Assembly (NCBI GenBank): GCA_902768665.1
Contig: CACXMA010000006.1
Location: 62,001-126,000 of the forward strand
Direction: 5' to 3'
Length of the DNA: 64,000 bases
DNA from: an uncultured Bacteroidia bacterium
GTDB taxonomy: Bacteria; Bacteroidota; Bacteroidia; Bacteroidales; UBA932
Shown piece after piece: positions 1 to 64,000 of the stretch. A program made the translations under genes and the position numbers. The notes below the pieces were generated by a model. That model had not been told where the DNA came from, searched no databases, and saw only the letters and a list, made by a program, of their open reading frames with translations. How positions within the stretch are numbered: the stretch's first letter is position 1; each line of letters starts with the position of its first letter.

Positions 1-1
1 G

Positions 2-502
2 CTGCGATTGGTTTTTGCGCTGATTTGTGTAGGGCCACAATTTTCATGTGCACCCGATAATCCTCCTTGTTCTACAAGTTTTTATTTGGGTGTTAGAAAT
101 TTGTCCGAAAAGGACGTGTATGTTTACACCAATTTTTCTAATTACAATGAAAAAGATATCTCTAAACGTTCATACAGAAACGATTCCTTATATTACTATA
201 TCCCGAAAGATGATAAATCCTTTCGTAGTTTTTATGGTATAAGATTCAAAGATGAAGAATTGTATGTGGATCCCATCGAGTGGTTTCGATCCGAGTTTCC
301 CGAGGGAGAGATAAGCGTGTATGAGCGTATATGGGCCCGAAAAGGCGGATATGGTCCAGGAAAGTGCCTTCTTCGTATTCCTTTGAAAGAAGCACCTTTA
401 TCTTTTTACGAAGATCATGAAATAGCAAATAGAAAGTATAGAACTTATGGCGTCCTATTTACATTGAGTAGCGCTTCTTTGGAACCAATAAGTGATAATT
501 AG
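2..502 (+). CDS. Hypothetical exported protein, 5' end outside the window
   Basis: The frame is open from the second base of the window, so the true start probably lies upstream; a TTG at 8 is the only start-like codon near the visible N-terminus. The readable part (about 166 residues) begins with a hydrophobic stretch (LVFALICVG) that looks like the end of a signal peptide. A soluble domain rich in Tyr, Asp and Ser follows. I recognise no family. The DNA is much more A+T-rich than every gene downstream, which suggests recent acquisition or an accessory origin. It stops 11 bp before the oadG-like gene, where a carboxyltransferase subunit (mmdA/oadA) would be expected, so it may be an insertion into that operon. 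Confidence 0.6.
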   Translation: MRLVFALICVGPQFSCAPDNPPCSTSFYLGVRNLSEKDVYVYTNFSNYNEKDISKRSYRNDSLYYYIPKDDKSFRSFYGIRFKDEELYVDPIEWFRSEFPEGEISVYERIWARKGGYGPGKCLLRIPLKEAPLSFYEDHEIANRKYRTYGVLFTLSSASLEPISDN

Positions 503-513
503 TTTTTTGAATT

Positions 514-1506
514 ATGAATTGTTATAAGCGTCTGATTTTGGTCTTGGGAGTGTTGGTTTCACCTGCTCTTCTTTGCGCGCAGAACGTGTCCGACCTGATC
601 ATCGCCGAGGTGATGGCGCAGCCGGACAGTGTCAGCGTAGTCGACGACTACGGCCGCAGGGGAGGCTGGATCGAGATTTACAACACGTCCATGGGAACCG
701 TCAAGTTCGGCGGCTGCTACCTCACGGACGATCCGGCGGAGCTTCGCAAGAGCCTCATCCCGAAAAATGACCTCGCGACCTCGCTGGGGCCCCGCCAGAG
801 CCGGCTGTTCTATGCCAGCGGACGGACCCATGACGGTACTTTCTATACCGATTTTACCCTTTCCCCCGGCAAGACGGTCTATCTCGTCAGCAACGATGGC
901 CGGACGGTTATCGATCAGCTGACCATTCCGGAGGATCTTCCCGCCGGCAAGAGCGTGGCCCGCATCGCGAATGACGCCAAGGGGCTGACCTTCGATACCG
1001 TATCGCCTTGCGATCCGACCCCGGGTGCCTACAACGGCGATCCGACGGCCGCATCCAAGTCCGACCAGATGGCCGAGCGCGACCCGCACGGCTGGATCCT
1101 GACCCTCGTGTCGGTAAGCGTCGTTTTCAGTGCTCTCGCCATCCTCTGGTTTTTCTTCTGGCTGCTGTTTGAGCGCCCCGCGAAAAAGAGATCTCTCGAC
1201 TCCGCTCGAGATGACAGATTCGCCGCTGGAGATGGCAAAAAAAGCGCTCGGAAAGGCAATCCTGTCATTTCGACTAAGGCCAAAGGCCGCATGGAGAAAT
1301 CTACTCCCGACGGCGAAGTCGCAGCGGCGATTGCCCTGGCGCTTGACATGGAGGAGAGCGGCGACGTCTATGCCGCCATTGCCCTGGCGCTGCATCTGGA
1401 ACTCGGCGCCACGGCCCACGATGCCGAAAGCTTCGTGCTGACTATCCGGCCTACTCCACATTCCGCATGGAACAACCCCGCCGACGGCTTCCGCCGGAGG
1501 CCGTAG
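514..1506 (+). CDS. oadG: Lamin-tail-domain / OadG-like fusion, decarboxylase sodium pump gamma subunit
   Basis: The 330-residue protein has a signal peptide (1-22) and an extracytoplasmic lamin-tail-like beta domain (about 25-180; WIEIYN, SLGPRQSRLFY, DTVSPCDPTPGAYN). A membrane helix follows (194-219), then the OadG-type C-terminus (266-330) with the AAIALAL helix repeated and an Asp/Glu-rich LTIRPTPHSAWN tail. OadG anchors the carboxyltransferase to the OadB pump; here it is followed by the biotin carrier and oadB, which supports the call. Residues about 226-265, between the helix and the C-terminus, are encoded by two copies of palindromic repeat A in opposite orientation and look like an in-frame insertion. 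The Met at 514 is chosen because the signal peptide starts there. Confidence 0.8.
   Translation: MNCYKRLILVLGVLVSPALLCAQNVSDLIIAEVMAQPDSVSVVDDYGRRGGWIEIYNTSMGTVKFGGCYLTDDPAELRKSLIPKNDLATSLGPRQSRLFYASGRTHDGTFYTDFTLSPGKTVYLVSNDGRTVIDQLTIPEDLPAGKSVARIANDAKGLTFDTVSPCDPTPGAYNGDPTAASKSDQMAERDPHGWILTLVSVSVVFSALAILWFFFWLLFERPAKKRSLDSARDDRFAAGDGKKSARKGNPVISTKAKGRMEKSTPDGEVAAAIALALDMEESGDVYAAIALALHLELGATAHDAESFVLTIRPTPHSAWNNPADGFRRRP
1188..1215 (-). repeat. Palindromic repeat A, in frame inside oadG
   Basis: This is the reverse-oriented copy of repeat A, encoding RSLDSARDD. It begins with GAGATCTCTCGA and ends with CTCGAGATGAC. Together with the forward copy at 1264-1302 it makes an inserted block between the transmembrane helix and the C-terminal domain of the OadG-like protein. 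Confidence 0.8.
1264..1302 (+). repeat. Palindromic repeat A (longer variant), in frame inside oadG
   Basis: The ends match repeat A (GTCATTTCGA at the start, GGAGAAATCT at the end), with a longer GC-rich middle than other copies. It reads VISTKAKGRMEKS in the oadG frame, the same phase as the plus-strand copies in the sigma-factor and GH43-CE15 genes. Confidence 0.75.
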
Positions 1507-1517
1507 AAAAGGAGTCG

Positions 1518-1596
1518 TCCATCTTTAGGCCCTAAAAGATGGATGAGTGGCAATAAAATGGGCACCCGTCCATAAATAAGTGCGAAAAAATGGACG
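1518..1596. promoter_or_regulatory. Two hairpins between oadG and the biotin carrier gene
   Basis: The 117 bp gap holds two inverted repeats. The first (1518-1543) has arms TCCATCTTT and AAAGATGGA around AGGCCCTA. The second has arms CGTCCAT (1567-1573) and ATGGACG (1590-1596). Neither has a convincing U-tract, so RNA processing, stability or attenuation that sets subunit ratios is more likely than a simple terminator. Confidence 0.5.
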
Positions 1597-1623
1597 ACAC
1601 AATAGAAACAAACGAAAAGCAAT

Positions 1624-2073
1624 ATGAAAGAGTACAGTTTCAAGATTAACGGTAAGCAGTACGATGTGACTGTGGAGTCCGTTGAAGGCAAGAATGCACA
1701 GGTCGTCGTGAACGGCGCCGCCTATAGCGTTGAGATCGAAAAGGGCGCCGCCGAGGCTCCCGCTGCTGCCCCCGTGGCCGCTCCGGCCCAGCAGGCTGCC
1801 CCTGCCCAGACCTCCCCGGCTCCGGCCGCTCCGGCTCCGGCTGCAAAGCCCGCCGGTCCCGGCACCAAGGTCGAGAGCCCGCTTCCGGGCGTGATCATCG
1901 AAGTGTCCGTCAAGGAAGGCCAGGCCGTCAAGATGGGCCAGAAGGTAGCCGTGCTCGAGGCCATGAAGATGGAGAACGAGATCGCCGCGACCGCCGACGG
2001 TACGGTGACGGCCATCCATGTCGCCAAGGGCGATTCCGTCCTCGAAGGCGCACCCATCGTGACGATTGCCTAA
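1624..2073 (+). CDS. Biotin carboxyl carrier subunit of a Na+-translocating decarboxylase
   Basis: The 149-residue protein has the standard layout: a short N-terminal segment (MKEYSFKINGKQYDV), an Ala/Pro-rich flexible linker (about 40-80), and a biotinyl domain with the biotinylation motif EAMKMEN near residue 118. The carboxylated biotin shuttles CO2 from the carboxyltransferase to the membrane pump OadB, encoded 6 bp downstream. The OadG-biotin carrier-OadB order is typical of Bacteroidales methylmalonyl-CoA or oxaloacetate decarboxylase operons used in propionate/succinate fermentation. The carboxyltransferase is not in the window, so the substrate cannot be decided here. Confidence 0.93.
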   Translation: MKEYSFKINGKQYDVTVESVEGKNAQVVVNGAAYSVEIEKGAAEAPAAAPVAAPAQQAAPAQTSPAPAAPAPAAKPAGPGTKVESPLPGVIIEVSVKEGQAVKMGQKVAVLEAMKMENEIAATADGTVTAIHVAKGDSVLEGAPIVTIA

Positions 2074-2079
2074 GGAATC

Positions 2080-3225
2080 ATGGAACACATCTACGAAAGT
2101 CTCATTCAGTTCTGGCAGTATACCGGCTTTGCCAACTGCACCTGGCAGAACCTGGCGATGATCGCGATCGGTATCGTGTTCATCACTGTGGCTATTCTGA
2201 AGGAGTGGGAGCCGCTGCTGCTCGTGCCGATCGGCTTCGGTATGATCATCGGCAACATCCCGATGTTCCCGGGCCTGAATATCGGCATCTATGAGGACGG
2301 ATCGGTCCTGAACACGCTCTATCAGGGCGTGAAACAGGGCTGGTATCCGCCGCTGATTTTCCTCGGCATCGGTGCCATGACCGACTTCTCGGCGCTGATA
2401 TCCCAGCCGCGGCTGATCCTGATCGGTGCGGCGGCGCAGATGGGTATCTTCGGGGCATACCTGCTCGCCCTGGCCTGCGGGTTCGCTCCCGCGGAGGCCG
2501 GTGCCATCGGCATCATCGGCGGCGCGGACGGCCCGACGGCCATCTTCCTGAGTTCGAAACTCGCACCGGACCTGATGGGCGCCATCGCCGTGTCGGCTTA
2601 TTCCTACATGGCCCTTGTGCCGGTCATCCAGCGTCCGATCATGCTCCTGCTGACCTCTAAGAAAGAACGTGCCATCGAGATGCCGAAGCCGCGCCAGGTT
2701 TCTCAGAAGGAGAAGATCATCTTCCCGGTTGTCGGTTTCCTCATCACGGCCTTCATTGTCCCGAGCGGCCTGCCGCTGCTGGGCATGCTCTTCTTCGGTA
2801 ACCTGCTGAAGGAAAGCGGCGTGACAAGGCGTCTGGCCGAAACGGCCCGCGGTCCGCTCATCGATGTGGTGACGACGCTCATCGGCCTCACGGTCGGTGC
2901 TTCGACCCAGGCGGACAAGTTCCTTTCCGGAAAGTCCCTGATGATCTTCGGCCTCGGCCTCGGTTCTTTCATCATCGCGACGACGTGCGGTGTCCTCTTT
3001 GTCAAGGGCATCAACCTTTTCATCCGCAACAAGGACCGCAAGATCAATCCGCTGATCGGCAATGCCGGCGTTTCCGCCGTGCCGGACAGCGCCCGCGTCT
3101 CGGAGGTCGTCGGCCGGGAAACCAACCCCAACAACCACCTTCTCATGCATGCCATGGGCCCGAACGTGGCCGGCGTCATCGGTTCTGCGGTCGCCGCAGG
3201 TATCCTCCTGAGCTTCCTCGGATAA
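2080..3225 (+). CDS. oadB: Na+-translocating decarboxylase beta subunit (OadB/MmdB)
   Basis: This 381-residue polytopic membrane protein is of usual family length. It carries the strongly conserved GIIGGADGPTAIF segment (about residues 144-156) that lines the Na+/carboxybiotin site, and the conserved stretch IGLTVGASTQADKFL in the second half. OadB decarboxylates carboxybiotin and exports Na+. It is the third gene of the OadG-biotin carrier-OadB unit. Its Na+ export could supply the gradient used by, or be complemented by, the V-ATPase encoded 3 kb downstream. Confidence 0.93.
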   Translation: MEHIYESLIQFWQYTGFANCTWQNLAMIAIGIVFITVAILKEWEPLLLVPIGFGMIIGNIPMFPGLNIGIYEDGSVLNTLYQGVKQGWYPPLIFLGIGAMTDFSALISQPRLILIGAAAQMGIFGAYLLALACGFAPAEAGAIGIIGGADGPTAIFLSSKLAPDLMGAIAVSAYSYMALVPVIQRPIMLLLTSKKERAIEMPKPRQVSQKEKIIFPVVGFLITAFIVPSGLPLLGMLFFGNLLKESGVTRRLAETARGPLIDVVTTLIGLTVGASTQADKFLSGKSLMIFGLGLGSFIIATTCGVLFVKGINLFIRNKDRKINPLIGNAGVSAVPDSARVSEVVGRETNPNNHLLMHAMGPNVAGVIGSAVAAGILLSFLG

Positions 3226-3253
3226 TCATGTACAACTATCAATATTTATGTTT

Positions 3254-3943
3254 ATGAAGCATCTTTTCAAACTGTTTGCCGGTGCGGCCGTCGTTTCCGC
3301 CGCCCTTGCTCTCAGCGCTCCCAAAGCATCCGCCCAGGACGACAAGATCATGGTCGGCAGCAATGTCGAGTACAACATCGGTCTCGGCTTCGGCATCGAC
3401 TTTATGGGGAATGTCCCGGATGAGTACGACTGGATGAAGAAAGCCTGGGGCTTTGACTTCTCCTTCAATTTCGCGGAGTTCTACTGGTCCGGACTCTCCC
3501 AGACCAACCAGTTCTACCTGACCCTCGGTCTCGAGAACAAGTCCTTCCGCCTGAAGGACGACACGGCTTTCGCCCTGCTGGACAATCATCTGGCCCCGGC
3601 CGTCCTCGGCAATGACGTCCTCAAGAAGTCCGCTCTCCGCGTCTTCAGCTGGAATGTCGGCATGGGTTACCGCTATGAGGCCAGCGATGATTTCGCCTTC
3701 TCCATCGGCCCCATCGTGAACTTCAACACCGGTTCCCGCATCAAGACCAAGTGGTACGACGAGAACGACAAGCTCCAGAAGAAGAAAACCAAATGGGGCA
3801 AGCAGGAGCTCGTCACCATCGAGTTCATGGCCAGAGTCGACCTCTACGGCGTCGGCCTCTATGTGAAGTACAGCCCGTTCCCGCTCTTCCAGGAGGAGTT
3901 CGGCCCGAAGGCCACGACCTGGTCCGTCGGCATCATGCTGTAA
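3254..3943 (+). CDS. Outer-membrane beta-barrel protein, paralogue of the 5511-6401 gene
   Basis: A signal peptide ends at ASAQ, and about 205 residues of alternating amphipathic strands follow, ending in the outer-membrane signature TTWSVGIML. It shares with the protein at 5511-6401 the blocks RVFSWN, FNTGSRIKTKWYD, KWGKQELVT and a near-identical C-terminus, so the two are paralogues. The start at 3254 gives a clean MKHLFK signal peptide; an ATG two codons upstream (3248) is possible. The function is unknown. The barrel is smaller than TonB receptors and resembles the PorT-like barrels of Bacteroidetes. A strong terminator follows. Confidence 0.8.
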   Translation: MKHLFKLFAGAAVVSAALALSAPKASAQDDKIMVGSNVEYNIGLGFGIDFMGNVPDEYDWMKKAWGFDFSFNFAEFYWSGLSQTNQFYLTLGLENKSFRLKDDTAFALLDNHLAPAVLGNDVLKKSALRVFSWNVGMGYRYEASDDFAFSIGPIVNFNTGSRIKTKWYDENDKLQKKKTKWGKQELVTIEFMARVDLYGVGLYVKYSPFPLFQEEFGPKATTWSVGIML

Positions 3944-3950
3944 GTTTTTT

Positions 3951-3981
3951 AAAAAAAGTGGCCGGGCAGGTCACTTTTTTT
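3951..3981 (+). terminator. Intrinsic terminator after the first barrel gene
   Basis: Thirteen-base arms (AAAAAAAGTGGCC and GGTCACTTTTTTT) pair with one mismatch around GGGCA, and the 3' arm ends in seven T residues. This is a bidirectional-looking terminator 8 bp after the stop codon. It separates the decarboxylase/barrel genes from the sigma-factor operon. Confidence 0.85.
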
Positions 3982-4026
3982 GTTACAAAGCGAGCTGATC
4001 TGCGTTAATAGGTTGGAAAGCCCAAA

Positions 4027-4542
4027 ATGAGCGAAGATTTTCTGACATCCGCGTTCGTCCGGTTGCGAACGGTGCTGAAGGGGACGGCCAGCCGCCTCCT
4101 CGGAAACGAAGCCGCCGCCGACGATGCCCTCCAGGACGCTTTCTACAAGCTCTGGAACCGGCACTACGCCCTCACGAGCGAAAGCGATGCCGCCGCGCTG
4201 CTCAGCCGGACGGTCCGTAACGAGGCCGCCAGTATGCTCCGCCAGCGCAAACGTCATCCTTCTGTCGTTTCGAGCGAAGTCGAGAAATCTGTTTCCGCGG
4301 TGGCGGAAGAAGATCCGGCCCCGAATCGGGAGACGCTCCTGCAGGAAGTCCGGAGCCTCATTTCGAGGGAGCTGACGCCGCTGCAGCAGGAGATTCTGCG
4401 GAGAAGGGATTATGAGGGAGAGGAATATGCCTCCATCGCCGAGGACCTCGGGATGCAGGAGCCGGCCGTGAGGATGCAGCTTTCCAGAGCGCGGAAAACC
4501 ATCCGCGAGACATACAGGAAACAACACAGGAACCATGAATAA
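4027..4542 (+). CDS. ECF-type RNA polymerase sigma factor
   Basis: The 171-residue protein has sigma region 2 (about 8-75; DDALQDAFYKLWN) and region 4 (about 110-165; LTPLQQEILRRRDYEG and ASIAEDLGMQEPAVRMQLSRA), the two-domain layout of ECF factors. The linker (residues 80-88, VVSSEVEKS) is encoded by an in-frame copy of palindromic repeat A. The gene overlaps the next gene, a membrane anti-sigma candidate, by 8 bp, so the two are probably translationally coupled. Likely targets include the barrel genes on either side, but no promoter motif was identified. Confidence 0.9.
   Translation: MSEDFLTSAFVRLRTVLKGTASRLLGNEAAADDALQDAFYKLWNRHYALTSESDAAALLSRTVRNEAASMLRQRKRHPSVVSSEVEKSVSAVAEEDPAPNRETLLQEVRSLISRELTPLQQEILRRRDYEGEEYASIAEDLGMQEPAVRMQLSRARKTIRETYRKQHRNHE
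4264..4290 (+). repeat. Palindromic repeat A, in frame inside the sigma-factor gene
   Basis: This 27 bp copy starts GTCGTTTCGAGCG and ends GTCGAGAAATCT. It encodes residues 80-88 of the ECF sigma factor, in the linker between regions 2 and 4. It has the same reading phase as the plus-strand copies at 1264, 35203 and 36247. Confidence 0.85.
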
Positions 4543-5062
4543 AGACAAGCAATACTATCTGGATCTCGCCGAGCGCTGGTTCGACGCGGAGACTTCCGAG
4601 GCGGAGGAGAAGGAGCTCAGGCGCTTTCTCGCCGCGACGGAGGACCCCGATTTCGACGAGGCCCGCGCCGCATTGGGTTTTCTCGCTGCCTCCAGCCTCC
4701 GGGCAGAGGCACCCAAAAGCCCGATCGATTTGCCCCGGCAAATCGGTCCTCGGCGGACGGCAGGGCTTTTGGGTACCTCTGCCACTACGGCTTCCGGCAG
4801 CAGCAAGCGCCGGTGGCTGATTCCGGCCGTGGCGGTGGCTGCGTCGCTGGTGCTGGCCTTCTTCTTCGGGCGGATGACCGCGCCGGTGGAGATCGTTCCG
4901 GTCGGTGCGGGGACCTGCGTTTCCTATGTGCACGGCGTCGAGGTGAACGACGAAGATTTCGCCGTCGCGACGATGGAGAGCACCCTTTCCGATTTCTTTT
5001 CTCCGGCTGCCGCTCCGGATCCCCGGACGGACCTTTCCCTGATCTTTAACGCAAACGAGTAA
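4535..5062 (+). CDS. Putative membrane anti-sigma factor
   Basis: The 175-residue protein has a short acidic cytoplasmic domain (about 1-55; YLDLAERWFDAETSEAEEKEL, as in FecR/anti-sigma N-termini), a linker, one membrane helix (about 94-113) and a periplasmic tail of about 60 residues. Residues 56-83 of the linker are encoded by a perfect hairpin element (repeat D', 4702-4783) inserted in frame. The position, an 8 bp overlap after an ECF sigma gene, is the main reason for the functional call. The periplasmic part is too short for a full FecR domain. Confidence 0.7.
   Translation: MNKDKQYYLDLAERWFDAETSEAEEKELRRFLAATEDPDFDEARAALGFLAASSLRAEAPKSPIDLPRQIGPRRTAGLLGTSATTASGSSKRRWLIPAVAVAASLVLAFFFGRMTAPVEIVPVGAGTCVSYVHGVEVNDEDFAVATMESTLSDFFSPAAAPDPRTDLSLIFNANE
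4702..4783. repeat. Hairpin repeat D', in frame inside the anti-sigma gene
   Basis: This 82 bp palindrome has outer arms GGCAGAGGcACCC and GGGTaCCTCTGCC, inner arms AAAAGCCC and GGGCTTTT, and an extra central pair GATTTGCC/GGCAAATC. The core, including GGTCCTCGGCGGACGGCAGG, matches repeat D at 33453-33545 and 39335-39427. The outer arms are entirely different yet still pair. It encodes residues 56-83 of the anti-sigma protein without a stop. Confidence 0.85.
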
Positions 5063-5063
5063 T

Positions 5064-5498
5064 ATGAAACGATTCCTTTTGATAACCCTGCTGCTCTTCC
5101 TGCCGATTGGCTGGCTGCTGATGGCCCAGTCCTCCTTTGCCGTGAAGAAGGTGTTCGACGGGAAGGTGCTTGGCAGCAAAGCCGTGGTCGAGACCATGAT
5201 CTCGGGCCGGCAGCTGGCATCCTACCACCTCGACTCTTTCCACAGCCTCCGCTATTCCGCCGGTGAGGAAGAGGCCGCCGTCGTGGAGGAGCTTGTCCTT
5301 GCGGACGCGACGCATGCCGCCGAGAAGGAAACCGTCTTTGTCGACGGGAAACTGACCTACGCCGTCCTGGCTTTCCAGTCGGATCCTGACGGCAACGAGT
5401 ACATCTGCTACCAGAACGACGGCACGACGGCAACCCTCGTGTATATGTACGGTTCGGCGACCCTCGACGAGCTGAAGAACATTTTCAAGACCAGATAA
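5064..5498 (+). CDS. Small exported protein of the sigma/anti-sigma operon
   Basis: The 144-residue protein has a clear signal peptide (1-26, ending in QSSFA). The mature domain of about 115 residues contains YHLDSFHSLRY, DPDGNEYICYQN and a C-terminal LDELKNIFK. It starts 1 bp after the anti-sigma gene and ends 12 bp before the second barrel gene, so it belongs to the same operon. It resembles the short periplasmic proteins encoded after ECF pairs in Bacteroides (DUF6108 is my best guess, not verified). A role in sensing or in assembling the downstream barrel is inference from position only. Confidence 0.7.
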   Translation: MKRFLLITLLLFLPIGWLLMAQSSFAVKKVFDGKVLGSKAVVETMISGRQLASYHLDSFHSLRYSAGEEEAAVVEELVLADATHAAEKETVFVDGKLTYAVLAFQSDPDGNEYICYQNDGTTATLVYMYGSATLDELKNIFKTR

Positions 5499-5510
5499 AA
5501 CGATTAAGAT

Positions 5511-6401
5511 ATGAAAAAGCACGCTTTGATCCTCTTTACGCTGGCCGCGCTCTGCGGCACAGCCCCCGTTCTCTCCGCCCAGGACACCCTGACGGTCGTG
5601 AACCCCTCCAAGGTCCAGGTCATTACGGCCTCCGGCAGCCAGCAGGTGGAAATCTTCGGCTCCGAGCAGAACCCCGACTATTACTTCTCCTCCTCCATCG
5701 AGACCAGTTCGAGCGCCGTCGTCAGCACCCGTGAGCGTCTCTCCCAGCGGCTGGATTTTTCCGTGCCGATCTTCGGCGACGATAAGCCCATCCCGGGAAG
5801 CCGCAAACCGTATGGTTCGGTCGACCTCGCCATCAGTCCGGGTTTCGGCGTCAGTTTCCCTGGCAGCATCGAGGACGATGCCTACAGCCCGATGCGGCAG
5901 GCCTGGGGGCTTGATTTCACCCTCGGCATCATCAATGCCGACTTCCATCCCTGGGGTGGGAAGTCCAACCTCTATTTGAATTTCGGCCTCGAGGACAAGT
6001 CCTTCAAGATCCGCGGCGACAAGATGTATGTCAAGCAGGACGACGGCACGCTCGGCTTCCGGGATTTCCCCGGCACCCCGAAATGGTCTGCCCTCCGCAT
6101 CTTCAGCTGGAACCTCAGCGCCGGCTACTATCAGCACATCTGGAAAGATTTCGGCCTGTTCGTCGAGCCGGTCCTCAATTTCAACACCGGCTCCCGCATC
6201 AAGACCAAGTGGTATGACGCCAATGACCGGAAGGTCAAGGAGAAAGTCAAGTTCGGAAAGCAGAAGCTTGTGACTTACGAGCTGATGGGCGGTATCAAGA
6301 TCGGCAGTGTCAAGGCCTATGTCAAATACAACCCCGGCAACCTCCTCGAGAAGGGATTCGGCCCCGATTTCGCCACCTGGTCCGTCGGCATCATCCTCTA
6401 A
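5511..6401 (+). CDS. Outer-membrane beta-barrel protein, paralogue of the 3254-3943 gene
   Basis: The 296-residue protein has a signal peptide ending at LSAQ and an N-terminal extension of about 70 residues absent from its paralogue. The barrel domain shares RVFSWN, FNTGSRIKTKWYD, KFGKQKLVTYE and ATWSVGIIL with the protein at 3254-3943. It is the last gene of the ECF operon and is followed by a terminator. The shared blocks suggest duplication around the sigma-factor operon, with the barrel being the regulated cargo. The transported or bound ligand is unknown. Confidence 0.8.
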   Translation: MKKHALILFTLAALCGTAPVLSAQDTLTVVNPSKVQVITASGSQQVEIFGSEQNPDYYFSSSIETSSSAVVSTRERLSQRLDFSVPIFGDDKPIPGSRKPYGSVDLAISPGFGVSFPGSIEDDAYSPMRQAWGLDFTLGIINADFHPWGGKSNLYLNFGLEDKSFKIRGDKMYVKQDDGTLGFRDFPGTPKWSALRIFSWNLSAGYYQHIWKDFGLFVEPVLNFNTGSRIKTKWYDANDRKVKEKVKFGKQKLVTYELMGGIKIGSVKAYVKYNPGNLLEKGFGPDFATWSVGIIL

Positions 6402-6424
6402 ACATTCATATTGATACATTTCTT

Positions 6425-6458
6425 CTTCCGCGCCTCTTGGGGGTGCGGAAGATTTTTT
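6425..6458 (+). terminator. Terminator ending the ECF operon
   Basis: Arms CTTCCGC (6425-6431) and GCGGAAG (6445-6451) enclose a G/C-rich loop, and an A plus six T residues follow. It overlaps the -33 region of the V-ATPase promoter, so the boundary between the two operons is very compact. Confidence 0.75.
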
Positions 6459-6467
6459 ATATATTTG
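6437..6467 (+). promoter_or_regulatory. Promoter of the V-ATPase operon
   Basis: TATATTTG (6460-6467) fits the Bacteroidetes -7 element TAnnTTTG, and CTTG ending at 6439 lies 20 bp upstream, the usual spacing for the -33 TTTG box. The first ATG of the operon is 40 bp downstream. Confidence 0.7.
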
Positions 6468-6507
6468 TAGGTTACTACAAAGATTATATTAAACCAATAA
6501 CACAGAT

Positions 6508-7110
6508 ATGGACAAACTCCAGGAACTGACCCAGAAGCTATACAACGAGGGTCTCTCTAAAGGACAGGAAGAGGGGAAAGCCATCGTGGAGAAGGCGCAG
6601 GCCGAGGCCGCTGCCATCGTGAAGAAGGCGGAGGAAGACGCCGCGGCGATCCGCGCAAAGGCCGAGAAGGATGCGGCGGACTATAAGGTCAAGGTCGAGG
6701 GCGATGTCAAGATGGCCGCGACGCAGGCCCTGCAGGCGACCCGCCACGACATCGAGAACCTCATCGTCGCCAAGGGAGTCGGCGCCGAGGCCGACAAGGC
6801 CCTTTCCGACGGCGCATACCTCAAGGAAATCATTACCGCCGTGGCGAAGAACTTCTCCGCGACGCAGGCGCAGGATCTCTCCCTCGTGCTTCCCGAAAAG
6901 CTGCAGAAGGCGCTCGAGCCTTTTGTCACCAAGGAGCTGGCCAAGGTGGTCGGCAAAGGCGTTGAGGTCAGCTTCTCCCGCAAAATTGCCGGCGGCCTGA
7001 AGATCGGCCCGAAGGACGGCAGCTATTTCATTTCCCTGACCGACGAATCCTTCAAGGAGCTCATCGGGGCTTACATGCGTCCCGCAACGAAGGCGATTCT
7101 TTTCGGATGA
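6508..7110 (+). CDS. V-type ATPase subunit E (peripheral stalk)
   Basis: The 200-residue protein has a long N-terminal alpha-helix rich in Ala, Glu and Lys (about 1-85; KAQAEAAAIVKKAEEDAAAI) and a globular C-terminal domain ending in the usual TDESFKELIGAYMRP. Subunit E forms the peripheral stalk that holds the catalytic head against the membrane subunit I. It is the first gene of the operon and overlaps the next by 4 bp. A separate G/H subunit, its usual partner, is not seen. Confidence 0.88.
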   Translation: MDKLQELTQKLYNEGLSKGQEEGKAIVEKAQAEAAAIVKKAEEDAAAIRAKAEKDAADYKVKVEGDVKMAATQALQATRHDIENLIVAKGVGAEADKALSDGAYLKEIITAVAKNFSATQAQDLSLVLPEKLQKALEPFVTKELAKVVGKGVEVSFSRKIAGGLKIGPKDGSYFISLTDESFKELIGAYMRPATKAILFG

Positions 7111-7754
7111 GTAATTACGAATACATCATTGCGAGCCTCCCTTTCCTGACGACGGACTACAAGTACGCCGACGGGACGGGGTTTGACGCCGTGCTGGAGG
7201 AGATCCGCCGGGACTTGTCCGCGAAGGACAATGCCCTCGTGGACTTCCTGCTGCGGGGATTCGACGGTGCTGAGCTGACGCCCGACTTCTATGCCGAAGC
7301 GCTCCGCCACAAATGCCGCTTCCTTCGGGAGTACTTCCGCTTCGACCTCAACCTCCGCAACGCCAAGGTCCGCTATCTCAACCGACAGCTGGGCCGCGCC
7401 GACGACACGGATGTGATGACGGGCATGGGGACGGCGGACGACACGGACCTCGACATCGACCTGCGCCGCTTTTCCGGCGGCGAATTCGACGAGAAGCCGA
7501 AGGTGGAGTTCGTCCTTGTGCAGGAAGACCTGCTGACCCGCGAAAGGGGACTGGACGACATCCTCTGGACCAAGATCGACTCGCTGACGACCTTCCACTA
7601 CTTCGACATCACGGCCGTGCTCGGCTATATCGCGAGGCTCCACATCGTGGACCGCTGGCTCTCGCTCGACGAGGAGGCCGGCCGGGAGCTTTTCCACAAG
7701 CTGGTCAAGCAGGTGAAGGGCACCTACAAGGGCGTCCGGTATGAAGACAAATAA
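7107..7754 (+). CDS. DUF2764 family protein of the V-ATPase operon
   Basis: This 215-residue, mostly helical, acidic protein (MSNYEYIIASLPFL, GYIARLHIVDRWLSLDEEAG) always sits between E and A in Bacteroidetes, spirochaete and chlamydial V-ATPase operons, as far as I recall. It overlaps subunit E by 4 bp. The operon has no recognisable subunit C (the rotor socket) or F, so this protein may replace subunit C. That is inference from gene content; no sequence motif proves it. Confidence 0.85.
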   Translation: MSNYEYIIASLPFLTTDYKYADGTGFDAVLEEIRRDLSAKDNALVDFLLRGFDGAELTPDFYAEALRHKCRFLREYFRFDLNLRNAKVRYLNRQLGRADDTDVMTGMGTADDTDLDIDLRRFSGGEFDEKPKVEFVLVQEDLLTRERGLDDILWTKIDSLTTFHYFDITAVLGYIARLHIVDRWLSLDEEAGRELFHKLVKQVKGTYKGVRYEDK

Positions 7755-7767
7755 TAACAGACACGAT

Positions 7768-9510
7768 ATGAAAACTACAGGAACCGTAACGGGTATCGTC
7801 TCGAACCTCGTGACCGTCAAGGTGGATGGTCCGGTGGCCGAGAACGAAATCTGCTACATCGACCTGGCCGGCGTGAAGATGATGGCGGAAGTCATCAAGG
7901 TCAACGGTGACCTCGCGCAGGTGCAGGTTTTTGAATCGACCCGCGGCCTCAAGGGCGGCGACAAGGTCGAATTCGAAGGCCGGATGCTCGAGGTTACCCT
8001 CGGCCCGGGCCTGCTCTCTGGCGTTTACGACGGCCTCCAGAACGACCTTACCACGATGTCGGACGTCTTCCTCAAGAGAGGGGAGTACACCGACCCGCTC
8101 GACCGCGAGAAGCTGTGGGACTTCACGCCCCTTGCCCAGCCCGGTGACAAGGTCGTCGCCGCGGACTGGCTCGGCGAGGTCAAGGAAGGCTGGCTGCCCC
8201 ACAAGATTATGGTCCCGTTCTCCTTCAAGGGCGAATACACCGTCAAGGAGGTCAAGACCGCCGGGCAGTACAACGTCGATACCGTCATCGCCACCCTCAC
8301 CGGCGCCGAGGGCGAGGACGTCCCCGTCACCATGACCCAGAAATGGCCTGTCAAGGTGGCAATCAAGGGTTACAGGGAAAAACCGCGCCCGAACCGCATC
8401 ATGGAAACGGGCGTTCGCGTCATCGACACGCTGAACCCGATCGCAGAGGGCGGCACCGGCTTCATTCCGGGCCCGTTCGGCTGCGGCAAGACGGTTCTCC
8501 AGCACGCCATCGCCAAGCAGGGCGACGCCGACGTCATCGTCATGGCCGCCTGCGGCGAACGCGCCAACGAGGTCGTGGAGATCTTCACGGAGTTCCCGGA
8601 GCTCATTGACCCGCACACCGGCCGCCACCTGATGGAGCGTACGACCATCATCTGCAATACCTCCAACATGCCCGTGGCCGCCCGTGAGGCCTCCGTCTAC
8701 ACGGCCATGACCATCTGCGAGTACTACCGCGCCATGGGCCTGAAGTGCCTCCTCCTCGCCGACTCGACCTCCCGCTGGGCCCAGGCCCTCCGCGAGATGT
8801 CGAACCGTATGGAAGAGCTTCCGGGCGCCGACGCCTTCCCGGTGGACCTTTCCTCCATCATCTCGAACTTCTACTCCCGTGCGGGCATGGTCGTGCTGAA
8901 CAACGGGCAGACCGGCGCCGTCACCTTCATCGGAACGGTCTCCCCGGCCGGCGGCAACCTCAAGGAACCCGTGACCGAGTCGACCAAGAAGGCCGCCCGC
9001 TGCTTCTACGCCCTCGAGCAGAACCGCGCCGACCAGAAACGCTATCCCGCCGTGGGCCCGCTGGAGTCCTATTCCAAGTACCTCGAGTACCCGGAAATCA
9101 TCGAATACCTCGACAAGACGGTCGAGCCCGGCTGGGTTGCCAAGGTCCTCGCCGCCAAGAATTACGTCCGCCGCGGCAAGGAAGCCGCCGAGCAGATCAA
9201 CATCCTCGGTGACGACGGCGTGCCGATGAGCTACCACATCAACTTCTGGAAGAGCGAGCTGATTGACTTCGTCATCCTCCAGCAGGACGCCTTCGACCCC
9301 GTCGACTCCCTCTGCCCGATCGAACGCCAGCGCTTCATGCTCGACCTCGTTCTGAAAATCTGCGAAAAGGACTTTGAATTCGAAGATTTCGAGGCCTGCC
9401 GCGCCTTCTTCAAGGACCTCATCAACGAGCTTCGCCAGATGAATTACGCACCCTGGCAGAGTGAGAAGTTCCAGCAGTACAACGACTCCGTTCTCAAACG
9501 CATCGCCTAG
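7768..9510 (+). CDS. V-type ATPase catalytic subunit A
   Basis: The 580-residue protein has an N-terminal beta-barrel, the non-homologous region typical of A subunits (about 110-190), and the P-loop GPFGCGKT at 235-242. The catalytic core follows (MAACGERANEVVEIF, DSTSRWAQALREMS). ATP is hydrolysed or made at the A/B interface. The ATG at 7768 is preferred because it begins the conserved MKTTGTVTGIVSN; an in-frame ATG at 7741 lies inside the previous gene. The Cys in the P-loop, where many families have Ser, is common in Bacteroidetes. Confidence 0.95.
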   Translation: MKTTGTVTGIVSNLVTVKVDGPVAENEICYIDLAGVKMMAEVIKVNGDLAQVQVFESTRGLKGGDKVEFEGRMLEVTLGPGLLSGVYDGLQNDLTTMSDVFLKRGEYTDPLDREKLWDFTPLAQPGDKVVAADWLGEVKEGWLPHKIMVPFSFKGEYTVKEVKTAGQYNVDTVIATLTGAEGEDVPVTMTQKWPVKVAIKGYREKPRPNRIMETGVRVIDTLNPIAEGGTGFIPGPFGCGKTVLQHAIAKQGDADVIVMAACGERANEVVEIFTEFPELIDPHTGRHLMERTTIICNTSNMPVAAREASVYTAMTICEYYRAMGLKCLLLADSTSRWAQALREMSNRMEELPGADAFPVDLSSIISNFYSRAGMVVLNNGQTGAVTFIGTVSPAGGNLKEPVTESTKKAARCFYALEQNRADQKRYPAVGPLESYSKYLEYPEIIEYLDKTVEPGWVAKVLAAKNYVRRGKEAAEQINILGDDGVPMSYHINFWKSELIDFVILQQDAFDPVDSLCPIERQRFMLDLVLKICEKDFEFEDFEACRAFFKDLINELRQMNYAPWQSEKFQQYNDSVLKRIA

Positions 9511-9512
9511 CC

Positions 9513-10826
9513 ATGAAAGCATATCAAAGAGTATATACCCGTCTCGAGGGCATCACCAAGGCCACGGTGTCCCTCCGCGCCGCCGGCGTCTCCAACGATG
9601 AGCTCGCCGTCGTGGCCGGCCGCCTCGCGCAGGTGGTCCGCACCAAGGGCGATATCGTGACCCTCCAGGTTTTCTCCGGCACGGAAGGCATCCCGACCGA
9701 CGCAGAAGTCGTTTTCCTCGGCGAGCCGCCGACCCTCAAGGTCTCCGACCAGCTCTCCGGCCGTTTCTTCGACGCCTACGGCCATCCGATCGACGGCGGT
9801 CCCGAAATCGACGGCGAGGAGCGCCAGATCGGCGGTCCGTCCGTCAATCCGTACAAGCGCCGCCAGCCCTCGCAGCTGATTCCGACCGGCATCGCCGGCA
9901 TCGACCTCAACAACACGCTCGTCTCCGGCCAGAAGATTCCTTTCTTCGCCGACCCGGACCAGCCCTACAACCAGGTGATGGCCGACGTCGCCCTCCGCGC
10001 CGACGTCGACAAGATCATCCTCGGCGGCATGGGCCTGTCGAACGACGACTACCTCTTCTTCCGCCACAGCTTTGAAGCGGCCGGCGCCCTCGACAAGATC
10101 ATCTGCTTCATCAATACGACCGAGAACCCGCCGGTGGAGCGCCTCCTTATCCCGGACATGGCCCTGACCGCTGCGGAGTATTTCGCCGTCGACAAGAACG
10201 AGAAGGTGCTGGTGCTGCTGACCGACATGACCCTGTATGCCGACGCCCTGTCCATCGTCTCGAACCGTATGGACCAGATCCCGTCGAAGGACTCCATGCC
10301 GGGCTCGCTCTACTCCGACCTCGCCAAGATCTACGAGAAGGCCGTGCAGCTCCCGACCGACGGTTCCATCACCATCATCGCGGTGACGACGCTCAACGAC
10401 GGTGACATCACCCACGCCATCCCGGACAACACGGGCTATATCACGGAGGGTCAGCTGTTTCTGCGTGCCGATTCCGATTCCGGCAAGGTCATCATCGACC
10501 CGTTCCGCAGCCTGTCCCGACTCAAACAGCTCGTCCAGGGCAAGAAGACCCGCGAGGACCACAGCCAGGTCATGAACGCCTCGGTCCGCCTCTATGCCGA
10601 CGCGCAGAACGCCAAGACCAAGCTCGAGAACGGCTTCGACCTGAGCGACTACGACCTCCGCTGCCTCGCCTACGCGAAAGAATATGCGACGCGTCTTCTC
10701 GCCATCGACGTCAACATCTCCATCACCGAGATGCTTGACACCGCCTGGGAGCTCTTCGCAAAGCACTTCAGCCCGGCCGAGACCGGTATCAAACAAGCCC
10801 TCGTCGATAAATACTGGGTGAAATAA
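9513..10826 (+). CDS. V-type ATPase subunit B
   Basis: The 437-residue protein is the regulatory head subunit that alternates with A. Conserved features are IDLNNTLVSGQKIPFF, where A has its P-loop, ALTAAEYFAV, VLLTDMTLYADALSIVSNRM and GSITIIAVTTLNDGDITHAI. The family length is 430-460. It starts 2 bp after subunit A and ends in a TAATG overlap with subunit D, as expected for coupled translation of complex partners. Confidence 0.95.
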   Translation: MKAYQRVYTRLEGITKATVSLRAAGVSNDELAVVAGRLAQVVRTKGDIVTLQVFSGTEGIPTDAEVVFLGEPPTLKVSDQLSGRFFDAYGHPIDGGPEIDGEERQIGGPSVNPYKRRQPSQLIPTGIAGIDLNNTLVSGQKIPFFADPDQPYNQVMADVALRADVDKIILGGMGLSNDDYLFFRHSFEAAGALDKIICFINTTENPPVERLLIPDMALTAAEYFAVDKNEKVLVLLTDMTLYADALSIVSNRMDQIPSKDSMPGSLYSDLAKIYEKAVQLPTDGSITIIAVTTLNDGDITHAIPDNTGYITEGQLFLRADSDSGKVIIDPFRSLSRLKQLVQGKKTREDHSQVMNASVRLYADAQNAKTKLENGFDLSDYDLRCLAYAKEYATRLLAIDVNISITEMLDTAWELFAKHFSPAETGIKQALVDKYWVK

Positions 10827-11433
10827 TGGCAGTAAAATTCCAATACAATAAAACCTCGCTCAACGAACTTGGCAAGCAGCTCAAGGTCCGTCAGCGCGCC
10901 CTCCCGACGCTTCAGAACAAGGAGAGCGCCCTGCGCCTGGAGGTCCGTAAGGCCAAGGACGAGAGCGAACGTCTTGTTGCCGACTTGGAAGCCGCCCTCC
11001 AGCGTTATGATTACCTCGCCGCCCTCTGGAACGAGTTCGAGCCCGGTCTGATCGCCATCACCGACGTCGAGCTCTACACCAAAAAGGTCGCGGGCGTGAA
11101 GACCCCCGCCCTTGGGGAAATCCAGTACGAGATCCGTCCGTTCAACGCCTTCGTCAAGCCGGCCTGGTTCGCCGACGGCGTCGCCATCCTCAAGGAACTC
11201 TCCCGTCTCGGCATCGAGTCGGAAGTCTATCAGGAGAAGGCCCGGATCCTCGATTACCAGCGGAAGAAGACCACGCAGAAGGTCAATCTCTACGAAAAGG
11301 TCCAGATCCCGGGGTATCAGGAAGCGATCCGCAAGATCAAACGCTACATGGAGGATGAGGAGAACCTCTCCAAGGCCTCGTCCAAGATCGTCAAGAGCCG
11401 CCATGCGGCAGAGGAAGAGGAGGCCTCCGCGGT

Positions 11434-11437
<4 letters not shown>
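10826..11437 (+). CDS. V-type ATPase subunit D (central rotor shaft)
   Basis: The 203-residue protein has long N- and C-terminal helices forming the antiparallel coiled coil of the rotor, with the conserved start VKFQYNKTSLNELGKQLKVR and a C-terminal RKKTTQKVNLYEKVQIPGYQ. It turns inside the A3B3 head and transmits torque to the K ring. It overlaps subunit I by 4 bp (ATGA). No gene for subunit F, which normally packs against D, is found in this operon. Confidence 0.93.
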
Positions 11438-13664
<2,227 letters not shown>

Positions 13665-13674
13665 TCCCCGAGCC

Positions 13675-15165
13675 ATGCTGCCGCTGTCCGTCTTTTCCAT
13701 CAATCTACTCTCCAGCAACATGCTGCTTCTGTCGGCGTTGCTGATTATCGCTGCGGTCCTGGTCGCCAAACTGGGAGCGCGGCTGGGGGCGCCGGCCCTG
13801 CTGCTTTTCATCGGCATAGGCCTGCTTGCCGGAGAGGACGGTATCGGCATCCGCTTTGAGAATTACGCCCTGGGGGAGAACCTGGGTCATTTTGCGATGA
13901 CCATCATCCTCTTTACCGGTGGTCTGGAAACTTCCTTCAAGGAAATCCGGCCGGTACTGAGGCAGGGTATTCTCCTTTCGACCGTCGGGGTGTTCCTGAT
14001 GGTCACCCTGACGGCGCTGATGCTCTACTATCTGGCACAGCCCCTGGTCGGGGCGGCCGCGGGCATCCTGCCCTGCATCCTGCTGGCGACCATCATGTCT
14101 TCCACCGACTCGACCTCGGTCTTCTCCGTCCTACGGGACCGCAAGCTCCGCCTGCGCGAGAATCTGGGCCCGATGCTGGAAATGGAGTCCGTCGGCAACG
14201 ACCCGATCGCCATGATGCTGACCGTCCTGCTGGTGGAACTCATTCCGCTGGAGCAGGCCGGTGAGATGGGGAACTGGGCACTGGTCGGACGCGGAGCGGG
14301 CCTCTTCGTGATGCAGCTGAGCATCGGTCTGGCTTTCGGCTTCCTGCTCGGCTACGGCTCGGCCTGGCTGCTGAGCAAGCTCCGTCTGCCCAACAGCTCG
14401 CTCTACTCGATTTTCATCCTGAGCCTGGGCCTCCTGGCGAGCGGCCTGACCAGCTTCTGCAGCGGCAACGGCCTTCTGGCGGCTTATATTACCGCCCTTT
14501 TCATCGGCAACAAGGCGGAGCTCCCGTACAAGCGGGATATCATCCATTTCTTCACAGGCATTTCCTGGCTGATGCAGCTGGTGATGTTCCTCATGCTCGG
14601 TCTGCTGGCCCGGCCGTCGGAAATGTCCGGAGTCTTCGGTCCTGCCGCCCTGATAGCCCTGATCATGATTTTCGTGACGCGGCCGCTGAGCGTATTCCTT
14701 ACCCTGCTGCCCTTCCGTCACATGTCTTTCCGCGCCAGGGCCTATATTTCATGGGTCGGCCTCAAGGGGGCCGGTCCCATCCTCTTCGCCCTCTATCCGG
14801 TCGTGGAGGGAATGCAGGGCGCCTCGCTGGTGTTCAATGTCGTGTTCTGTGTCACCCTCATCTCGCTGGTGGTCCAGGGCATGACGCTGACCCCGATGGC
14901 CCGCTGGCTGAAACTGGCCTATGACGAGGATCCGGAGGTGGAGACCTTCGGGATGGATATGCCCGAAGAGATGGGCATGCTCCGGGACCATGTCGTCGGC
15001 GAGGAAGAACTCACCGGCGGCGGTACCCTTCGGGATCTGCATCTGCCCCACGGCATCCGTGTGGTGATGGTGCGCCGCGACGGAAAGTATCTCGTGCCGC
15101 ACGGAAGCATGGTCCTGCACAAAGGGGATCACCTGATAATAGTTATGGGAGAATCAGACGACTAA
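13675..15165 (+). CDS. K+/H+ antiporter, CPA1 type with C-terminal RCK domain
   Basis: The 496-residue protein has about 12-13 membrane helices typical of Na+/H+ and K+/H+ exchangers of the NhaP2/CvrA group. It carries SSTDSTSVFSVLRDRKLRL and SVGNDPIAMMLTVLLVEL, with the conserved Asp of the transport site. A cytoplasmic TrkA-C/RCK_C domain (about 425-496; GIRVVMVRRDGKYLVPHGS) should regulate it. The start could be 13675 or the internal Met at 13714. It follows subunit K by 10 bp and precedes the relA-like gene by 6 bp, which places ion homeostasis beside the ATPase and the alarmone genes. Confidence 0.9.
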   Translation: MLPLSVFSINLLSSNMLLLSALLIIAAVLVAKLGARLGAPALLLFIGIGLLAGEDGIGIRFENYALGENLGHFAMTIILFTGGLETSFKEIRPVLRQGILLSTVGVFLMVTLTALMLYYLAQPLVGAAAGILPCILLATIMSSTDSTSVFSVLRDRKLRLRENLGPMLEMESVGNDPIAMMLTVLLVELIPLEQAGEMGNWALVGRGAGLFVMQLSIGLAFGFLLGYGSAWLLSKLRLPNSSLYSIFILSLGLLASGLTSFCSGNGLLAAYITALFIGNKAELPYKRDIIHFFTGISWLMQLVMFLMLGLLARPSEMSGVFGPAALIALIMIFVTRPLSVFLTLLPFRHMSFRARAYISWVGLKGAGPILFALYPVVEGMQGASLVFNVVFCVTLISLVVQGMTLTPMARWLKLAYDEDPEVETFGMDMPEEMGMLRDHVVGEEELTGGGTLRDLHLPHGIRVVMVRRDGKYLVPHGSMVLHKGDHLIIVMGESDD

Positions 15166-15171
15166 ACGCTT

Positions 15172-16275
15172 ATGTCAAACAGCCATCCAATCCAACTGGA
15201 CCCGCACGGCGAGGCCATCCTGGAGCAATACCGCTCCCTGCTTCCCGTCTTCAAGAAGATGGAGGAAGTCATTCCGGACAGGATCCGGGGCTTTTTCGAT
15301 GAGGCCGGCATTGTTGTTGCCGCGCTGGAGCACCGCGTCAAGGAGGAGAACTCCCTGGCGGGCAAGCTCGAGCTCAAAGGCGCCAAGTACAAGGACCTGT
15401 TCGACATCACGGACATCCTCGGCCTTCGCGTCATCACCTTCTACATCGACGACGTGGATAAGGTGGCTTCGGTCATCGAACGCCTCTTCGAAATCGACTG
15501 GGAGAATTCCGTCGACAAGCGAAAACTCCACGAAATCGACAGCTTCGGCTACCTTTCCCTCCACTATGTCTGCCGGATTCCGGAGTCCTCCTATTTTGAC
15601 CCCGAGCATCCGGAACTCAACCGCATCCGCTTTGAGGTCCAGATGCGGACCATCCTGCAGCACGCCTGGGCCAACATGAACCACGACACCGGCTACAAGA
15701 GCGGCGTCGAGGTGCCGCGGGAATACCTCCGCAACCTCAGCCGCCTCGCCGGCGTGCTGGAGCTTGCCGACGAGCAGTTCAGCCGCATCCGCACCGAGCT
15801 GACGGACTACCGCCGCCGGGTGCAGGCCCTCGTCGCTTCCGGCAAGCTCGGGGAAGTGCCGCTGGACGGCGATACTTTCCGGAGCTATCTGGAACTCAAT
15901 CCTTTCCAGGCGCTGAACCGCAAGATCGCCGCCGTCAACCAGGCGGAGATCCAGCCGGTATCCCTGATGAATTTCCTGTCCGTGTTCAAGGCGATGGGCT
16001 GCAAGACCCTTGGCGACGTGAGCAACCTCATCCGCGACTACGGCGAGGCCGCCTACCAGATCGCCTGCTACCAGATCGGCCTGACGGATCTCGACATCAT
16101 CTCCTCCTCTCTGGGCCCGCAGGATCTTTGCATTGCCTTCATCCTCAAAAACGGCGGAGGAAGGGCCGGCGTCCGCATGCTCTTCGACGCGCTCAACGGG
16201 CCTTCCGAAAGCAACGAATCCATCGCCGAGATGCTGGTGGAGCAGGCCTCGGACTTACCTTTCATGAACCAGTGA
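15172..16275 (+). CDS. RelA/SpoT-type (p)ppGpp synthetase, hydrolase domain absent
   Basis: In the 367-residue protein, residues about 40-215 form the synthetase fold: HRVKEENSLAGKLELKG (basic nucleotide-binding region), DITDILGLRVITFY, DSFGYLSLHYV, and EVQMRTILQHAWANMNHD. There is no HD hydrolase domain and no TGS/ACT region. Instead about 150 residues of helical C-terminus follow (YRRRVQALV, NRKIAAVNQAEIQPVSLMNFL). It should make (p)ppGpp from GTP/GDP and ATP. The hydrolase appears as the next gene, 4 bp away. Confidence 0.88.
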   Translation: MSNSHPIQLDPHGEAILEQYRSLLPVFKKMEEVIPDRIRGFFDEAGIVVAALEHRVKEENSLAGKLELKGAKYKDLFDITDILGLRVITFYIDDVDKVASVIERLFEIDWENSVDKRKLHEIDSFGYLSLHYVCRIPESSYFDPEHPELNRIRFEVQMRTILQHAWANMNHDTGYKSGVEVPREYLRNLSRLAGVLELADEQFSRIRTELTDYRRRVQALVASGKLGEVPLDGDTFRSYLELNPFQALNRKIAAVNQAEIQPVSLMNFLSVFKAMGCKTLGDVSNLIRDYGEAAYQIACYQIGLTDLDIISSSLGPQDLCIAFILKNGGGRAGVRMLFDALNGPSESNESIAEMLVEQASDLPFMNQ

Positions 16276-16279
16276 CACC

Positions 16280-16858
16280 ATGGCAAACAAACCCCTCAAC
16301 ACCGACCTGCTGGACCGCGCCATCATCTTCGCCGTCCGCGCCCACGCCGGCACCGAGCGCCGGGGCAAGGGCTTCCCTTATATTGTCCACCCGATGGAGG
16401 CGGTCGAGATCGTCTCCACGATAACCGCCGACCAGGAGCTCCTTGCCGCCGCTGCCCTTCACGATACCGTCGAGGACACGGATGTGACCGTCGAGGACAT
16501 CCGCGCCGCTTTCGGGGACCACATCGCCTCGCTCGTCGCCGCGGAGAGCGACGAATTAACCGAGGGCGTCAGCGAGGAGGACAGCTGGCATGCCCGCAAG
16601 AAAGCGGCCATCGACCGCCTGGCAAAGGCTTCCCGGGAGGCCAAAATCGTGGCCCTCGGCGACAAGCTGTCCAACATGCGCGCCATTGCCCGGGACTATT
16701 CCGTCAAGGGTGACGAGCTCTGGAACCTCTTCCACGCCAAGGACCCGGCGGACCACGCCTGGCACTACCGCGGCCTTCTGGAATCCCTCCGCGAGCTGGA
16801 GGATACGTTCGCTTTCCGCGAATTCGAAACGCTGATTCAGCAAGTATTTGGAAAATAA
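16280..16858 (+). CDS. HD-domain (p)ppGpp hydrolase, Mesh1/SpoT-N type
   Basis: The 192-residue protein carries the metal-binding HD motifs in the order found in SpoT hydrolase domains: HAGTERRGKGFPYIVHPMEA (His), AALHDTVEDTDVTVEDI (His-Asp plus ED), and REAKIVALGDKLSNMRAI (Asp and Asn). It should remove the pyrophosphate from (p)ppGpp. Its position directly after a hydrolase-less synthetase suggests that a bifunctional Rel has been split into two proteins, or that the two were recruited as a pair. Confidence 0.88.
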   Translation: MANKPLNTDLLDRAIIFAVRAHAGTERRGKGFPYIVHPMEAVEIVSTITADQELLAAAALHDTVEDTDVTVEDIRAAFGDHIASLVAAESDELTEGVSEEDSWHARKKAAIDRLAKASREAKIVALGDKLSNMRAIARDYSVKGDELWNLFHAKDPADHAWHYRGLLESLRELEDTFAFREFETLIQQVFGK

Positions 16859-16862
16859 AAAT

Positions 16863-17696
16863 ATGGAACCGATCCGCATCAACCTCAACGATTACGTCCT
16901 TTCCGGCGGCGGCGCCAACGGAGAGAGCTACGACCACAAGACCGATCCCTCGGTGATGCTTAAGCTCTATTTTCCGGGAAAGATCCAGCAGCCGCTGGAC
17001 GAGATGCTCCTCGCCCGGAAAGTCTATGATCTCGGCATTCCGACGCCCGAGCCGGGCGAATATGTCGTCACGGAAGACGGCCGTTACGGCATCCGCTTCC
17101 ACCGCATCCTCGGCAAGAAATCCTACTCCCGGGCGACGGCCGACGAGCCGGAAAAGATCGGACAGTTCGCCGCCGAGTTTGCCGGGATGTGCCTCCAGCT
17201 GCATGCGATTCATCTCGACACGACCCGGTTCGAGAACGTGAAGGACCGCTACTACCGCCTGCTGGCGGAGAATCCTTTCTTCACCGCTGCCGAGAAGGAC
17301 AGGATCGGCCGTTTCATCGCCGATGTCCCGGACGAGGATACCGCCATCCATGGCGATCTGCAGTACAGCAACGGCATTTTCGTTGGCGACAAGCGCTATT
17401 TCATCGATCTCGGCGACTTCTGCTACGGGAACCACCTGTTCGATGTCGCCATGGTCTATCTCTGCACCTGCCTCAGCGACGAAGCCTTCATCCGCGAGAC
17501 CTTCCACATGCCGAAGTCCCTTGCTATCGAATTCTGGCGGCAGTTCGTGCCGGTGTATTTCGGCGCCGACCGCCCGCTGAAGGACGTCGAGGAGGAAATC
17601 CGTCCCTTCGCGGGCCTTAAGACCCTGATTGTCGAGCGCGACACCCGCCGGCCCATGCCCGAGTTCCGCGCCGCCCTAAAAACCGTTCTGCAATAG
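16863..17696 (+). CDS. Aminoglycoside-phosphotransferase-like kinase
   Basis: The 277-residue protein has the APH/choline-kinase fold. Visible are a Gly-rich start (SGGGANGES), the catalytic loop HGDLQYSNG (HxDxxxxN) and the metal-binding FIDLGDFCYG (DxD). Similar proteins are annotated TIGR02172 in anaerobes, probably small-molecule or sugar kinases rather than resistance enzymes. The ATG at 16863 begins 4 bp after the HD gene and gives the conserved EPIRINLNDYV; an upstream in-frame ATG (16848) would overlap that gene. The substrate is unknown. The position in the stress-signalling cluster is the only functional hint. Confidence 0.8.
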   Translation: MEPIRINLNDYVLSGGGANGESYDHKTDPSVMLKLYFPGKIQQPLDEMLLARKVYDLGIPTPEPGEYVVTEDGRYGIRFHRILGKKSYSRATADEPEKIGQFAAEFAGMCLQLHAIHLDTTRFENVKDRYYRLLAENPFFTAAEKDRIGRFIADVPDEDTAIHGDLQYSNGIFVGDKRYFIDLGDFCYGNHLFDVAMVYLCTCLSDEAFIRETFHMPKSLAIEFWRQFVPVYFGADRPLKDVEEEIRPFAGLKTLIVERDTRRPMPEFRAALKTVLQ

Positions 17697-17699
17697 CTT

Positions 17700-19769
17700 A
17701 TGAGTAAGACCCAAACTACGATTACCCGCCTTTTTGCGCGGAGTAGCATGATGCTGGTCCTGATCGCCGCCGTCCTGCTGGAGGTGATCGGACTGGTCCA
17801 GTACTATTATTCCCGAAAGGCGCTGCGCGAGGAGGCCGACTCCCGCGCCCAGAGCGAGATGGTCGCAACCCAGCTCCGGATGGAGAATACCTTCATCACG
17901 GTGGAAAACAGCGCCGGCGGTCTCTCCTGGGTCTTTACGGACAAGCTGGATACCCCGGACGAAATCCCTGAGATTATCCGTCTTCTGATGGAGAACAATC
18001 CCATCATCGCCAACGGATTTATCGCCTATGCGCCGGATTATCTTCCCGGGAAGGGACATTGGTATGAGCCTGTCGTATCCCGTTTGCCGGAAGGACTGGT
18101 GCTCCACCAGGTCGGCTCGGCGGATCACGATTATTTCGCGGAGCCATGGTACCAGGTCCCGATGGAATCCGGCAAGGGCTACTGGAGCGAGCCGTACTTC
18201 GACAAGGACGGCGTCCGGAAGCTGGTCGTCACCTTCTCCGTCCCGGTTTATGCCCCGACAGGTGAGCGGGTGGCCGTTTTCGGCGTTGACATGGAACTGG
18301 ACTGGCTGAATGACCTGGTGAGCAAAGTGCGTCCGTATGAGGATTCATACAGCACCCTCGTCAGTCGCGAGGGCCAGTTGATTGCCAGTCCGCCCGAAAC
18401 GCTCGAGGTGAAAAAGCCCATGCGCTATGAGACCATGATCGAACGGACCGGCTGGCGCATGGCGGTTGTGATCTCGGAGGACGCCCTGTATGGCCAGATC
18501 AATAAGGTCAGCACCCTTGTCCTCATCCTGCAGGTTCTGGGTCTCCTGCTTCTCATCCTGATCATCCTGCGCACGGCCCGCAGCCAGCGCAGGCTGGAAA
18601 AGGCCAAGGAAGCCCGGAGCCGGATCGAGAGCGAGCTGACCATCGCCCGCGGCATCCAGATGTCCATGATCCCGAAAATCTTCCCGCCCTTCCCCGAGCG
18701 CAGCGATATCGACATCTATGCGACCATTGTTCCCGCCAAGGAAGTCGGGGGCGACCTGTATGACTTCTATATCCGCGACGATAAGATGTACTTCTGCATC
18801 GGCGATGTCAGCGGCAAGGGCGTGCCCGCTTCGCTCGTGATGGCCGTTACCCGCAGTCTCTTCCGCACGGTGTCGGCCCACGAAAAGAGTCCGGGCCGCA
18901 TCGTTACCGAGATGAATAACAGCATGTCCGACATGAACGAGAGCAACATGTTCGTGACCTTCTTCTGCGGCGTGCTGGACCTCGCGACCGGCCATCTGCG
19001 TTACTGCAACGCCGGTCATAACGCGCCGGTCATCCTGAATACCGGAAAGTCCCTGCTGCCCGTCACGGCGAATATCCCGCTGGGCATCATGCCGGGCATG
19101 GTTTTCCAGGAGCAGGAAATCGACATGCGCTATGACGACGCCATCTTCCTCTATACCGACGGTCTGACGGAAGCAGAAAACATCCGCCACGAGCTCTTTG
19201 GCGAGGAGCGGATGATGGAGGCGCTGACGGGCCTCAAGGGCTCCCGTGAGCATCTCGAAATCATGCAGAAGGAGGTGGCGCTCTTTGTCGACGGCGCTCC
19301 CCAGAGTGACGACCTCACGATGCTCATCATCCATTTCCTCAACGATGTGCAGCCCTCGCAGGAGGAGCGCCACCTGCTGATCCACAACGACATCCAGCAG
19401 ATTCCCCAGTTGGCCGAGTTTGTGGAGACCATCGCCGAGGAGAAGAAACTGGACCACGCCCTGACGCTGAACCTCAACCTCGCGCTGGAGGAAGCGGTGA
19501 CCAATGTCATCATGTACGCCTACCCGGAAGGTACCGACGGACTGGTGGACATCGAGGCCATCATCCGCAAGGACAGCCTGTCCTTTGTCATCAGCGACAG
19601 CGGTCAGCCCTTCGATCCGACGGCTACCCCGGACGCCGACATTTCCCTCGGCGTGACGGAACGCCCCATCGGCGGACTCGGTATCTATCTGGTACGCAAT
19701 ATTATGGACAGCGTCTCCTACGAGCGTACTGACGGCAAGAACATCCTCACCATGACAAAAAACATATAA
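17700..19769 (+). CDS. Membrane sensor with SpoIIE phosphatase and HATPase (RsbW-like kinase) domains
   Basis: The 689-residue protein has a membrane helix (about 14-38), an extracytoplasmic double-Cache sensor (about 45-265; WYQVPMESGKGYWSEPY), and a second helix (about 275-298). A SpoIIE/PP2C phosphatase follows (about 315-545; KEVGGDLYDFY, GDVSGKGVPASLVM, LYTDGLTEAEN, QSDDLTMLII), then a C-terminal GHKL ATPase (about 560-689; ALEEAVTNVIMYAYPEG, GGLGIYLVRNIMD). In partner switching the kinase phosphorylates a STAS protein and the PP2C reverses it; here both sit in one ligand-sensing chain. The STAS partner is the next gene, 4 bp away. Confidence 0.9.
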   Translation: MSKTQTTITRLFARSSMMLVLIAAVLLEVIGLVQYYYSRKALREEADSRAQSEMVATQLRMENTFITVENSAGGLSWVFTDKLDTPDEIPEIIRLLMENNPIIANGFIAYAPDYLPGKGHWYEPVVSRLPEGLVLHQVGSADHDYFAEPWYQVPMESGKGYWSEPYFDKDGVRKLVVTFSVPVYAPTGERVAVFGVDMELDWLNDLVSKVRPYEDSYSTLVSREGQLIASPPETLEVKKPMRYETMIERTGWRMAVVISEDALYGQINKVSTLVLILQVLGLLLLILIILRTARSQRRLEKAKEARSRIESELTIARGIQMSMIPKIFPPFPERSDIDIYATIVPAKEVGGDLYDFYIRDDKMYFCIGDVSGKGVPASLVMAVTRSLFRTVSAHEKSPGRIVTEMNNSMSDMNESNMFVTFFCGVLDLATGHLRYCNAGHNAPVILNTGKSLLPVTANIPLGIMPGMVFQEQEIDMRYDDAIFLYTDGLTEAENIRHELFGEERMMEALTGLKGSREHLEIMQKEVALFVDGAPQSDDLTMLIIHFLNDVQPSQEERHLLIHNDIQQIPQLAEFVETIAEEKKLDHALTLNLNLALEEAVTNVIMYAYPEGTDGLVDIEAIIRKDSLSFVISDSGQPFDPTATPDADISLGVTERPIGGLGIYLVRNIMDSVSYERTDGKNILTMTKNI

Positions 19770-19773
19770 CGAT

Positions 19774-20079
19774 ATGGAATTCAACATCTCTACCCAAGGC
19801 GCGGTGACTACCGCGAAACTGATCGGCCGGCTGGATACTCCGGCTGCCCAGGAGTGCGCCCCGGCGCTGGAAGCCCTGCAGGAAAAAGCGGGCGGCACCA
19901 TCATTCTCGACTGCAAGCAGCTGACCTATATCTCCAGTTCCGGTCTCCGCATCTTCCTGACCCTCCGCAAGGCGGCGGTCGCAAAGGGCGGCAAGGTCAT
20001 CGTCAGGAGCATCTGCCCGGACATCCGCAACGTATTTGTGATGACCGGTTTCCTGAATCTTTTCGAGATGGAGGACTAG
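19774..20079 (+). CDS. STAS-domain anti-sigma-factor antagonist
   Basis: This 101-residue single STAS domain has the phosphorylatable Ser in the conserved loop LTYISSSGLRIFL (residues 50-62). It is the expected substrate of the phosphatase/kinase encoded immediately upstream. No target sigma factor lies nearby, and general-stress SigB factors are not typical of Bacteroidetes, so the output of the switch is unknown; it may bind another effector when dephosphorylated. Confidence 0.9.
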   Translation: MEFNISTQGAVTTAKLIGRLDTPAAQECAPALEALQEKAGGTIILDCKQLTYISSSGLRIFLTLRKAAVAKGGKVIVRSICPDIRNVFVMTGFLNLFEMED

Positions 20080-20115
20080 GCGCCCTGCCATCCCCGTTTA
20101 CCTGAAACGCTAACC

Positions 20116-21531
20116 ATGTACAATCCGAATTCACCGCACGCCGAGGAATTCATCGACCATGCGGAAGTGCTCGAAAGCCTCGCCGAGGCCGAGCGCGAAA
20201 GCAAAAACCCGCAGCGGGTGCTCCAGATCCTGGAAAAGGCCGCCCGCTGCAAGGGCCTGACGCACCGTGAGGCAGCCATCCTCATGGATTGCGACGACCC
20301 TGCCCTGGAAGAGAAGATCTATGCCCTGGCCGCCGAGATCAAACGAAAGTTCTACGGCAACCGCATCGTCCTTTTCGCTCCGCTGTATCTGTCCAATTAT
20401 TGCATCAACGGCTGCGTTTACTGTCCGTACCACGCCAAGAACCGCACGATTCCGCGCCGCAAGCTCAGCCAGGCCGAGATCGAGGCCGAGGTCCGCGCGC
20501 TGATCCGGACGGGCCACAAACGCCTTGCCGTCGAGGCAGGGGAGGACCCCCGCAACAATCCGCTCGAGTATATCCTCGACTCCATCAAGACGATCTACAG
20601 CGTCAGTGAAGGCGGGAACTCGATCCGCCGCGTCAACGTCAACATCGCCGCGACGGACGTGGAGTCGTACCGCAGGCTCAAGGCCGCCGGCATCGGAACG
20701 TATATCCTCTTTCAGGAAACCTATAACAAAGAGCAGTACGAGCGTCTCCACCCGACCGGCCCGAAGAGCAACTACGCCTGGCATACCGAGGCCATGGACC
20801 GCGCCCAGGAAGGCGGCTGCGATGATGTCGGCATCGGCGTCCTCTTCGGCCTGAACGGCTACCGCTATGAGCTGACGGCCATCCTCATGCACGCCGAGCA
20901 TCTCGAGGCGCGTTTCGGCGTGGGGCCCCATACGATCTCCATGCCGCGCATCTGTCCGGCCGACGACATCCATACGGAGGACTTCCCGGACGCCCTTCCG
21001 GATGCGATTTTCCGCAAGCTCGTGGCCGTTCTCCGCGTCGCCGTGCCCTATACCGGCATGATCATTTCCACGCGGGAAAGCCAGCGCATGCGCGAGCAGC
21101 TGCTCCACTGCGGCATCTCGCAGATCAGCGGCGGCTCCCGGACCAGCGTCGGCGGCTATACGACCGTCGAGCGCCACAACGAGACCGCCCAGTTCGACGT
21201 CTCCGACACCCGTCCGCTCGACGAAGTGGTCCGCTGGCTCCTCGAGCAGGACCACATCCCGTCCTTCTGCACGGCCTGCTACCGCGAGGGCCGCACCGGC
21301 GACCGCTTCATGAGCCTTTGCAAGAGCGGCAAGATCAGCCGCTGCTGCACGCCGAACGCCATCATGACGCTGAAGGAGTATCTCATGGACTATGCCAGCC
21401 CAGAGACAAGGGCCGTCGGCGAGGCCATGATTGAAAAGAGCATCACCGACATCCCCGAGGGCCGTGTCCGTGACATCACCCGCCAGCATCTCGACGAGAT
21501 CGCTCACGGCGCCCGCGACTTTCGTTTTTAG
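20116..21531 (+). CDS. hydG: [FeFe]-hydrogenase maturase HydG (radical SAM tyrosine lyase)
   Basis: The 471-residue protein has the radical-SAM cluster motif Cys96-x3-Cys100-x2-Cys103 (YCINGCVYCPYH). The HydG-specific second cluster motif Cys385-x2-Cys388-x22-Cys411 near the C-terminus separates it from ThiH. HydG cleaves tyrosine to give the CO and CN ligands of the H-cluster. The gene is followed by hydF after 28 bp, which supports the call. The hydrogenase itself (hydBAC) lies 8-12 kb away on the other strand, and hydE is not in the window. Confidence 0.95.
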   Translation: MYNPNSPHAEEFIDHAEVLESLAEAERESKNPQRVLQILEKAARCKGLTHREAAILMDCDDPALEEKIYALAAEIKRKFYGNRIVLFAPLYLSNYCINGCVYCPYHAKNRTIPRRKLSQAEIEAEVRALIRTGHKRLAVEAGEDPRNNPLEYILDSIKTIYSVSEGGNSIRRVNVNIAATDVESYRRLKAAGIGTYILFQETYNKEQYERLHPTGPKSNYAWHTEAMDRAQEGGCDDVGIGVLFGLNGYRYELTAILMHAEHLEARFGVGPHTISMPRICPADDIHTEDFPDALPDAIFRKLVAVLRVAVPYTGMIISTRESQRMREQLLHCGISQISGGSRTSVGGYTTVERHNETAQFDVSDTRPLDEVVRWLLEQDHIPSFCTACYREGRTGDRFMSLCKSGKISRCCTPNAIMTLKEYLMDYASPETRAVGEAMIEKSITDIPEGRVRDITRQHLDEIAHGARDFRF

Positions 21532-21533
21532 TT

Positions 21534-21559
21534 GTCATTCCGAGCTTGCCAGGAAATCT
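21534..21559 (+). repeat. Diverged repeat A directly abutting the hydF start codon
   Basis: GTCATTCCGAGC at the start and AGGAAATCT at the end match repeat A with a few changes. It fills nearly the whole 28 bp between hydG and hydF, and its last base touches the hydF ATG, so the repeat now forms the translation-initiation region. Confidence 0.6.
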
Positions 21560-22696
21560 ATGGACCGCCTCCAACTTTCTTTCTTCGGCCCCACCAACAG
21601 CGGGAAATCCGCGCTGGTGAACGCCCTTGCCGGCCAGGAGGTCTCCCTCGTGAGTCCCGTCCCCGGCACGACCACCGACGCCGTCCGAAAGCTCATCGAG
21701 CTGCCGGAGCTCGGTGCCTGCGTGCTCGTGGATACGGCTGGTTACGACGATGACGGGACGCTCGGCGATGAGCGCGAGCGTCTGACGCTGGCTCAGGTCG
21801 ACGGCACGGACATCGCTGTCGTCATGCTCCTCAAGGAAGAGTCCCCGCAGGAAAAGCAGTGGCTGTCGCGCCTGGGCCGCGCCGGTGTGCCTGTCATCGG
21901 TTATATTGCCAAGAGCGACCTGCTGCTGCCGCAGGAGATGGAAACGATCGCCGCCCGCCATCCGGACATCCCGCTGGCGCACGACCTCGGAAGCCTGCTG
22001 GACGAGCTCGTACGGGTGCTTCCCGAGCGGGAGGAGCGCCATCTGACGGGGAGCTTGGTGAAGGCCGGGGACTGCGTGCTGCTGGTCATGCCCCAGGACA
22101 GCGAGGCCCCGAAAGGCCGCATCATCCTGCCGCAGGTGCAGGTGCTCCGGGAGCTGCTGGACCGCGGTTGCAACGCCCTCTGCTGCATGCCCGCGTCCCT
22201 TTCCGGCGCGCTGGAGCGCGTCCGCCCGGACCTTGTCATCACCGACTCGCAGGTCTTTGCCACGGTGGCCGCCGCCATCCCCGCCGACACTCCGCTGACC
22301 TCCTTCTCCGTGCTCCTTGCCGCCGCCAAGGGCGACATCCGCTTTTTCGTGGAAGGCGCAGCCGCGATCGACGCGCTGAAGAGCGGCGACCGGGTGCTGA
22401 TCGCGGAGGCCTGCACCCACGTCCCCGATACCGAGGATATCGGCCGGGTCAAGATCCCGGCCCTGCTGCGGAAACGGGCAGGGGAGGGACTTCGCGTCGA
22501 CATCGCCGCCGGGAACGATTTCCCGGAGGACCTTTCGCCCTATGCCCTGATCATCCACTGCGGCGCCTGCGTGGCTACCGCCTCGCTGGTGCGTTCCCGG
22601 ATCCGCAAAGCCCACCTCGCCGGCGTCCCCATGACCAATTACGGCATCGCCCTTGCCAAACTCCAGGGCATTCTCGAGAGAATCGCCTTGCCATAG
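21560..22696 (+). CDS. hydF: [FeFe]-hydrogenase maturation GTPase HydF
   Basis: The 378-residue protein has an N-terminal GTPase domain (P-loop GPTNSGKSA at 8-16, VDTAGYDDDG, AKSD), a dimerisation domain, and a C-terminal [4Fe-4S] domain with the HydF ligands: ACTH, then HCGAC about 45 residues later. HydF is the scaffold on which the 2Fe subcluster is assembled before transfer to HydA. The ATG at 21560 is chosen because it starts the family's MDRLQLSFFG; the frame extends upstream inside hydG and through repeat A but without family similarity. Confidence 0.93.
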   Translation: MDRLQLSFFGPTNSGKSALVNALAGQEVSLVSPVPGTTTDAVRKLIELPELGACVLVDTAGYDDDGTLGDERERLTLAQVDGTDIAVVMLLKEESPQEKQWLSRLGRAGVPVIGYIAKSDLLLPQEMETIAARHPDIPLAHDLGSLLDELVRVLPEREERHLTGSLVKAGDCVLLVMPQDSEAPKGRIILPQVQVLRELLDRGCNALCCMPASLSGALERVRPDLVITDSQVFATVAAAIPADTPLTSFSVLLAAAKGDIRFFVEGAAAIDALKSGDRVLIAEACTHVPDTEDIGRVKIPALLRKRAGEGLRVDIAAGNDFPEDLSPYALIIHCGACVATASLVRSRIRKAHLAGVPMTNYGIALAKLQGILERIALP

Positions 22697-22718
22697 CACT
22701 GATTCGCGTTTTTTTCGC

Positions 22719-22726
22719 TATCTTTG
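22719..22726 (+). promoter_or_regulatory. -7 element of a promoter before the TonB-receptor gene
   Basis: TATCTTTG fits TAnnTTTG exactly and ends 7 bp before the ATG at 22734, which predicts a nearly leaderless mRNA. No clear -33 TTTG box is seen. Confidence 0.6.
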
Positions 22727-22733
22727 CGGCGCA

Positions 22734-24743
22734 ATGGCAAAAGCGGCAAGATATGTCTTTCTGCTGGTTTTGGGCTTTTTCGCCGGAGTGTTTTTCCTGC
22801 AGGCCCAACCGGCTGATACGCTGGTAATTCCCGAGACGGATTACCGGCTGGATTCCGCTATCTTCCGGGCGCGCCGCCCCGTGGTGGAAATCCTGCCTTC
22901 GCCGGGCGTTTCCGCGACGGTGCCCCTGTCCGTACTGAAAAAAATCCCCTCGGTGATGGGTCTGGCCGACCCGCTGCGTTTTGTCTTCCTGATGCCGAGC
23001 GTCCAGACGGGCAATGACGCCGACAACGGCATCCACATCCAGGGCTGCGAGAATGCGCACAATTACATCTCCATGGGCGGCGCCCCCATCTACGGCGCCG
23101 GTCACATGCTCGGATTCGCCTCCGTCTTCAACTCCGGGCACTTCCGGGAGATGTCCTACAGCACCGTAGCCCGGGACCTCAACCGCCTCGGCGGCGTTGT
23201 GGAAATGCGCCTGCCGGACGAGCCCCTGGCCGCCCCTTCCGTCGATCTGTCCGTCGGACTCTTCCTGTCGCAGGCAACCGTCCGCATCCCCGCCGGCAGG
23301 CATTCGTTTGTCGTGTCGGGCCGTCACAGCTATTTCAACCTCCTGTACAGCAACTTCATGAAGTTCAACGACGCCCCGCTGCGCTATGACTTCGGCGACG
23401 CCAACCTGACCTGGACCTGGCGCCCCGGCGAGCGGGACGTCATCCATCTTAACGGCTATTTCGGCCGGGATGCCGCGGAGTACGGTTCGCCGCAGTGGCA
23501 GATCAAGGCCTGGGGGAACTGGCGGAACGCCGTCGGGTCCTTCGACTGGCAGCATACGGGCGGCGGATGGACGATGAGCCATCTCCTCTACGGGACGCTC
23601 TTCCGGCTGAAAGACAGCGTCGGGATGGACGTGACGCAGGTCAGCGCCCCTTCATCCATCAGCAGCCTCGGTTATCGTGGCCGTTTCAGCATGGGCGGGT
23701 TCGAACTGATCGGCGAGACGGCGCGCCATGATGCCAACCCCCTGCAGCCGACGGAACTCATCCATATCGAGCAGGAGGCTTTCGAGTCTTCCCTGCAGGC
23801 CGGTTATAAGACCCGCTTCGGGGCCTGGTTTGTCGGCGCCTCCCTGCGCGGCACATGGTACCTCTCACCGGAGGAAAAGTCGATGTACAGCCTCGATCCG
23901 CGCATGGAGACCGCCTGGGAAAGCCCCCGCGCGGGTACCTTCTCCTTCAAGGCCGGGATCGCCCACCAGTACCTCTTCCAGACCGGCCCTACGGATATGG
24001 GCTTCCCGACGGAGTACTGGATCCTGGCCGGGGACCTTTCCGATCCGCAGGCATCCCGTTATCTGTCCCTTTCCTGGGGCTCCGCAGCGCTGCTGGACGG
24101 GTGGAACATCTCCGCCGAGGGTTATTTCCGGGACTTGACCAACCAGCTGGAATACGGCGGCAACCTTCTCGATTATGCCAATCCCGCCTTCAATCTGGAA
24201 GACTTCTTCATCCGGGGCCGCGGACACAACTACGGCATCAACCTCTCGCTCCAGAAGACAGCCGGCAAGCTGACCGGCTGGCTTTCCTACGCGTTCGGCC
24301 GGGCGATGCGGCACAGCGACGAGGAAGGATTCCCGGAGTGGTATCCCTCCCAGCATGAGCGCCTCCACGAGGTCAAGCTGGTAGGAACCTATGACTGGGG
24401 GAAGTGGGACCTCGGCCTGACCTTCGTCCTTGCCTCCGGACGGCCCTGGACGCAGCCGCTGGCCTTCTATCTGCTCGGCGGAAAGATCATGACCGTCTAC
24501 GGCGACTACAACGGCGGACGTCTCAATCCCTACCTCCGGGCGGACATTTCCGCCAACTGGTACCTCCACAAGGACTCCCGCCGGCGCGACGGCATCAATT
24601 TCTCCGTTTACAATGCATCCGCCTATCCCAACGAGCTGGCGCGGATGATCAAGATAGACGAAGACAACGGGGACTTTTTCTATGGCCCGGTGCGTCTGCA
24701 ACTGCGTGTTTTCCCGTCCGTCGGGTATTTCCTCCATTTTTGA
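22734..24743 (+). CDS. TonB-dependent outer-membrane receptor
   Basis: The 669-residue protein has a signal peptide ending at LQAQ. A plug-like domain (about 45-165; PSVQTGNDADNGIHIQGC, YISMGGAPIYGAGHMLG) and a large beta-barrel follow, ending ...FPSVGYFLHF with the terminal aromatic. It lacks the SusC-type carboxypeptidase-like extension and is shorter than SusC. Pairing with a DUF4249 lipoprotein 5 bp downstream is a recurrent arrangement in Bacteroidetes. The ligand is unknown. The start at 22734 follows a good promoter element. Confidence 0.88.
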   Translation: MAKAARYVFLLVLGFFAGVFFLQAQPADTLVIPETDYRLDSAIFRARRPVVEILPSPGVSATVPLSVLKKIPSVMGLADPLRFVFLMPSVQTGNDADNGIHIQGCENAHNYISMGGAPIYGAGHMLGFASVFNSGHFREMSYSTVARDLNRLGGVVEMRLPDEPLAAPSVDLSVGLFLSQATVRIPAGRHSFVVSGRHSYFNLLYSNFMKFNDAPLRYDFGDANLTWTWRPGERDVIHLNGYFGRDAAEYGSPQWQIKAWGNWRNAVGSFDWQHTGGGWTMSHLLYGTLFRLKDSVGMDVTQVSAPSSISSLGYRGRFSMGGFELIGETARHDANPLQPTELIHIEQEAFESSLQAGYKTRFGAWFVGASLRGTWYLSPEEKSMYSLDPRMETAWESPRAGTFSFKAGIAHQYLFQTGPTDMGFPTEYWILAGDLSDPQASRYLSLSWGSAALLDGWNISAEGYFRDLTNQLEYGGNLLDYANPAFNLEDFFIRGRGHNYGINLSLQKTAGKLTGWLSYAFGRAMRHSDEEGFPEWYPSQHERLHEVKLVGTYDWGKWDLGLTFVLASGRPWTQPLAFYLLGGKIMTVYGDYNGGRLNPYLRADISANWYLHKDSRRRDGINFSVYNASAYPNELARMIKIDEDNGDFFYGPVRLQLRVFPSVGYFLHF

Positions 24744-24748
24744 TCGCC

Positions 24749-25612
24749 ATGAAACGACTGCTCCCCATACTGCTGCTCCTGCTTCTTGCCGCCTGTGACA
24801 AGATGGACACCCTCGCGCCCGAAAACGACGCCATCCGCGGTGACGGGCTTGTCGTCGAGGGCTGGATTGACGAGGGCGGCTGTCCCGTGGTCTCGGTTAC
24901 GACGACGCTGCGCCGTCCGGACGACCCGCAGCCTGTCGCCAGTCTGGCGGGCCTGGTGGTGCGGGACGCCGAGGTGTATGTCTCCGACGGCACGCAGAAG
25001 GTGAAGCTTACGGGCTCGCTGTCCCTGGATGCTTTTCCTCCCTATGTCTATTCGACCTCTCTCATGAAAGGGGAGATCGGGAAGACCTATACGCTGACGG
25101 TTTCCTACAAGGGCATGGAGGCTACGGCTGAGACGACCATTCCCGAGGCGACGCAGCTGACATCGCTTGATGTCTTCCGGACGGAGGACGACGTCTATCG
25201 CATTTATGCCGTCTTCGATCCCGATCCCGAGGCCTGCTACGGCTTTTTCAGCAAGGGCGGCGAAGATGCTTTCGGCTATCTACCCGTTTTCCTCGGCCTT
25301 GTCGACGGCTCGGTCGTCTCCGGGCCGCAGACCGTCTCCGTTACGCGCGGTTCCGCCCTGACGTCGCTGAAGGAGTATAAGCCGGGCTTCGAGCCGGGCG
25401 AGCGGGTTGATATCCGTTTCTGCACGATGAACCGTGAAATCTATCGGTTCTGGGAGACTTTCCAGCAACTGACGGGCATCTCCTATATCATGACCTATCC
25501 CACCAATTTCAGCAACCTGCCGTCCAATATGACGGGCGCTTATGGGTATTGGGCCGGTTACGGGACAGCCACCTATTCGGTGAATATCCCGGAGGAGGAA
25601 GAGGAACCGTAG
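24749..25612 (+). CDS. DUF4249-family lipoprotein, partner of the TonB receptor
   Basis: The 287-residue protein has a lipoprotein signal (MKRLLPILLLLLLAAC, Cys16). The body is built from beta-rich Ig-like strands (GDGLVVEGWIDEGGCPVVSV, YTLTVSYKGMEATAETTIPE) as in DUF4249 proteins, and an acidic tail follows (PEEEEEP). It probably sits on the cell surface or periplasmic face and helps the adjacent receptor, by analogy with SusD. It converges with the VanX-like gene, with 6 bp between the stops. Confidence 0.85.
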   Translation: MKRLLPILLLLLLAACDKMDTLAPENDAIRGDGLVVEGWIDEGGCPVVSVTTTLRRPDDPQPVASLAGLVVRDAEVYVSDGTQKVKLTGSLSLDAFPPYVYSTSLMKGEIGKTYTLTVSYKGMEATAETTIPEATQLTSLDVFRTEDDVYRIYAVFDPDPEACYGFFSKGGEDAFGYLPVFLGLVDGSVVSGPQTVSVTRGSALTSLKEYKPGFEPGERVDIRFCTMNREIYRFWETFQQLTGISYIMTYPTNFSNLPSNMTGAYGYWAGYGTATYSVNIPEEEEEP

Positions 25613-25618
25613 GGCGGT

Positions 25619-26383
25619 TTATTCCACAGGAAAAATGAAGTACGTATCCGGGTAGGGCTCTTCCCGGAGGGTGAAGTGCCACCATTCCGTGTCGAGCGGC
25701 TTGAAGCCGTGCTCGAGCATGGCCTTCCGGAGGATCATCCGGTGGGCGAACTGCTCGGGGGTGATGCTGCGCCCGGTCGGGCTCTTGCTGTTGTCGCCCG
25801 TGTACTCGCCGGTTTCCGGATTGCCGCAGAAGTCGGGATGGCTCTCGGGCCCGAACCAGTCGAAGGTCCCGCCCATGTCCAGTTCCTTTTCCGTGGCCAT
25901 GTCAAAGAGGGTCAGATCGACGGTAGAGCCGCGTGTATGGCCGCTTTTGGCCATGATGTACTCCTGGTCGAAGAGGACGCTCTTGTCGAGGTCCGGGTAG
26001 AAATAGGGCTTCATGGCCGTGTCCGCGATGGCGGCCGCCCAGCGGACGAAGTGGTCCACGCCTTCCTGCGGACGGTAGGCGTCGTAAATCTTGAGGCGGT
26101 AACCCTGGCGGATGACATCGTCGCTCACGGCCCTGAGGGCAGCGGCGGCTTCCTTCGTCAGCAGGGCTGTCGGCGCATGGTAGCCGTCGATGCGGCCGCC
26201 GACAAAGTTGTAGGTGCCGTAGTAGCGGATCTCGAGGATGGCGTCCGGGACTACGTCAGTGATGGTGACAAAGCCGCTGCTGTCCCCATCCGGGGAGGGG
26301 GCTGTATGGTTCTGATGGCTCCGGCAGGCGGAAAGACCGGCGAGAAGGGTGATGCCGGCGAGGAGGATCCAAAGTCGCTTCAT
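25619..26383 (-). CDS. D-Ala-D-Ala dipeptidase (VanX-like, peptidase M15D), lipoprotein
   Basis: The 254-residue protein has a lipobox Cys20 (LAGLSAC). The zinc motif SGHTRGSTVD (147-156, giving His149 and Asp156), the substrate Arg in DAYRP, and EWWHF near the C-terminus with catalytic Glu and metal His are all present. Such enzymes cleave D-Ala-D-Ala dipeptide. In Gram-negatives without vanHA neighbours the role is usually peptidoglycan dipeptide salvage, not vancomycin resistance. The start at 26383 gives a normal signal peptide; 11 upstream codons are open but lie over the promoter. Confidence 0.92.
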   Translation of the reverse strand: MKRLWILLAGITLLAGLSACRSHQNHTAPSPDGDSSGFVTITDVVPDAILEIRYYGTYNFVGGRIDGYHAPTALLTKEAAAALRAVSDDVIRQGYRLKIYDAYRPQEGVDHFVRWAAAIADTAMKPYFYPDLDKSVLFDQEYIMAKSGHTRGSTVDLTLFDMATEKELDMGGTFDWFGPESHPDFCGNPETGEYTGDNSKSPTGRSITPEQFAHRMILRKAMLEHGFKPLDTEWWHFTLREEPYPDTYFIFPVE

Positions 26384-26403
26384 GATAACGTGTTTAACTC
26401 CTG

Positions 26404-26411
26404 CAAAGATA
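26404..26411 (-). promoter_or_regulatory. -7 element for the VanX-like gene
   Basis: The reverse strand reads TATCTTTG, 20 bp before the gene's ATG at 26383. It matches TAnnTTTG exactly. Confidence 0.6.
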
Positions 26412-26466
26412 AGCATTCCGGTGGAAATTACCCTTTGCGGTTAATCGTCGTGTTTCAAAAATTTCT

Positions 26467-26474
26467 TATCTTTG
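26467..26474 (+). promoter_or_regulatory. -7 element for the cytidylate-kinase-like gene
   Basis: TATCTTTG lies 19 bp before the ATG at 26494 and is divergent from the VanX-like promoter about 60 bp away. No clear -33 box is visible. Confidence 0.6.
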
Positions 26475-26493
26475 TCCTATAATGCATTATATT

Positions 26494-27135
26494 ATGAACA
26501 GAGAAGAACCATTTGTCCTGACGATAAGCCGCGAGGTTGGATCCGGCGGTCATACCGTCGGCGGCATCCTTGCCGGAAAACTGGGCGCCCGTTACTGCGA
26601 CAAGCAGCTGCTGGGGGCCCTCGAGAAGCAGTTCAACCTCAGCGCCGGCGCCATCGAGAAACTCAAAGGGGAGAAGCAGAGCTGGCTGGCGGACTTTGTG
26701 AGCATGATTTCGCCCATGCCTTCCGCACGGATGCTGGGGCTGGATCCGCGCGTGACGCAGGAATTCCGGATCGATGTGACGACAAACGAGATCTACAAGG
26801 CCGAAGAGGAGATTCTCAAAGGCTTTGCCGAGATGGGTTCCTGTGTCATCGCCGGCCGTTCCGGTTTCCATGTCTTCAAGGACCACCCCAATGCGCTGCA
26901 TGTCTTCATTACCGCGTCGATGCCCAACCGCATCGAACGCATCATGCGGAAGCAGGGCCTGACCCGGACCGAGGCGGCTAACCTCGCCAAGGGCATTGAC
27001 GAGGCGCGGGAGAACTACATCCAGCGCTTTGCCGGTGTAAGCCGCTATGATGCCCGCAATTACGACCTGGTCCTTAACTCGGACGGCCACACGGAAGAGC
27101 AGCTGGCCGACCTGATTCTCTCTTATATCGGCTGA
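26494..27135 (+). CDS. Cytidylate-kinase-like family protein
   Basis: The 213-residue protein starts with a P-loop-like TISREVGSGGHTVGG and matches the cytidylate kinase-like (Cytidylate_kin2) family. It also has AGRSGFHVFKDHPNALHVFI, the family's equivalent of the NMP-kinase core, and ARENYIQRFAGVSRYDARNYDLVLNS. The phosphate acceptor is uncertain. The ATG at 26494 is preferred over one four codons upstream. The stop overlaps the next start as TGATG at 27133-27137. Confidence 0.88.
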   Translation: MNREEPFVLTISREVGSGGHTVGGILAGKLGARYCDKQLLGALEKQFNLSAGAIEKLKGEKQSWLADFVSMISPMPSARMLGLDPRVTQEFRIDVTTNEIYKAEEEILKGFAEMGSCVIAGRSGFHVFKDHPNALHVFITASMPNRIERIMRKQGLTRTEAANLAKGIDEARENYIQRFAGVSRYDARNYDLVLNSDGHTEEQLADLILSYIG

Positions 27136-28279
27136 TGAAAAAGTACTGGCTGCCTTTGCGGCGGCATGTTGTCTCCTTCTTTCCTGCATCAAGCAGGAGC
27201 CGGGGAGCATGGAATGTGATATCCTGGCTGCCGAGGTGGATGCCTCGTTCGCGCCCTATTTCTACAAGACGACCCAGATGATCGTCCCCGACATCGCTTC
27301 CAACGAGTCGGAAATCGTCTTCATCGTCCGTTCTCTCCTGTCCCTTCCGAAGTCGGTACCGGTGACTTTCCAGCTCACTCCGGGCGCGACCATTTCGCCC
27401 GAAAACGGCTCTGCACAGGATTTTACGGCAGGCCCCGTGACCTATACCGTCACTTCTGAGGACGGGGCCTGGCAGCGGCAGTATGCCGTTTCCTTCCGTG
27501 AGGCCACCCTCCCGGTCAGTAAACTCAGTTTCGAGCATTTCGAGGCCGTCGCGTCGCAGTATGACGCCAGCACCCGCTATCACGAGTTCTACGAGGAGGG
27601 TACGGGCGGCGAGCGCCGCAATATCTGGGCGAACGGCAACCCGGGCGTAGCCATTGTCAATTCCGGCTGGGCACCGGAGCAGTTCCCGACCTATGCGACC
27701 CCGGACGGATACAGCGGCTATGGCGTCTGTCTGAATACCCAGTACGCCGGCGCCCTCGGCGCCCTCTTCGGCAAGCCCATCGCCGCCGGGAACCTTTTCC
27801 TCGGACGCTTCATTATCGAAAATGTCCTGCTGGATGCCCTCAAGGCCACGGACTTCGGCATTCCGACAGACCGCGTGCCGCTTCGCGTCAAGGGCTGGTA
27901 CAAGTATACGCCGGGACCTGAATTCAAGGACAAGGAGCAGCATATCGTTGAGGGCCGTATCGATGAGGCCCATATCTACGGCGTCTTCTACCGCAACACG
28001 GACGAAGAAGGGAACCCTGTCAAACTCGACGGTACGAGTGTCCTGACCAGCCCCTACATCGTCCGCAGGGCGCAGGTCGCTTCCCTGCCCGCTACCGACA
28101 GCTGGACGCAGTTCGAGATGTTTTTCGAGGGTGAAAAGGCCGACGCGGAGATCCTGGAGGCCCTTGGCTACAGCTTTACGATCGTCTTCTCCTCCAGCAA
28201 GGACGGCGACCGTTTCGAGGGCGCTATCGGCAGTACCCTCTTTGTCGACGAGGTGGAAGTAATCTATGAAGAGGACTAA
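27135..28279 (+). CDS. PCMD-domain lipoprotein with an apparent 1-bp frameshift in the signal peptide
   Basis: From 27209 on the frame encodes an N-terminal Ig-like domain and a C-terminal PCMD (putative carbohydrate metabolism) domain (about 120-355 of that frame; NIWANGNPG, YGVCLNTQ, LRVKGWYKYTPG, LFVDEVEVIYEED). Upstream the same frame reads a perfect lipoprotein signal, KVLAAFAAACCLLLSC, but has no ATG. An ATG at 27135 overlaps the kinase stop as TGATG and is out of frame by one base. Adding one A to the five-A run at 27138-27142 would give MKKVLAAFAAACC. Either this is a sequencing or assembly error, or the gene is switched off by slippage. Confidence 0.75.
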
Positions 28280-28282
28280 GCG

Positions 28283-29026
28283 ATGAGAAAGATACTGGTT
28301 TCAGTCATACTGGCTGTTGCGTGTTCGGCCGCTTCCCTGGCCGGTGGACTCCCGGACGGTCTCGGTTTGAAGGTCCGTGCCGGTTACAGCGTCGGCGGCA
28401 CCGCTCCGCTGGAAATGCCCGCCGCCATCCGCAGCTTCGACGGCTACCACCTCACGCCCTCCGTCATGGTCGGGGCCGAGGTATCCTATGCTTTCACGGA
28501 GCGATGGGGCATTCTCAGCGGCCTCCGCTTCGGGAACAAGGGCATGGATGCCGCCATCACCGTCAAGGGCTACCGGATGGAAATGATAAAGAGCGAGAAC
28601 CGCATCGAGGGTCTCTTCTACGGCCATGTCCGGCAGGATGTGGCGGAGTGGGTGCTCACGGTCCCCGCGCAGGCGTCGTACCGGCTCGGGAAGGTGCTCC
28701 TCAAGGCCGGCCCCTATGTTTCCTTCCTTGTCAGCGGGGATTTTTCCGGCGTCGCTTCCGACGGCTATCTCCGCCAGGGCGACCCCACCGGCCCGAAGAT
28801 TCTGATCGGGACGGGAAATGACAGTGCGACCTATGATTTCAGCGACTGGATGAGCCCTGTCCAGGCCGGCGTCGGTGTCGGTGCGGACTGGACCATTGCC
28901 GCGGGTTTCGGCATTTCCGCCGACCTCGAATGGGGTCTCACGGGCCTTTTCAAGCGCGATTTCAAAACAATAGAACAGACCCTTTATCCCATCTACGGGA
29001 CGCTGGGTCTGTTCTATCAGTTCTAA
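28283..29026 (+). CDS. Outer-membrane beta-barrel protein (PorT-like)
   Basis: The 247-residue protein has a signal peptide ending at SLAG and alternating strands with outer-membrane-protein features (GLKVRAGYSVGG, RWGILSGLRFGNKGM, ASYRLGKVLLKAGPYVSF). It ends in GTLGLFYQF with a terminal Phe. It starts 3 bp after the PCMD lipoprotein, so the two form an operon. The protein probably works with that lipoprotein at the outer membrane; the ligand is unknown. It converges with hydC, with 8 bp between stops. Confidence 0.82.
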   Translation: MRKILVSVILAVACSAASLAGGLPDGLGLKVRAGYSVGGTAPLEMPAAIRSFDGYHLTPSVMVGAEVSYAFTERWGILSGLRFGNKGMDAAITVKGYRMEMIKSENRIEGLFYGHVRQDVAEWVLTVPAQASYRLGKVLLKAGPYVSFLVSGDFSGVASDGYLRQGDPTGPKILIGTGNDSATYDFSDWMSPVQAGVGVGADWTIAAGFGISADLEWGLTGLFKRDFKTIEQTLYPIYGTLGLFYQF

Positions 29027-29034
29027 TCTAATGA

Positions 29035-29514
29035 TTACGCGTCGAACTCAGCGACGATTTTCTTGATGTCGGAGGGGTTGAGGCGGCCATAGACCTTCTC
29101 GCCGATGGTGGCGACAGGGGCGAGGCCGCAGGCGCCGACGCAGCGGAGGCAGTCCAGGGAGAACTTGCCGTCCGGGGTCGTCTCGCCGACCTCGATGCCG
29201 AGCACGCGCTTGAATTCCTCGAGCACCTTGTCGGAGCCGCGGACATAGCAGGCGGTGCCGAGGCATACCGAAACCGGGTATTTGCCCTTCGGGACCATCG
29301 AGAAGAACGAATAGAACGTCACGACGCCATACACCTTCTGAGCCGGAACGCCCAGCTCGCGGGCAATCACGCGCTGCACCGGCAACGGCAGGTAGCCCAG
29401 GGTGTTCTGGGTTTCATGCAGGATGCTGATGAGTTCGCCGGGGTCGTTGTGGAACTTGCGGCAGATCTCCTCCGTCTGACGGAGCGCCTCGCAGGATACT
29501 TTTATCTCACTCAT
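29035..29514 (-). CDS. hydC: [FeFe] hydrogenase subunit HydC (NuoE-like, [2Fe-2S])
   Basis: The 159-residue protein has the NuoE thioredoxin-like fold. The helical N-terminus contains ISILHETQNTLGYLPLPVQ, and the [2Fe-2S] ligands are CLGTACYVRG and, about 40 residues later, CLRCVGACGLAP. It relays electrons in the trimeric HydABC hydrogenase. It is the last gene of the minus-strand hydB-hydA-hydC operon, starting 2 bp after hydA. Confidence 0.93.
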   Translation of the reverse strand: MSEIKVSCEALRQTEEICRKFHNDPGELISILHETQNTLGYLPLPVQRVIARELGVPAQKVYGVVTFYSFFSMVPKGKYPVSVCLGTACYVRGSDKVLEEFKRVLGIEVGETTPDGKFSLDCLRCVGACGLAPVATIGEKVYGRLNPSDIKKIVAEFDA

Positions 29515-29516
29515 GG

Positions 29517-31277
29517 CTACTTGATGCTTTTGTCAAAATACTGTGTGTGAAGCAGGTGATGGGCCCTTTCGCTCATCGGCTCGCCGAGGAATTCCTTGTA
29601 GAGCTTCTGGATGTCAGGGTTCTCGTGGCTCTTGCGGATGGGCTTGCCGGCGTCTTCGGCGTAGATGGCTCTCGCGCGGGCCTTGATAATCTCGACGTTG
29701 CCGTGGTGGTAGGGCTGGCCGGCGCCGTCGATGCAGCCGCCGGGGCAGGCCATGACTTCCACGACATGGTAGTCGAGCTCTCCCTTGCGCAGCTTCTCCA
29801 TCAGGTAACGGGCGTTGCCGAGGGTGTGGGCGACACAGACCTTGAGCGGGAAGCCCGCGAGGTCGATGGTCGCTTCCTTGATGCCCTCGAGGCCGCGGAC
29901 CTCCTGGAAGTCGATCCTCGGGAGGGTCTTGCCGGTGTACACCTCATAGACGGTGCGGAGGGCAGCCTCCATCACGCCGCCGGTCGCGCCGAAGATGGCG
30001 GCGGCACCGGAGCTTTCGCCGAGCGGCTTGTCGAAGTCGGTGTCCTCGAGGCAGCGGAAGTCGATGTTGGAGCGCTTGATGAGGCGGGCGAGCTCACGCG
30101 TGGAGATGGAATAATCCACATCCGGATTGCCGTCGACCTTGAATTCCTCGCGCTCGCACTCATATTTCTTGGCGAGGCAGGGCATGATGGAGACGACGAC
30201 GAGCTTCTCGCGCGGAATGCCCATCTTCTGTGCCCAGTAGGTCTTGGCGATGGCGCCGAACATCTGGGCCGGGGACTTTGCGGAGGACGGGTAGTCCTTC
30301 AGGTCCGGGAACTGGTGCTCGTAGAAATTGACCCAGGCAGGGCAGCAAGAGGTCATGATCGGAAGCTTGACGCTCTTGTCTCCGCCGAGGTAGGCTTTGA
30401 GGCGGTGGAGGATTTCGGCGCCTTCTTCCATGATGGTAAGGTCGGCGGCGAAGTCGGTGTCAAACACATAGTCGAAGCCGAGGCGGCGGAGGGAGGTCGC
30501 GAGCTTGCCGGTCACGATGGTGCCGGGCTCATAGCCGAATTCCTCGCCGAGGGCGACGCGAACGGCGGGCGCGGGCTGCGCGACAACGATCTTGTCCGGG
30601 TTGCAGAGGTCGTCGAGGAGACGGTCCGTGTTGTCGCGCTCGGTCAGGGCGCCGGTCGGGCACACCGCGACGCACTGGCCGCAGTAGGTGCAGTCCGTTT
30701 CGGAGAACATGCGGTCGAAGGTCGGGGCGATGGTGGCGTCGAAGCCGCGGCGGATGGCGCCGAGGACGCCTACCGTCTGGACATTGTTGCACACGCTTTC
30801 GCAGCGGCGGCAGAGGATGCACTTGTCCATGTTGCGGGTGATGGCGACGGTCTGCTCGTGCTTGCGCTCGGACTGCTCGCCCTTGTAGGTCATCTCGCGG
30901 ATGTTGAAACGCGTGACGAGCTTCTGGAGCTCGCAGTGGTTGCACTTGGGGCAGGTGAGGCAGTCGTTCGGGTGGTCGGAGAGGATGAGCTCGGCGACGG
31001 TCTTGCGAGCGCGCACGACGCGGGCGGAGTTAGTCTTGACGACCATGCCTTCCGTGACCATGGTGGCGCAGGAAGGGGCCAGGTTGCGGCGGCCTTCGAT
31101 CTCGACGACGCAGATGCGGCAGGAAGCAGGGGAGTTCTTGACGCAGGTGCCCTTGAGGTCGATGTGACAGAGCGCGGGAATGGCAATCCCCACGGAAGCG
31201 GCCGCATCGAGGACGGTGGTTCCTTTCGCGACGCTCACCGGGCGGCCGTCGATAGTCAGGTTGATCATATTTTCCAT
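29517..31277 (-). CDS. hydA: [FeFe] hydrogenase catalytic subunit HydA
   Basis: The 586-residue protein has an N-terminal [2Fe-2S] domain (Cys37-Cys70), a His-ligated [4Fe-4S] site (HPNDCLTCPKCNHC, 102-115) and two [4Fe-4S] clusters (153-163 and 196-206). The H-cluster domain has all three signatures: TSCCPAW (309-315), MPCLAKKYE (365-373) and EVMACPGGCIDGAGQP (507-522). The proton-relay Cys of the first motif is present, so the enzyme should be active. With HydB and HydC it forms an NAD(H)-linked, possibly electron-bifurcating, enzyme that makes or uses H2. The start at 31277 lies 8 bp after the hydB stop. Confidence 0.96.
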   Translation of the reverse strand: MENMINLTIDGRPVSVAKGTTVLDAAASVGIAIPALCHIDLKGTCVKNSPASCRICVVEIEGRRNLAPSCATMVTEGMVVKTNSARVVRARKTVAELILSDHPNDCLTCPKCNHCELQKLVTRFNIREMTYKGEQSERKHEQTVAITRNMDKCILCRRCESVCNNVQTVGVLGAIRRGFDATIAPTFDRMFSETDCTYCGQCVAVCPTGALTERDNTDRLLDDLCNPDKIVVAQPAPAVRVALGEEFGYEPGTIVTGKLATSLRRLGFDYVFDTDFAADLTIMEEGAEILHRLKAYLGGDKSVKLPIMTSCCPAWVNFYEHQFPDLKDYPSSAKSPAQMFGAIAKTYWAQKMGIPREKLVVVSIMPCLAKKYECEREEFKVDGNPDVDYSISTRELARLIKRSNIDFRCLEDTDFDKPLGESSGAAAIFGATGGVMEAALRTVYEVYTGKTLPRIDFQEVRGLEGIKEATIDLAGFPLKVCVAHTLGNARYLMEKLRKGELDYHVVEVMACPGGCIDGAGQPYHHGNVEIIKARARAIYAEDAGKPIRKSHENPDIQKLYKEFLGEPMSERAHHLLHTQYFDKSIK

Positions 31278-31285
31278 AGGGCTTG

Positions 31286-33190
31286 CTAGATTACTTTGAT
31301 GGCTCCGAACTTGCAGCGGGACAGGCACATGCCGCAGCGGATACACTTTTCAGGGTTGATGACGAACGGTTTGCGGACCTCGCCGGCGATGGCTTCGGCA
31401 GGGCAGCCGCGGGCGCAGGCGGAGCAGCCCTTGCACAGCACCGGATCGATGCTGTAGGTCAGCAGGGCCTTGCACTTGTGGGCGCGGCAGACATGGTCCC
31501 GGACGTGCTCTTCGTATTCGTCGCGGAAGTTGGAGAGCGTGGAGAGGACCGGATTCGGAGAGGTCTGGCCGAGGCCGCAGAGGGCGGTATCCTTGATGAC
31601 CTTGGCGAGGTTCTCGAGCTTGTCGAGGTCTTCCATCGTGCCGCGGCCCTGGGTGATCTTGTCGAGGATCTCGAGCATGCGCTTGTTGCCGATACGGCAC
31701 GGGGTGCACTTGCCGCAGGACTCGCCGACGGTGAATTCGAGGAAGAATTTCGCGACGGAGACCATGCAGTCGTCCTCGTCCATGACGATCATACCGCCGG
31801 AGCCCATCATGGAGCCCGCCGCGGCGAGGGATTCGTAGTCGATCGGGATGTCGAGGTGCTTCTCGGTGAGGCAGCCGCCGGAAGGACCGCCCGTCTGGAC
31901 TGCCTTGAATTTCTTGCCGTTCTTGACGCCGCCGCCGATGTCGTAGATGATTTCGCGGAGGGTCGTTCCCATCGGGACTTCGATGAGGCCCACGTTGTTG
32001 ATCTTGCCGGCGAGGGCGAAGACCTTGGTGCCCTTGGACTTTTCGGTGCCGATGGAGGAGAACCAGGCCGGGCCCTTGGTGAGGATCACGGGGACGTTGG
32101 CGAGGGTCTCGACGTTGTTGACGTTGGTCGGATGGCCGAAGTAGCCGGACTCGGCCGGGAACGGCGGCTTGAGCGTCGGCTCGCCGCGCTTGCCTTCCAT
32201 GGAATGGATCAGGGCCGTCTCCTCGCCGCAGACGAACGCACCGGCGCCGTAGCGGATCTCGATGTCGAAGGAGAACTTGGTGCCGAGGATGTTCTCGCCG
32301 AGGAGGCCGTATTCGCGGGCCTGGGCGATGGCGACCTGGAGGCGGTGGACCGCCAGCGGGTATTCGGCGCGGATATAGATGAGGCCGTGGTTGGCGTTGA
32401 TGCAGTAGCCGCAGATCATCATGGCTTCGATGACGGAGTTCGGGTCGCCTTCCATGATGGAGCGGTCCATGAACGCGCCCGGGTCACCTTCGTCGGCGTT
32501 GCAGACGACGTATTTGTCCGGAGCGTCGAACTTGCGGGCGATCTCCCACTTCACGCCGGTCGGGAAACCGGCGCCGCCGCGTCCGCGAAGTCCGCTGGCC
32601 TTGATGTCGGCGAGGACCTCGAGGCTGTCGCGTTTGAGGCTGTCGGCGAGGGCCTTGTAGCCGTCTCTGGCGATGTATTCGAGGATGTTCTCCGGGTCGA
32701 TGAAACCGCAGTTGCGAAGCGCGATTCTGAGCTGCTTGCGGTAGAAATTCATGTGCTTGGAGTCGGCGATGTGCTGTCCCGAGCCGGGGTCAAGGTAGAG
32801 GAGACGTTCGACCTTTTCGCCGCCGATGATGTGTTTGGTGACGATTTCTTCCACATCATCCGGACGGACAGAGGTGTAGAAGGTGTTGTCCGGGATAATC
32901 TTGACGATGGGGCCCTTCTCGCAGAAACCGAAGCAGCCGGGAACGATGACTTCGACCTTGTCGGCGATGCCATGTTCCTTCAGCGCTGCGTGGAAGTTGT
33001 CGACGATTTTGGCACTCTCGGAGGCCTTGCAGCCGGTACCGCCGCAGCAGAGAATCTGCATGTGCGGCGTGCCTTTGTCCAGTCCGCAGGCGATTTCCGT
33101 CACGGACGTGTTGCTGGCCTCTCTAACGGACAACGCTTGAATCGCTTCCCGTCTGATGCTCTCGAGAGCATCGGCTGAGGTAATTTTCAT
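31286..33190 (-). CDS. hydB: [FeFe] hydrogenase flavin subunit HydB (NuoF-like)
   Basis: The 634-residue protein has an N-terminal thioredoxin-like [2Fe-2S] domain (LCCGGTGCKASES, VPGCFGFCEKGP) and a NuoF domain with NAD and FMN sites (GLRGRGGAGFPTGVKW, CNADEGDPGAFMDRS). A [4Fe-4S] site follows (ESCGKCTPCR), and the C-terminal ferredoxin domain has two clusters (CKGCSACARGCP, CIRCGMCLSRC). It connects NAD(H) to the hydrogenase. The ATG at 33190 starts MKITSADALESI; the frame extends 40 codons upstream but the extension covers a promoter-like sequence. Confidence 0.95.
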   Translation of the reverse strand: MKITSADALESIRREAIQALSVREASNTSVTEIACGLDKGTPHMQILCCGGTGCKASESAKIVDNFHAALKEHGIADKVEVIVPGCFGFCEKGPIVKIIPDNTFYTSVRPDDVEEIVTKHIIGGEKVERLLYLDPGSGQHIADSKHMNFYRKQLRIALRNCGFIDPENILEYIARDGYKALADSLKRDSLEVLADIKASGLRGRGGAGFPTGVKWEIARKFDAPDKYVVCNADEGDPGAFMDRSIMEGDPNSVIEAMMICGYCINANHGLIYIRAEYPLAVHRLQVAIAQAREYGLLGENILGTKFSFDIEIRYGAGAFVCGEETALIHSMEGKRGEPTLKPPFPAESGYFGHPTNVNNVETLANVPVILTKGPAWFSSIGTEKSKGTKVFALAGKINNVGLIEVPMGTTLREIIYDIGGGVKNGKKFKAVQTGGPSGGCLTEKHLDIPIDYESLAAAGSMMGSGGMIVMDEDDCMVSVAKFFLEFTVGESCGKCTPCRIGNKRMLEILDKITQGRGTMEDLDKLENLAKVIKDTALCGLGQTSPNPVLSTLSNFRDEYEEHVRDHVCRAHKCKALLTYSIDPVLCKGCSACARGCPAEAIAGEVRKPFVINPEKCIRCGMCLSRCKFGAIKVI

Positions 33191-33234
33191 GTTGTTTAGT
33201 ATTGTGTAAGTTTTAGTGTCGCTGTTTGGGCTTA

Positions 33235-33265
33235 CTAAGTTACAGATTTTCTCGCATTCCGCAAA
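33235..33265 (-). promoter_or_regulatory. Candidate promoter of hydBAC
   Basis: On the minus strand, TTTG (33265-33262) and TAACTTAG (33242-33235) are 19 bp apart. This is the -33/-7 geometry of Bacteroidetes promoters, with one mismatch in the -7 element. It lies 45 bp upstream of the hydB ATG. Confidence 0.5.
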
Positions 33266-33346
33266 CGATTCGATAGTTTTTTTCGCGTTTTTGCTGTCAT
33301 TCTTCGCCAATAACCGGCATGCCCGACCCGATCGGGCATCCCTTCC

Positions 33347-33436
33347 GTCATGCCCAGCGTATGCAGGGCATCCCTTTCGTCATGCCCAGCGTATGCAGGG
33401 CATCCCTTTCGTCATGCCCAGCGAATGCAGGGCATC
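33347..33436 (+). repeat. Three tandem 32-bp repeat C units
   Basis: Units start at 33347, 33379 and 33411 with an exact 32 bp period. Each has arms ATGCCC and GGGCAT around AGCGTATGCA (AGCGAATGCA in the last), with CCCTTTC as the joint. Single C units recur at 39444-39469, 39476-39501 and, inside a gene, at 44391-44418. Confidence 0.9.
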
Positions 33437-33452
33437 TGTCCTCCGGTTTCCG

Positions 33453-33545
33453 GACAGTAGCCGTCAAAAGCCCGATCTCAGGGGGCTGCTTCGCATCCCC
33501 TCCTTCGGTCCTCAGCGGACGGCAGGGCTTTTGACGGCCACTGTC
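33453..33545. repeat. Hairpin repeat D, left copy
   Basis: This 93 bp palindrome has outer arms GACAGTaGCCGTC and GACGGCcACTGTC, inner arms AAAAGCCC and GGGCTTTT, and an internal AGGGGGCTGC/GCATCCCCT hairpin. The core GGTCCTCAGCGGACGGCAGG is shared with D' in the anti-sigma gene; the outer arms differ but also pair there. Confidence 0.88.
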
Positions 33546-33635
33546 CTTCAACCTGCGGCCAGCTGACTATCAAGGCTCATCCTCCGCACGCTGAGTGTAT
33601 TAGTCTTCGGTACGTGTTGATCTTCTTGGCACGTC

Positions 33636-33835
33636 GCAGGTCAGAAGCCGTACCGCTGAAGGTTAGACATCTTACCGCTGCAGGTTAGGCATCGTACCGT
33701 AGCAGGTCGGGCTGTGCGATGCAGCAGGTCTGCAAAAATCCTTTGACCTGCTACACTAGATGTTGCTACACTGCCGATTTGCGTCGCAGGTCGCGAGAAA
33801 AATGCAGACCTGCTACGTTTTGCCGTCTGACCTGC
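33636..33835. repeat. Cluster of GCAGGTC heptamers in both orientations
   Basis: Exact GCAGGTC occurs at 33636, 33702, 33724 and 33786, and its complement GACCTGC at 33745, 33807 and 33829, with a GCAGGTT at 33680. Several are extended (GTAGCAGGTC, GACCTGCTAC, GTCGCAGGTC). Pairs facing each other could form hairpins of 30-50 bp. No coding function was found for this interval. Confidence 0.75.
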
Positions 33836-33890
33836 GGCACCTTTCTGTTGGATATGTAATCGCATTGGGTAAACATATTTCAGGGCGACA

Positions 33891-33955
33891 ACCTTCCAGT
33901 CTCTGTTTTGTAAATAATTGAATGTCAGTTGTTTACAAAACCAAGCCTGGAAGGT
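33891..33955. repeat. 65-bp element F1
   Basis: Terminal inverted repeats ACCTTCCAG (33891-33899) and CTGGAAGGT (33947-33955) bound exactly 65 bp. Inside is a second palindrome, GTTTTGTAAA (33904) with TTTACAAAAC. It has the look of a very small MITE or a structured site. Confidence 0.85.
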
Positions 33956-33973
33956 GGCCTGTTTTTTCGGTGG

Positions 33974-34038
33974 ACCTTCCAGTTAATAATTTGTAAGCAT
34001 TTGAGTGTGATACGGTTATGTATCACTGGCTGGAAGGT
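33974..34038. repeat. 65-bp element F2
   Basis: It has the same 9 bp ends as F1 and the same 65 bp length, but a different inner palindrome (GTGATAC and GTATCAC around GGTTAT). The segment TTTGTAAGCATTTGAGTGT aligns loosely with F1. The copy at 38681-38745 is its near-identical inverse. Confidence 0.85.
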
Positions 34039-34078
34039 GCGGGGCGTGGAATGACGGGTGAATTGCCGCAGGTGCGTA

Positions 34079-34153
34079 GGAGGAGCGTTTTCAAAAGCAT
34101 TTTCCCGGCCGTAGGGTCGCCGCAAGGCGATTTGCTTTTGAAAATGCTCCTCC
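34079..34153. repeat. 75-bp hairpin element E
   Basis: Arms GGAGGAGCGTTTTCAAAAGC and GCTTTTGAAAATGCTCCTCC pair over 20 bp with one G-T type mismatch. They surround a GC-rich loop containing TCGCCGCAAGGCGA. A 3'-truncated inverse copy is at 38579-38642. It lies in the 5' region of the GH43-CE15 gene. Confidence 0.88.
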
Positions 34154-34173
34154 GAAGCGCCGGTGATCAGATG

Positions 34174-37068
34174 ATGAAACGATTCTTCACGCTAGTGTGC
34201 GCCCTCGTGGTGCTGGTAACCGCGACGGTAAGTGGACAGCCGCTTCGCTATACCAATCCCGTGATCCATGCGGACTATTCCGACCCGGATGTGTGCGAGG
34301 CGGGGGGCGTGTATTATATGACGGCTTCGTCGTTCAACTGTTTCCCGGGGCTGCCGATTCTCCGCTCCACGGACCTGGTGCATTGGGAGCTGGTCAATTA
34401 TGCGCTGACGGATTATCCGGGGCCGGATTGGAAGACGCCGGAGAAAAAGAGAAAGGCCGCTGCACAGGCGCCGGAAGACGATTTCCGGACGCGGGTGCAG
34501 CACGGGAATGCGGTCTGGGCTCCGGCGATCCGCTACCACGGCGGCTGGTTCTACATCTTTGTGGGCGATCCCGACCGCGGCGTTTTCATGGTCCGGACGC
34601 AGGATCCGGAGGGCCGTTGGGAAGCGCCCGTCTGGGTAGTACGGCAGAAGGGATTCATCGACCCGTGCCCGCTTTGGGACGAGGACGGCCAGGCGTGGCT
34701 CTCGCACGGCATCGCCGGATCCCGGGCAGGCCTGAAGAGCGTGCTCTACCTGGCGCCGATGGATCCGGACGGAACCCGCCTCCTGGGGCCGTCAAAGGCC
34801 ATTTTCGACGGGCACCGGACACAGCCGACGATCGAAGGGACCAAGCTCTACAAACAGGACGGCAGGTACTATCTCTTCGCGCCCGCCGGGGGCGTGGCGA
34901 CGGGCTGGCAGACCGTGCTTCGCGCAGACCGGATTACGGGACCATGGGAGGAGCGCATCGTCATGGCATGGGCGCCCGGGACCGTCAACGGGCCGCACCA
35001 GGGAGCCTGGGTGCGGGATACCGCCGGTGACGACTGGTTCCTGCACTTCCAGGACAAAGGCGCCTACGGCCGCATCGTACACCTCCAGCCGATGGCCTGG
35101 AAAGACGGCTGGCCCGTGATCGGCGAGGACCCGGACGGCGACGGCGTCGGGCAGCCGGTGAGAGCATGGACGGCGCCGAAGACATCGGAAGGCCATTCGC
35201 CTGTCATTTCGACCGAACGAAGGGAGTGGAGAAATAATCTCTACGGTCTGCCGCCGGCGTGGCAGTATCCGGCGATTCCGTCGCCGTACTGGCATATGGC
35301 GCTGGCGGAGGACGGCGTACGGCTCTTCAGCGTCGAGCAGCGGGAGCGGGGGCTCTGGAACTGCCCGAACCTGCTGCTGCAGAAGTTCCCGGCCGAGCGT
35401 TTTACCGTCACGGCGCGGCTTGCTTTCCGTCCCAATCCCCAGCTGAAATCGCGGGACGAGGAGGCGGGATTCGTGGTGATGGGCAACGATTATGCGCTCC
35501 TGCGGATCCGGGATGCCAGGGACCATGCGCAGCTCCAGTTTGTCACCTGCATCGGTGCGTCAAAGGGCGCCGACGAGACGGCGGAGGACCTGACGGCCCT
35601 TCCCTATACCGCGATAAGAATCGACGACCGCCACGCCTCCGGCAACGTCCCGAAGGTAAAATACACCGACATCCCCGAAGCCGCCCTGTGGGTGCGGCTG
35701 GAGGTGCGCGCCCAGGCCGTTGAGGGCAATGTCCCTGATGCGGTCTGCCAGTTCTCCTATTCGCTTGACGGCAAGCGCTATACGAAAGTCAATCAGAAGT
35801 TTACGGCCCGGCCGGAGATGTGGACCGGCGCGAAGTTCGGCTTCTTCTGCAACCGCTACAGCCCGAAGAACGACGCCGGCTGTCTCGATGTCACCGACCT
35901 CCTCGTGAAGCCCGAATTCGCCCCGCTCGAAGGCTTCAACTATGACGAAGCCGCCGTGCCTGCGTACACCCTCCCGGAACTGCTGACGACCGTCGCCGGC
36001 AAGCCGGTCCGGACGGTTGGGGAGTGGGAGAACGTTCGCCGTCAGGAGGTACTCCATCTGATGGAAGAGGAATATGGAACCGTCCCGCCGCGTCCTGCGG
36101 AGGAATCCTGGCACGTCGTCAGTGAGGGGCCCGCTCTCGGGGGCGCCGCCATTCGCCGCGAAGTGGCCATCGACCTCGGCGCCGGCGAGCGGATCAACCT
36201 CCTGCTGCTTATCCCCGCCAATGGCCCCGTGAGCGAAGACTCGCCTGTCATCTCGGGCGAAGTCGAGAGATCTTACCCCTGCTTCCTCGGGGTCAATTTC
36301 TTCGGGAACCACACCACCTGCGACGACCCCGCCATCTCCCTGCCGGACACGCTCCGCTGCCGTCCCGATTTCATCGTGGAGCCGCGGGGAAGCCAGTCCC
36401 ACCGCTGGCCGCTGGAGACCATCATCGCCCGGGGTTATGCCGTCGCCACCTTCTGCTGCGAGGACATCGCGCCGGACCACGACCGCTGCCGGGGCATCCG
36501 GGACCGCTATCCGGAGTACAGTTGGGGCCATCTCGCCGCCTGGGGCTGGGGCCTTTCCCGCGCCCTGGACTATCTGCGTGAGGGCGACCCGGACATCAAC
36601 GGGGAGCGCGTCGCCGTCTTCGGCCATTCCCGGATGGGCAAGGCCGCTGTCTGGGCCGGGGCCCGCGACACGCGGTTTGCCATGGTCATTTCGAATGCAT
36701 CCGGCTGCGGGGGCGCCGCCCTGAGCCGCCGCCGCTTCGGCGAGACCGTCCGCCGCATCAACACGCACTATCCCTACTGGTTCGCGGAATCCTTCCGGAA
36801 ATACAACGACAACGAGGACGCGATGCCTTTCGACCAGCACTTCGTCCTCGCCCTGATTGCCCCCCGTCCGCTGTTTGTGGAAAGCGGCACGGAGGACCGC
36901 TGGTCAGACCCCCGCGGAGAGCAGCTCGGCCTGGAGGCTGCGCTGCCGGTGTATAGCCTCTATGGCGCCGAAGAGAAGGCCGCATATGGAATGCGCCCCG
37001 GCAAGCATGAGATACTGGCCGGGGACTGGGAGCATTATCTGGATTTCGCGGACCGCTTCCTCTTCTAG
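34174..37068 (+). CDS. Secreted GH43 glycosidase - CE15 glucuronoyl esterase fusion
   Basis: The 964-residue protein has a signal peptide (1-22). The GH43 five-blade propeller (about 24-340) has the general base in HADYSDPDVC, the pKa-setting Asp in GFIDPCPLWD and the acid Glu in TIEGTKLYK. A concanavalin-like domain (about 355-590) and a CE15 esterase (about 610-964; GHSRMGKAAVW with the Ser, VESGTEDRWSDP with the acid, GKHE with the His) follow. It should remove xylose or arabinose units and cleave glucuronoyl esters in plant cell wall. Residues 344-354 and 692-700 are encoded by in-frame copies of repeat A. The stop codon overlaps the serpin stop (CTAG). Confidence 0.9.
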   Translation: MKRFFTLVCALVVLVTATVSGQPLRYTNPVIHADYSDPDVCEAGGVYYMTASSFNCFPGLPILRSTDLVHWELVNYALTDYPGPDWKTPEKKRKAAAQAPEDDFRTRVQHGNAVWAPAIRYHGGWFYIFVGDPDRGVFMVRTQDPEGRWEAPVWVVRQKGFIDPCPLWDEDGQAWLSHGIAGSRAGLKSVLYLAPMDPDGTRLLGPSKAIFDGHRTQPTIEGTKLYKQDGRYYLFAPAGGVATGWQTVLRADRITGPWEERIVMAWAPGTVNGPHQGAWVRDTAGDDWFLHFQDKGAYGRIVHLQPMAWKDGWPVIGEDPDGDGVGQPVRAWTAPKTSEGHSPVISTERREWRNNLYGLPPAWQYPAIPSPYWHMALAEDGVRLFSVEQRERGLWNCPNLLLQKFPAERFTVTARLAFRPNPQLKSRDEEAGFVVMGNDYALLRIRDARDHAQLQFVTCIGASKGADETAEDLTALPYTAIRIDDRHASGNVPKVKYTDIPEAALWVRLEVRAQAVEGNVPDAVCQFSYSLDGKRYTKVNQKFTARPEMWTGAKFGFFCNRYSPKNDAGCLDVTDLLVKPEFAPLEGFNYDEAAVPAYTLPELLTTVAGKPVRTVGEWENVRRQEVLHLMEEEYGTVPPRPAEESWHVVSEGPALGGAAIRREVAIDLGAGERINLLLLIPANGPVSEDSPVISGEVERSYPCFLGVNFFGNHTTCDDPAISLPDTLRCRPDFIVEPRGSQSHRWPLETIIARGYAVATFCCEDIAPDHDRCRGIRDRYPEYSWGHLAAWGWGLSRALDYLREGDPDINGERVAVFGHSRMGKAAVWAGARDTRFAMVISNASGCGGAALSRRRFGETVRRINTHYPYWFAESFRKYNDNEDAMPFDQHFVLALIAPRPLFVESGTEDRWSDPRGEQLGLEAALPVYSLYGAEEKAAYGMRPGKHEILAGDWEHYLDFADRFLF
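35203..35235 (+). repeat. Palindromic repeat A, in frame inside the GH43-CE15 gene (first copy)
   Basis: It starts GTCATTTCGACCG and ends GAGTGGAGAAAT, encoding VISTERREWRN (residues 344-354). It lies at the junction between the GH43 propeller and the next domain. The preceding bases TTCGCCT are also shared with the second copy in this gene. Confidence 0.85.
36247..36273 (+). repeat. Palindromic repeat A, in frame inside the GH43-CE15 gene (second copy)
   Basis: It starts GTCATCTCGGGCG and ends GTCGAGAGATCT, encoding VISGEVERS (residues 692-700) in a surface-loop position of the N-terminal part of the CE15 domain. The phase is the same as for the other plus-strand copies. Confidence 0.85.
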
Positions 37069-38411
37069 AAGCCGCGGTAGGCGCCTTCAAAGAGGATGGC
37101 GCCGGAGGTCTTTTCGGTGATCAGCCAGGCGAAGGAATGGTCGCAGGTAAACATGACGGCCGGCAGATCCTCACCGGGACCGGGACTTGTCGGCATAATT
37201 TCGACAACCGTGACGGCCGCCGCCTCGGTGCCCCATTCCGCCACGGCGATGCGGGCCTTCTGGATGACCTTGGAGATGAGAGCCTCGACAACTCGGCCGT
37301 TCTTCGGCGCAAACATCCTGTCCATACCGCCCTTGAAGGCCGTCTTGATGCCCAGCGCTTCGAGCGTCTCGTTCAGGTCGAAGTCGCTGGCGGTCTCGAA
37401 CTTCGGCAGCGAGAGGATGACCTCCGTGTCTTCCATCCGGGCCAGGACCTCATTCCAGTCAAGATCCGGGAAATCCTTCAGCAGATTGTCATAAGTATAG
37501 TAATTCTCCGTTGCAGGGTCCGGATCGGGGCGGTCGCCGGTAATCTCATTGTCCGGCAGGAGGATATACATCGCGAACTTGCCGTTGGCATAGGGGATTT
37601 CCAGCACGCTGAACCCGTCCATCCTGGCGTAACGAAGCCACCTTTGCGTATGCATCATGGGGACCCTCGTCACATCGCAGCCACCCAGGTAGAAGTCTTC
37701 CTCCCAGGTGCCCTCCGGCAGGAATAAGGGATCGCCGAACACCCGCTGCCATGCCGCTTTGAAATAGAGGGCATTCATCAGGTAGGCAATGGCCTGGGGA
37801 GAGATCTGCTGCGGATCCAGCATCTTATCGATCAGTCCGCTTGTATTCCGGTAGGCCCACCCGTTGACGGCATCCGCCACCTTGCCGGGATCGGCAAAGG
37901 ACATGTTCTCGACGGCCGCGTAATAGTTGTTGCGCACGCCCTCGCGAAAGTCCGGATCAAGGGGGTATAATTCGTTGACGACAAGTCCGTTGGCCAGCTG
38001 CAGCTTCACGCCGAAATCGACGGCCGGCAACTGCTCCATCATCTTCTTGCTGTAAGCGTTCAGCGCATCGATGCCCTCGTCGCCATAGCCGAGTGCGGCA
38101 ACAATCTCGTCCAATGCGGCTCCGGAAGCGCCGTTGGCCGTCATTGCCAGTGCAAATTGCAGACTGAGCGGCGAGAAGATAAAGGATTTTCCCTCCTTGC
38201 CCAGGCGCTGGAACAGGTCGAACGCCACGCTGTTACCGGCCTTGACATACCCGGCTTCCTCCTCCGTCAACTGCACTTTGGCAATCTGCGCAGTCGGCTG
38301 CGGAACTTCGTTCTGCAGCGTATTGTCAATCGGCTTGTCATCGGAATCCGTCTTTTCGGAGCAGGCCAGAATGCCTGCAAGCATCATGGAAGCAAAAAGC
38401 AGTTTTTTCAT
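37065..38411 (-). CDS. Serpin-family protease inhibitor, lipoprotein
   Basis: The 448-residue protein has a lipobox Cys17 (MLAGILAC). The serpin fold is evident in NSVAFDLFQRLGKEGKSFIFSP, LQLANGLVVNE, YLMNALYFKAAWQRVF and the C-terminal HSFAWLITEKTSGAILFEG. The hinge GTEAAAVTVVEI is intact with small residues, so the protein should be inhibitory. The reactive loop runs through EIMPTSPGP, but the P1 residue cannot be fixed by eye. Serpins of gut bacteria are thought to block host or competitor serine proteases. The start at 38411 is the Met that gives a lipoprotein signal; an upstream extension reads into repeats. Confidence 0.93.
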   Translation of the reverse strand: MKKLLFASMMLAGILACSEKTDSDDKPIDNTLQNEVPQPTAQIAKVQLTEEEAGYVKAGNSVAFDLFQRLGKEGKSFIFSPLSLQFALAMTANGASGAALDEIVAALGYGDEGIDALNAYSKKMMEQLPAVDFGVKLQLANGLVVNELYPLDPDFREGVRNNYYAAVENMSFADPGKVADAVNGWAYRNTSGLIDKMLDPQQISPQAIAYLMNALYFKAAWQRVFGDPLFLPEGTWEEDFYLGGCDVTRVPMMHTQRWLRYARMDGFSVLEIPYANGKFAMYILLPDNEITGDRPDPDPATENYYTYDNLLKDFPDLDWNEVLARMEDTEVILSLPKFETASDFDLNETLEALGIKTAFKGGMDRMFAPKNGRVVEALISKVIQKARIAVAEWGTEAAAVTVVEIMPTSPGPGEDLPAVMFTCDHSFAWLITEKTSGAILFEGAYRGF

Positions 38412-38535
38412 TTCAGCGACATTTACGTTTAGTAAATCCTTCTGGCCTTGGGACCTTGCACCATCTGTTCCACAAAAATAATCATTTTCGCCGAATTCCC
38501 GCAGCAATACCCCCGTCCTGCCCCGCAATGCGACC

Positions 38536-38564
38536 GTCATTCCACGGCGTGTCCGTGGAATCTG
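38536..38564 (+). repeat. Palindromic repeat B, intergenic
   Basis: Arms ATTCCACGG and CCGTGGAAT around CGTGT make a 9 bp hairpin. It abuts the inner end of inverted repeat R1 (38564). Related copies lie at 39081-39107, 44447-44475 and 59566-59594. Confidence 0.88.
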
Positions 38565-38778
38565 ATCACCGGCGCTTCGGAGGAGCATTTTCAAAAGCAA
38601 ATCGCCTTGCGGCGACCCTACGGCCGGGAAAATGCTTTTGAACGCCCCTGCGGCAATTCACACGTCATTCCACGCCCCGCACCTTCCAGCCAGTGATACA
38701 TAACCGTATCACAATCAAATGCTTACAAATTATTAGCTGGAAGGTTGTCGTACGTCGTCCTGAAATCAGTTTACCCAA
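38564..38778 (-). repeat. Inner inverted repeat, right copy (R1)
   Basis: This is the reverse complement of L1 (33865-34168). It runs from GATCACCGGCGCTTC at the inner end through truncated hairpin E (38579-38642), a repeat B fragment and an F element, to GTTTACCCAA. It lacks the extra F element of L1 and a 13 bp piece of E. Confidence 0.92.
38681..38745. repeat. 65-bp element F3 (inverse of F2)
   Basis: ACCTTCCAG (38681-38689) and CTGGAAGGT (38737-38745) bound exactly 65 bp. The interior is the reverse complement of F2 with two substitutions. Confidence 0.85.
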
Positions 38779-39080
38779 ATTAGTGTGAAGCCTGTTTCAA
38801 GAGAATACACTATTATTTCGCTCCATAAGTCCCTCGTAGAAAGCCGGTTCTCCTAACCGCACAAGGAAATAAGGCTTTCACCCCAGCGTGAAACAGGCAA
38901 ACAGGCCAGCTGAACGAAGGGTCAGCATTTACCGCTTTATAATGCGATATGTATCAGCACATTAGCAAAACGCCACTGTTATCCCCCTGCCTTTTTATCA
39001 GGGGGTTAACATTACAATCGTATTAAGTATATGAATTTCAATTATTTCCGATCGGGCAATTGCTAACCCCTCGGAAAACA

Positions 39081-39107
39081 GATTCCACGGACAAGCCGTG
39101 GAATGAC
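39081..39107 (-). repeat. Palindromic repeat B, intergenic
   Basis: GATTCCACGG and CCGTGGAATGAC surround ACAAG, the reverse of the copy at 44447-44475. A second, shortened copy follows at 39129-39147 after CAATTGCCGCAGGCG, a linker also present in L1 and R1. Confidence 0.85.
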
Positions 39108-39152
39108 GGTTCAATTGCCGCAGGCGCTGGACAAGCCGTGGAATGACGGGAA

Positions 39153-39179
39153 AGATTTCTCGACTGCGCTCGAAATGAC
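39153..39179 (-). repeat. Palindromic repeat A, intergenic, reverse
   Basis: AGATTTCTCGACTG followed by CGCTCGAAATGAC is the reverse complement of the plus-strand A copies and the closest copy to the sigma-factor one. It is one of the copies outside a gene. Confidence 0.85.
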
Positions 39180-39317
39180 AGAGGGCTTTGTTCCGAATGG
39201 CTGAAAATTGTGCGAAATAGGGTGGCTACCCTTCTCTGAAAAAGGGAGGGTAGGTACGTTTTCCCGGGCTTTTCGTAGCCACCCTCCGCCCACAACAGGA
39301 GGGTGGCCACGCTGTGT

Positions 39318-39535
39318 CTGGCCGCAGGTTGAAGGACAGTATCCGTCAAAAGCCCTGCCGTCCGCTGAGGACCGAAGGAGGGGATGCGAAGCGGCCCCCT
39401 GAGATCGGGCTTTTGACGGCTACTGTCCGGAAACCGGAGGACAGATGCCCTGCATACGCTGGGCATGACGAAAGGGATGCCCTGCATTCGCTGGGCATGG
39501 CGAAAGGGATGCCCGATCAGGTCGGGCATGACGAT
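39318..39535 (-). repeat. Outer inverted repeat, right copy (R2)
   Basis: This is the reverse complement of L2. It holds hairpin D (39335-39427), the CCGG spacer, two C units (39444-39469 and 39476-39501) and the GATGCCCGATCA palindrome (39508-39532). One 32 bp C unit fewer than L2 accounts for most of the length difference. It ends 5 bp before the stop codon of the esterase gene. Confidence 0.9.
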
Positions 39536-39539
39536 AAGG

Positions 39540-40382
39540 CTATTCCGGCTTCTGGATAGGGAGGGCGCGGGCCTTTTTGGGGTTGAGGCGCGTGTAGGCG
39601 GCGTTGAGGTCGCGGGGCTCGATGTCAATGTCGCGGTTGACGGGACGGCCGGGGTCGGAGAGGTGGTGGGAGAACAGCCAGTCGTACATCTGTTTCAGCA
39701 GGAAGGTGCGGGCCAGGATGGAGTGGTCGCAGCCCTCGAGCCAGGTCGTCTTGAGGTGCTTGGCACCGTCCGGCAGCGCCGTCATGCGGTCCACGACGGA
39801 ATGCGAGAAGGACGGCTTGGTGATGCGGTCGGCCGTGCCGTGTATGATCCAGAGCGGCAGCTGGGTAAGGCCTTTCTCGTTGCCGTCCGTGTAGCCGCCG
39901 CACTCGGCGATGGCCGCGGCGATGCGGTCGGAGTAGTTCGCGGCCACCTTGAAGGCGCCCCAGCCGCCCATGCTCATGCCGATGACATACAGCCGGTCGG
40001 TATCATAGGGATAGCGCTCGCCGATCCAGTCGACAACGGCCATCACCTTGGCGGCGTCCCAGCTCGTGACCGGCGTCTGGGGGCTGACGATGAGGGCGGG
40101 GATGTCCTGCCCGCGGCGGAGCGCGTCGATGCAGCCATAGCGTGTCACCATGGAGAGGTCGCGGCCGGTGCGGCTGCGGCCATGGAGGAAGATGATCATC
40201 GGCGGCCGCTCCAGCGTGTCCGTCTGCGCAAGTCGCTCAGCATCATATCCTTCCGGCAGACAGAGCAGGAAGGGATAGCCCGTCTTGACGGAGTCCTGGT
40301 GGAAGGCATAGAGTTTCTGGGCCGATGCGCACAGCGGCAGGGCCAGCAGAAGCAGCAGTATGAGGCTCAGGCGGCGGGTCAT
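39540..40382 (-). CDS. Secreted alpha/beta-hydrolase esterase
   Basis: The 280-residue protein has a signal peptide (MTRRLSLILLLLLALPLCASA). The hydrolase core shows the oxyanion region PPMIIFLHGRSRTG, the nucleophile elbow GMSMGGWG, and the later Asp and His (LPLWIIHGTADRI, EGCDHSI). It resembles the feruloyl/acetyl-esterase or PHB-depolymerase-like enzymes of plant-polysaccharide loci. It probably de-esterifies side groups of cell-wall glycans. The start overlaps the stop of the upstream gene by 4 bp (ATGA in that strand), so the two are coupled. Confidence 0.85.
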   Translation of the reverse strand: MTRRLSLILLLLLALPLCASAQKLYAFHQDSVKTGYPFLLCLPEGYDAERLAQTDTLERPPMIIFLHGRSRTGRDLSMVTRYGCIDALRRGQDIPALIVSPQTPVTSWDAAKVMAVVDWIGERYPYDTDRLYVIGMSMGGWGAFKVAANYSDRIAAAIAECGGYTDGNEKGLTQLPLWIIHGTADRITKPSFSHSVVDRMTALPDGAKHLKTTWLEGCDHSILARTFLLKQMYDWLFSHHLSDPGRPVNRDIDIEPRDLNAAYTRLNPKKARALPIQKPE

Positions 40383-41674
40383 TGCTTGAGGGTGACTTTG
40401 AAAATGTCTACGGCGTTGCCGGCATAGTAGCCCACGATGTTCTGGGACGTCGTGAACACATAGCGGCCGTCCTTCGAAACGTCGAGGCCGACCGGGAAGG
40501 AATCCGCGCCGACGGTCCCGAGGAGCCGGAACGAATCCACGCTGACGACGGCGAGGCAGTTGCCGCCGTGGCAGGCGGCGTAGATGTATTTCCCGTCGGG
40601 GGAGAGGGCGATGGTCCGGGCGCCGGCGGGGACCTTGCAGGACGCCCATCCGTCGACGGTAACGGTCTTTCCGTCAAGCTTTTCGATGGCCTCGCAGACA
40701 ACCTTCAGCGGGATGCGCTGGACGTAGCCCGTGCGGTTGATGCTGGCGTAGAGGTAGCCGCCGCTGATGACCAGGTGCCTTAGGTTCGGCATCATCCCCA
40801 TCAGGCGGCCGCGGTAAAGACCGCTCTCGAGGTCGATGACGGCGATGCCGCCGCCCCCGCTCATGCAGCCGACGAGCAGATAGCGTCCGTCGGGGGTGAA
40901 GACCGTGCCGCGCAGGCAGTAGCCGCTGTTGTTGTCGCGGTCCACCTTGACCGTCGTGCTGAAATTGAGTTTCAGCTGATAATCAACGATATAGAGCTTT
41001 GTGAAGTGCCAGTCCCGAGGCTCGTCGGAAGAGATGTCAACGATGCCCACCGTGTTGTCGCCCCAGTGGGTCACGGCCATCTGCGTTCCGTCCGGCGACG
41101 CGGCGATCATTTTCGGCAGGGGCCCGGTCTCGAAGAGCCGCACGAGGGTGTCGGCCCGGGTGTCGATGACGGCCATGGCGGAAGGTTCCTGGGCGTTGAT
41201 GTCAAAGCTGCGGCGATAATAGGGGATCCAGAGGTAACGGCCGTCATGGGAGAACGCCGACTCGACCGGCTTGCCGGTGAAGGTATCGGGATTCCGGTAG
41301 GTGTGGTTGTAGTGGAAAATTCCGGAGGACGGGGCCCAGAGCGCCTCGTGCTCCTTGCCGATCCGGTGGGAAACCGTCGCCAGTTTCTCGCCGTCCATGC
41401 TGTAGACGACCGTTTTTCCGCCTTCCAGCGAGTTGACGTAGTACTTTTCGCCGGAAGGGTGGATATGGACGGACTTGGGGGAGAGGACGTCGGGGTCGTG
41501 GTTTTTTCCGCCGGGGTTGTAATTCTGCCGGCGCCCGATGAGCTCCACGGTCATCTTCGGCGAATCCATCTTCGTCCCGATGGCGGGGTGCTCCACCTTC
41601 GGGCTTTCCTGGGCCCATGCCGTCAGGGGCAACAGGCTCAGCAGCAGCGGCAATATGCGAAGGAATCTTTGCAT
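40379..41674 (-). CDS. Secreted seven-bladed beta-propeller (YVTN/lactonase-like) protein
   Basis: The 431-residue protein has a signal peptide ending at AWA. Repeated blade motifs are visible: HPSGEKYYVNSLEGGKTVVY, FSHDGRYLWIPYYR, ASPDGTQMAVTHWGDNTVGI, FTPDGRYLLVGCMSGGG, LSPDGKYIYAACHGG and VSKDGRYVFTTS. These repeats are typical of YVTN/6-phosphogluconolactonase-like propellers. The role may be binding or a lactonase-type reaction on sugar acids; no catalytic residue can be fixed by eye. It is co-transcribed with the esterase and lies beside the pectin locus. Confidence 0.82.
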   Translation of the reverse strand: MQRFLRILPLLLSLLPLTAWAQESPKVEHPAIGTKMDSPKMTVELIGRRQNYNPGGKNHDPDVLSPKSVHIHPSGEKYYVNSLEGGKTVVYSMDGEKLATVSHRIGKEHEALWAPSSGIFHYNHTYRNPDTFTGKPVESAFSHDGRYLWIPYYRRSFDINAQEPSAMAVIDTRADTLVRLFETGPLPKMIAASPDGTQMAVTHWGDNTVGIVDISSDEPRDWHFTKLYIVDYQLKLNFSTTVKVDRDNNSGYCLRGTVFTPDGRYLLVGCMSGGGGIAVIDLESGLYRGRLMGMMPNLRHLVISGGYLYASINRTGYVQRIPLKVVCEAIEKLDGKTVTVDGWASCKVPAGARTIALSPDGKYIYAACHGGNCLAVVSVDSFRLLGTVGADSFPVGLDVSKDGRYVFTTSQNIVGYYAGNAVDIFKVTLKQ

Positions 41675-41682
41675 GCGGACTG

Positions 41683-41690
41683 CAAAGATA
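41683..41690 (-). promoter_or_regulatory. -7 element for the beta-propeller/esterase operon
   Basis: The minus strand reads TATCTTTG 8 bp before the ATG at 41674. This fits the TAnnTTTG consensus and again predicts a very short leader. Confidence 0.6.
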
Positions 41691-41699
41691 CGAAAAAAA

Positions 41700-42752
41700 T
41701 CAGTAGTCCTCGATGTTGTACTTGGTGAGGATGTCCATGTGCATGAAATTGTCGCGGCGGACAGGCTGGCGGCCGAAGACGATGAGGTCCGCCATCGCCT
41801 GGATCGCCAGGCCGACCTGCTCGTCGGGGTGCTGGCCGATGAGCATGGTGATGTAGCCGTGCCGGAGGGCCTGGAGGTTGGCTTCGAGGTTGTCGAAGCC
41901 GATGACGCGGCGCTCGCGGTCCGGGTGGGAGCGCAGGTAGGGGAGGAGCAGGTGGACGCGGGAATTGAACATGACGATGTGCCGCACCTGCGGATGCTCG
42001 CCGAAGAAGGCTTCCAGCGTCGCCAGCGAGGCGTCCGGGTCCGCCGGGTCGATGAAACGGCTGTGGATCGTGCAGGCGGGGCAGTTCTGGAGCATGTAGT
42101 CCATGAATCCGGCGCGGCGGTTCACGGTCGGGTCGCTCTGGCGCTCCTTGTCGCGGTGGACGCGGACAATCAGCACGTCCGAGATCTCCTTCCCGCCGGT
42201 CAGAAGGTCGGCGCAGAGATAGCCGCTCTTGTAAAGGGGCATGCCGTAATAGGCTGTATATCCGTCGATTTCGAGCTTCGAATCGATGAATGCGTAGGGG
42301 ATACCGCGCTGCTGGAGCACGCCGACCAGCGTCAGGGTGCCGGCGCGGAACATGGGGGCGATGACCACGGCCGAAGGGCGGCTTTCCAGCATGCCGAGGC
42401 AGGCATCCCGGAAGGACTCCTCGCTGTACTGGTCGTAGCTGAAGTGCCGGATGCGGATGCGCATGGGAAGGAGGTTCTCCCGGACCTTGTCGAGCGTGGA
42501 GAGGGCCAGCTCCCAGAACGAACCCTTTTCGTCGCTCGGAACGAGCAGGGCGATGGTATGGACCTCCCGGCGGGCGAGGATGGAAGCGTTGAGGTCGGGC
42601 TCATAACCGAGCTCGCGGACGGCCTCCATGACCTTCTCGCGGCTTTTTTTCGACACTTCTCCGCGGTTGTGCAGGACCCTGTCGACCGTGCCTTTGGAAA
42701 GGCCGGTCAGCCGGGCAATGTCCATGATGGTCGTTTTCCGCTCGGGAGCCAT
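41700..42752 (-). CDS. LacI-family transcriptional regulator of the pectin locus
   Basis: The 350-residue protein has a LacI helix-turn-helix (about 7-55; TIMDIARLTGLSKGTVDRVLHNRG and the hinge region REKVMEAVRELGYEPD). A periplasmic-binding-protein-like sensor domain follows (VHTIALLVPSDEKGSFW, VVIAPMFRAGTL, RRVIGFDNLEANLQAL). It is divergent from the polygalacturonase gene and the long pectin operon, with palindromes between them, and so is the natural candidate regulator. The effector is probably a galacturonate-derived compound (inference). The ATG at 42752 starts the conserved MAPERKTTIMD. Confidence 0.92.
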   Translation of the reverse strand: MAPERKTTIMDIARLTGLSKGTVDRVLHNRGEVSKKSREKVMEAVRELGYEPDLNASILARREVHTIALLVPSDEKGSFWELALSTLDKVRENLLPMRIRIRHFSYDQYSEESFRDACLGMLESRPSAVVIAPMFRAGTLTLVGVLQQRGIPYAFIDSKLEIDGYTAYYGMPLYKSGYLCADLLTGGKEISDVLIVRVHRDKERQSDPTVNRRAGFMDYMLQNCPACTIHSRFIDPADPDASLATLEAFFGEHPQVRHIVMFNSRVHLLLPYLRSHPDRERRVIGFDNLEANLQALRHGYITMLIGQHPDEQVGLAIQAMADLIVFGRQPVRRDNFMHMDILTKYNIEDY

Positions 42753-42774
42753 GATTAAAAAAGATTCGACTCCG

Positions 42775-42782
42775 CAAATATA
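42775..42782 (-). promoter_or_regulatory. -7 element of the lacI-type regulator gene
   Basis: The minus strand reads TATATTTG, matching TAnnTTTG, 22 bp before the ATG at 42752. Confidence 0.6.
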
Positions 42783-42807
42783 CAAATTTTCAATCAAATC
42801 CGTTACC

Positions 42808-42892
42808 GTTCACGAAAATATCGACAAAAATTTCCGTGAACGTGCACGGAATCCGAAAAAGATTATTATCTTTGCACCGTTAACGCGCTAAC
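42808..42892. promoter_or_regulatory. Pectin-operon promoter with overlapping candidate operators
   Basis: TATCTTTG (42867-42874) is the -7 element for the operon starting at 42906. Palindromes cluster around it. GTTCACG (42808-42814) pairs with CGTGAAC (42835-42841), TTCCGTG (42832-42838) pairs with CACGGAA (42845-42851), and GTTA...TAAC (42879-42892) lies on the expected start site. The GTTAACG type resembles LacI-family operators, so repression by the divergent regulator is likely. Confidence 0.6.
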
Positions 42893-42905
42893 ACTAATAA
42901 CACCC

Positions 42906-44375
42906 ATGCGGATTCATTCCCGTTTCGTGCTTTTTCTGGCTGCCCTTGCTGCCGCCGCCTGCGGCTCAGAAAAGACTTCTGAGTTTGCCCGCCTTTATGA
43001 AGGCCTCCCCTTTGAAATGCCCGTCCTCGAACGCCCCGACATCCCGCAGCGGAGCGTCTCCATCGTCGATTTCGGCGCCGTCCCCGACGGCGTGACGCTT
43101 TGCAGCGATGCTTTCGCCAAGGCCATCGACAGCCTCGTGGAGCAGGGGGGCGGCACCGTCATCGTCCCGGAAGGACTCTGGCTCAGCGGCCCGATCGGCC
43201 TGCAGAGCCAGATCGAGCTGCGCCTCGAAAAGGGCGCCGTGCTCATGTTCTCCCCGGACCAGGACCTCTACCCGATCATCGACACCAACTTCGAGGGCCT
43301 CGACGTCCGTCGCTGCCTTTCCCCGATCCATGCCGAAGGCGCCCGTGACATCGCCATCACCGGCGAGGGCATCATCGACGGCAACGGCGACGCCTGGCGC
43401 GAAGTCAAGCGCCGCAAGGTGGGGGACGACCAGTGGAAAAACATCGTCAGGAAGGGCGGCGTGCTCGCCGACGACGGCAGCGCCTGGTATCCCGACGAAG
43501 GCTACAAGGCCGCCCGTGCGACCGCCGGTTCGCTGAACAAACCCTCCGACGAGCTCGACGAGCAGTATATCAAGACCTTCCTCCGGCCGGTGATGGTGTC
43601 GCTGCGCGAATGCGAGAACATCCTCCTCGAGGGGGTCACCTACCAGAACAGCCCCTGCTGGAATATCCATCCGCTGTGGTGCAGGAACCTGATCGTCAAG
43701 GACGTCATCGTCCGGAACCCACATTACAGCACCAACGGCGACGGCATCGACATCGAGGGCTGCGAGAACGTCATCCTGACCGGCAGCACTTTCGACGTCG
43801 GCGATGACGCCATCTGCATCAAGTCCGGCAAGGACGAGGACGGCCGTCGTCACGGCAAGGTCTGCCGCAACCTCATCATCGAGGGCTGCACGGTCTACCA
43901 CGGCCACGGCGGATTCGTCATCGGCAGCGAAATGTCCGGCGGCGTCGAGAACATCAAAGTGAGCAACTGCAGCTTCCTCGGCACGGACGTCGGCCTGCGC
44001 TTCAAGAGCACCCGCGGCCGCGGCGGTCTGGTCAGGGACATCTGGTGCGAGAACATCGCCATGAAGGATATCGTCTCCTACGCCGTCATCTTCAACCTCT
44101 ACTACGCCGGCGTCGCCGCTTCGGACAAGGCCGACGGCCAGGAGGAAGACCTCGCCCCCGTCGACGAGACCACGCCCGAGTTCCGCGACATCCATTTCCG
44201 GAACATCTCCTGCTCCGGCGCGAAGCAGGCCATCTACCTGAACGGCCTTCCCGAGCTCCCGCTGTCGGGACTTGACTTCCATGACTGCGTCTTCACGGCC
44301 GACAAGGGCGCCGAGGTGCATTACGCCAAGGACGTCGTCTTCGACAATGTCATTGTAAACGGTACTGCTTTATGA
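42906..44375 (+). CDS. GH28 polygalacturonase, lipoprotein
   Basis: The 489-residue protein has a lipobox (LAALAAAAC) and the right-handed beta-helix of GH28. All catalytic blocks are present: STNGDGIDIEG, VGDDAICIKSG (paired Asp), GHGGFVIGSEMSGG (His) and LRFKSTRGRGG (Arg, Lys). It hydrolyses galacturonan, probably exo-acting like Bacteroides homologues. It is the first gene of the pectin operon and overlaps the following gene by 4 bp. Confidence 0.95.
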   Translation: MRIHSRFVLFLAALAAAACGSEKTSEFARLYEGLPFEMPVLERPDIPQRSVSIVDFGAVPDGVTLCSDAFAKAIDSLVEQGGGTVIVPEGLWLSGPIGLQSQIELRLEKGAVLMFSPDQDLYPIIDTNFEGLDVRRCLSPIHAEGARDIAITGEGIIDGNGDAWREVKRRKVGDDQWKNIVRKGGVLADDGSAWYPDEGYKAARATAGSLNKPSDELDEQYIKTFLRPVMVSLRECENILLEGVTYQNSPCWNIHPLWCRNLIVKDVIVRNPHYSTNGDGIDIEGCENVILTGSTFDVGDDAICIKSGKDEDGRRHGKVCRNLIIEGCTVYHGHGGFVIGSEMSGGVENIKVSNCSFLGTDVGLRFKSTRGRGGLVRDIWCENIAMKDIVSYAVIFNLYYAGVAASDKADGQEEDLAPVDETTPEFRDIHFRNISCSGAKQAIYLNGLPELPLSGLDFHDCVFTADKGAEVHYAKDVVFDNVIVNGTAL

Positions 44376-46111
44376 GAATCCTTCGAAAAAGATGCCCCGC
44401 ATTCGCTGGGCATGACGGTTTCGTCATTCCATGGCTTGATTATACCGTCATTCCACGGCTTGTCCGTGGAATCTGTGCGCTAGCCGCCATCTGGCTCACC
44501 GCCAGCTCCTTCACCATCCACCTGATGGGCGACAGCACCTGCGCCGAGAAGGATCTTCCCAAGGCCGGAGAGGAACGCGGATGGGGGATGATGTTCCAGA
44601 ATTTCCTCGATCCCGCCGCCGTCACCGTCATCAATTATGCCCAGAACGGCCGCAGCACCAAGAGTTTCCGTGACCTCGGCCTCTGGGACAAGGTCTACGA
44701 GGCCGTGCAGCCCGGTGACTATGTCTTCATCCAGTTCGGCCACAACGACGCCAAGGCCGACGATCCCGCCCGCTACGCCCCGGCGTTCGGCGCCTACCAG
44801 GACAACCTCCGAGCCTTTATCGACGGCGTCCGCGAGAAGGGCGGCACCCCGGTGCTCCTGACTCCGATCGCCCGCCGCTGGTTCAAGGGCGGAAAGCTCG
44901 ACCGCAACTGCCACACCGACTATCCCGAGGCCATGCGCCAGGTCGCTGCCGAGAAGGGCGTCACCCTCCTCGACATCACGACCCCGACCCTCGACTGGAT
45001 CGAAGCGCTCGGCGACGAGGCGTCCAAGGCCTATTTCATGATTTCCACCGGCAAGGACGACAACACGCATCTCGTCCCCCGCGGCGCCCGCAAGGTCACC
45101 GAGATCATCTGCGGAAAGATTGAGGCCCAGCTTCCCGAAATTGCAAAGCATCTTCGCCGCTACGACATCGTCGTCGACGCCACGGGCCACGGCGACTGCA
45201 TGACCGTCCAGGAAGGCATCAACGCCTGCCCGGACTACCGCCACGGCGGCATCACCACCCTCCACATCAACGCCGGCACCTACTGCGAAGAGGTGATTAT
45301 CCCCCACAACAAGTTCCGCCTCCACATCAGCGGCGACGGCGCGGACAGGACCCTCATTACCTTCGGCAAGTACGCCAAGCAGAACTGGGACGTGACCGGC
45401 ACCCCTGTCGGCACCTCCGGCAGCGCCAGCGTCTATGTCCACGCCAGCTACATCACCTTCGAGGACCTGAGCTTCGAGAATTCCGCCGGCGAGGGCAAGG
45501 ACATCGCCCAGGCCGTGGCCGTGTTCACGGACGGCGACTTTCTCTTCTTCCACCGCTGCCGTTTCCTCGGGAACCAGGACACCTTATATACCTACGGACG
45601 TTATGGCAAGGACGGCGGCATCAAGCGGAATTACTTCCTTGACTGCTACATCGAGGGCACGACCGATTTCATCTTCGGCCCGTCCATCGCCTACTTCGAA
45701 AACTGCACGATCCACTCCAAGAAGAACAGCTACGTGACAGCCGCCAGCACCCTCCCGGGACAGAAATACGGCTATGTGTTCAAAAACTGCACGCTGACCG
45801 CCGCTGAGGGCATCGACAAATGCTATCTCGGCCGTCCCTGGGGCGCCTATGCCAAGACGGTTTTCATCGACTGCTGGCTCGGGGACCATATCCTCGCCGA
45901 GGGCTGGCACGACTGGGAGAAGGAAGGGAAGCCCGACACCAAGAAGAATTCCTATTACGCCGAATACGGTTCGAAGGGCCCCGGTGCCCGCGGGCCGCGC
46001 GTGAAGTGGAGCTATCGGCTGAAAAAGAAGGAACTCGCGGATTACAGCTTTGAGAAAGTGATGTTCCAGGAGCAGGACGGCATCGTCTGGGATCCTTATA
46101 ACAACCAATAA
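44372..46111 (+). CDS. CE12 rhamnogalacturonan acetylesterase - CE8 pectin methylesterase fusion
   Basis: The 579-residue protein has an SGNH esterase at about 48-265 (MGDSTCAEKD with the Ser, QFGHNDAK, DNTHLVPRGA with Asp and His). A CE8 beta-helix follows at about 270-575 (GNQDTLYTYGR, GTTDFIFGPSIAYFENC with an Asp, YLGRPWGAYAK with the Arg). Together they remove acetyl and methyl groups so that lyases and GH28 can act. The N-terminus is odd. After MRILRK, about 30 residues are encoded by repeats C and B (44391-44475) before the hydrophobic CALAAIWLTASS, so the repeats appear to have split the signal peptide. Confidence 0.93.
   Translation: MRILRKRCPAFAGHDGFVIPWLDYTVIPRLVRGICALAAIWLTASSFTIHLMGDSTCAEKDLPKAGEERGWGMMFQNFLDPAAVTVINYAQNGRSTKSFRDLGLWDKVYEAVQPGDYVFIQFGHNDAKADDPARYAPAFGAYQDNLRAFIDGVREKGGTPVLLTPIARRWFKGGKLDRNCHTDYPEAMRQVAAEKGVTLLDITTPTLDWIEALGDEASKAYFMISTGKDDNTHLVPRGARKVTEIICGKIEAQLPEIAKHLRRYDIVVDATGHGDCMTVQEGINACPDYRHGGITTLHINAGTYCEEVIIPHNKFRLHISGDGADRTLITFGKYAKQNWDVTGTPVGTSGSASVYVHASYITFEDLSFENSAGEGKDIAQAVAVFTDGDFLFFHRCRFLGNQDTLYTYGRYGKDGGIKRNYFLDCYIEGTTDFIFGPSIAYFENCTIHSKKNSYVTAASTLPGQKYGYVFKNCTLTAAEGIDKCYLGRPWGAYAKTVFIDCWLGDHILAEGWHDWEKEGKPDTKKNSYYAEYGSKGPGARGPRVKWSYRLKKKELADYSFEKVMFQEQDGIVWDPYNNQ
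44391..44418 (-). repeat. Repeat C, in frame in the CE12-CE8 signal-peptide region
   Basis: GATGCCCCGC and CTGGGCATGACGG match the C units of R2. The gene frame reads RCPAFAGHDG through it. It is followed by a B fragment (44423-44440) and a full B copy (44447-44475). Confidence 0.85.
44447..44475 (+). repeat. Palindromic repeat B, in frame in the CE12-CE8 signal-peptide region
   Basis: Arms ATTCCACGG and CCGTGGAAT surround CTTGT. In this gene it is read as VIPRLVRGIC, whereas the uxaA copy is read in a different phase (SSFHGSSVES). Both phases are open. Confidence 0.88.
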
Positions 46112-47334
46112 TGAAACGGATTGCTATTATACTGGCTGCGGCCATCATGACTGCCTGCGGGGTGCAACTTCCTGTCGCAGGCGATGTCCCGTCAAGGACC
46201 GAGGAACGTTTCAGCGAGAAGATCGTGCGCAGCGAGATGCAGCGTTTCCCGCAGGCGACCTGGCTGGACGGCCTCGAGGGTACGCTGAAGTGGAACTATA
46301 CCACGGGCCTCGAACTCAAGGCCTTCATGGATGTGTATGAGATTGCCCGGATCGCTCCGTACCACCACAACGACAAAGCCATCCTCGACTATGTCGAAAG
46401 CTGGTACGACGCGGTGATTGACGGGAACGGCACCATCTACAACTACAAGAAATCCAATTTCTCCACGGACCATATCTGCCCCGGCCGCACGCTCTTCCAG
46501 CTCTACGACCGCACGGGCAAGCGGAAATACCGCGCCGCGATGGACGTTCTCTTCGACCAGCTGATGGACCAGCCGAGGACTCCGGAAGGCGGTTTCTGGC
46601 ACAAGCAGATCTATCCGAACCAGATGTGGCTCGACGGCCTCTACATGGCCCAGCCCTTCTATGCCGAGTACGCCGCCCGTTACGTCAGCGACCCCTCCAT
46701 CCGCAAGGCCATCTACGCCGACATCTGCCACCAGTTCGTGACGGTGTACCGCAATACCTGGGACTGGCAGACCGGTCTGCTGCGCCATGCCTGGGACGCT
46801 TCACTCGAGTCGTTCTGGTGCGACCCGATTACGGGCCAGAGCCAGCACGCCTGGGGCCGCGCCATGGGATGGTACTGCATGGCCCTTGTCGATGTGATCG
46901 AACGACTCCCAAACGGGGATGAGCGCACCGAGCTGGCGACGCTGCTCCAGGAAATCTACTCCGCCCTCCCGCGCTATGCGGATCCCGCTACGGGGATGTG
47001 GTATCAGGTCCTGGACTGCCCCGGCCGCGAAGGAAACTATCTGGAGGCGACCGCGAGCGCCATGTTCGTCTATGCCTGGCTCAAGGGCGTGCGCCTCGGT
47101 GTTCTCGCCGGACTGGACGAGGCCCGGGCCGCTTTCCATTCCCTCCTCAGCACCTTCGTTACGGAGGAGGACGGCATCGTGACGCTCCACCGCTGCTGCG
47201 AAGTCGCCGGCCTCGGCGGCAAGAATAACCGCAGCGGAGACTACGACTATTATATTAATGAACGCGTGCGCGACAACGACCCCAAGGGGATCGGCCCGCT
47301 GATCTGGGCAGCGCTCGAATATGAAAGACTATGA
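46111..47334 (+). CDS. GH105 unsaturated rhamnogalacturonyl/galacturonyl hydrolase, lipoprotein
   Basis: The 407-residue protein has a lipobox (AAAIMTAC). The GH105 (YteR/RhiN) alpha-barrel is shown by LKWNYTTGLELKAFMDVYE, DAVIDGNGTIYNYKKSNFS (catalytic Asp region), NQMWLDGLYMAQPFYAEYA and AWGRAMGWYCMALVDVIERL. It hydrolyses the unsaturated uronic acid from oligosaccharides made by pectin lyases, completing the lyase route. It overlaps the previous stop by 1 bp and the next start by 4 bp. Confidence 0.94.
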   Translation: MKRIAIILAAAIMTACGVQLPVAGDVPSRTEERFSEKIVRSEMQRFPQATWLDGLEGTLKWNYTTGLELKAFMDVYEIARIAPYHHNDKAILDYVESWYDAVIDGNGTIYNYKKSNFSTDHICPGRTLFQLYDRTGKRKYRAAMDVLFDQLMDQPRTPEGGFWHKQIYPNQMWLDGLYMAQPFYAEYAARYVSDPSIRKAIYADICHQFVTVYRNTWDWQTGLLRHAWDASLESFWCDPITGQSQHAWGRAMGWYCMALVDVIERLPNGDERTELATLLQEIYSALPRYADPATGMWYQVLDCPGREGNYLEATASAMFVYAWLKGVRLGVLAGLDEARAAFHSLLSTFVTEEDGIVTLHRCCEVAGLGGKNNRSGDYDYYINERVRDNDPKGIGPLIWAALEYERL

Positions 47335-49175
47335 AAAAAGTTCTCGCAATCCTTGCCGGCGCACTGCTGCTGACCGCCTGCGGTGACGACAGCAAGGAAG
47401 AAACCCAGAAGGTTTCCGTCCCGGAGGCCCCGTCGAGGGTCGCCCTCCACGGAACGCCGACCGAGACATCCCTGACCTTCCAGTGGACGGCCGTGAGCGG
47501 CGCGACCTCCTATGAGTACAAACTGACGCTCGGCACGGAGCAGGTCCAGTCCGAAACGGTCAAGAGCCGCAACGTGACCGTCTCCGGCCTGACCGCAGGG
47601 ACGACCTACCAGTTCTCCGTCCGCAGTATCAATGAGGCCGGAAAGTCCGGCTGGAGCACGCCCGTCGAGGCAACGACCGCTGCCGGCGAAGATCCTGGTC
47701 CCGGCCCGGGTCCCGATCCCGGTCCGAATCCGACCGTTTCCTATGAGGATTTCGCCATCCCTGCCGCCGAGGAAGACGGCCCGGCCCGCGCTTTCCCCGG
47801 TGCCGAGGGCGGCGGTATGTACGCCACCGGCGGCCGCGGCGGCACCGTCTACCATGTGACCAGCCTCGCGGATACCAACACCGAAGGCACCCTCCGCTTC
47901 GCCGTGAACCAGAGCGGCCCCCGCACGGTTGTCTTTGACGTTGCCGGCGTGATCGAGCTCCAGAGCCAGCTCAACGTGACCAAGGGCGATCTGACCATCG
48001 CCGGCCAGACGGCCCCGGGCGACGGTATCTGCCTGAAGAACTACACCTTCCGCATCAGCGCATCGAACGTCATCGTCCGCTTTATCCGCTGCCGCATGGG
48101 CGACGAGACCGCGACGGAGGACGACGCCATCCAGGTGATGAGCCACGACGAAAAGTATTCGGGCATCATCATCGACCACTGCTCCGTCAGCTGGAGCACC
48201 GACGAATGCGCCTCCTTCTACGGCATGAAGGACTTCACCTTCCAGTGGAACATCGTCTCCGAGAGCCTCCGCGTCTCGGTCCACGAAAAGGGCACCCACG
48301 GCTACGGCGGCATCTGGGGCGGCAACAACGCCACCTACCACCACAACCTCCTGGCGCACCACGACAGCCGTAACCCGCGCATCGACCACGACTACGTCTC
48401 GACGCAGAAGGGCCCCGTCTCCATCGTCAACAACGTGGTCTACAACTGGAGCGGCAACACCTGCTACGGCGGCGAGAGTTCCAACAAGAACGGCTCCGAC
48501 TACAAGAAATACAACTTTGTCGGCAATTACTACAAGCCCGGTCCGGCGACCCCGAACAACCACATCTGGTTCCTCGAGCCCACCACCTCCTGCAGCAACT
48601 GCGGCGGCACCATCCTGCCCGGCCATTTCTACATGACCGGCAACTACATGCACGGCAAGAGCGCCTACAACGACAACAACTGGAGCACCAGCGCCGTCCA
48701 CGCCAGCCAGGGCACCATCGACAAAATCAAGGAGAATGTACCATACGCCTGCTCTCCGCTGAGCCTGCAGAGCGCTCAGGACGCCTTCACGGCCGTCACG
48801 GCTTATGCCGGCGCCAGCTTCTGCCGCGATGCCATCGACGAGCGTATCGCCGCTGAGACCCGTGAGGGCAAATACACCTACACGGGCAGCAAGGGCGGCA
48901 CCAAGGGCCTTATCGACACGCAGACCGATGTCGGCGGCTGGCCGGACTATAAGGCCACTTCCGAGGAGAAGGACGCCCTTCGCGACAGCGATGGCGACGG
49001 CATTCCGAACGCCGTTGAGGAAGCCTGGGGCCTCGAAAAGAGCAACAACGCCGACGGAAAGGCCTATACAATCGATCCGCAGAAACGATATACCAATCTG
49101 GAGATGTACCTCCACTATCTCGTGAAGGACATCGTCGCCGGCGGCAACGCAGGCGCCACCTATGGCAACTTATAA
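47331..49175 (+). CDS. PL1-family pectate lyase with fibronectin type III domain, lipoprotein
   Basis: The 614-residue protein has a lipobox (GALLLTAC). A fibronectin III domain (about 28-122; APSRVALHGTPTETSLTFQW, GLTAGTTYQFSVRSINEAG) and a Pro/Gly/Asp linker (GPGPGPDPGPNP) are followed by a parallel beta-helix lyase (about 145-590). Its blocks are AFPGAEGGGMYATGGRGG, GPRTVVFDVAGVIEL, IIIDHCSVSWSTDE and GGIWGGNNATYHHNLLAHH. It cleaves galacturonan by beta-elimination. It lies just before susC in the operon. Confidence 0.92.
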   Translation: MKKVLAILAGALLLTACGDDSKEETQKVSVPEAPSRVALHGTPTETSLTFQWTAVSGATSYEYKLTLGTEQVQSETVKSRNVTVSGLTAGTTYQFSVRSINEAGKSGWSTPVEATTAAGEDPGPGPGPDPGPNPTVSYEDFAIPAAEEDGPARAFPGAEGGGMYATGGRGGTVYHVTSLADTNTEGTLRFAVNQSGPRTVVFDVAGVIELQSQLNVTKGDLTIAGQTAPGDGICLKNYTFRISASNVIVRFIRCRMGDETATEDDAIQVMSHDEKYSGIIIDHCSVSWSTDECASFYGMKDFTFQWNIVSESLRVSVHEKGTHGYGGIWGGNNATYHHNLLAHHDSRNPRIDHDYVSTQKGPVSIVNNVVYNWSGNTCYGGESSNKNGSDYKKYNFVGNYYKPGPATPNNHIWFLEPTTSCSNCGGTILPGHFYMTGNYMHGKSAYNDNNWSTSAVHASQGTIDKIKENVPYACSPLSLQSAQDAFTAVTAYAGASFCRDAIDERIAAETREGKYTYTGSKGGTKGLIDTQTDVGGWPDYKATSEEKDALRDSDGDGIPNAVEEAWGLEKSNNADGKAYTIDPQKRYTNLEMYLHYLVKDIVAGGNAGATYGNL

Positions 49176-49211
49176 ACCAATATACTATTATTAACTTTTA
49201 ACCAACACTCC

Positions 49212-52200
49212 ATGAAAGCAAAGAAACTCTTTCTTGCACTGCTCGGCATGGTGACGGCGATGAGCCTCTACGGCCAGAATACCATTACCGGTATTGTGAC
49301 CGACGAGAGCGGCGAGCCCCTGATCGGGGCCGGCGTCCTCGTGGAAGGTACCTCCATCGGCGTTTCCACCGGTTTTGACGGCGATTATACGATCTCCGTC
49401 CCGGACGACGCAGTCAATCTGGTGTTCTCGTTCATCGGCCTCGCCGATCAGGTGGTCCCCATCCAGGGCCGCGCCAAGATCGACGTGGTCCTGACCTCGG
49501 ACCAGTCTTTCCTCGACGAAGTCGTCGTGGTCGGTTATGCGACGGTCAAGCGCCGCGACCTCCTCGGCTCCGTCTCCTCCGTGGGCGCTGACAAGCTCAC
49601 CGAGCAGCCCGTGACCTCCGTGTCCCAGGCTCTCTCCGGTAAGATGGCCGGTGTCTCCGTCGTCACGACGGAAGGCGACCCGGACGCCGACATCAAGATC
49701 CGCGTCCGCGGCGGCGGTTCCATCACCCAGGACAGCTCCCCGCTCTACATCGTCGACGGTTTCCCGGTAGAGTCCATCAATGACATCTCCTCCTCCGAAA
49801 TCGCCTCCATCGACGTGCTGAAGGACGCTTTCTCGACCGCCATCTACGGTTCCCGAGGCGCCAACGGCGTCGTCATCGTGACGACCAAGAGCGCCGAGAA
49901 GGGCTCCAAGCTCTCCGTCAAGTTCAACACCTACTACGGTCTCAAGACCATGGCCAACCGCAGCGCCGTCCAGACGATGGACGCCGAGAACTTCGTGAAG
50001 TTCCAGTATGAGCTCGGTTCCATCAGAGGCGACCTCACCAGCCACTACAACCCGTACTTCGGCACCTTCGCCGACCTCGGCCTCTACAGCGACGTGGCTA
50101 CGAACGACTGGGTCGACGCCGTCTTCGGCGGTACCGGTTCCACCTTCAGCGCCGACTTCTCCGTCTCGGGAAGCACCGACCGCGTGAACTGGACCCTCGG
50201 TTACGCCCATATGGACGACAACGCCATCATGCGCGGAAGCTCCTACTCCCGTGACAACCTCAACTTCAAGGGCAACTTCAAGACCTCCGAAACGACCTCT
50301 ATCGATGCCAACATCCGCTATTCCCGCATTGGCGTGCGCGGTTCCGGCGCCAACGGCATCAACGATACCGGTACCACTTCCGGCAACGGCCGTCTCAAAC
50401 ATGCGGTTTCCTATGCCCCCATCCCCGTGGCGGCTACCTCGACCGACTCCGACCTCGAGCAGGACTATGGCGACAACGCGCCGCCGCTCCTGTCCGTCGC
50501 CGACAACGACTCCAAGCGCATCCGTACCACCTGGAACGCCAACGCCGCATTCAACTGGACGATCATCGACAACCTCAAGCTCAAGATTGAGGGCGGTCTC
50601 GAGGACTATCGCCAGGGCGACGACCGCTTCTACGGTCTGACCACCTACTATGTGGCCAACAACTCGACCGTCAAGAACACGCCTTCCACGCAGCACAAGG
50701 AAGCTTTCCGTACGCGTTACCGCAACACCAACACGATCAACTACGACTTCGCCGACCTGATCGGTGACAAGCACAGCCTGACCGCCCTCCTCGGCGAGGA
50801 AATGACCATCACCAAGAGCAACACGCTCACGGACATGGTCGACGGCCTCCCGGTGTTCTATGATGCCGAAATGGCCTGGAACTTCATGGCTTCCGGTACC
50901 CCGGCTTCCTCCAACAACTACTACTCTCCGGACGACAAGCTCCTGTCCTTCTTCGGCCGTGTCAACTACGATTACGACCGTCGTTTCAGCCTGGGTGTCA
51001 CCCTCCGCGCCGACGGTTCCTCGAAGTTCTCCCGCGGCAACCGCTGGGGCTTCTTCCCGTCCGCGGCCGCATCCTGGACCATCTCCAACGAGAAGTTCAT
51101 GGCCGGCACCACCAACTGGCTCGACCAGCTCAAGCTGCGCTACAGCTTCGGTACCGCCGGTAACAACAACATCCCGTCCGGTCAGCTGCTCAAGCAGTAT
51201 GCTTCCTCCACCAGCTCCTGGCTGTCGATGACCAACAACATCTTCACCGCCGGCAAGGTGCTCAACAATCCCGACCTTACCTGGGAAACGACCTACACGC
51301 ACAATATCGGTCTTGACTTCAGCTTCTTCAAGGGCGCGGTCTCCGGTAGCGTCGAAGTCTACCAGAACGACACGAAGGACCTGCTCATCAACTTCCCGAT
51401 CCCGGGTTCCGGTTATGACAGCCAGTACCAGAATGTCGGTTCGACCCGCAACCGCGGTGTCGAGCTCACCCTCAACATGCCGCTCGTTCAGACGAAGGAC
51501 TTCTCCCTCAACATCGGCGGCAACATCGCCTACAACAAGAACAAGGTGACCGACCTCGGCGGCCTCGAGTCCATCATGGCGCAGTCCTACTGGGCTTCCA
51601 CCGAAATCGGCGACGACTACATCGTCCAGGTCGGACAGCCGCTCGGCAACATGTACGGCTACGTCAGCGACGGCATGTACACGACCGAGGACTTCACCTG
51701 GGACGGCACCAAGTGGGTGCTCAACGACGGTGTCGCGGATGCTTCCGGTATCATCGGTTCCGCCTATATGCGCCCGGGTGCCCCGAAGTACAAGGACATC
51801 GACAACAGCGTCGAGGTGCTTGACGACGAAGGCAACGTGATCGGTTACACCTCCGACGGCAAGATCACCGCCGCCGACCGCAAGGTCATCGGCAACGCCG
51901 CTCCGGACTTCACCGGCGGTATCTCCCTCAGCGCCTACTACAAGGGCTTTGACTTCAGCGCCAACTTCAACTACATGATCGGCAACGACGTGTACAACGC
52001 GAACAAGGTGGAATTCACCAGCTCCCGCAAGTACTACAACCGCAACCTGATCAATATGATGAACGTGGCCGACCGCTGGACGAACATCGACTGGGCGACC
52101 GGCGAACTCGTCAACGACCCCGACCTCCTCAATGCCATGAACGCCGGCAAGACGATGTGGAACCCCGCCATCGGCACCGCCGTCTTCAGCGACTGGGCCG

Positions 52201-52469
52201 TCGAGGACGCCTCGTTCCTCCGCCTGCAGACCGTCACCCTTGGTTACACGCTCCCCGAGAGCCTTACCGAGAAGATTTACCTCAACAAGGTCCGCGTCTA
52301 TGTGACCGGAACCAACCTCTTCTGCCTGACCGGCTATTCCGGATTTGACCCCGAGGTCGACACCCGCCGTTCCACTCCGCTTACCCCGGGCGTGGACTAC
52401 TCCGCTTATCCCAAGAGCATTGGCTTCGTAGCCGGTGTCAACGTAACCTTCGGCAAACGCTCCAAGTAA
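49212..52469 (+). CDS. susC: SusC-like TonB-dependent oligosaccharide transporter
   Basis: The 1085-residue protein has a signal peptide (1-21), a carboxypeptidase-D-like regulatory domain (about 23-97), the DEVVVVGYA segment (102-110), a plug (about 112-225; LSGKMAGVSVVTTEGDPDAD, SPLYIVDGFPV) and a 22-strand barrel ending FVAGVNVTFGKRSK. It imports oligogalacturonides with the SusD protein encoded 1 bp downstream. The ligand is inferred from the neighbouring pectinases. A gap of 36 bp separates it from the lyase gene, with no promoter consensus, so it is probably in the same transcript. Confidence 0.96.
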   Translation: MKAKKLFLALLGMVTAMSLYGQNTITGIVTDESGEPLIGAGVLVEGTSIGVSTGFDGDYTISVPDDAVNLVFSFIGLADQVVPIQGRAKIDVVLTSDQSFLDEVVVVGYATVKRRDLLGSVSSVGADKLTEQPVTSVSQALSGKMAGVSVVTTEGDPDADIKIRVRGGGSITQDSSPLYIVDGFPVESINDISSSEIASIDVLKDAFSTAIYGSRGANGVVIVTTKSAEKGSKLSVKFNTYYGLKTMANRSAVQTMDAENFVKFQYELGSIRGDLTSHYNPYFGTFADLGLYSDVATNDWVDAVFGGTGSTFSADFSVSGSTDRVNWTLGYAHMDDNAIMRGSSYSRDNLNFKGNFKTSETTSIDANIRYSRIGVRGSGANGINDTGTTSGNGRLKHAVSYAPIPVAATSTDSDLEQDYGDNAPPLLSVADNDSKRIRTTWNANAAFNWTIIDNLKLKIEGGLEDYRQGDDRFYGLTTYYVANNSTVKNTPSTQHKEAFRTRYRNTNTINYDFADLIGDKHSLTALLGEEMTITKSNTLTDMVDGLPVFYDAEMAWNFMASGTPASSNNYYSPDDKLLSFFGRVNYDYDRRFSLGVTLRADGSSKFSRGNRWGFFPSAAASWTISNEKFMAGTTNWLDQLKLRYSFGTAGNNNIPSGQLLKQYASSTSSWLSMTNNIFTAGKVLNNPDLTWETTYTHNIGLDFSFFKGAVSGSVEVYQNDTKDLLINFPIPGSGYDSQYQNVGSTRNRGVELTLNMPLVQTKDFSLNIGGNIAYNKNKVTDLGGLESIMAQSYWASTEIGDDYIVQVGQPLGNMYGYVSDGMYTTEDFTWDGTKWVLNDGVADASGIIGSAYMRPGAPKYKDIDNSVEVLDDEGNVIGYTSDGKITAADRKVIGNAAPDFTGGISLSAYYKGFDFSANFNYMIGNDVYNANKVEFTSSRKYYNRNLINMMNVADRWTNIDWATGELVNDPDLLNAMNAGKTMWNPAIGTAVFSDWAVEDASFLRLQTVTLGYTLPESLTEKIYLNKVRVYVTGTNLFCLTGYSGFDPEVDTRRSTPLTPGVDYSAYPKSIGFVAGVNVTFGKRSK

Positions 52470-52470
52470 T

Positions 52471-54315
52471 ATGAAAAAGATTTTTGCATATATCCTCTGC
52501 GCAGCGGGCATGACCCTGGCTGCCGCTTCCTGCGAGAAGTTCCTGGATACGGAGTCCCCGTCGACCTTCGACGCCGCCACCGTCTACTCCAACTACTCGC
52601 TTACCGAGAGCGCGATCTTCTCCATCACCCAGTCCTTCGGTGAGACCAACAACTACCGTGGCCGCTACCTGAGCTGGATTGGTCTGAACAGCGATATCGA
52701 GTGGTACAACACCTACAAGCCCACCGATGAGAAATACCAGATCGCAGCCTATTCCCAGCTGCCGAACAACGGCCAGCTCAACCTCGGCAACGGTCCTTTC
52801 GCCAAGCTCTATGAGGCCATTGAGCGCGCGAACCTCGTCATCGAGGGCCTCCGCGAATACGGCAATGTCGAAAACGACGCCGACATGGCTTACCTCCTCG
52901 GCGAGACCCTGACCCTCCGTGCGATGATCTACTACGACCTGACCCGTGCCTGGGGCGATGTCCCGGCCCGTTTCGAGTCCACCACCAGCGAGACCATCTA
53001 CAAGGCGAAGGCCAGCCGCGACGAGATCTACAAGCAGCTCCTGAGCGACCTCGATGAGGCCATTCCTTACCTCCCGTATCCCGGCCAGACGGCCGCGACT
53101 TCCCGTACTGACCGCATCAACAAGGTCTTTGCAGAAGGTCTCTACGCCCGCATCGCCCTGATGGCTTCCGGTTACGCCCAGCGTCCGGACGACGGCATGG
53201 TCGGTACCGGCGACCTCGGTACGAACCGCCTCTCCAACGATCCCGAGCTCCAGAAGGACGTCCTCTATCCGAAGGCCCTGGCCTACCTCAAGGACGCCAT
53301 TGACTCCCACAGCGCTTCCCTCGAAGATTTTGAGGAGATGTGGAAGAAGCAGAGCAACATGGACAACCTCGTGGCCGGTCCCGACTACGAGACGCTCTAT
53401 GTGATTCCGTTCTCCGACGGCCGCGGCCGCTGGAACTTCACATTCGCTGTCCGCAGCGAGGGCTCCAGCTATGCAGGCGGCGCCTCCGTCAACCGTGGCG
53501 GCGATGCCGGTCCGGTCCCGACGATGTGGTTCAAGTACGACAAGAACGACACCCGCCGCGACATCACCTGCGTCAACTGGCGTTGGAACGCCGACAACGA
53601 GCAGGAGCTCGTCGGTATTCAGCGCTGGTACTTCGGCAAGTATCGCTGGGAGTGGCACACCAAGGTGCCTTATACCGGCGGTAACGACGACGGCGTCAAG
53701 CCCGTTGTCCTGCGTTATGCCGACGTTCTGCTGATGGCTGCCGAAATCGCCAATGAGCTGGGCGACCTCCAATATGCCAAGGAGCAGCTCCTCAAGGTCC
53801 GTACGCGTGCCTTCAAGGGCCACGAGGACCAGGCCGAGACCTATGTCAACGCCATTGGTTCCAAGGACGCCATGTTCAACGCCATCGTCGATGAGCGCGC
53901 CTTCGAATTCTGCGGCGAAATGACCCGCAAGTTCGACCTCATCCGCTGGGGTCTCCTCAAGCAGAAGATGGATCAGGCGATCACCGAAATGAAGCAGCTG
54001 CGCGACCTGACCGGTCCGTTCGCGAACGTGAACGGCCTCGGCGGCGACATCTACTTCCAGATGGACGGTGACAAGGTCGTCGTCTACGGCTTCAACGGTG
54101 AGGTCACCAAGCCCGCCGGCGCCTGGGAGAAGAAGGCCGAGTACTTTAACAAGGTCGTGGACAGCAAGGGTGCCGACACCGGCCTCTACGATGCCCTCAT
54201 CGAAGGCATCTACGCCCAGGATCCCGTGCAGTACATGTTCTGGCCCATCTACAACGACACCATGACCAACAGTCAGGGTTACATCAAGAACGACTACGGT
54301 TACGACAGCATTTAA
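52471..54315 (+). CDS. susD: SusD/RagB-like surface glycan-binding lipoprotein
   Basis: The 614-residue protein has a lipobox (MTLAAASCEKFLD). The SusD fold is seen in GNGPFAKLYEAIERANLVIEG, LGETLTLRAMIYYDLTRAWGDVP, PVVLRYADVLLMAAEIANELG and VDERAFEFCGEMTRKFDLIRWG. It forms the lid of the SusC barrel and binds the incoming oligosaccharide. It starts 1 bp after susC and is followed by a second surface lipoprotein 12 bp later. Confidence 0.96.
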   Translation: MKKIFAYILCAAGMTLAAASCEKFLDTESPSTFDAATVYSNYSLTESAIFSITQSFGETNNYRGRYLSWIGLNSDIEWYNTYKPTDEKYQIAAYSQLPNNGQLNLGNGPFAKLYEAIERANLVIEGLREYGNVENDADMAYLLGETLTLRAMIYYDLTRAWGDVPARFESTTSETIYKAKASRDEIYKQLLSDLDEAIPYLPYPGQTAATSRTDRINKVFAEGLYARIALMASGYAQRPDDGMVGTGDLGTNRLSNDPELQKDVLYPKALAYLKDAIDSHSASLEDFEEMWKKQSNMDNLVAGPDYETLYVIPFSDGRGRWNFTFAVRSEGSSYAGGASVNRGGDAGPVPTMWFKYDKNDTRRDITCVNWRWNADNEQELVGIQRWYFGKYRWEWHTKVPYTGGNDDGVKPVVLRYADVLLMAAEIANELGDLQYAKEQLLKVRTRAFKGHEDQAETYVNAIGSKDAMFNAIVDERAFEFCGEMTRKFDLIRWGLLKQKMDQAITEMKQLRDLTGPFANVNGLGGDIYFQMDGDKVVVYGFNGEVTKPAGAWEKKAEYFNKVVDSKGADTGLYDALIEGIYAQDPVQYMFWPIYNDTMTNSQGYIKNDYGYDSI

Positions 54316-54327
54316 TCCTTGCAGACT

Positions 54328-57300
54328 ATGAAATACAGCAATATACTGAAAGCCTCTTTCGCCGCCCTCCTCGGCCTTTTCGCCGCCGCGGGCTGCTCCG
54401 AGAAAGAGTTCGAGGAAGTGACCGAGATTTCGCTTTCCCGCTGCCTGGAGCCGCAGAACCTCTCCGCCAGGGTCGATGTCGCCACCGGTGACAACGTCAC
54501 CTTCGGCTGGGACGTCAACAAGGACGCGGATTCCTACAACCTCGTCATCTATACCGATGAGGAAATGACTACGGAATACAGCAGCGAGATCGTGGATCCC
54601 GCCGAGGTTCCCTACACCATCCGCCTGACCGCCGACCAGAAGTACTGGTTCAAGGTCCAGGCTACCTCCGAGAAGCGCGAGGCTTCCGTGTGGGCCGTCT
54701 ATGACGGCAACGTGAAGACCTACGCCGTCAAGGACAACCTCTATCTCGAGGTAACGGGCCGCACCGCGACTTCCGTTTCCCTCGCATGGAGCAATGAAGT
54801 CGCTGACTTCAAGGAAGTTACCAAGCTCGAGGCTGCTCCCGTCAAGGGTGGTTCCAAGGTGACGAAGGACCTCACCGACGCCGAAGCCGCGGCCGCAGCC
54901 GCGACCATCGACGGCCTTGCCGCTTCCACCGAGTACCAGATCACGCTCTTCTACATGAGCGCATCCCGCGGCAGCGTGGATACCTGGACGATGGCGGAGC
55001 AGGGTGCGGCTGTCCGCATCTCCACCTCCGACGAGCTCAAGACCGCGGTCCTCGCCGGCGGTAACTACTTCGTCGCCTACAGCGCCGAACCCTATTCGAT
55101 GAGCACCGCCAAGCCGGCCGCCAGCCTCACCCTCGTCGGTGAGCTCGGCCCCGACGGCGAGAAGCCGGTCGTCCAGGGTAAGGTCGAGCTCACGGCTGAC
55201 CTCGTCGAGGAGAACGCCAAGCTCTACTTCGAGAATATCAAGTTTGACGGCGTGGCCGGTTCCCGTATCGTGGAGCACACCGGCGGTACCCCGGTTGTCG
55301 AGAGCGTGGTCTTCGTCAACTGCGAGATCACCAACTTCCTCGCCGGCTTCTTCTACGGCAACAATGCCGACGTCGTGAAGATCGGCGAGCTCAAGTTCGA
55401 CTCCTGCGACATGTACGGCATCATCGGCAGCGGCGGTGACGCCTTCGACCTCCGCAAGACCACGGAGATCAACAAGATCACCCTGGTCAACAATACGATG
55501 TACGACGGTATCCGTACGCTCTTCCGTGTTGACGGTGTGGACTCGAACAGCAACGACCTTGGCAACAAGATCGGCACCGTGGACTTCGAGAACAACACCA
55601 TCAAGAACATCGCTACGGCCGATGACGGCAACAACCGCGGTATCTTCGCCATCCGCGTCCCGCACGCCATGATCCTGAAGAACAACCTCTTCCTGTGGGA
55701 AGACGGCGGCAAGAGCGGTGAGGACACCGACCGTTGCCAGCTCTTCCAGATCAACAGCGCCACCTATGTGGACCAGATCAGCGGTTCCGGTAACTATGCT
55801 TATGCGGCCGGCAAGGACTTCTTCACGAAGGTCGCCGCCTCCGCCTGCGGTGTCACCGTGATGAATGTCGACCCTTGCTACAACTCCAAGGGCAACTTCT
55901 TCCAGCTCGCCGCCCAGGATCTCATCGAGAACCAGGTCGGTGCCTCCAAGTGGTGGATCTCCTTTGTCGAGAAGCCCGAAGACCTGACGCAGAACGCCCT
56001 TACCGGCGCCCACACCTGGAACCTCCAGGACGCCAGCCTCTTCGCCGGTGACATCAAGAACGCCCGCGTCCGCGACGAACTCATGCTCGTCGGCAGCGAG
56101 GCCACCCCGCTCAAGGCGGACGGCGGCATCGCCTTCACGACCGCTTCCGTCCTGACCAAGAAGGGTGTCCCGACCGAGGGTTACCTCTCCTTCAAGGTCA
56201 CGACCGCGGGTTCCGTCGACATGCTCCTCAGCGATCCGGCCAAGACCGGCGCCAGCGTGGTCGTCGCCCTCTATGACGACAACGGTCTCGCCGTCCAGGG
56301 CGGTGCCGTCGCTTCCGCCGCCAATCCGGGCGTCCAGAAGATCGTCGTTCCCGAGGTCAGCGGTGAAGGTACCGTCTACCTCTACTCCACTGGTGCCGTC
56401 ACGCTGACCAAACTCGCCTGGAGCGAGGATGTGCTCGCCGGCAACAAGGTGCTCGCCACCCCGAAGCCGGTTGTCGATCCCGTCACCCTCACCGAGGGCG
56501 ATGAGACCCCGGTCACCGTTACCTGGGAGGCCATCGACAATGCCGCTTCCTATGTCGTCGTCTTCAACAAGCGCAAGCAGGATCCGCAGACGGAGCTGAG
56601 CTTCACCGTGCCCGCCGAGGACATCGCAGCCCTCAAGGCCGGTCTGTACAACTTCACCGTCCAGGCCTTCCCGCGCGAGGATGACATCTATTATGTCGAG
56701 TCCGAGCAGGGTGCCGCTTCCGTGGCCATCCAGCCGAAGGGCGGCGCCGGCGGCGAAGTCGTCGATGTCGACCTCGTCTGGGACTTCTCCGGTGCTGACT
56801 GGCAGGATGCGCTCGCCGCTCTGGGTGCCGCCGGTGCGGACATCACCAACATCGACCTGACCGTCGAAGGCCTGGCCTTCCACTCCGGTTCCAAGAGCAA
56901 GTACGCTGCGACGTACATCCAGTTCGGCGGCAAGTCCGGCGACATGGACCGCTACTTCAAGTTTACCGCTCCTGAGCAGGGTACGCTGAAGATTACGGTT
57001 TCCAACACCGGCAGTACAGCTGCGATGGACCGTACGGTCGCCGTCAAGGTGGGCGAGGATGTCCAGGCACAGCCCGGCGGCTTCTCTTCGACCGCTCCTG
57101 AGGTGCTCGAATACAGCATCGCCGCGGGCGAGGTCGTGATCACCGCTCCGGAAAACGGTCTCCGCTTCTACAAGATCGAGTTCCACTACAGCTACACCAC
57201 CGGTGCTGCTGCCCCCGTCGAATACGACTGGGACTTCTCCGGTGCTGACTGGCAGGATGCGCTCGCCGCTCTGGGTGCCGCCGGTGCGGACATCACCAAC

Positions 57301-57645
57301 ATCGACATGACCGTCGAAGGTCTGGCCTTCCACTCCGGTTCCAAGAGCAAGTACGCTGCGACGTACATCCAGTTCGGCGGCAAGTCCGGCGACATGGACC
57401 GCTACTTCAAGTTCACCGCTCCGGATCAGGGCACGCTGAAGATTACGGTTTCCAACACCGGCAGTACCGCTGCGATGGACCGTACGGTCGCCGTCAAGGT
57501 GGGCGATGACGTCCAGGCACAGCCAGGCGGCTTCTCTTCGACCGCTCCTGAGGTGCTCGAATACAGCATCGCCGCCGGCGAGGTCGTGATCACCGCTCCG
57601 GAAAACGGTCTCCGTTTCTACCGGATTTACTACACCAACCAGTAG
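54328..57645 (+). CDS. Large surface lipoprotein with Ig-like, beta-helix and duplicated C-terminal domains
   Basis: The 1105-residue protein has a lipobox (LGLFAAAGC). Fibronectin-like domains (about 35-240), a parallel beta-helix of the DUF4957/DUF5123 type (about 240-560; IENIKFDG-like turns, NKITLVNNTMYDGIR), another beta-sandwich and Ig-like segment, and two almost identical C-terminal domains follow. The duplicated unit is 131 residues (WDFSGADWQDALAALG to ENGLRFY), repeating every 150 codons. The position after susD suggests a SusE/F-like surface glycan-binding protein. The duplicated domains look like carbohydrate-binding modules that bind pectin. No catalytic residues were recognised. 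The ATG at 54328 is used. Confidence 0.85.
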   Translation: MKYSNILKASFAALLGLFAAAGCSEKEFEEVTEISLSRCLEPQNLSARVDVATGDNVTFGWDVNKDADSYNLVIYTDEEMTTEYSSEIVDPAEVPYTIRLTADQKYWFKVQATSEKREASVWAVYDGNVKTYAVKDNLYLEVTGRTATSVSLAWSNEVADFKEVTKLEAAPVKGGSKVTKDLTDAEAAAAAATIDGLAASTEYQITLFYMSASRGSVDTWTMAEQGAAVRISTSDELKTAVLAGGNYFVAYSAEPYSMSTAKPAASLTLVGELGPDGEKPVVQGKVELTADLVEENAKLYFENIKFDGVAGSRIVEHTGGTPVVESVVFVNCEITNFLAGFFYGNNADVVKIGELKFDSCDMYGIIGSGGDAFDLRKTTEINKITLVNNTMYDGIRTLFRVDGVDSNSNDLGNKIGTVDFENNTIKNIATADDGNNRGIFAIRVPHAMILKNNLFLWEDGGKSGEDTDRCQLFQINSATYVDQISGSGNYAYAAGKDFFTKVAASACGVTVMNVDPCYNSKGNFFQLAAQDLIENQVGASKWWISFVEKPEDLTQNALTGAHTWNLQDASLFAGDIKNARVRDELMLVGSEATPLKADGGIAFTTASVLTKKGVPTEGYLSFKVTTAGSVDMLLSDPAKTGASVVVALYDDNGLAVQGGAVASAANPGVQKIVVPEVSGEGTVYLYSTGAVTLTKLAWSEDVLAGNKVLATPKPVVDPVTLTEGDETPVTVTWEAIDNAASYVVVFNKRKQDPQTELSFTVPAEDIAALKAGLYNFTVQAFPREDDIYYVESEQGAASVAIQPKGGAGGEVVDVDLVWDFSGADWQDALAALGAAGADITNIDLTVEGLAFHSGSKSKYAATYIQFGGKSGDMDRYFKFTAPEQGTLKITVSNTGSTAAMDRTVAVKVGEDVQAQPGGFSSTAPEVLEYSIAAGEVVITAPENGLRFYKIEFHYSYTTGAAAPVEYDWDFSGADWQDALAALGAAGADITNIDMTVEGLAFHSGSKSKYAATYIQFGGKSGDMDRYFKFTAPDQGTLKITVSNTGSTAAMDRTVAVKVGDDVQAQPGGFSSTAPEVLEYSIAAGEVVITAPENGLRFYRIYYTNQ
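56779..57621 (+). repeat. Near-perfect 393-bp direct repeat inside the surface lipoprotein gene
   Basis: Units 56779-57171 and 57229-57621 have an exact period of 450 bp and differ at few positions. Most differences are silent or conservative (ACCTG/ACATG, GAGCAG/GATCAG). The identity is higher than needed for protein conservation, so the duplication is recent or kept uniform by gene conversion. Confidence 0.92.
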
Positions 57646-57657
57646 TCTTTCCTTATT

Positions 57658-57689
57658 AAGTGAGCCGGGGGTGATACCCCGACTCACTT
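57658..57689 (+). terminator. Hairpin between the surface lipoprotein and uxaC genes
   Basis: Arms AAGTGAG and CTCACTT, with an inner GGGG/CCCC stem, enclose TGATA in the only larger gap (68 bp) of the operon. There is no T-run after it. It may stabilise the upstream sus mRNA or reduce read-through into the catabolic genes. Confidence 0.55.
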
Positions 57690-57713
57690 CCAGACAAACA
57701 AAACACAAAAGCT

Positions 57714-59129
57714 ATGACCTTCATTCACTCAGACTTCATGCTCCAGACGGAGACCGCGAAGCAGCTCTACCACGAGCACGCGGAAAAGATGCCCATCATC
57801 GACTACCACTGCCACCTCGTGCCGCAGCAGATCGCCGAGAACATCCAGTTCCGGGACATCACCCAGCTCTGGCTGGTGGACGGCCACTACGGTGACCATT
57901 ACAAATGGCGCGCGATGCGCGGCAACGGTGTCAGCGAGGACTACCTCACCGGCGGCAAGTACAGCGCCTGGGAGACCTTCCAGAAATGGGCCGAGACGGT
58001 TCCCTACACGATGCGGAACCCGCTCTACCACTGGACGCACCTCGAGCTCAGCCGCGTCTTCGGCATCGACAAGCTCCTGAGCCCGGCGACCGCCCGCGAG
58101 ATCTTCGAGGAGTGCAACGCCAAACTCGCCACGCCCGAATTCCGCGGCCAGGCCCTCATCCGCCGCTTCAATGTCGAGACCGTCTGCACGACCGACGATC
58201 CGGCCGACGACCTCCGCTGGCACAAGATGATCCTGGAGCACCCGTTCGGCACGAAGGTCATCCCCGCCTGGCGTCCCGACAAGGCCATGGCCATCGAGGA
58301 TCCGAAGGCTTACAAGGCCTACCTCAAGCAGCTCGGCGAGGCCGCCGACAAGAACATCGACTCCTATGCCGACCTGCAGGAAGCCCTCAAGAAGCGTCAC
58401 GACTACTTCGCCTCCATGGGCTGCAAGCTCTCCGACCACGGCCTGGAGAATTTCTATGCCGCCGACTACAAGGAGATCGAGATCGAGCTCATCTTCAAGA
58501 AGGTCCTGATGGGCATCGCCCCGAACCCCAAGGAGCTCGAGAAGTTCCGCAGCGCCTTCCTCCACGACCAGGCCGTCATGGACTGCGAGGCCGGCTGGGC
58601 GCAGCAGTTCCACATCGGCGCCATCCGCAACAACAACTCCAAGATGTTCGGCAAGGTCGGTCCCGACACCGGCTTCGACGCCATCCACGATCAGGAAATC
58701 GCCGCCGCGGGCCACAAGTTCTTCGACCGCCTCGCCAGCGAGGACAAGCTCACCAGGACCATCCTCTACTGCCTCAACCCCAAGGACAACGAGGTCATGA
58801 TGACCATGCTCTATACCTTCAACGACGGCACGGTCCCCGGCAAGATGCAGTTCGGCTCGGGCTGGTGGTTCCTCGACCAGGAGGTCGGCATGCGCCGCCA
58901 GATGGACGCCCTCAGCGTTCTCGGCTTGTTCAGCCGCTTCGTCGGCATGCTCACGGACAGCCGCAGCTTCATCTCCTACCCGCGCCACGAGTACTTCCGC
59001 CGCATCCTCTGCGATGTCGTCGGCAAGGACGTCGAGGAGGGAAAGCTCCCCGCCAGCGAGCTCGATTTCATCGGCAAGATGATCGAGGACATCTCCTACA
59101 ACAACGCTAAGAATTACTTCAATTTCTGA
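57714..59129 (+). CDS. uxaC: Glucuronate/galacturonate isomerase
   Basis: The 471-residue protein is of usual length. Family blocks are MPIIDYHCHLVPQQIAEN (metal-binding His-x-His), YKWRAMRGNGVSEDYLTG, YHWTHLELSRVFGID, VCTTDDPADDLRWH and GWWFLDQEVGMRRQMDAL. It converts galacturonate to tagaturonate (and glucuronate to fructuronate) in the cytoplasm, the first intracellular step after pectin uptake. It is followed by uxaA with a 1 bp overlap. Confidence 0.97.
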   Translation: MTFIHSDFMLQTETAKQLYHEHAEKMPIIDYHCHLVPQQIAENIQFRDITQLWLVDGHYGDHYKWRAMRGNGVSEDYLTGGKYSAWETFQKWAETVPYTMRNPLYHWTHLELSRVFGIDKLLSPATAREIFEECNAKLATPEFRGQALIRRFNVETVCTTDDPADDLRWHKMILEHPFGTKVIPAWRPDKAMAIEDPKAYKAYLKQLGEAADKNIDSYADLQEALKKRHDYFASMGCKLSDHGLENFYAADYKEIEIELIFKKVLMGIAPNPKELEKFRSAFLHDQAVMDCEAGWAQQFHIGAIRNNNSKMFGKVGPDTGFDAIHDQEIAAAGHKFFDRLASEDKLTRTILYCLNPKDNEVMMTMLYTFNDGTVPGKMQFGSGWWFLDQEVGMRRQMDALSVLGLFSRFVGMLTDSRSFISYPRHEYFRRILCDVVGKDVEEGKLPASELDFIGKMIEDISYNNAKNYFNF

Positions 59130-60625
59130 TGAAATACATCAAAATCAACCCCGACGACAACGTGGCCGTCGCCCTTGAGGACCTCTCCCGTGGCGAGGTC
59201 GTTGAAGGCGTGACCCTTTCGGTGGACATCCCCCGCGGCCACAAGATCGTCCTGAAGGCCCTCAGGGCCGGCGACAACGTCATCAAGTACGGCTTCCCGA
59301 TCGGCCATGTCACGAAGGACGCCCCTGCGGGCACCCTCGTCGACCACAGCTGCATCAAGACCAATCTCGAGGGCATCCTCGATTACAGCTACGACCCCAG
59401 GCTCGTCGAGATCGAAAAGTCCCGGAAGGTCCGCACCTTCAAGGGCTATCGCCGCACGGACGGGCAGGTCGGCATCCGCAACCAGATCTGGGTCATCCCG
59501 ACGGTCGGCTGCGTCAACGGCATCTGCGAGAACATCGTCAAGCAGTTCAAAGACTGGCTCCGCTCGTCATTCCACGGCTCGTCCGTGGAATCTGCTGTCG
59601 ACGCCATCGTCGCCTTCCCGCACAACTACGGCTGCTCCCAGCTCGGCGGTGACCATGAAAACACCCGCACCATCCTTGCGGACATGGTCCACCATCCCAA
59701 CGCCGGCGGCGTGCTCGTCGTCAGCCTCGGCTGCGAGAACAACCAGCTCGACGCCTTCCGGGAGCTTGTCGGTCCCGTCGACGAGACCCGCGTGCGCATG
59801 TTCGCCTGCCAGAAGGTGGAGGACGAGGTCGCATACGGTGTCCAGCTGCTGAAGGAAATCTATGAGGTCGTCTCCCGCGACGTCCGCGAGGATGTGCCCG
59901 TCAGCGAGCTCCGCGTCGGTCTCAAGTGCGGCGGCAGCGACGGTCTCAGCGGCATCACGGCCAATCCGCTCCTCGGCGTCTTCTCCGACTGGATCGTCGC
60001 CCAGGGCGGCACTACGGTCCTCACCGAGGTCCCCGAGATGTTCGGCGCCGAGACGATTCTGATGAACCGCTGCCAGGACAAGGCCACCTTCGACAAGACG
60101 GTTTCGCTGATCAACGACTTCAAGGAGTATTTCATCAAGCAGGGCATGCCCGTCTATGAAAATCCTTCCCCGGGCAACAAGGCCGGCGGCATCTCCACGC
60201 TGGAGGAAAAATCCCTCGGCTGCACGCAGAAATGCGGCAAGAGCATCGTCAGGGGAGTGCTCAGGTACGGCGAACGCCTCAAGGTCAAGGGCCTCAACCT
60301 GCTGAGCGCCCCGGGCAACGATCTCGTCGCCTCGACGGCCCTCGCTTCGGCCGGCTGCCAGGTCGTCCTCTTTACGACCGGCCGCGGCACGCCGTTCGGC
60401 AGTTTCGTCCCCACGATGAAGATCGCGACGAACACGCCGCTCGCCGAGGGCAAGCCGAAATGGATCGACTTCAACGCCGGCGTTCTCGCCGAGGGCAAGG
60501 CCATGGACAAGGTCGCCGAGAAGTTCATCGACTATGTCCTCGCCGTCGCCTCCGGAGAGAGCGTCAACAACGAGAAGAACGATTTCCGCGAAATCGCCAT
60601 CTTTAAAACCGGTGTAACATTATGA
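59129..60625 (+). CDS. uxaA: Altronate dehydratase with a repeat-encoded insertion
   Basis: The 498-residue protein has an N-terminal SAF domain (about 1-85; DNVIKYGFPIGHV) and the dehydratase core: NYGCSQLGGDHENTRTIL, VVSLGCENNQLD, GLKCGGSDGLSGITANP, AGGISTLEEKSLGCTQKCG. It converts altronate to 2-keto-3-deoxygluconate using iron. Residues about 147-155 (SFHGSSVES) come from a repeat B copy at 59566-59594, just before the conserved VDAIVAFPHNYGCS block. They are probably a surface-loop insertion that leaves the active site intact. Confidence 0.96.
   Translation: MKYIKINPDDNVAVALEDLSRGEVVEGVTLSVDIPRGHKIVLKALRAGDNVIKYGFPIGHVTKDAPAGTLVDHSCIKTNLEGILDYSYDPRLVEIEKSRKVRTFKGYRRTDGQVGIRNQIWVIPTVGCVNGICENIVKQFKDWLRSSFHGSSVESAVDAIVAFPHNYGCSQLGGDHENTRTILADMVHHPNAGGVLVVSLGCENNQLDAFRELVGPVDETRVRMFACQKVEDEVAYGVQLLKEIYEVVSRDVREDVPVSELRVGLKCGGSDGLSGITANPLLGVFSDWIVAQGGTTVLTEVPEMFGAETILMNRCQDKATFDKTVSLINDFKEYFIKQGMPVYENPSPGNKAGGISTLEEKSLGCTQKCGKSIVRGVLRYGERLKVKGLNLLSAPGNDLVASTALASAGCQVVLFTTGRGTPFGSFVPTMKIATNTPLAEGKPKWIDFNAGVLAEGKAMDKVAEKFIDYVLAVASGESVNNEKNDFREIAIFKTGVTL
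59566..59594 (+). repeat. Palindromic repeat B, in frame inside uxaA
   Basis: Arms ATTCCACGG and CCGTGGAAT surround CTCGT. It is read as SSFHGSSVES, a phase different from the copy in the CE12-CE8 gene. It is 28-29 bp long and lies in a variable loop of the dehydratase. Confidence 0.9.
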
Positions 60626-63552
60626 AAAAATACCTGTCCATATTTGCCCTTGCGGCAGCGGCGTTCCTGCTGCCGCTCGGATGCGACAAAAATGAAGAAA
60701 CCGACACGCCGGACGAAAAAGATCCGCCCGTGATCGTTGAAGATGAAGGTAAGATAAGGACCGAAGTTAACGCTCTTGCGTTCGGCGACGAAGCAGAGAC
60801 GATGGAGGTCGAGATCACGGCCTCGAAGGCGTGGACATCCTCCTGCAGCGAAAGCTGGGTGAGTGTCAGGCCCGCATCGGGCGAGGCGGGCACCGTCAAG
60901 CTGAGCGTCTCCGTCGAGGCCAACGAGGGTGACGAGCCCCGCTCGGCGACCGTTACGCTGACCTGCGGGAAAGCTACGGCGCAGATTGCGGTCGTCCAGG
61001 TGGAAAAGGGCGCGCTGGTTGTCGCGGCCGATTCCATTCCCGTTTCGGCGGAAGGCGGCAGCATCGAGATCCGCGTCAATACCAACCGCGACGTGACGGC
61101 GGAGACCGATGCCGACTGGATCAACGACGTGACCACGAAAGCCATGGTGGAGCGGGTCTTCACCTTTGCCGTTTCGGCAAACGAGGCCTACGAGCCGCGT
61201 GAAGGCCACATCACCTTCTCCTCCGTCGCCGGCAGCAAGGTGGTCACCATTGCCCAGGAGGCCGCGGAAAAGCCCGTAGACCCGGTTGAGAACCCCTTCG
61301 GCGAGGATCTTCCGACCGTGACCGAGACGACGACCTGGGCCGGCAGCGTCTTCGATGCCATCGTGACGTCGAAGGCCGGCTCCGAGGTCAAGGAATGGGT
61401 CTCCCCGGACGGCGAGAACTTCATCGACACGAAGCTCGGCTATCTCGCCGGCTTCACGAAAGGCACCAACGCCGAGACCGGTGAAGAGACGACGACCTAC
61501 GGCAAGTTCAAATTCAAGATCGACGAGACCGCCTATACGAGCGGTACCAAGATGTCCCGCGTCCAGTTCGGCGGCACCGGTGTCCTCGGCAAGCGGAACA
61601 ATCTCATTTTCAAGGTTAACGGCGCCGGTGCGCTGACGCTTATCGCCCGTTCCAGCGGCGATGCCGAGCGCTTCATCAACGTGGCCGTGAACGGTGTCCC
61701 CGTCTCGGAGGAAGGCTTCGCCGTCCCCGGAAAGGCCGATGACGCGAAGACCCTTTCCATGGCCGTTGCGGCTGCGGACGGCGACCTTGTCTATGTCTAC
61801 TCGATGGGCAGCGGCATCAATCTCTATTCCATGAAGTGGGTCCCCGGCGGCGAGCCTGAGAATCCGGAAGATCCCCAGGATCCGCCGACTCCCGGCGAGG
61901 GCGACGAGTACACCTGCCCGGATCCGCCGACCGTGGGCACCGTGGAGCTTGACAAGCTCTATGGCTATGCCGCCGCGGCGAACGTGACCGGCGGCGAGGG
62001 TGCCTCCTCGGCGAACGTGCTCCATTTCAACAGCGGAAAGGCCCTGCAGACCTGGCTTCTCGCCCGCACCAAGAGCGAAAAGAAGGGCGACCACAGCCCG
62101 GTCATCATCTGGCTGAGCGGCACGTTCAAGCCGGACGACGGCCGTGACTTCTCCGAGGCTCATCCCTGGTTCGACGTCAAGGACGTTTCCAACCTCTCGT
62201 TCTATGGCACCGACGGCTTCGTGATGGACCGCATCGGCATCTTCTGTGTCCGTGCCAGCAATATCATCATCCGGAACATCAATTTCCTGCAGCCGAAGGC
62301 CAACAACGGCGCCGATGCCGTGTCCATGCAGGAATGCGACGGCGTCTGGGTGGACCACTGCACCTTCACCTCGCTGAACCAGACCAAGGACTATGAGGAC
62401 GGCTCGACCGACGTCACCCACGGCTCGAAGAACGTCACCGTCAGCTGGTGCCGCTACATCAAGACGCAGAAAAGCTGCCTCGTGGGCCACTCCAACAGCC
62501 AGAGCGGCGATACGCAGATCACGGCGACCTTCCACCACAACTGGTTCGAGGCCTCCAGCAGCCGCCATCCGCGCGTGCGTTTCGGCAAGGTCCACGTCTA
62601 CAACAACCTGTTTGACGGCAATACGACCTACGGCGTGGGTTCCGCTTACGGGGCCAGGGTGCTCGTGGAGTACAACTACTTCGACGGCGTGCGCCTGCCT
62701 ACCGACATCTGCACCTATCCCGCCAAGCCCAGCGGCGGCTCGATGGTCTCCAACCTGACGGGCTCCGTGGCCGGTTATCTCTATGCCACCGAGGATGTCT
62801 ATGTCAACAAGCCGGACAACGCCAGCGATCCGTATCCGTTCACGAACGTCGCTTACACCAAGTATGGCGGCACGGCCGGTACGCCGCTGACTTACAGCGA
62901 CTTCAAGCCTGCGTATGACTACATCGTCACCGCTGCCGAGGATGTCCCCACGGTCGTCAAGGCCGGTGCCGGTTACGGTAAGCTCGGCTGGTCCGAGGCC
63001 CCGGTGGAGGTCAACAACGGCGGCATCACCGATTTCGACTCGACGGACGACAATCCGACCGATCCCGACCCCGAGGATCCCGACGATCCGGAGAATCCGG
63101 AAGACCCCGGTGACGGTTCCGCCCACACCTACACGCTGAGCATGCAGGCCAAGGCCCCCGTCCAGACCAAGGACGGCACCGCCGGTGCGAACTATTTCGA
63201 CTGCAGCAGCTCCGTGGCCGATTTCAGCAAGGACTACAGCGGCAGCTTCACCATCGGCGGGACGACCTATACCCAGGGCTTCAAGATGGACAGCAAGGGC
63301 TATGTCAACTTCACGACTTCCGCGGAATTCACTACGACCGTGCAGTTCTACTTCGTCCGCCGCAAGAGCACCGATACCGGCGCCAAGATGCAGCTCATCC
63401 CGGAAGGCGGCGAAGCCACGGTCTGGGAGACGGCGTATGACAGCTATACCGACTCGGGCGTCGTGACGCTCGAAAAGGGCACCGCCTATACCATCAAGCA
63501 GAAATCGAGCGAACAGGCCCTCATCCTCGTCGTTGTCAAGGAAACAGAATAA
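60622..63552 (+). CDS. Multidomain pectate lyase (PL1) with two BACON domains, lipoprotein
   Basis: The 976-residue protein has a lipobox (FLLPLGC). Two BACON domains (about 45-128 and 131-222; SESWVSVRPASGEAG, DADWINDVTT), a beta-sandwich (about 240-410), and a PL1 beta-helix (about 430-830) follow. The helix carries NIIIRNINFLQPKA, ADAVSMQECDGVWVDHCTFT, TFHHNWFEASSSRHPRVRFG, with the catalytic Arg region, and VYNNLFDG. An Asp/Pro-rich linker (DPDPEDPDDPENPEDPG) and a C-terminal sandwich close the protein. It is placed between uxaA and a uxaB-like gene, so degradation and catabolism are expressed together. Start and stop overlap uxaA by 4 bp. Confidence 0.93.
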   Translation: MKKYLSIFALAAAAFLLPLGCDKNEETDTPDEKDPPVIVEDEGKIRTEVNALAFGDEAETMEVEITASKAWTSSCSESWVSVRPASGEAGTVKLSVSVEANEGDEPRSATVTLTCGKATAQIAVVQVEKGALVVAADSIPVSAEGGSIEIRVNTNRDVTAETDADWINDVTTKAMVERVFTFAVSANEAYEPREGHITFSSVAGSKVVTIAQEAAEKPVDPVENPFGEDLPTVTETTTWAGSVFDAIVTSKAGSEVKEWVSPDGENFIDTKLGYLAGFTKGTNAETGEETTTYGKFKFKIDETAYTSGTKMSRVQFGGTGVLGKRNNLIFKVNGAGALTLIARSSGDAERFINVAVNGVPVSEEGFAVPGKADDAKTLSMAVAAADGDLVYVYSMGSGINLYSMKWVPGGEPENPEDPQDPPTPGEGDEYTCPDPPTVGTVELDKLYGYAAAANVTGGEGASSANVLHFNSGKALQTWLLARTKSEKKGDHSPVIIWLSGTFKPDDGRDFSEAHPWFDVKDVSNLSFYGTDGFVMDRIGIFCVRASNIIIRNINFLQPKANNGADAVSMQECDGVWVDHCTFTSLNQTKDYEDGSTDVTHGSKNVTVSWCRYIKTQKSCLVGHSNSQSGDTQITATFHHNWFEASSSRHPRVRFGKVHVYNNLFDGNTTYGVGSAYGARVLVEYNYFDGVRLPTDICTYPAKPSGGSMVSNLTGSVAGYLYATEDVYVNKPDNASDPYPFTNVAYTKYGGTAGTPLTYSDFKPAYDYIVTAAEDVPTVVKAGAGYGKLGWSEAPVEVNNGGITDFDSTDDNPTDPDPEDPDDPENPEDPGDGSAHTYTLSMQAKAPVQTKDGTAGANYFDCSSSVADFSKDYSGSFTIGGTTYTQGFKMDSKGYVNFTTSAEFTTTVQFYFVRRKSTDTGAKMQLIPEGGEATVWETAYDSYTDSGVVTLEKGTAYTIKQKSSEQALILVVVKETE

Positions 63553-63564
63553 ATACTTTATGAT

Positions 63565-64000
63565 ATGGAAAGATTAAACCGAACCTCTGCACCGCAGGCC
63601 AAACGGTACACTGAGAAAGTAATCCAGTTCGGCGAAGGCAACTTCCTTCGCGCGTTCATCGAGTGGATTATCTGGAAAACCAACCAGAAGACCGATTTCA
63701 ACGGCTCCGTCGTCGTGGTGCAGCCCATCGAGAAGGGCATGGTCAGCTGGCTCAACGAGCAGGACGGCCTCTATCACCTCAACCTCCAGGGCCTGCTGGA
63801 CGGCAAGCCCGTGGACAGCGTCGACCTGATCGACGTCATCTCCCGCGGCCTCAACCCCTATGAGGATTTCGCCTCCTACCTCGCCCTCGCCGAGCAGCCC
63901 GAGATCCGTTTCGTGATTTCCAACACGACCGAGGCGGGCATCGCCTTCGATCCGGCCTGCAAGCTGGACGACAAGCCGGCCTCTTCCTATCCCGGCAAGC
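63565..64000 (+). CDS. uxaB: Tagaturonate reductase (mannitol dehydrogenase family), 3' end outside the window
   Basis: The first 145 residues are visible. VIQFGEGNFLRAFIEWIIWKTN is the family's N-terminal nucleotide-binding region. VVVVQPIEKGMVSWLNEQDGLYHLNLQGLLDGKPV, ISRGLNPYEDF and RFVISNTTEAGIAFDP are typical of UxaB. It reduces tagaturonate to altronate with NADH, the step between UxaC and UxaA, so its presence completes the pathway set. It starts 12 bp after the lyase gene and runs off the right edge. Confidence 0.92.
   Translation, partial: MERLNRTSAPQAKRYTEKVIQFGEGNFLRAFIEWIIWKTNQKTDFNGSVVVVQPIEKGMVSWLNEQDGLYHLNLQGLLDGKPVDSVDLIDVISRGLNPYEDFASYLALAEQPEIRFVISNTTEAGIAFDPACKLDDKPASSYPGK

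Follow-up and report, generated by a model that had tools for sequence, protein, structure and literature searches.

A short TGTC-tagged palindromic repeat residing between and, in frame, within genes of a Bacteroidales lineage

The window, that is, the whole stretch of 64,000 nucleotides analyzed here, covers bases 62001-126000 of contig C6 in the genome assembly of an uncultured Bacteroidia bacterium (G000; 2.03 Mb, 26 contigs, 88% complete) and has a GC content of 61%. It contains copies of a short palindromic repeat, element A, within three host genes and between genes, along with copies of two sister elements, B and C (Table 1). The first host gene, predicted to be oadG, has a Lamin Tail Domain (LTD), but its OAD_gamma match of 18.8 bits is under the Pfam cut-off of 27 bits, and the gene is referred to here as OadG-like. 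The sigma-factor gene was not called by the codon-usage caller; its copy was added by hand, with Pfam domains on both sides of it. All seven copies of element A named in the original prediction are present and were recovered at E <= 3e-4 by a covariance model (R1) built from 23 copies, the next matches in the window being sister elements (E 0.12). Among the positions given, that of the first copy was corrected: on the minus strand, it spans 1189-1215 and is one base shorter than proposed.

Table 1. Copies of elements A, B and C in the window, with the host genes of element A (positions are those of the window).
Feature	Position	Strand	Remarks
Host gene 1	586..1506	+	Lamin Tail Domain PF00932, E 1.6e-9; weak OAD_gamma
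Element A, 27 nt	1189..1215	-	antisense in LTD/OadG-like gene, read RSLDSARDD; head-to-head with copy at 1264
Element A, 39-nt form	1264..1302	+	sense, phase 0 (VISTKAKGRMEKS), in LTD/OadG-like gene
Host gene 2, ECF-type sigma factor	4027..4542	+	PF04542 residues 12-76, PF08281 residues 114-158
Element A, 27 nt	4264..4290	+	sense, phase 0 (VVSSEVEKS), between sigma-70 regions 2 and 4
Element A, 26-nt form	21534..21559	+	fills the gap between predicted gene end 21531 and next predicted start 21560
Sister element C (CGTCATGCCC..GGGCATC)	33334..33436	+	tandem copies
Host gene 3	34018..37068	+	GH43 + GH43_C2 + glucuronoyl esterase (CE15-type)
Element A, 35-nt form, altered 3' end (AAATAATCT)	35203..35235	+	sense, phase 0, at GH43/GH43_C2 border
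Element A, 27 nt	36247..36273	+	sense, phase 0 (VISGEVERS), in CE15 domain
Sister element B	38536..38563	+	
Sister element B	39080..39107	-	
Element A, 27 nt	39153..39179	-	intergenic
Sister element C	39444..39507	-	tandem copies, inverted orientation
Sister element B	44447..44474	+	upstream of predicted start 44525; inside the gene if the longer ORF from 44372 is used
Sister element B	59566..59593	+	in frame (SSFHGSSVES) in altronate dehydratase gene 59129-60625

Many further copies were found when the genome was searched with a profile, as the original prediction had proposed. A strict pattern of element A matches 53 times (including two nested double counts), against 0 matches for the reversed control, and R1 has 79 matches with E <= 10, of which 77 stay below 0.05; these R1 counts are lower bounds, taken from the best 150 of 1199 candidates scored, among which the window copy at 21534 is not found. 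With this copy added, 78 places were classified, and 76 copies were used for flank counts after two rows had been dropped: C5:92197, which is 79 nt long and by eye a natural recA-like sequence, and C1:194867, a stretch of 51 nt in which the start of A is fused to B. Sister copies were taken from five genomes (G003, G004, G005, G006 and G026), with 134 listed matches, 2 of which (18 and 74 nt) were removed before the counting of half-copies and of start and stop triplets beside intergenic copies.

The consensus of element A is (C/T)T-GTC-ATTTC-GA...-GAAAT-CT. Among the window copies, for which common ends had been proposed, the one at 35203 departs from them at its 3' end. Among the 76 own copies, the length is 27 nt in 46, 35 nt in 14, 26 nt in 12, 39 nt in 3 and 38 nt in 1, and additional forms of 37, 41 and 42 nt are found in the sister genomes. 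The base preceding GTC (position -1) is T in 76/76 own and 132/134 sister copies, position -2 is C or T in 72/76 and 112/134, respectively, and the head reads GTCAT in 69/76 own copies. The stem opens with complementary A/T at positions 1 and 2 (AT...AT) in 200/207 copies, and its outer arms vary by double changes, with ATTTC/GAAAT in 149 copies, ATTCC/GGAAT in 24 and ATCTC/GAGAT in 18. This outer stem of 5 bp is fully paired in 199/207 copies, compared with a mean of 158.5 and a maximum of 166 after shuffling, a comparison that favors paired arms because the copies were collected with a model that rewards pairing. Inner pairing is irregular and the center is of variable length. The tail consists of CT, any base and then T in 43/76 own copies, where CCA is typical of the CGTC-tagged repetitive extragenic palindromes (REPs) discussed below. 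As predicted, frames other than the one used are open in the 27-nt consensus, namely all three in sense and two of three in antisense.

Elements B and C have the ends GTCAT...ATC in common with A but contain other stems, and their heads are preceded by C (C-GTC). Element B can be written as GTCATTCCACGG-loop-CCGTGGAATCT, with a 9-bp stem, a 5-nt loop and a CGTC tag. The altronate dehydratase gene, which carries a copy of B, is a further repeat-decorated gene that was absent from the original prediction. Clusters of C and B are also included in long inverted repeats (33315-34172 and 38560-39533; 197 nt at 97%, 104 nt at 96% and 83 nt at 100%). Between these repeats lie a serpin gene (37065-38387; PF00079, E 3e-76) and the greater part of the GH43-CE15 gene. 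Elsewhere in the window, a direct repeat of 300 nt (96% identical; 56767-57066 and 57217-57516) lies within one large predicted gene.

Neighboring pairs of element A no more than 120 nt apart (n = 40, half-copies excluded) are head-to-head in 28 cases, head-to-tail in 9 and tail-to-tail in 3. An extra head in the same orientation is present within 45 nt upstream of 62/208 copies, with peaks at spacings of 21 nt (16 copies) and 24 nt (12 copies), and an extra head within 35 nt downstream of 31/208 copies has no comparable peak. The right arm is kept by only 2 of the 52 copies that have a head within 32 nt upstream, and such half-copies often finish in a pyrimidine-rich stretch immediately before the full copy. 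In polA of G006 (L237), a ladder of four half-copies precedes the full copy at the first of the two polA sites described below.

Of the 76 usable copies in the genome, 24 reside within genes and are read in frame (23 placed by the codon-usage caller, plus the sigma-factor copy). This is far below the predicted coding share of the window (about 91%), so that copies are depleted in genes, which are either avoided or purged. Hosts with Pfam assignments include DNA polymerase I (polA, two copies), DNA polymerase III delta' (holB), mnmG, rsmE, rho, yidC, diaminopimelate epimerase, topoisomerase IV/gyrase A and a class I/II aminotransferase; other hosts encode an FMN-binding protein, a U32 peptidase, a GH2 enzyme and a DNA alkylation repair enzyme (alkD).

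Insertion into linkers or loops was proposed for all in-gene copies of the window. Comparison with orthologues supports this for the OadG-like gene and comparison with solved structures for the CE15 domain, but not cleanly for the GH43 border and only weakly for the sigma factor. Alignments were made, among the matches listed, with 29 polA, 16 alkD, 17 OadG-like, 9 sigma-factor (8 aligned) and 7 GH43 sequences; with the own genome included, polA is present in 36/37 genomes, alkD in 20/37, the OadG-like gene in 28/37 and sigma-factor homologues in 10/37. In alkD, the linker has 50 residues in G000 and 20-44 in the 16 orthologues, and in the OadG-like gene 55 residues compare with 24-45 in 17 sister homologues. 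At polA site 2, 35 residues compare with 23-32 in 29 orthologues. At polA site 1, the linker of 32 residues compares with a median of 22 (18-61) in the same number of orthologues, 5 of which have unrelated linkers of equal or greater length, which counts against insertion at this site. The repeat peptide is missing and the linkers are shorter in sister alkD, OadG-like and mostly polA genes. Set against the two best solved CE15 structures among the matches listed, the CE15 domain is longer by about 10 residues at its copy, and in MnmG, RsmE and PatB the repeat likewise corresponds to residues that solved structures lack. For diaminopimelate epimerase the solved-structure matches listed stop at or near the copy. 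The sigma-factor linker, in contrast, has 36 residues, within the range of 28-39 seen in 8 aligned homologues (those of the other genomes being only distant, 33-48% identical), so insertion there is weakly supported. A linker of 31 residues at the GH43 border compares with 28-29 in 7 distant homologues, that is, 2-3 extra residues; this copy, which brings little net gain, is a weakly supported case and not a clean insertion, and the distant GH43-CE15 relatives are too diverged to offer a clean empty site.

Some of the same linkers have been used again in sister genomes. Other extra residues occur in the repeat-bearing linker of alkD in G003, G005 and G036, an A-like peptide is found at polA site 1 in G005, a full copy occupies this site in G006 (outside the 29 orthologues), and a head-to-head pair of A lies at the GH43/GH43_C2 border of the G005 homologue. 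This reuse suggests that the linkers are either hot spots or long-occupied sites undergoing turnover. In the orthologues examined, the same residues were not seen at these positions in distant genera, which would have made the similarity convergent, and further copies, whose absence would also have refuted the original prediction, are present genome-wide.

The reading phase of in-gene copies is strongly biased. As had been claimed, the four plus-strand copies in window genes share one phase, phase 0, and the bias extends to the genome, where phase 0 is used by 14/14 sense copies of multiple-of-three length (sigma-factor copy included), and to the five sister genomes, where it is used by 14/15. 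The pooled value, 28/29, differs from one third with a binomial p of 9e-13. Suitable target sites do not favor this phase: sites preceded by YT in window genes fall in phases 0, 1 and 2 at 860:2187:2526, phase 0 being the rarest at 15% (p 5e-22 against this null), and a target requiring T alone gives a phase 0 share of 21%. Simulated sense insertions were recovered by the gene caller in every phase (60/60, 60/60 and 57/60), so the bias is not made by the caller; for antisense insertions, recovery was 60/60, 0/60 and 54/60, the 0 being due to a stop codon. Because some in-gene copies of the sisters occupy homologues of genes that also carry A in G000 (FMN-binding protein, polA), and a tandem duplicate is present in one gene, the independent cases are nearer 26 than 29. 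In other forms the picture varies. Antisense 35-nt copies are in phase 1 in 8/8 cases, one of the other two phases containing a stop, and sense 35-nt copies have no single phase (1, 1, 1, 2, 2, 0, 0, 0; n = 8, including one of 37 nt and one altered). The few remaining antisense copies have mixed phases. Sense copies of B are in phase 2 in 7/8 cases, as counted at loci chosen for A with up to 4 mismatches and with palindromic double reads excluded. The favored frame has the top disorder propensity among the open frames of 27- and 39-nt sense, 35-nt antisense and sense B copies, and for sense copies of 35 nt the values are alike in phases 1 and 2 and lower in phase 0. Because the favored frame is the most linker-like in most forms, the phase bias is read as purifying selection on the repeat peptide, which would be its cause.

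Element A is widespread and patchy. Matches were found in 19/37 genomes of the genus (0-106 copies per genome), in 4/24 genomes of the order outside the genus (one with 36 copies), and at least once in 53/296 genomes and 30/140 genera of a phylum sample; all of these values are lower bounds, as part of the candidates was scored in these searches and stricter filters were applied, by which weak copies may be missed. A viral vehicle was considered and rejected, the exact 28-nt form having 0 matches in viral contigs.

Could the in-gene copies have arisen by convergence or local slippage in linkers under low constraint instead of by insertion? The little net length brought by the GH43-border and sigma-factor copies agrees with this explanation, and the half-copy spacing of 21 or 24 nt suggests that local slippage has acted secondarily. 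One and the same sequence, with its invariant T at -1, is nevertheless present in many unrelated genes and at intergenic sites, with no match for the reversed pattern, and clear length differences are seen at alkD, the OadG-like gene and polA site 2. That copies inside genes and between them are identical largely refutes convergence or slippage, which appears highly improbable. The main role of element A might also be that of a signal acting in RNA or DNA and kept by selection, such as a terminator, an mRNA stabilizer or a translational spacer between genes, with intragenic copies as by-products. About two thirds of the copies are intergenic, an ATG lies within 6 nt downstream of 25/157 intergenic copies (11, 17 and 12 at shifted positions), and a stop-like triplet lies just upstream of 30/157 (28, 20 and 21 at shifted positions). 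Such a role is nonetheless difficult to reconcile with the 18/37 genus genomes that have no match under the stricter filters, by which weak copies may be missed, with the lack of any Rfam family that reaches its gathering score in the window, and with the folding of three A forms, as RNA or DNA, which is no better than that of shuffled sequences (z -0.70 to 0.61). A primary signal function is therefore considered quite unlikely.

A classical REPtron, in which A would be the cognate REP of a RAYT or IS200-type transposase of the genome and would be moved by single-strand transposition, follows the original suggestion to look for a transposase with matching ends. In its favor, all 12 genus genomes with at least 8 copies of A have at least 2 Y1_Tnp matches, against 14/25 of the others (Fisher p 0.0066), and Y1 counts correlate with A counts across the genus genomes (Spearman 0.46), a correlation confounded by shared ancestry and assembly quality. 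Because RAYT-like genes are also carried by many A-poor genomes, it is no proof of a RAYT link. At the loci themselves, the suggested link was not found: in seven genomes, a model match to A lies within 350 nt of the Y1 gene at 0/22 IS200-type loci (one upstream flank being limited to 111 nt by the end of its contig), and a looser scan brought up one A head with one mismatch (L296) and C-type heads at two G026 loci (L304 and L305). G000 has two Y1_Tnp gene matches and, by protein search, five RAYT-like genes, only 1/5 of which has A within 1 kb, on a single side and inside alkD. The REPtron explanation is accordingly judged unlikely. Some RAYT-like genes have repeats of their own: L294, L302 and L303 are flanked on both sides by matching hairpins that differ from one gene to another, and L031 has GTAG-bearing GTGGCTACCCTCC repeats on both sides, as read by eye.

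The kind of element to which A belongs has already been described. The original prediction knew of no equivalent in Bacteroidales, but CGTC-tagged REPs, including intragenic ones and Bacteroidetes hosts, were published in 2013 (Di Nocera et al., PMC3733652); literature searches for in-gene palindromes in Bacteroidales found no report among the papers listed. According to that survey, these REPs have in common with A an unpaired (C/T)GTC tag and a stem opening with AT, their short unpaired tail, most often CCA, may have its counterpart in the CT tail of A, and they have in common with the present genome several stem types per genome, a majority of head-to-head dimers and some in-gene copies. 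DNA polymerase I, also a host here, is among the REP-tagged proteins listed (PMC3733652). The tag variants TGTC and CCTC are mentioned there, A being of the TGTC type. The survey further states that transposase genes show no association with CGTC REPs and that no dedicated transposase was found (PMC3733652), and the absence of model matches to A within 350 nt of the 22 Y1 loci is in line with this statement. The differences lie in the CT tail, the variable-length center and the many head-to-tail half-copies of A, head-to-tail dimers being described as negligible among CGTC REPs (PMC3733652). The stem of 8-9 bp and loop of 4-5 nt given there for CGTC REPs match the stem and loop sizes of element B, which fits the tested parts of the definition. 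Element A, with its irregular 5-bp stem, falls outside these sizes and is best called a variant.

The proposed analogy with Rickettsia palindromic elements (RPEs) is borne out, as A is an interspersed palindromic repeat residing in frame in genes. RPE-4 and RPE-6 are equated with CGTC REPs (PMC3733652), and RPE-4, RPE-6 and RPE-7 have the GTCAT end motif (ATGAC on the other strand) in common with A (PMC3767692). In-frame residence in conserved genes, extra ATGAC motifs near copies and inserts at equal positions in orthologues are also described for RPEs (PMC3767692). Element A is set beside these families by its end motif and by such shared traits, and it differs from them in its occurrence in another phylum, in the strong single phase of its multiple-of-three forms and in its range of 0-106 copies within a genus. 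In R. japonica, ATGAC motifs are reported as enriched in extended regions of RPE-4 (PMC3767692), and this enrichment and the half-copies of A may be the same phenomenon. GTAG REPs and REPtrons are similarly short tagged palindromes in many copies, but the tag of A differs and RAYT genes, at the 22 loci, are not flanked by A.

Altogether, element A very probably belongs with the CGTC/TGTC-tagged REPs, as a short palindrome that is interspersed in the genome, spreads in bursts and has its in-gene copies filtered by selection. This reading draws on direct observations, namely the copies with their stems and in-frame reading, shorter orthologue linkers at several sites, patchiness and phase bias. 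Counting against it are the folding of A, no better than that of shuffled sequences, the CT tail, the small gain in length at the sigma-factor and GH43-border sites and the single sense copy among 29 that is out of phase 0. Element A, mostly 26-39 nt long, would multiply in bursts in some lineages of the genus, alongside B and C, presumably mobilized in trans by an unlinked enzyme. Copies would settle mostly between genes. A copy arriving in a gene would survive where the frame is kept, the site is a linker or loop and the frame read encodes a linker-like sequence (VISSEVEKS for A, SFHGLSVES for B), and other in-gene copies would be removed by selection. A more tentative and rather doubtful extension is that palindromes of the CGTC type continually supply Bacteroidales proteins with new linkers, that the enzyme spreads units and adds heads beside old ones, giving ladders of 21-24 nt, and that selection keeps the soluble-linker frame, so that translation would shape the family. 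New here are the phase bias, the within-genus patchiness and the tandem half-copies, in a kind of element that was already known. Because core proteins carry repeat-derived linkers, the in-frame residues matter for annotation and protein modeling. In-gene palindromes, already known from Rickettsia and other bacteria, are displayed with unusual clarity by this lineage. With 0-106 copies per genome, filled and unfilled core genes and a phase bias, the genus offers a natural experiment outside Rickettsia, in which both the way palindromes enter genes and the nature of what moves CGTC REPs become testable.
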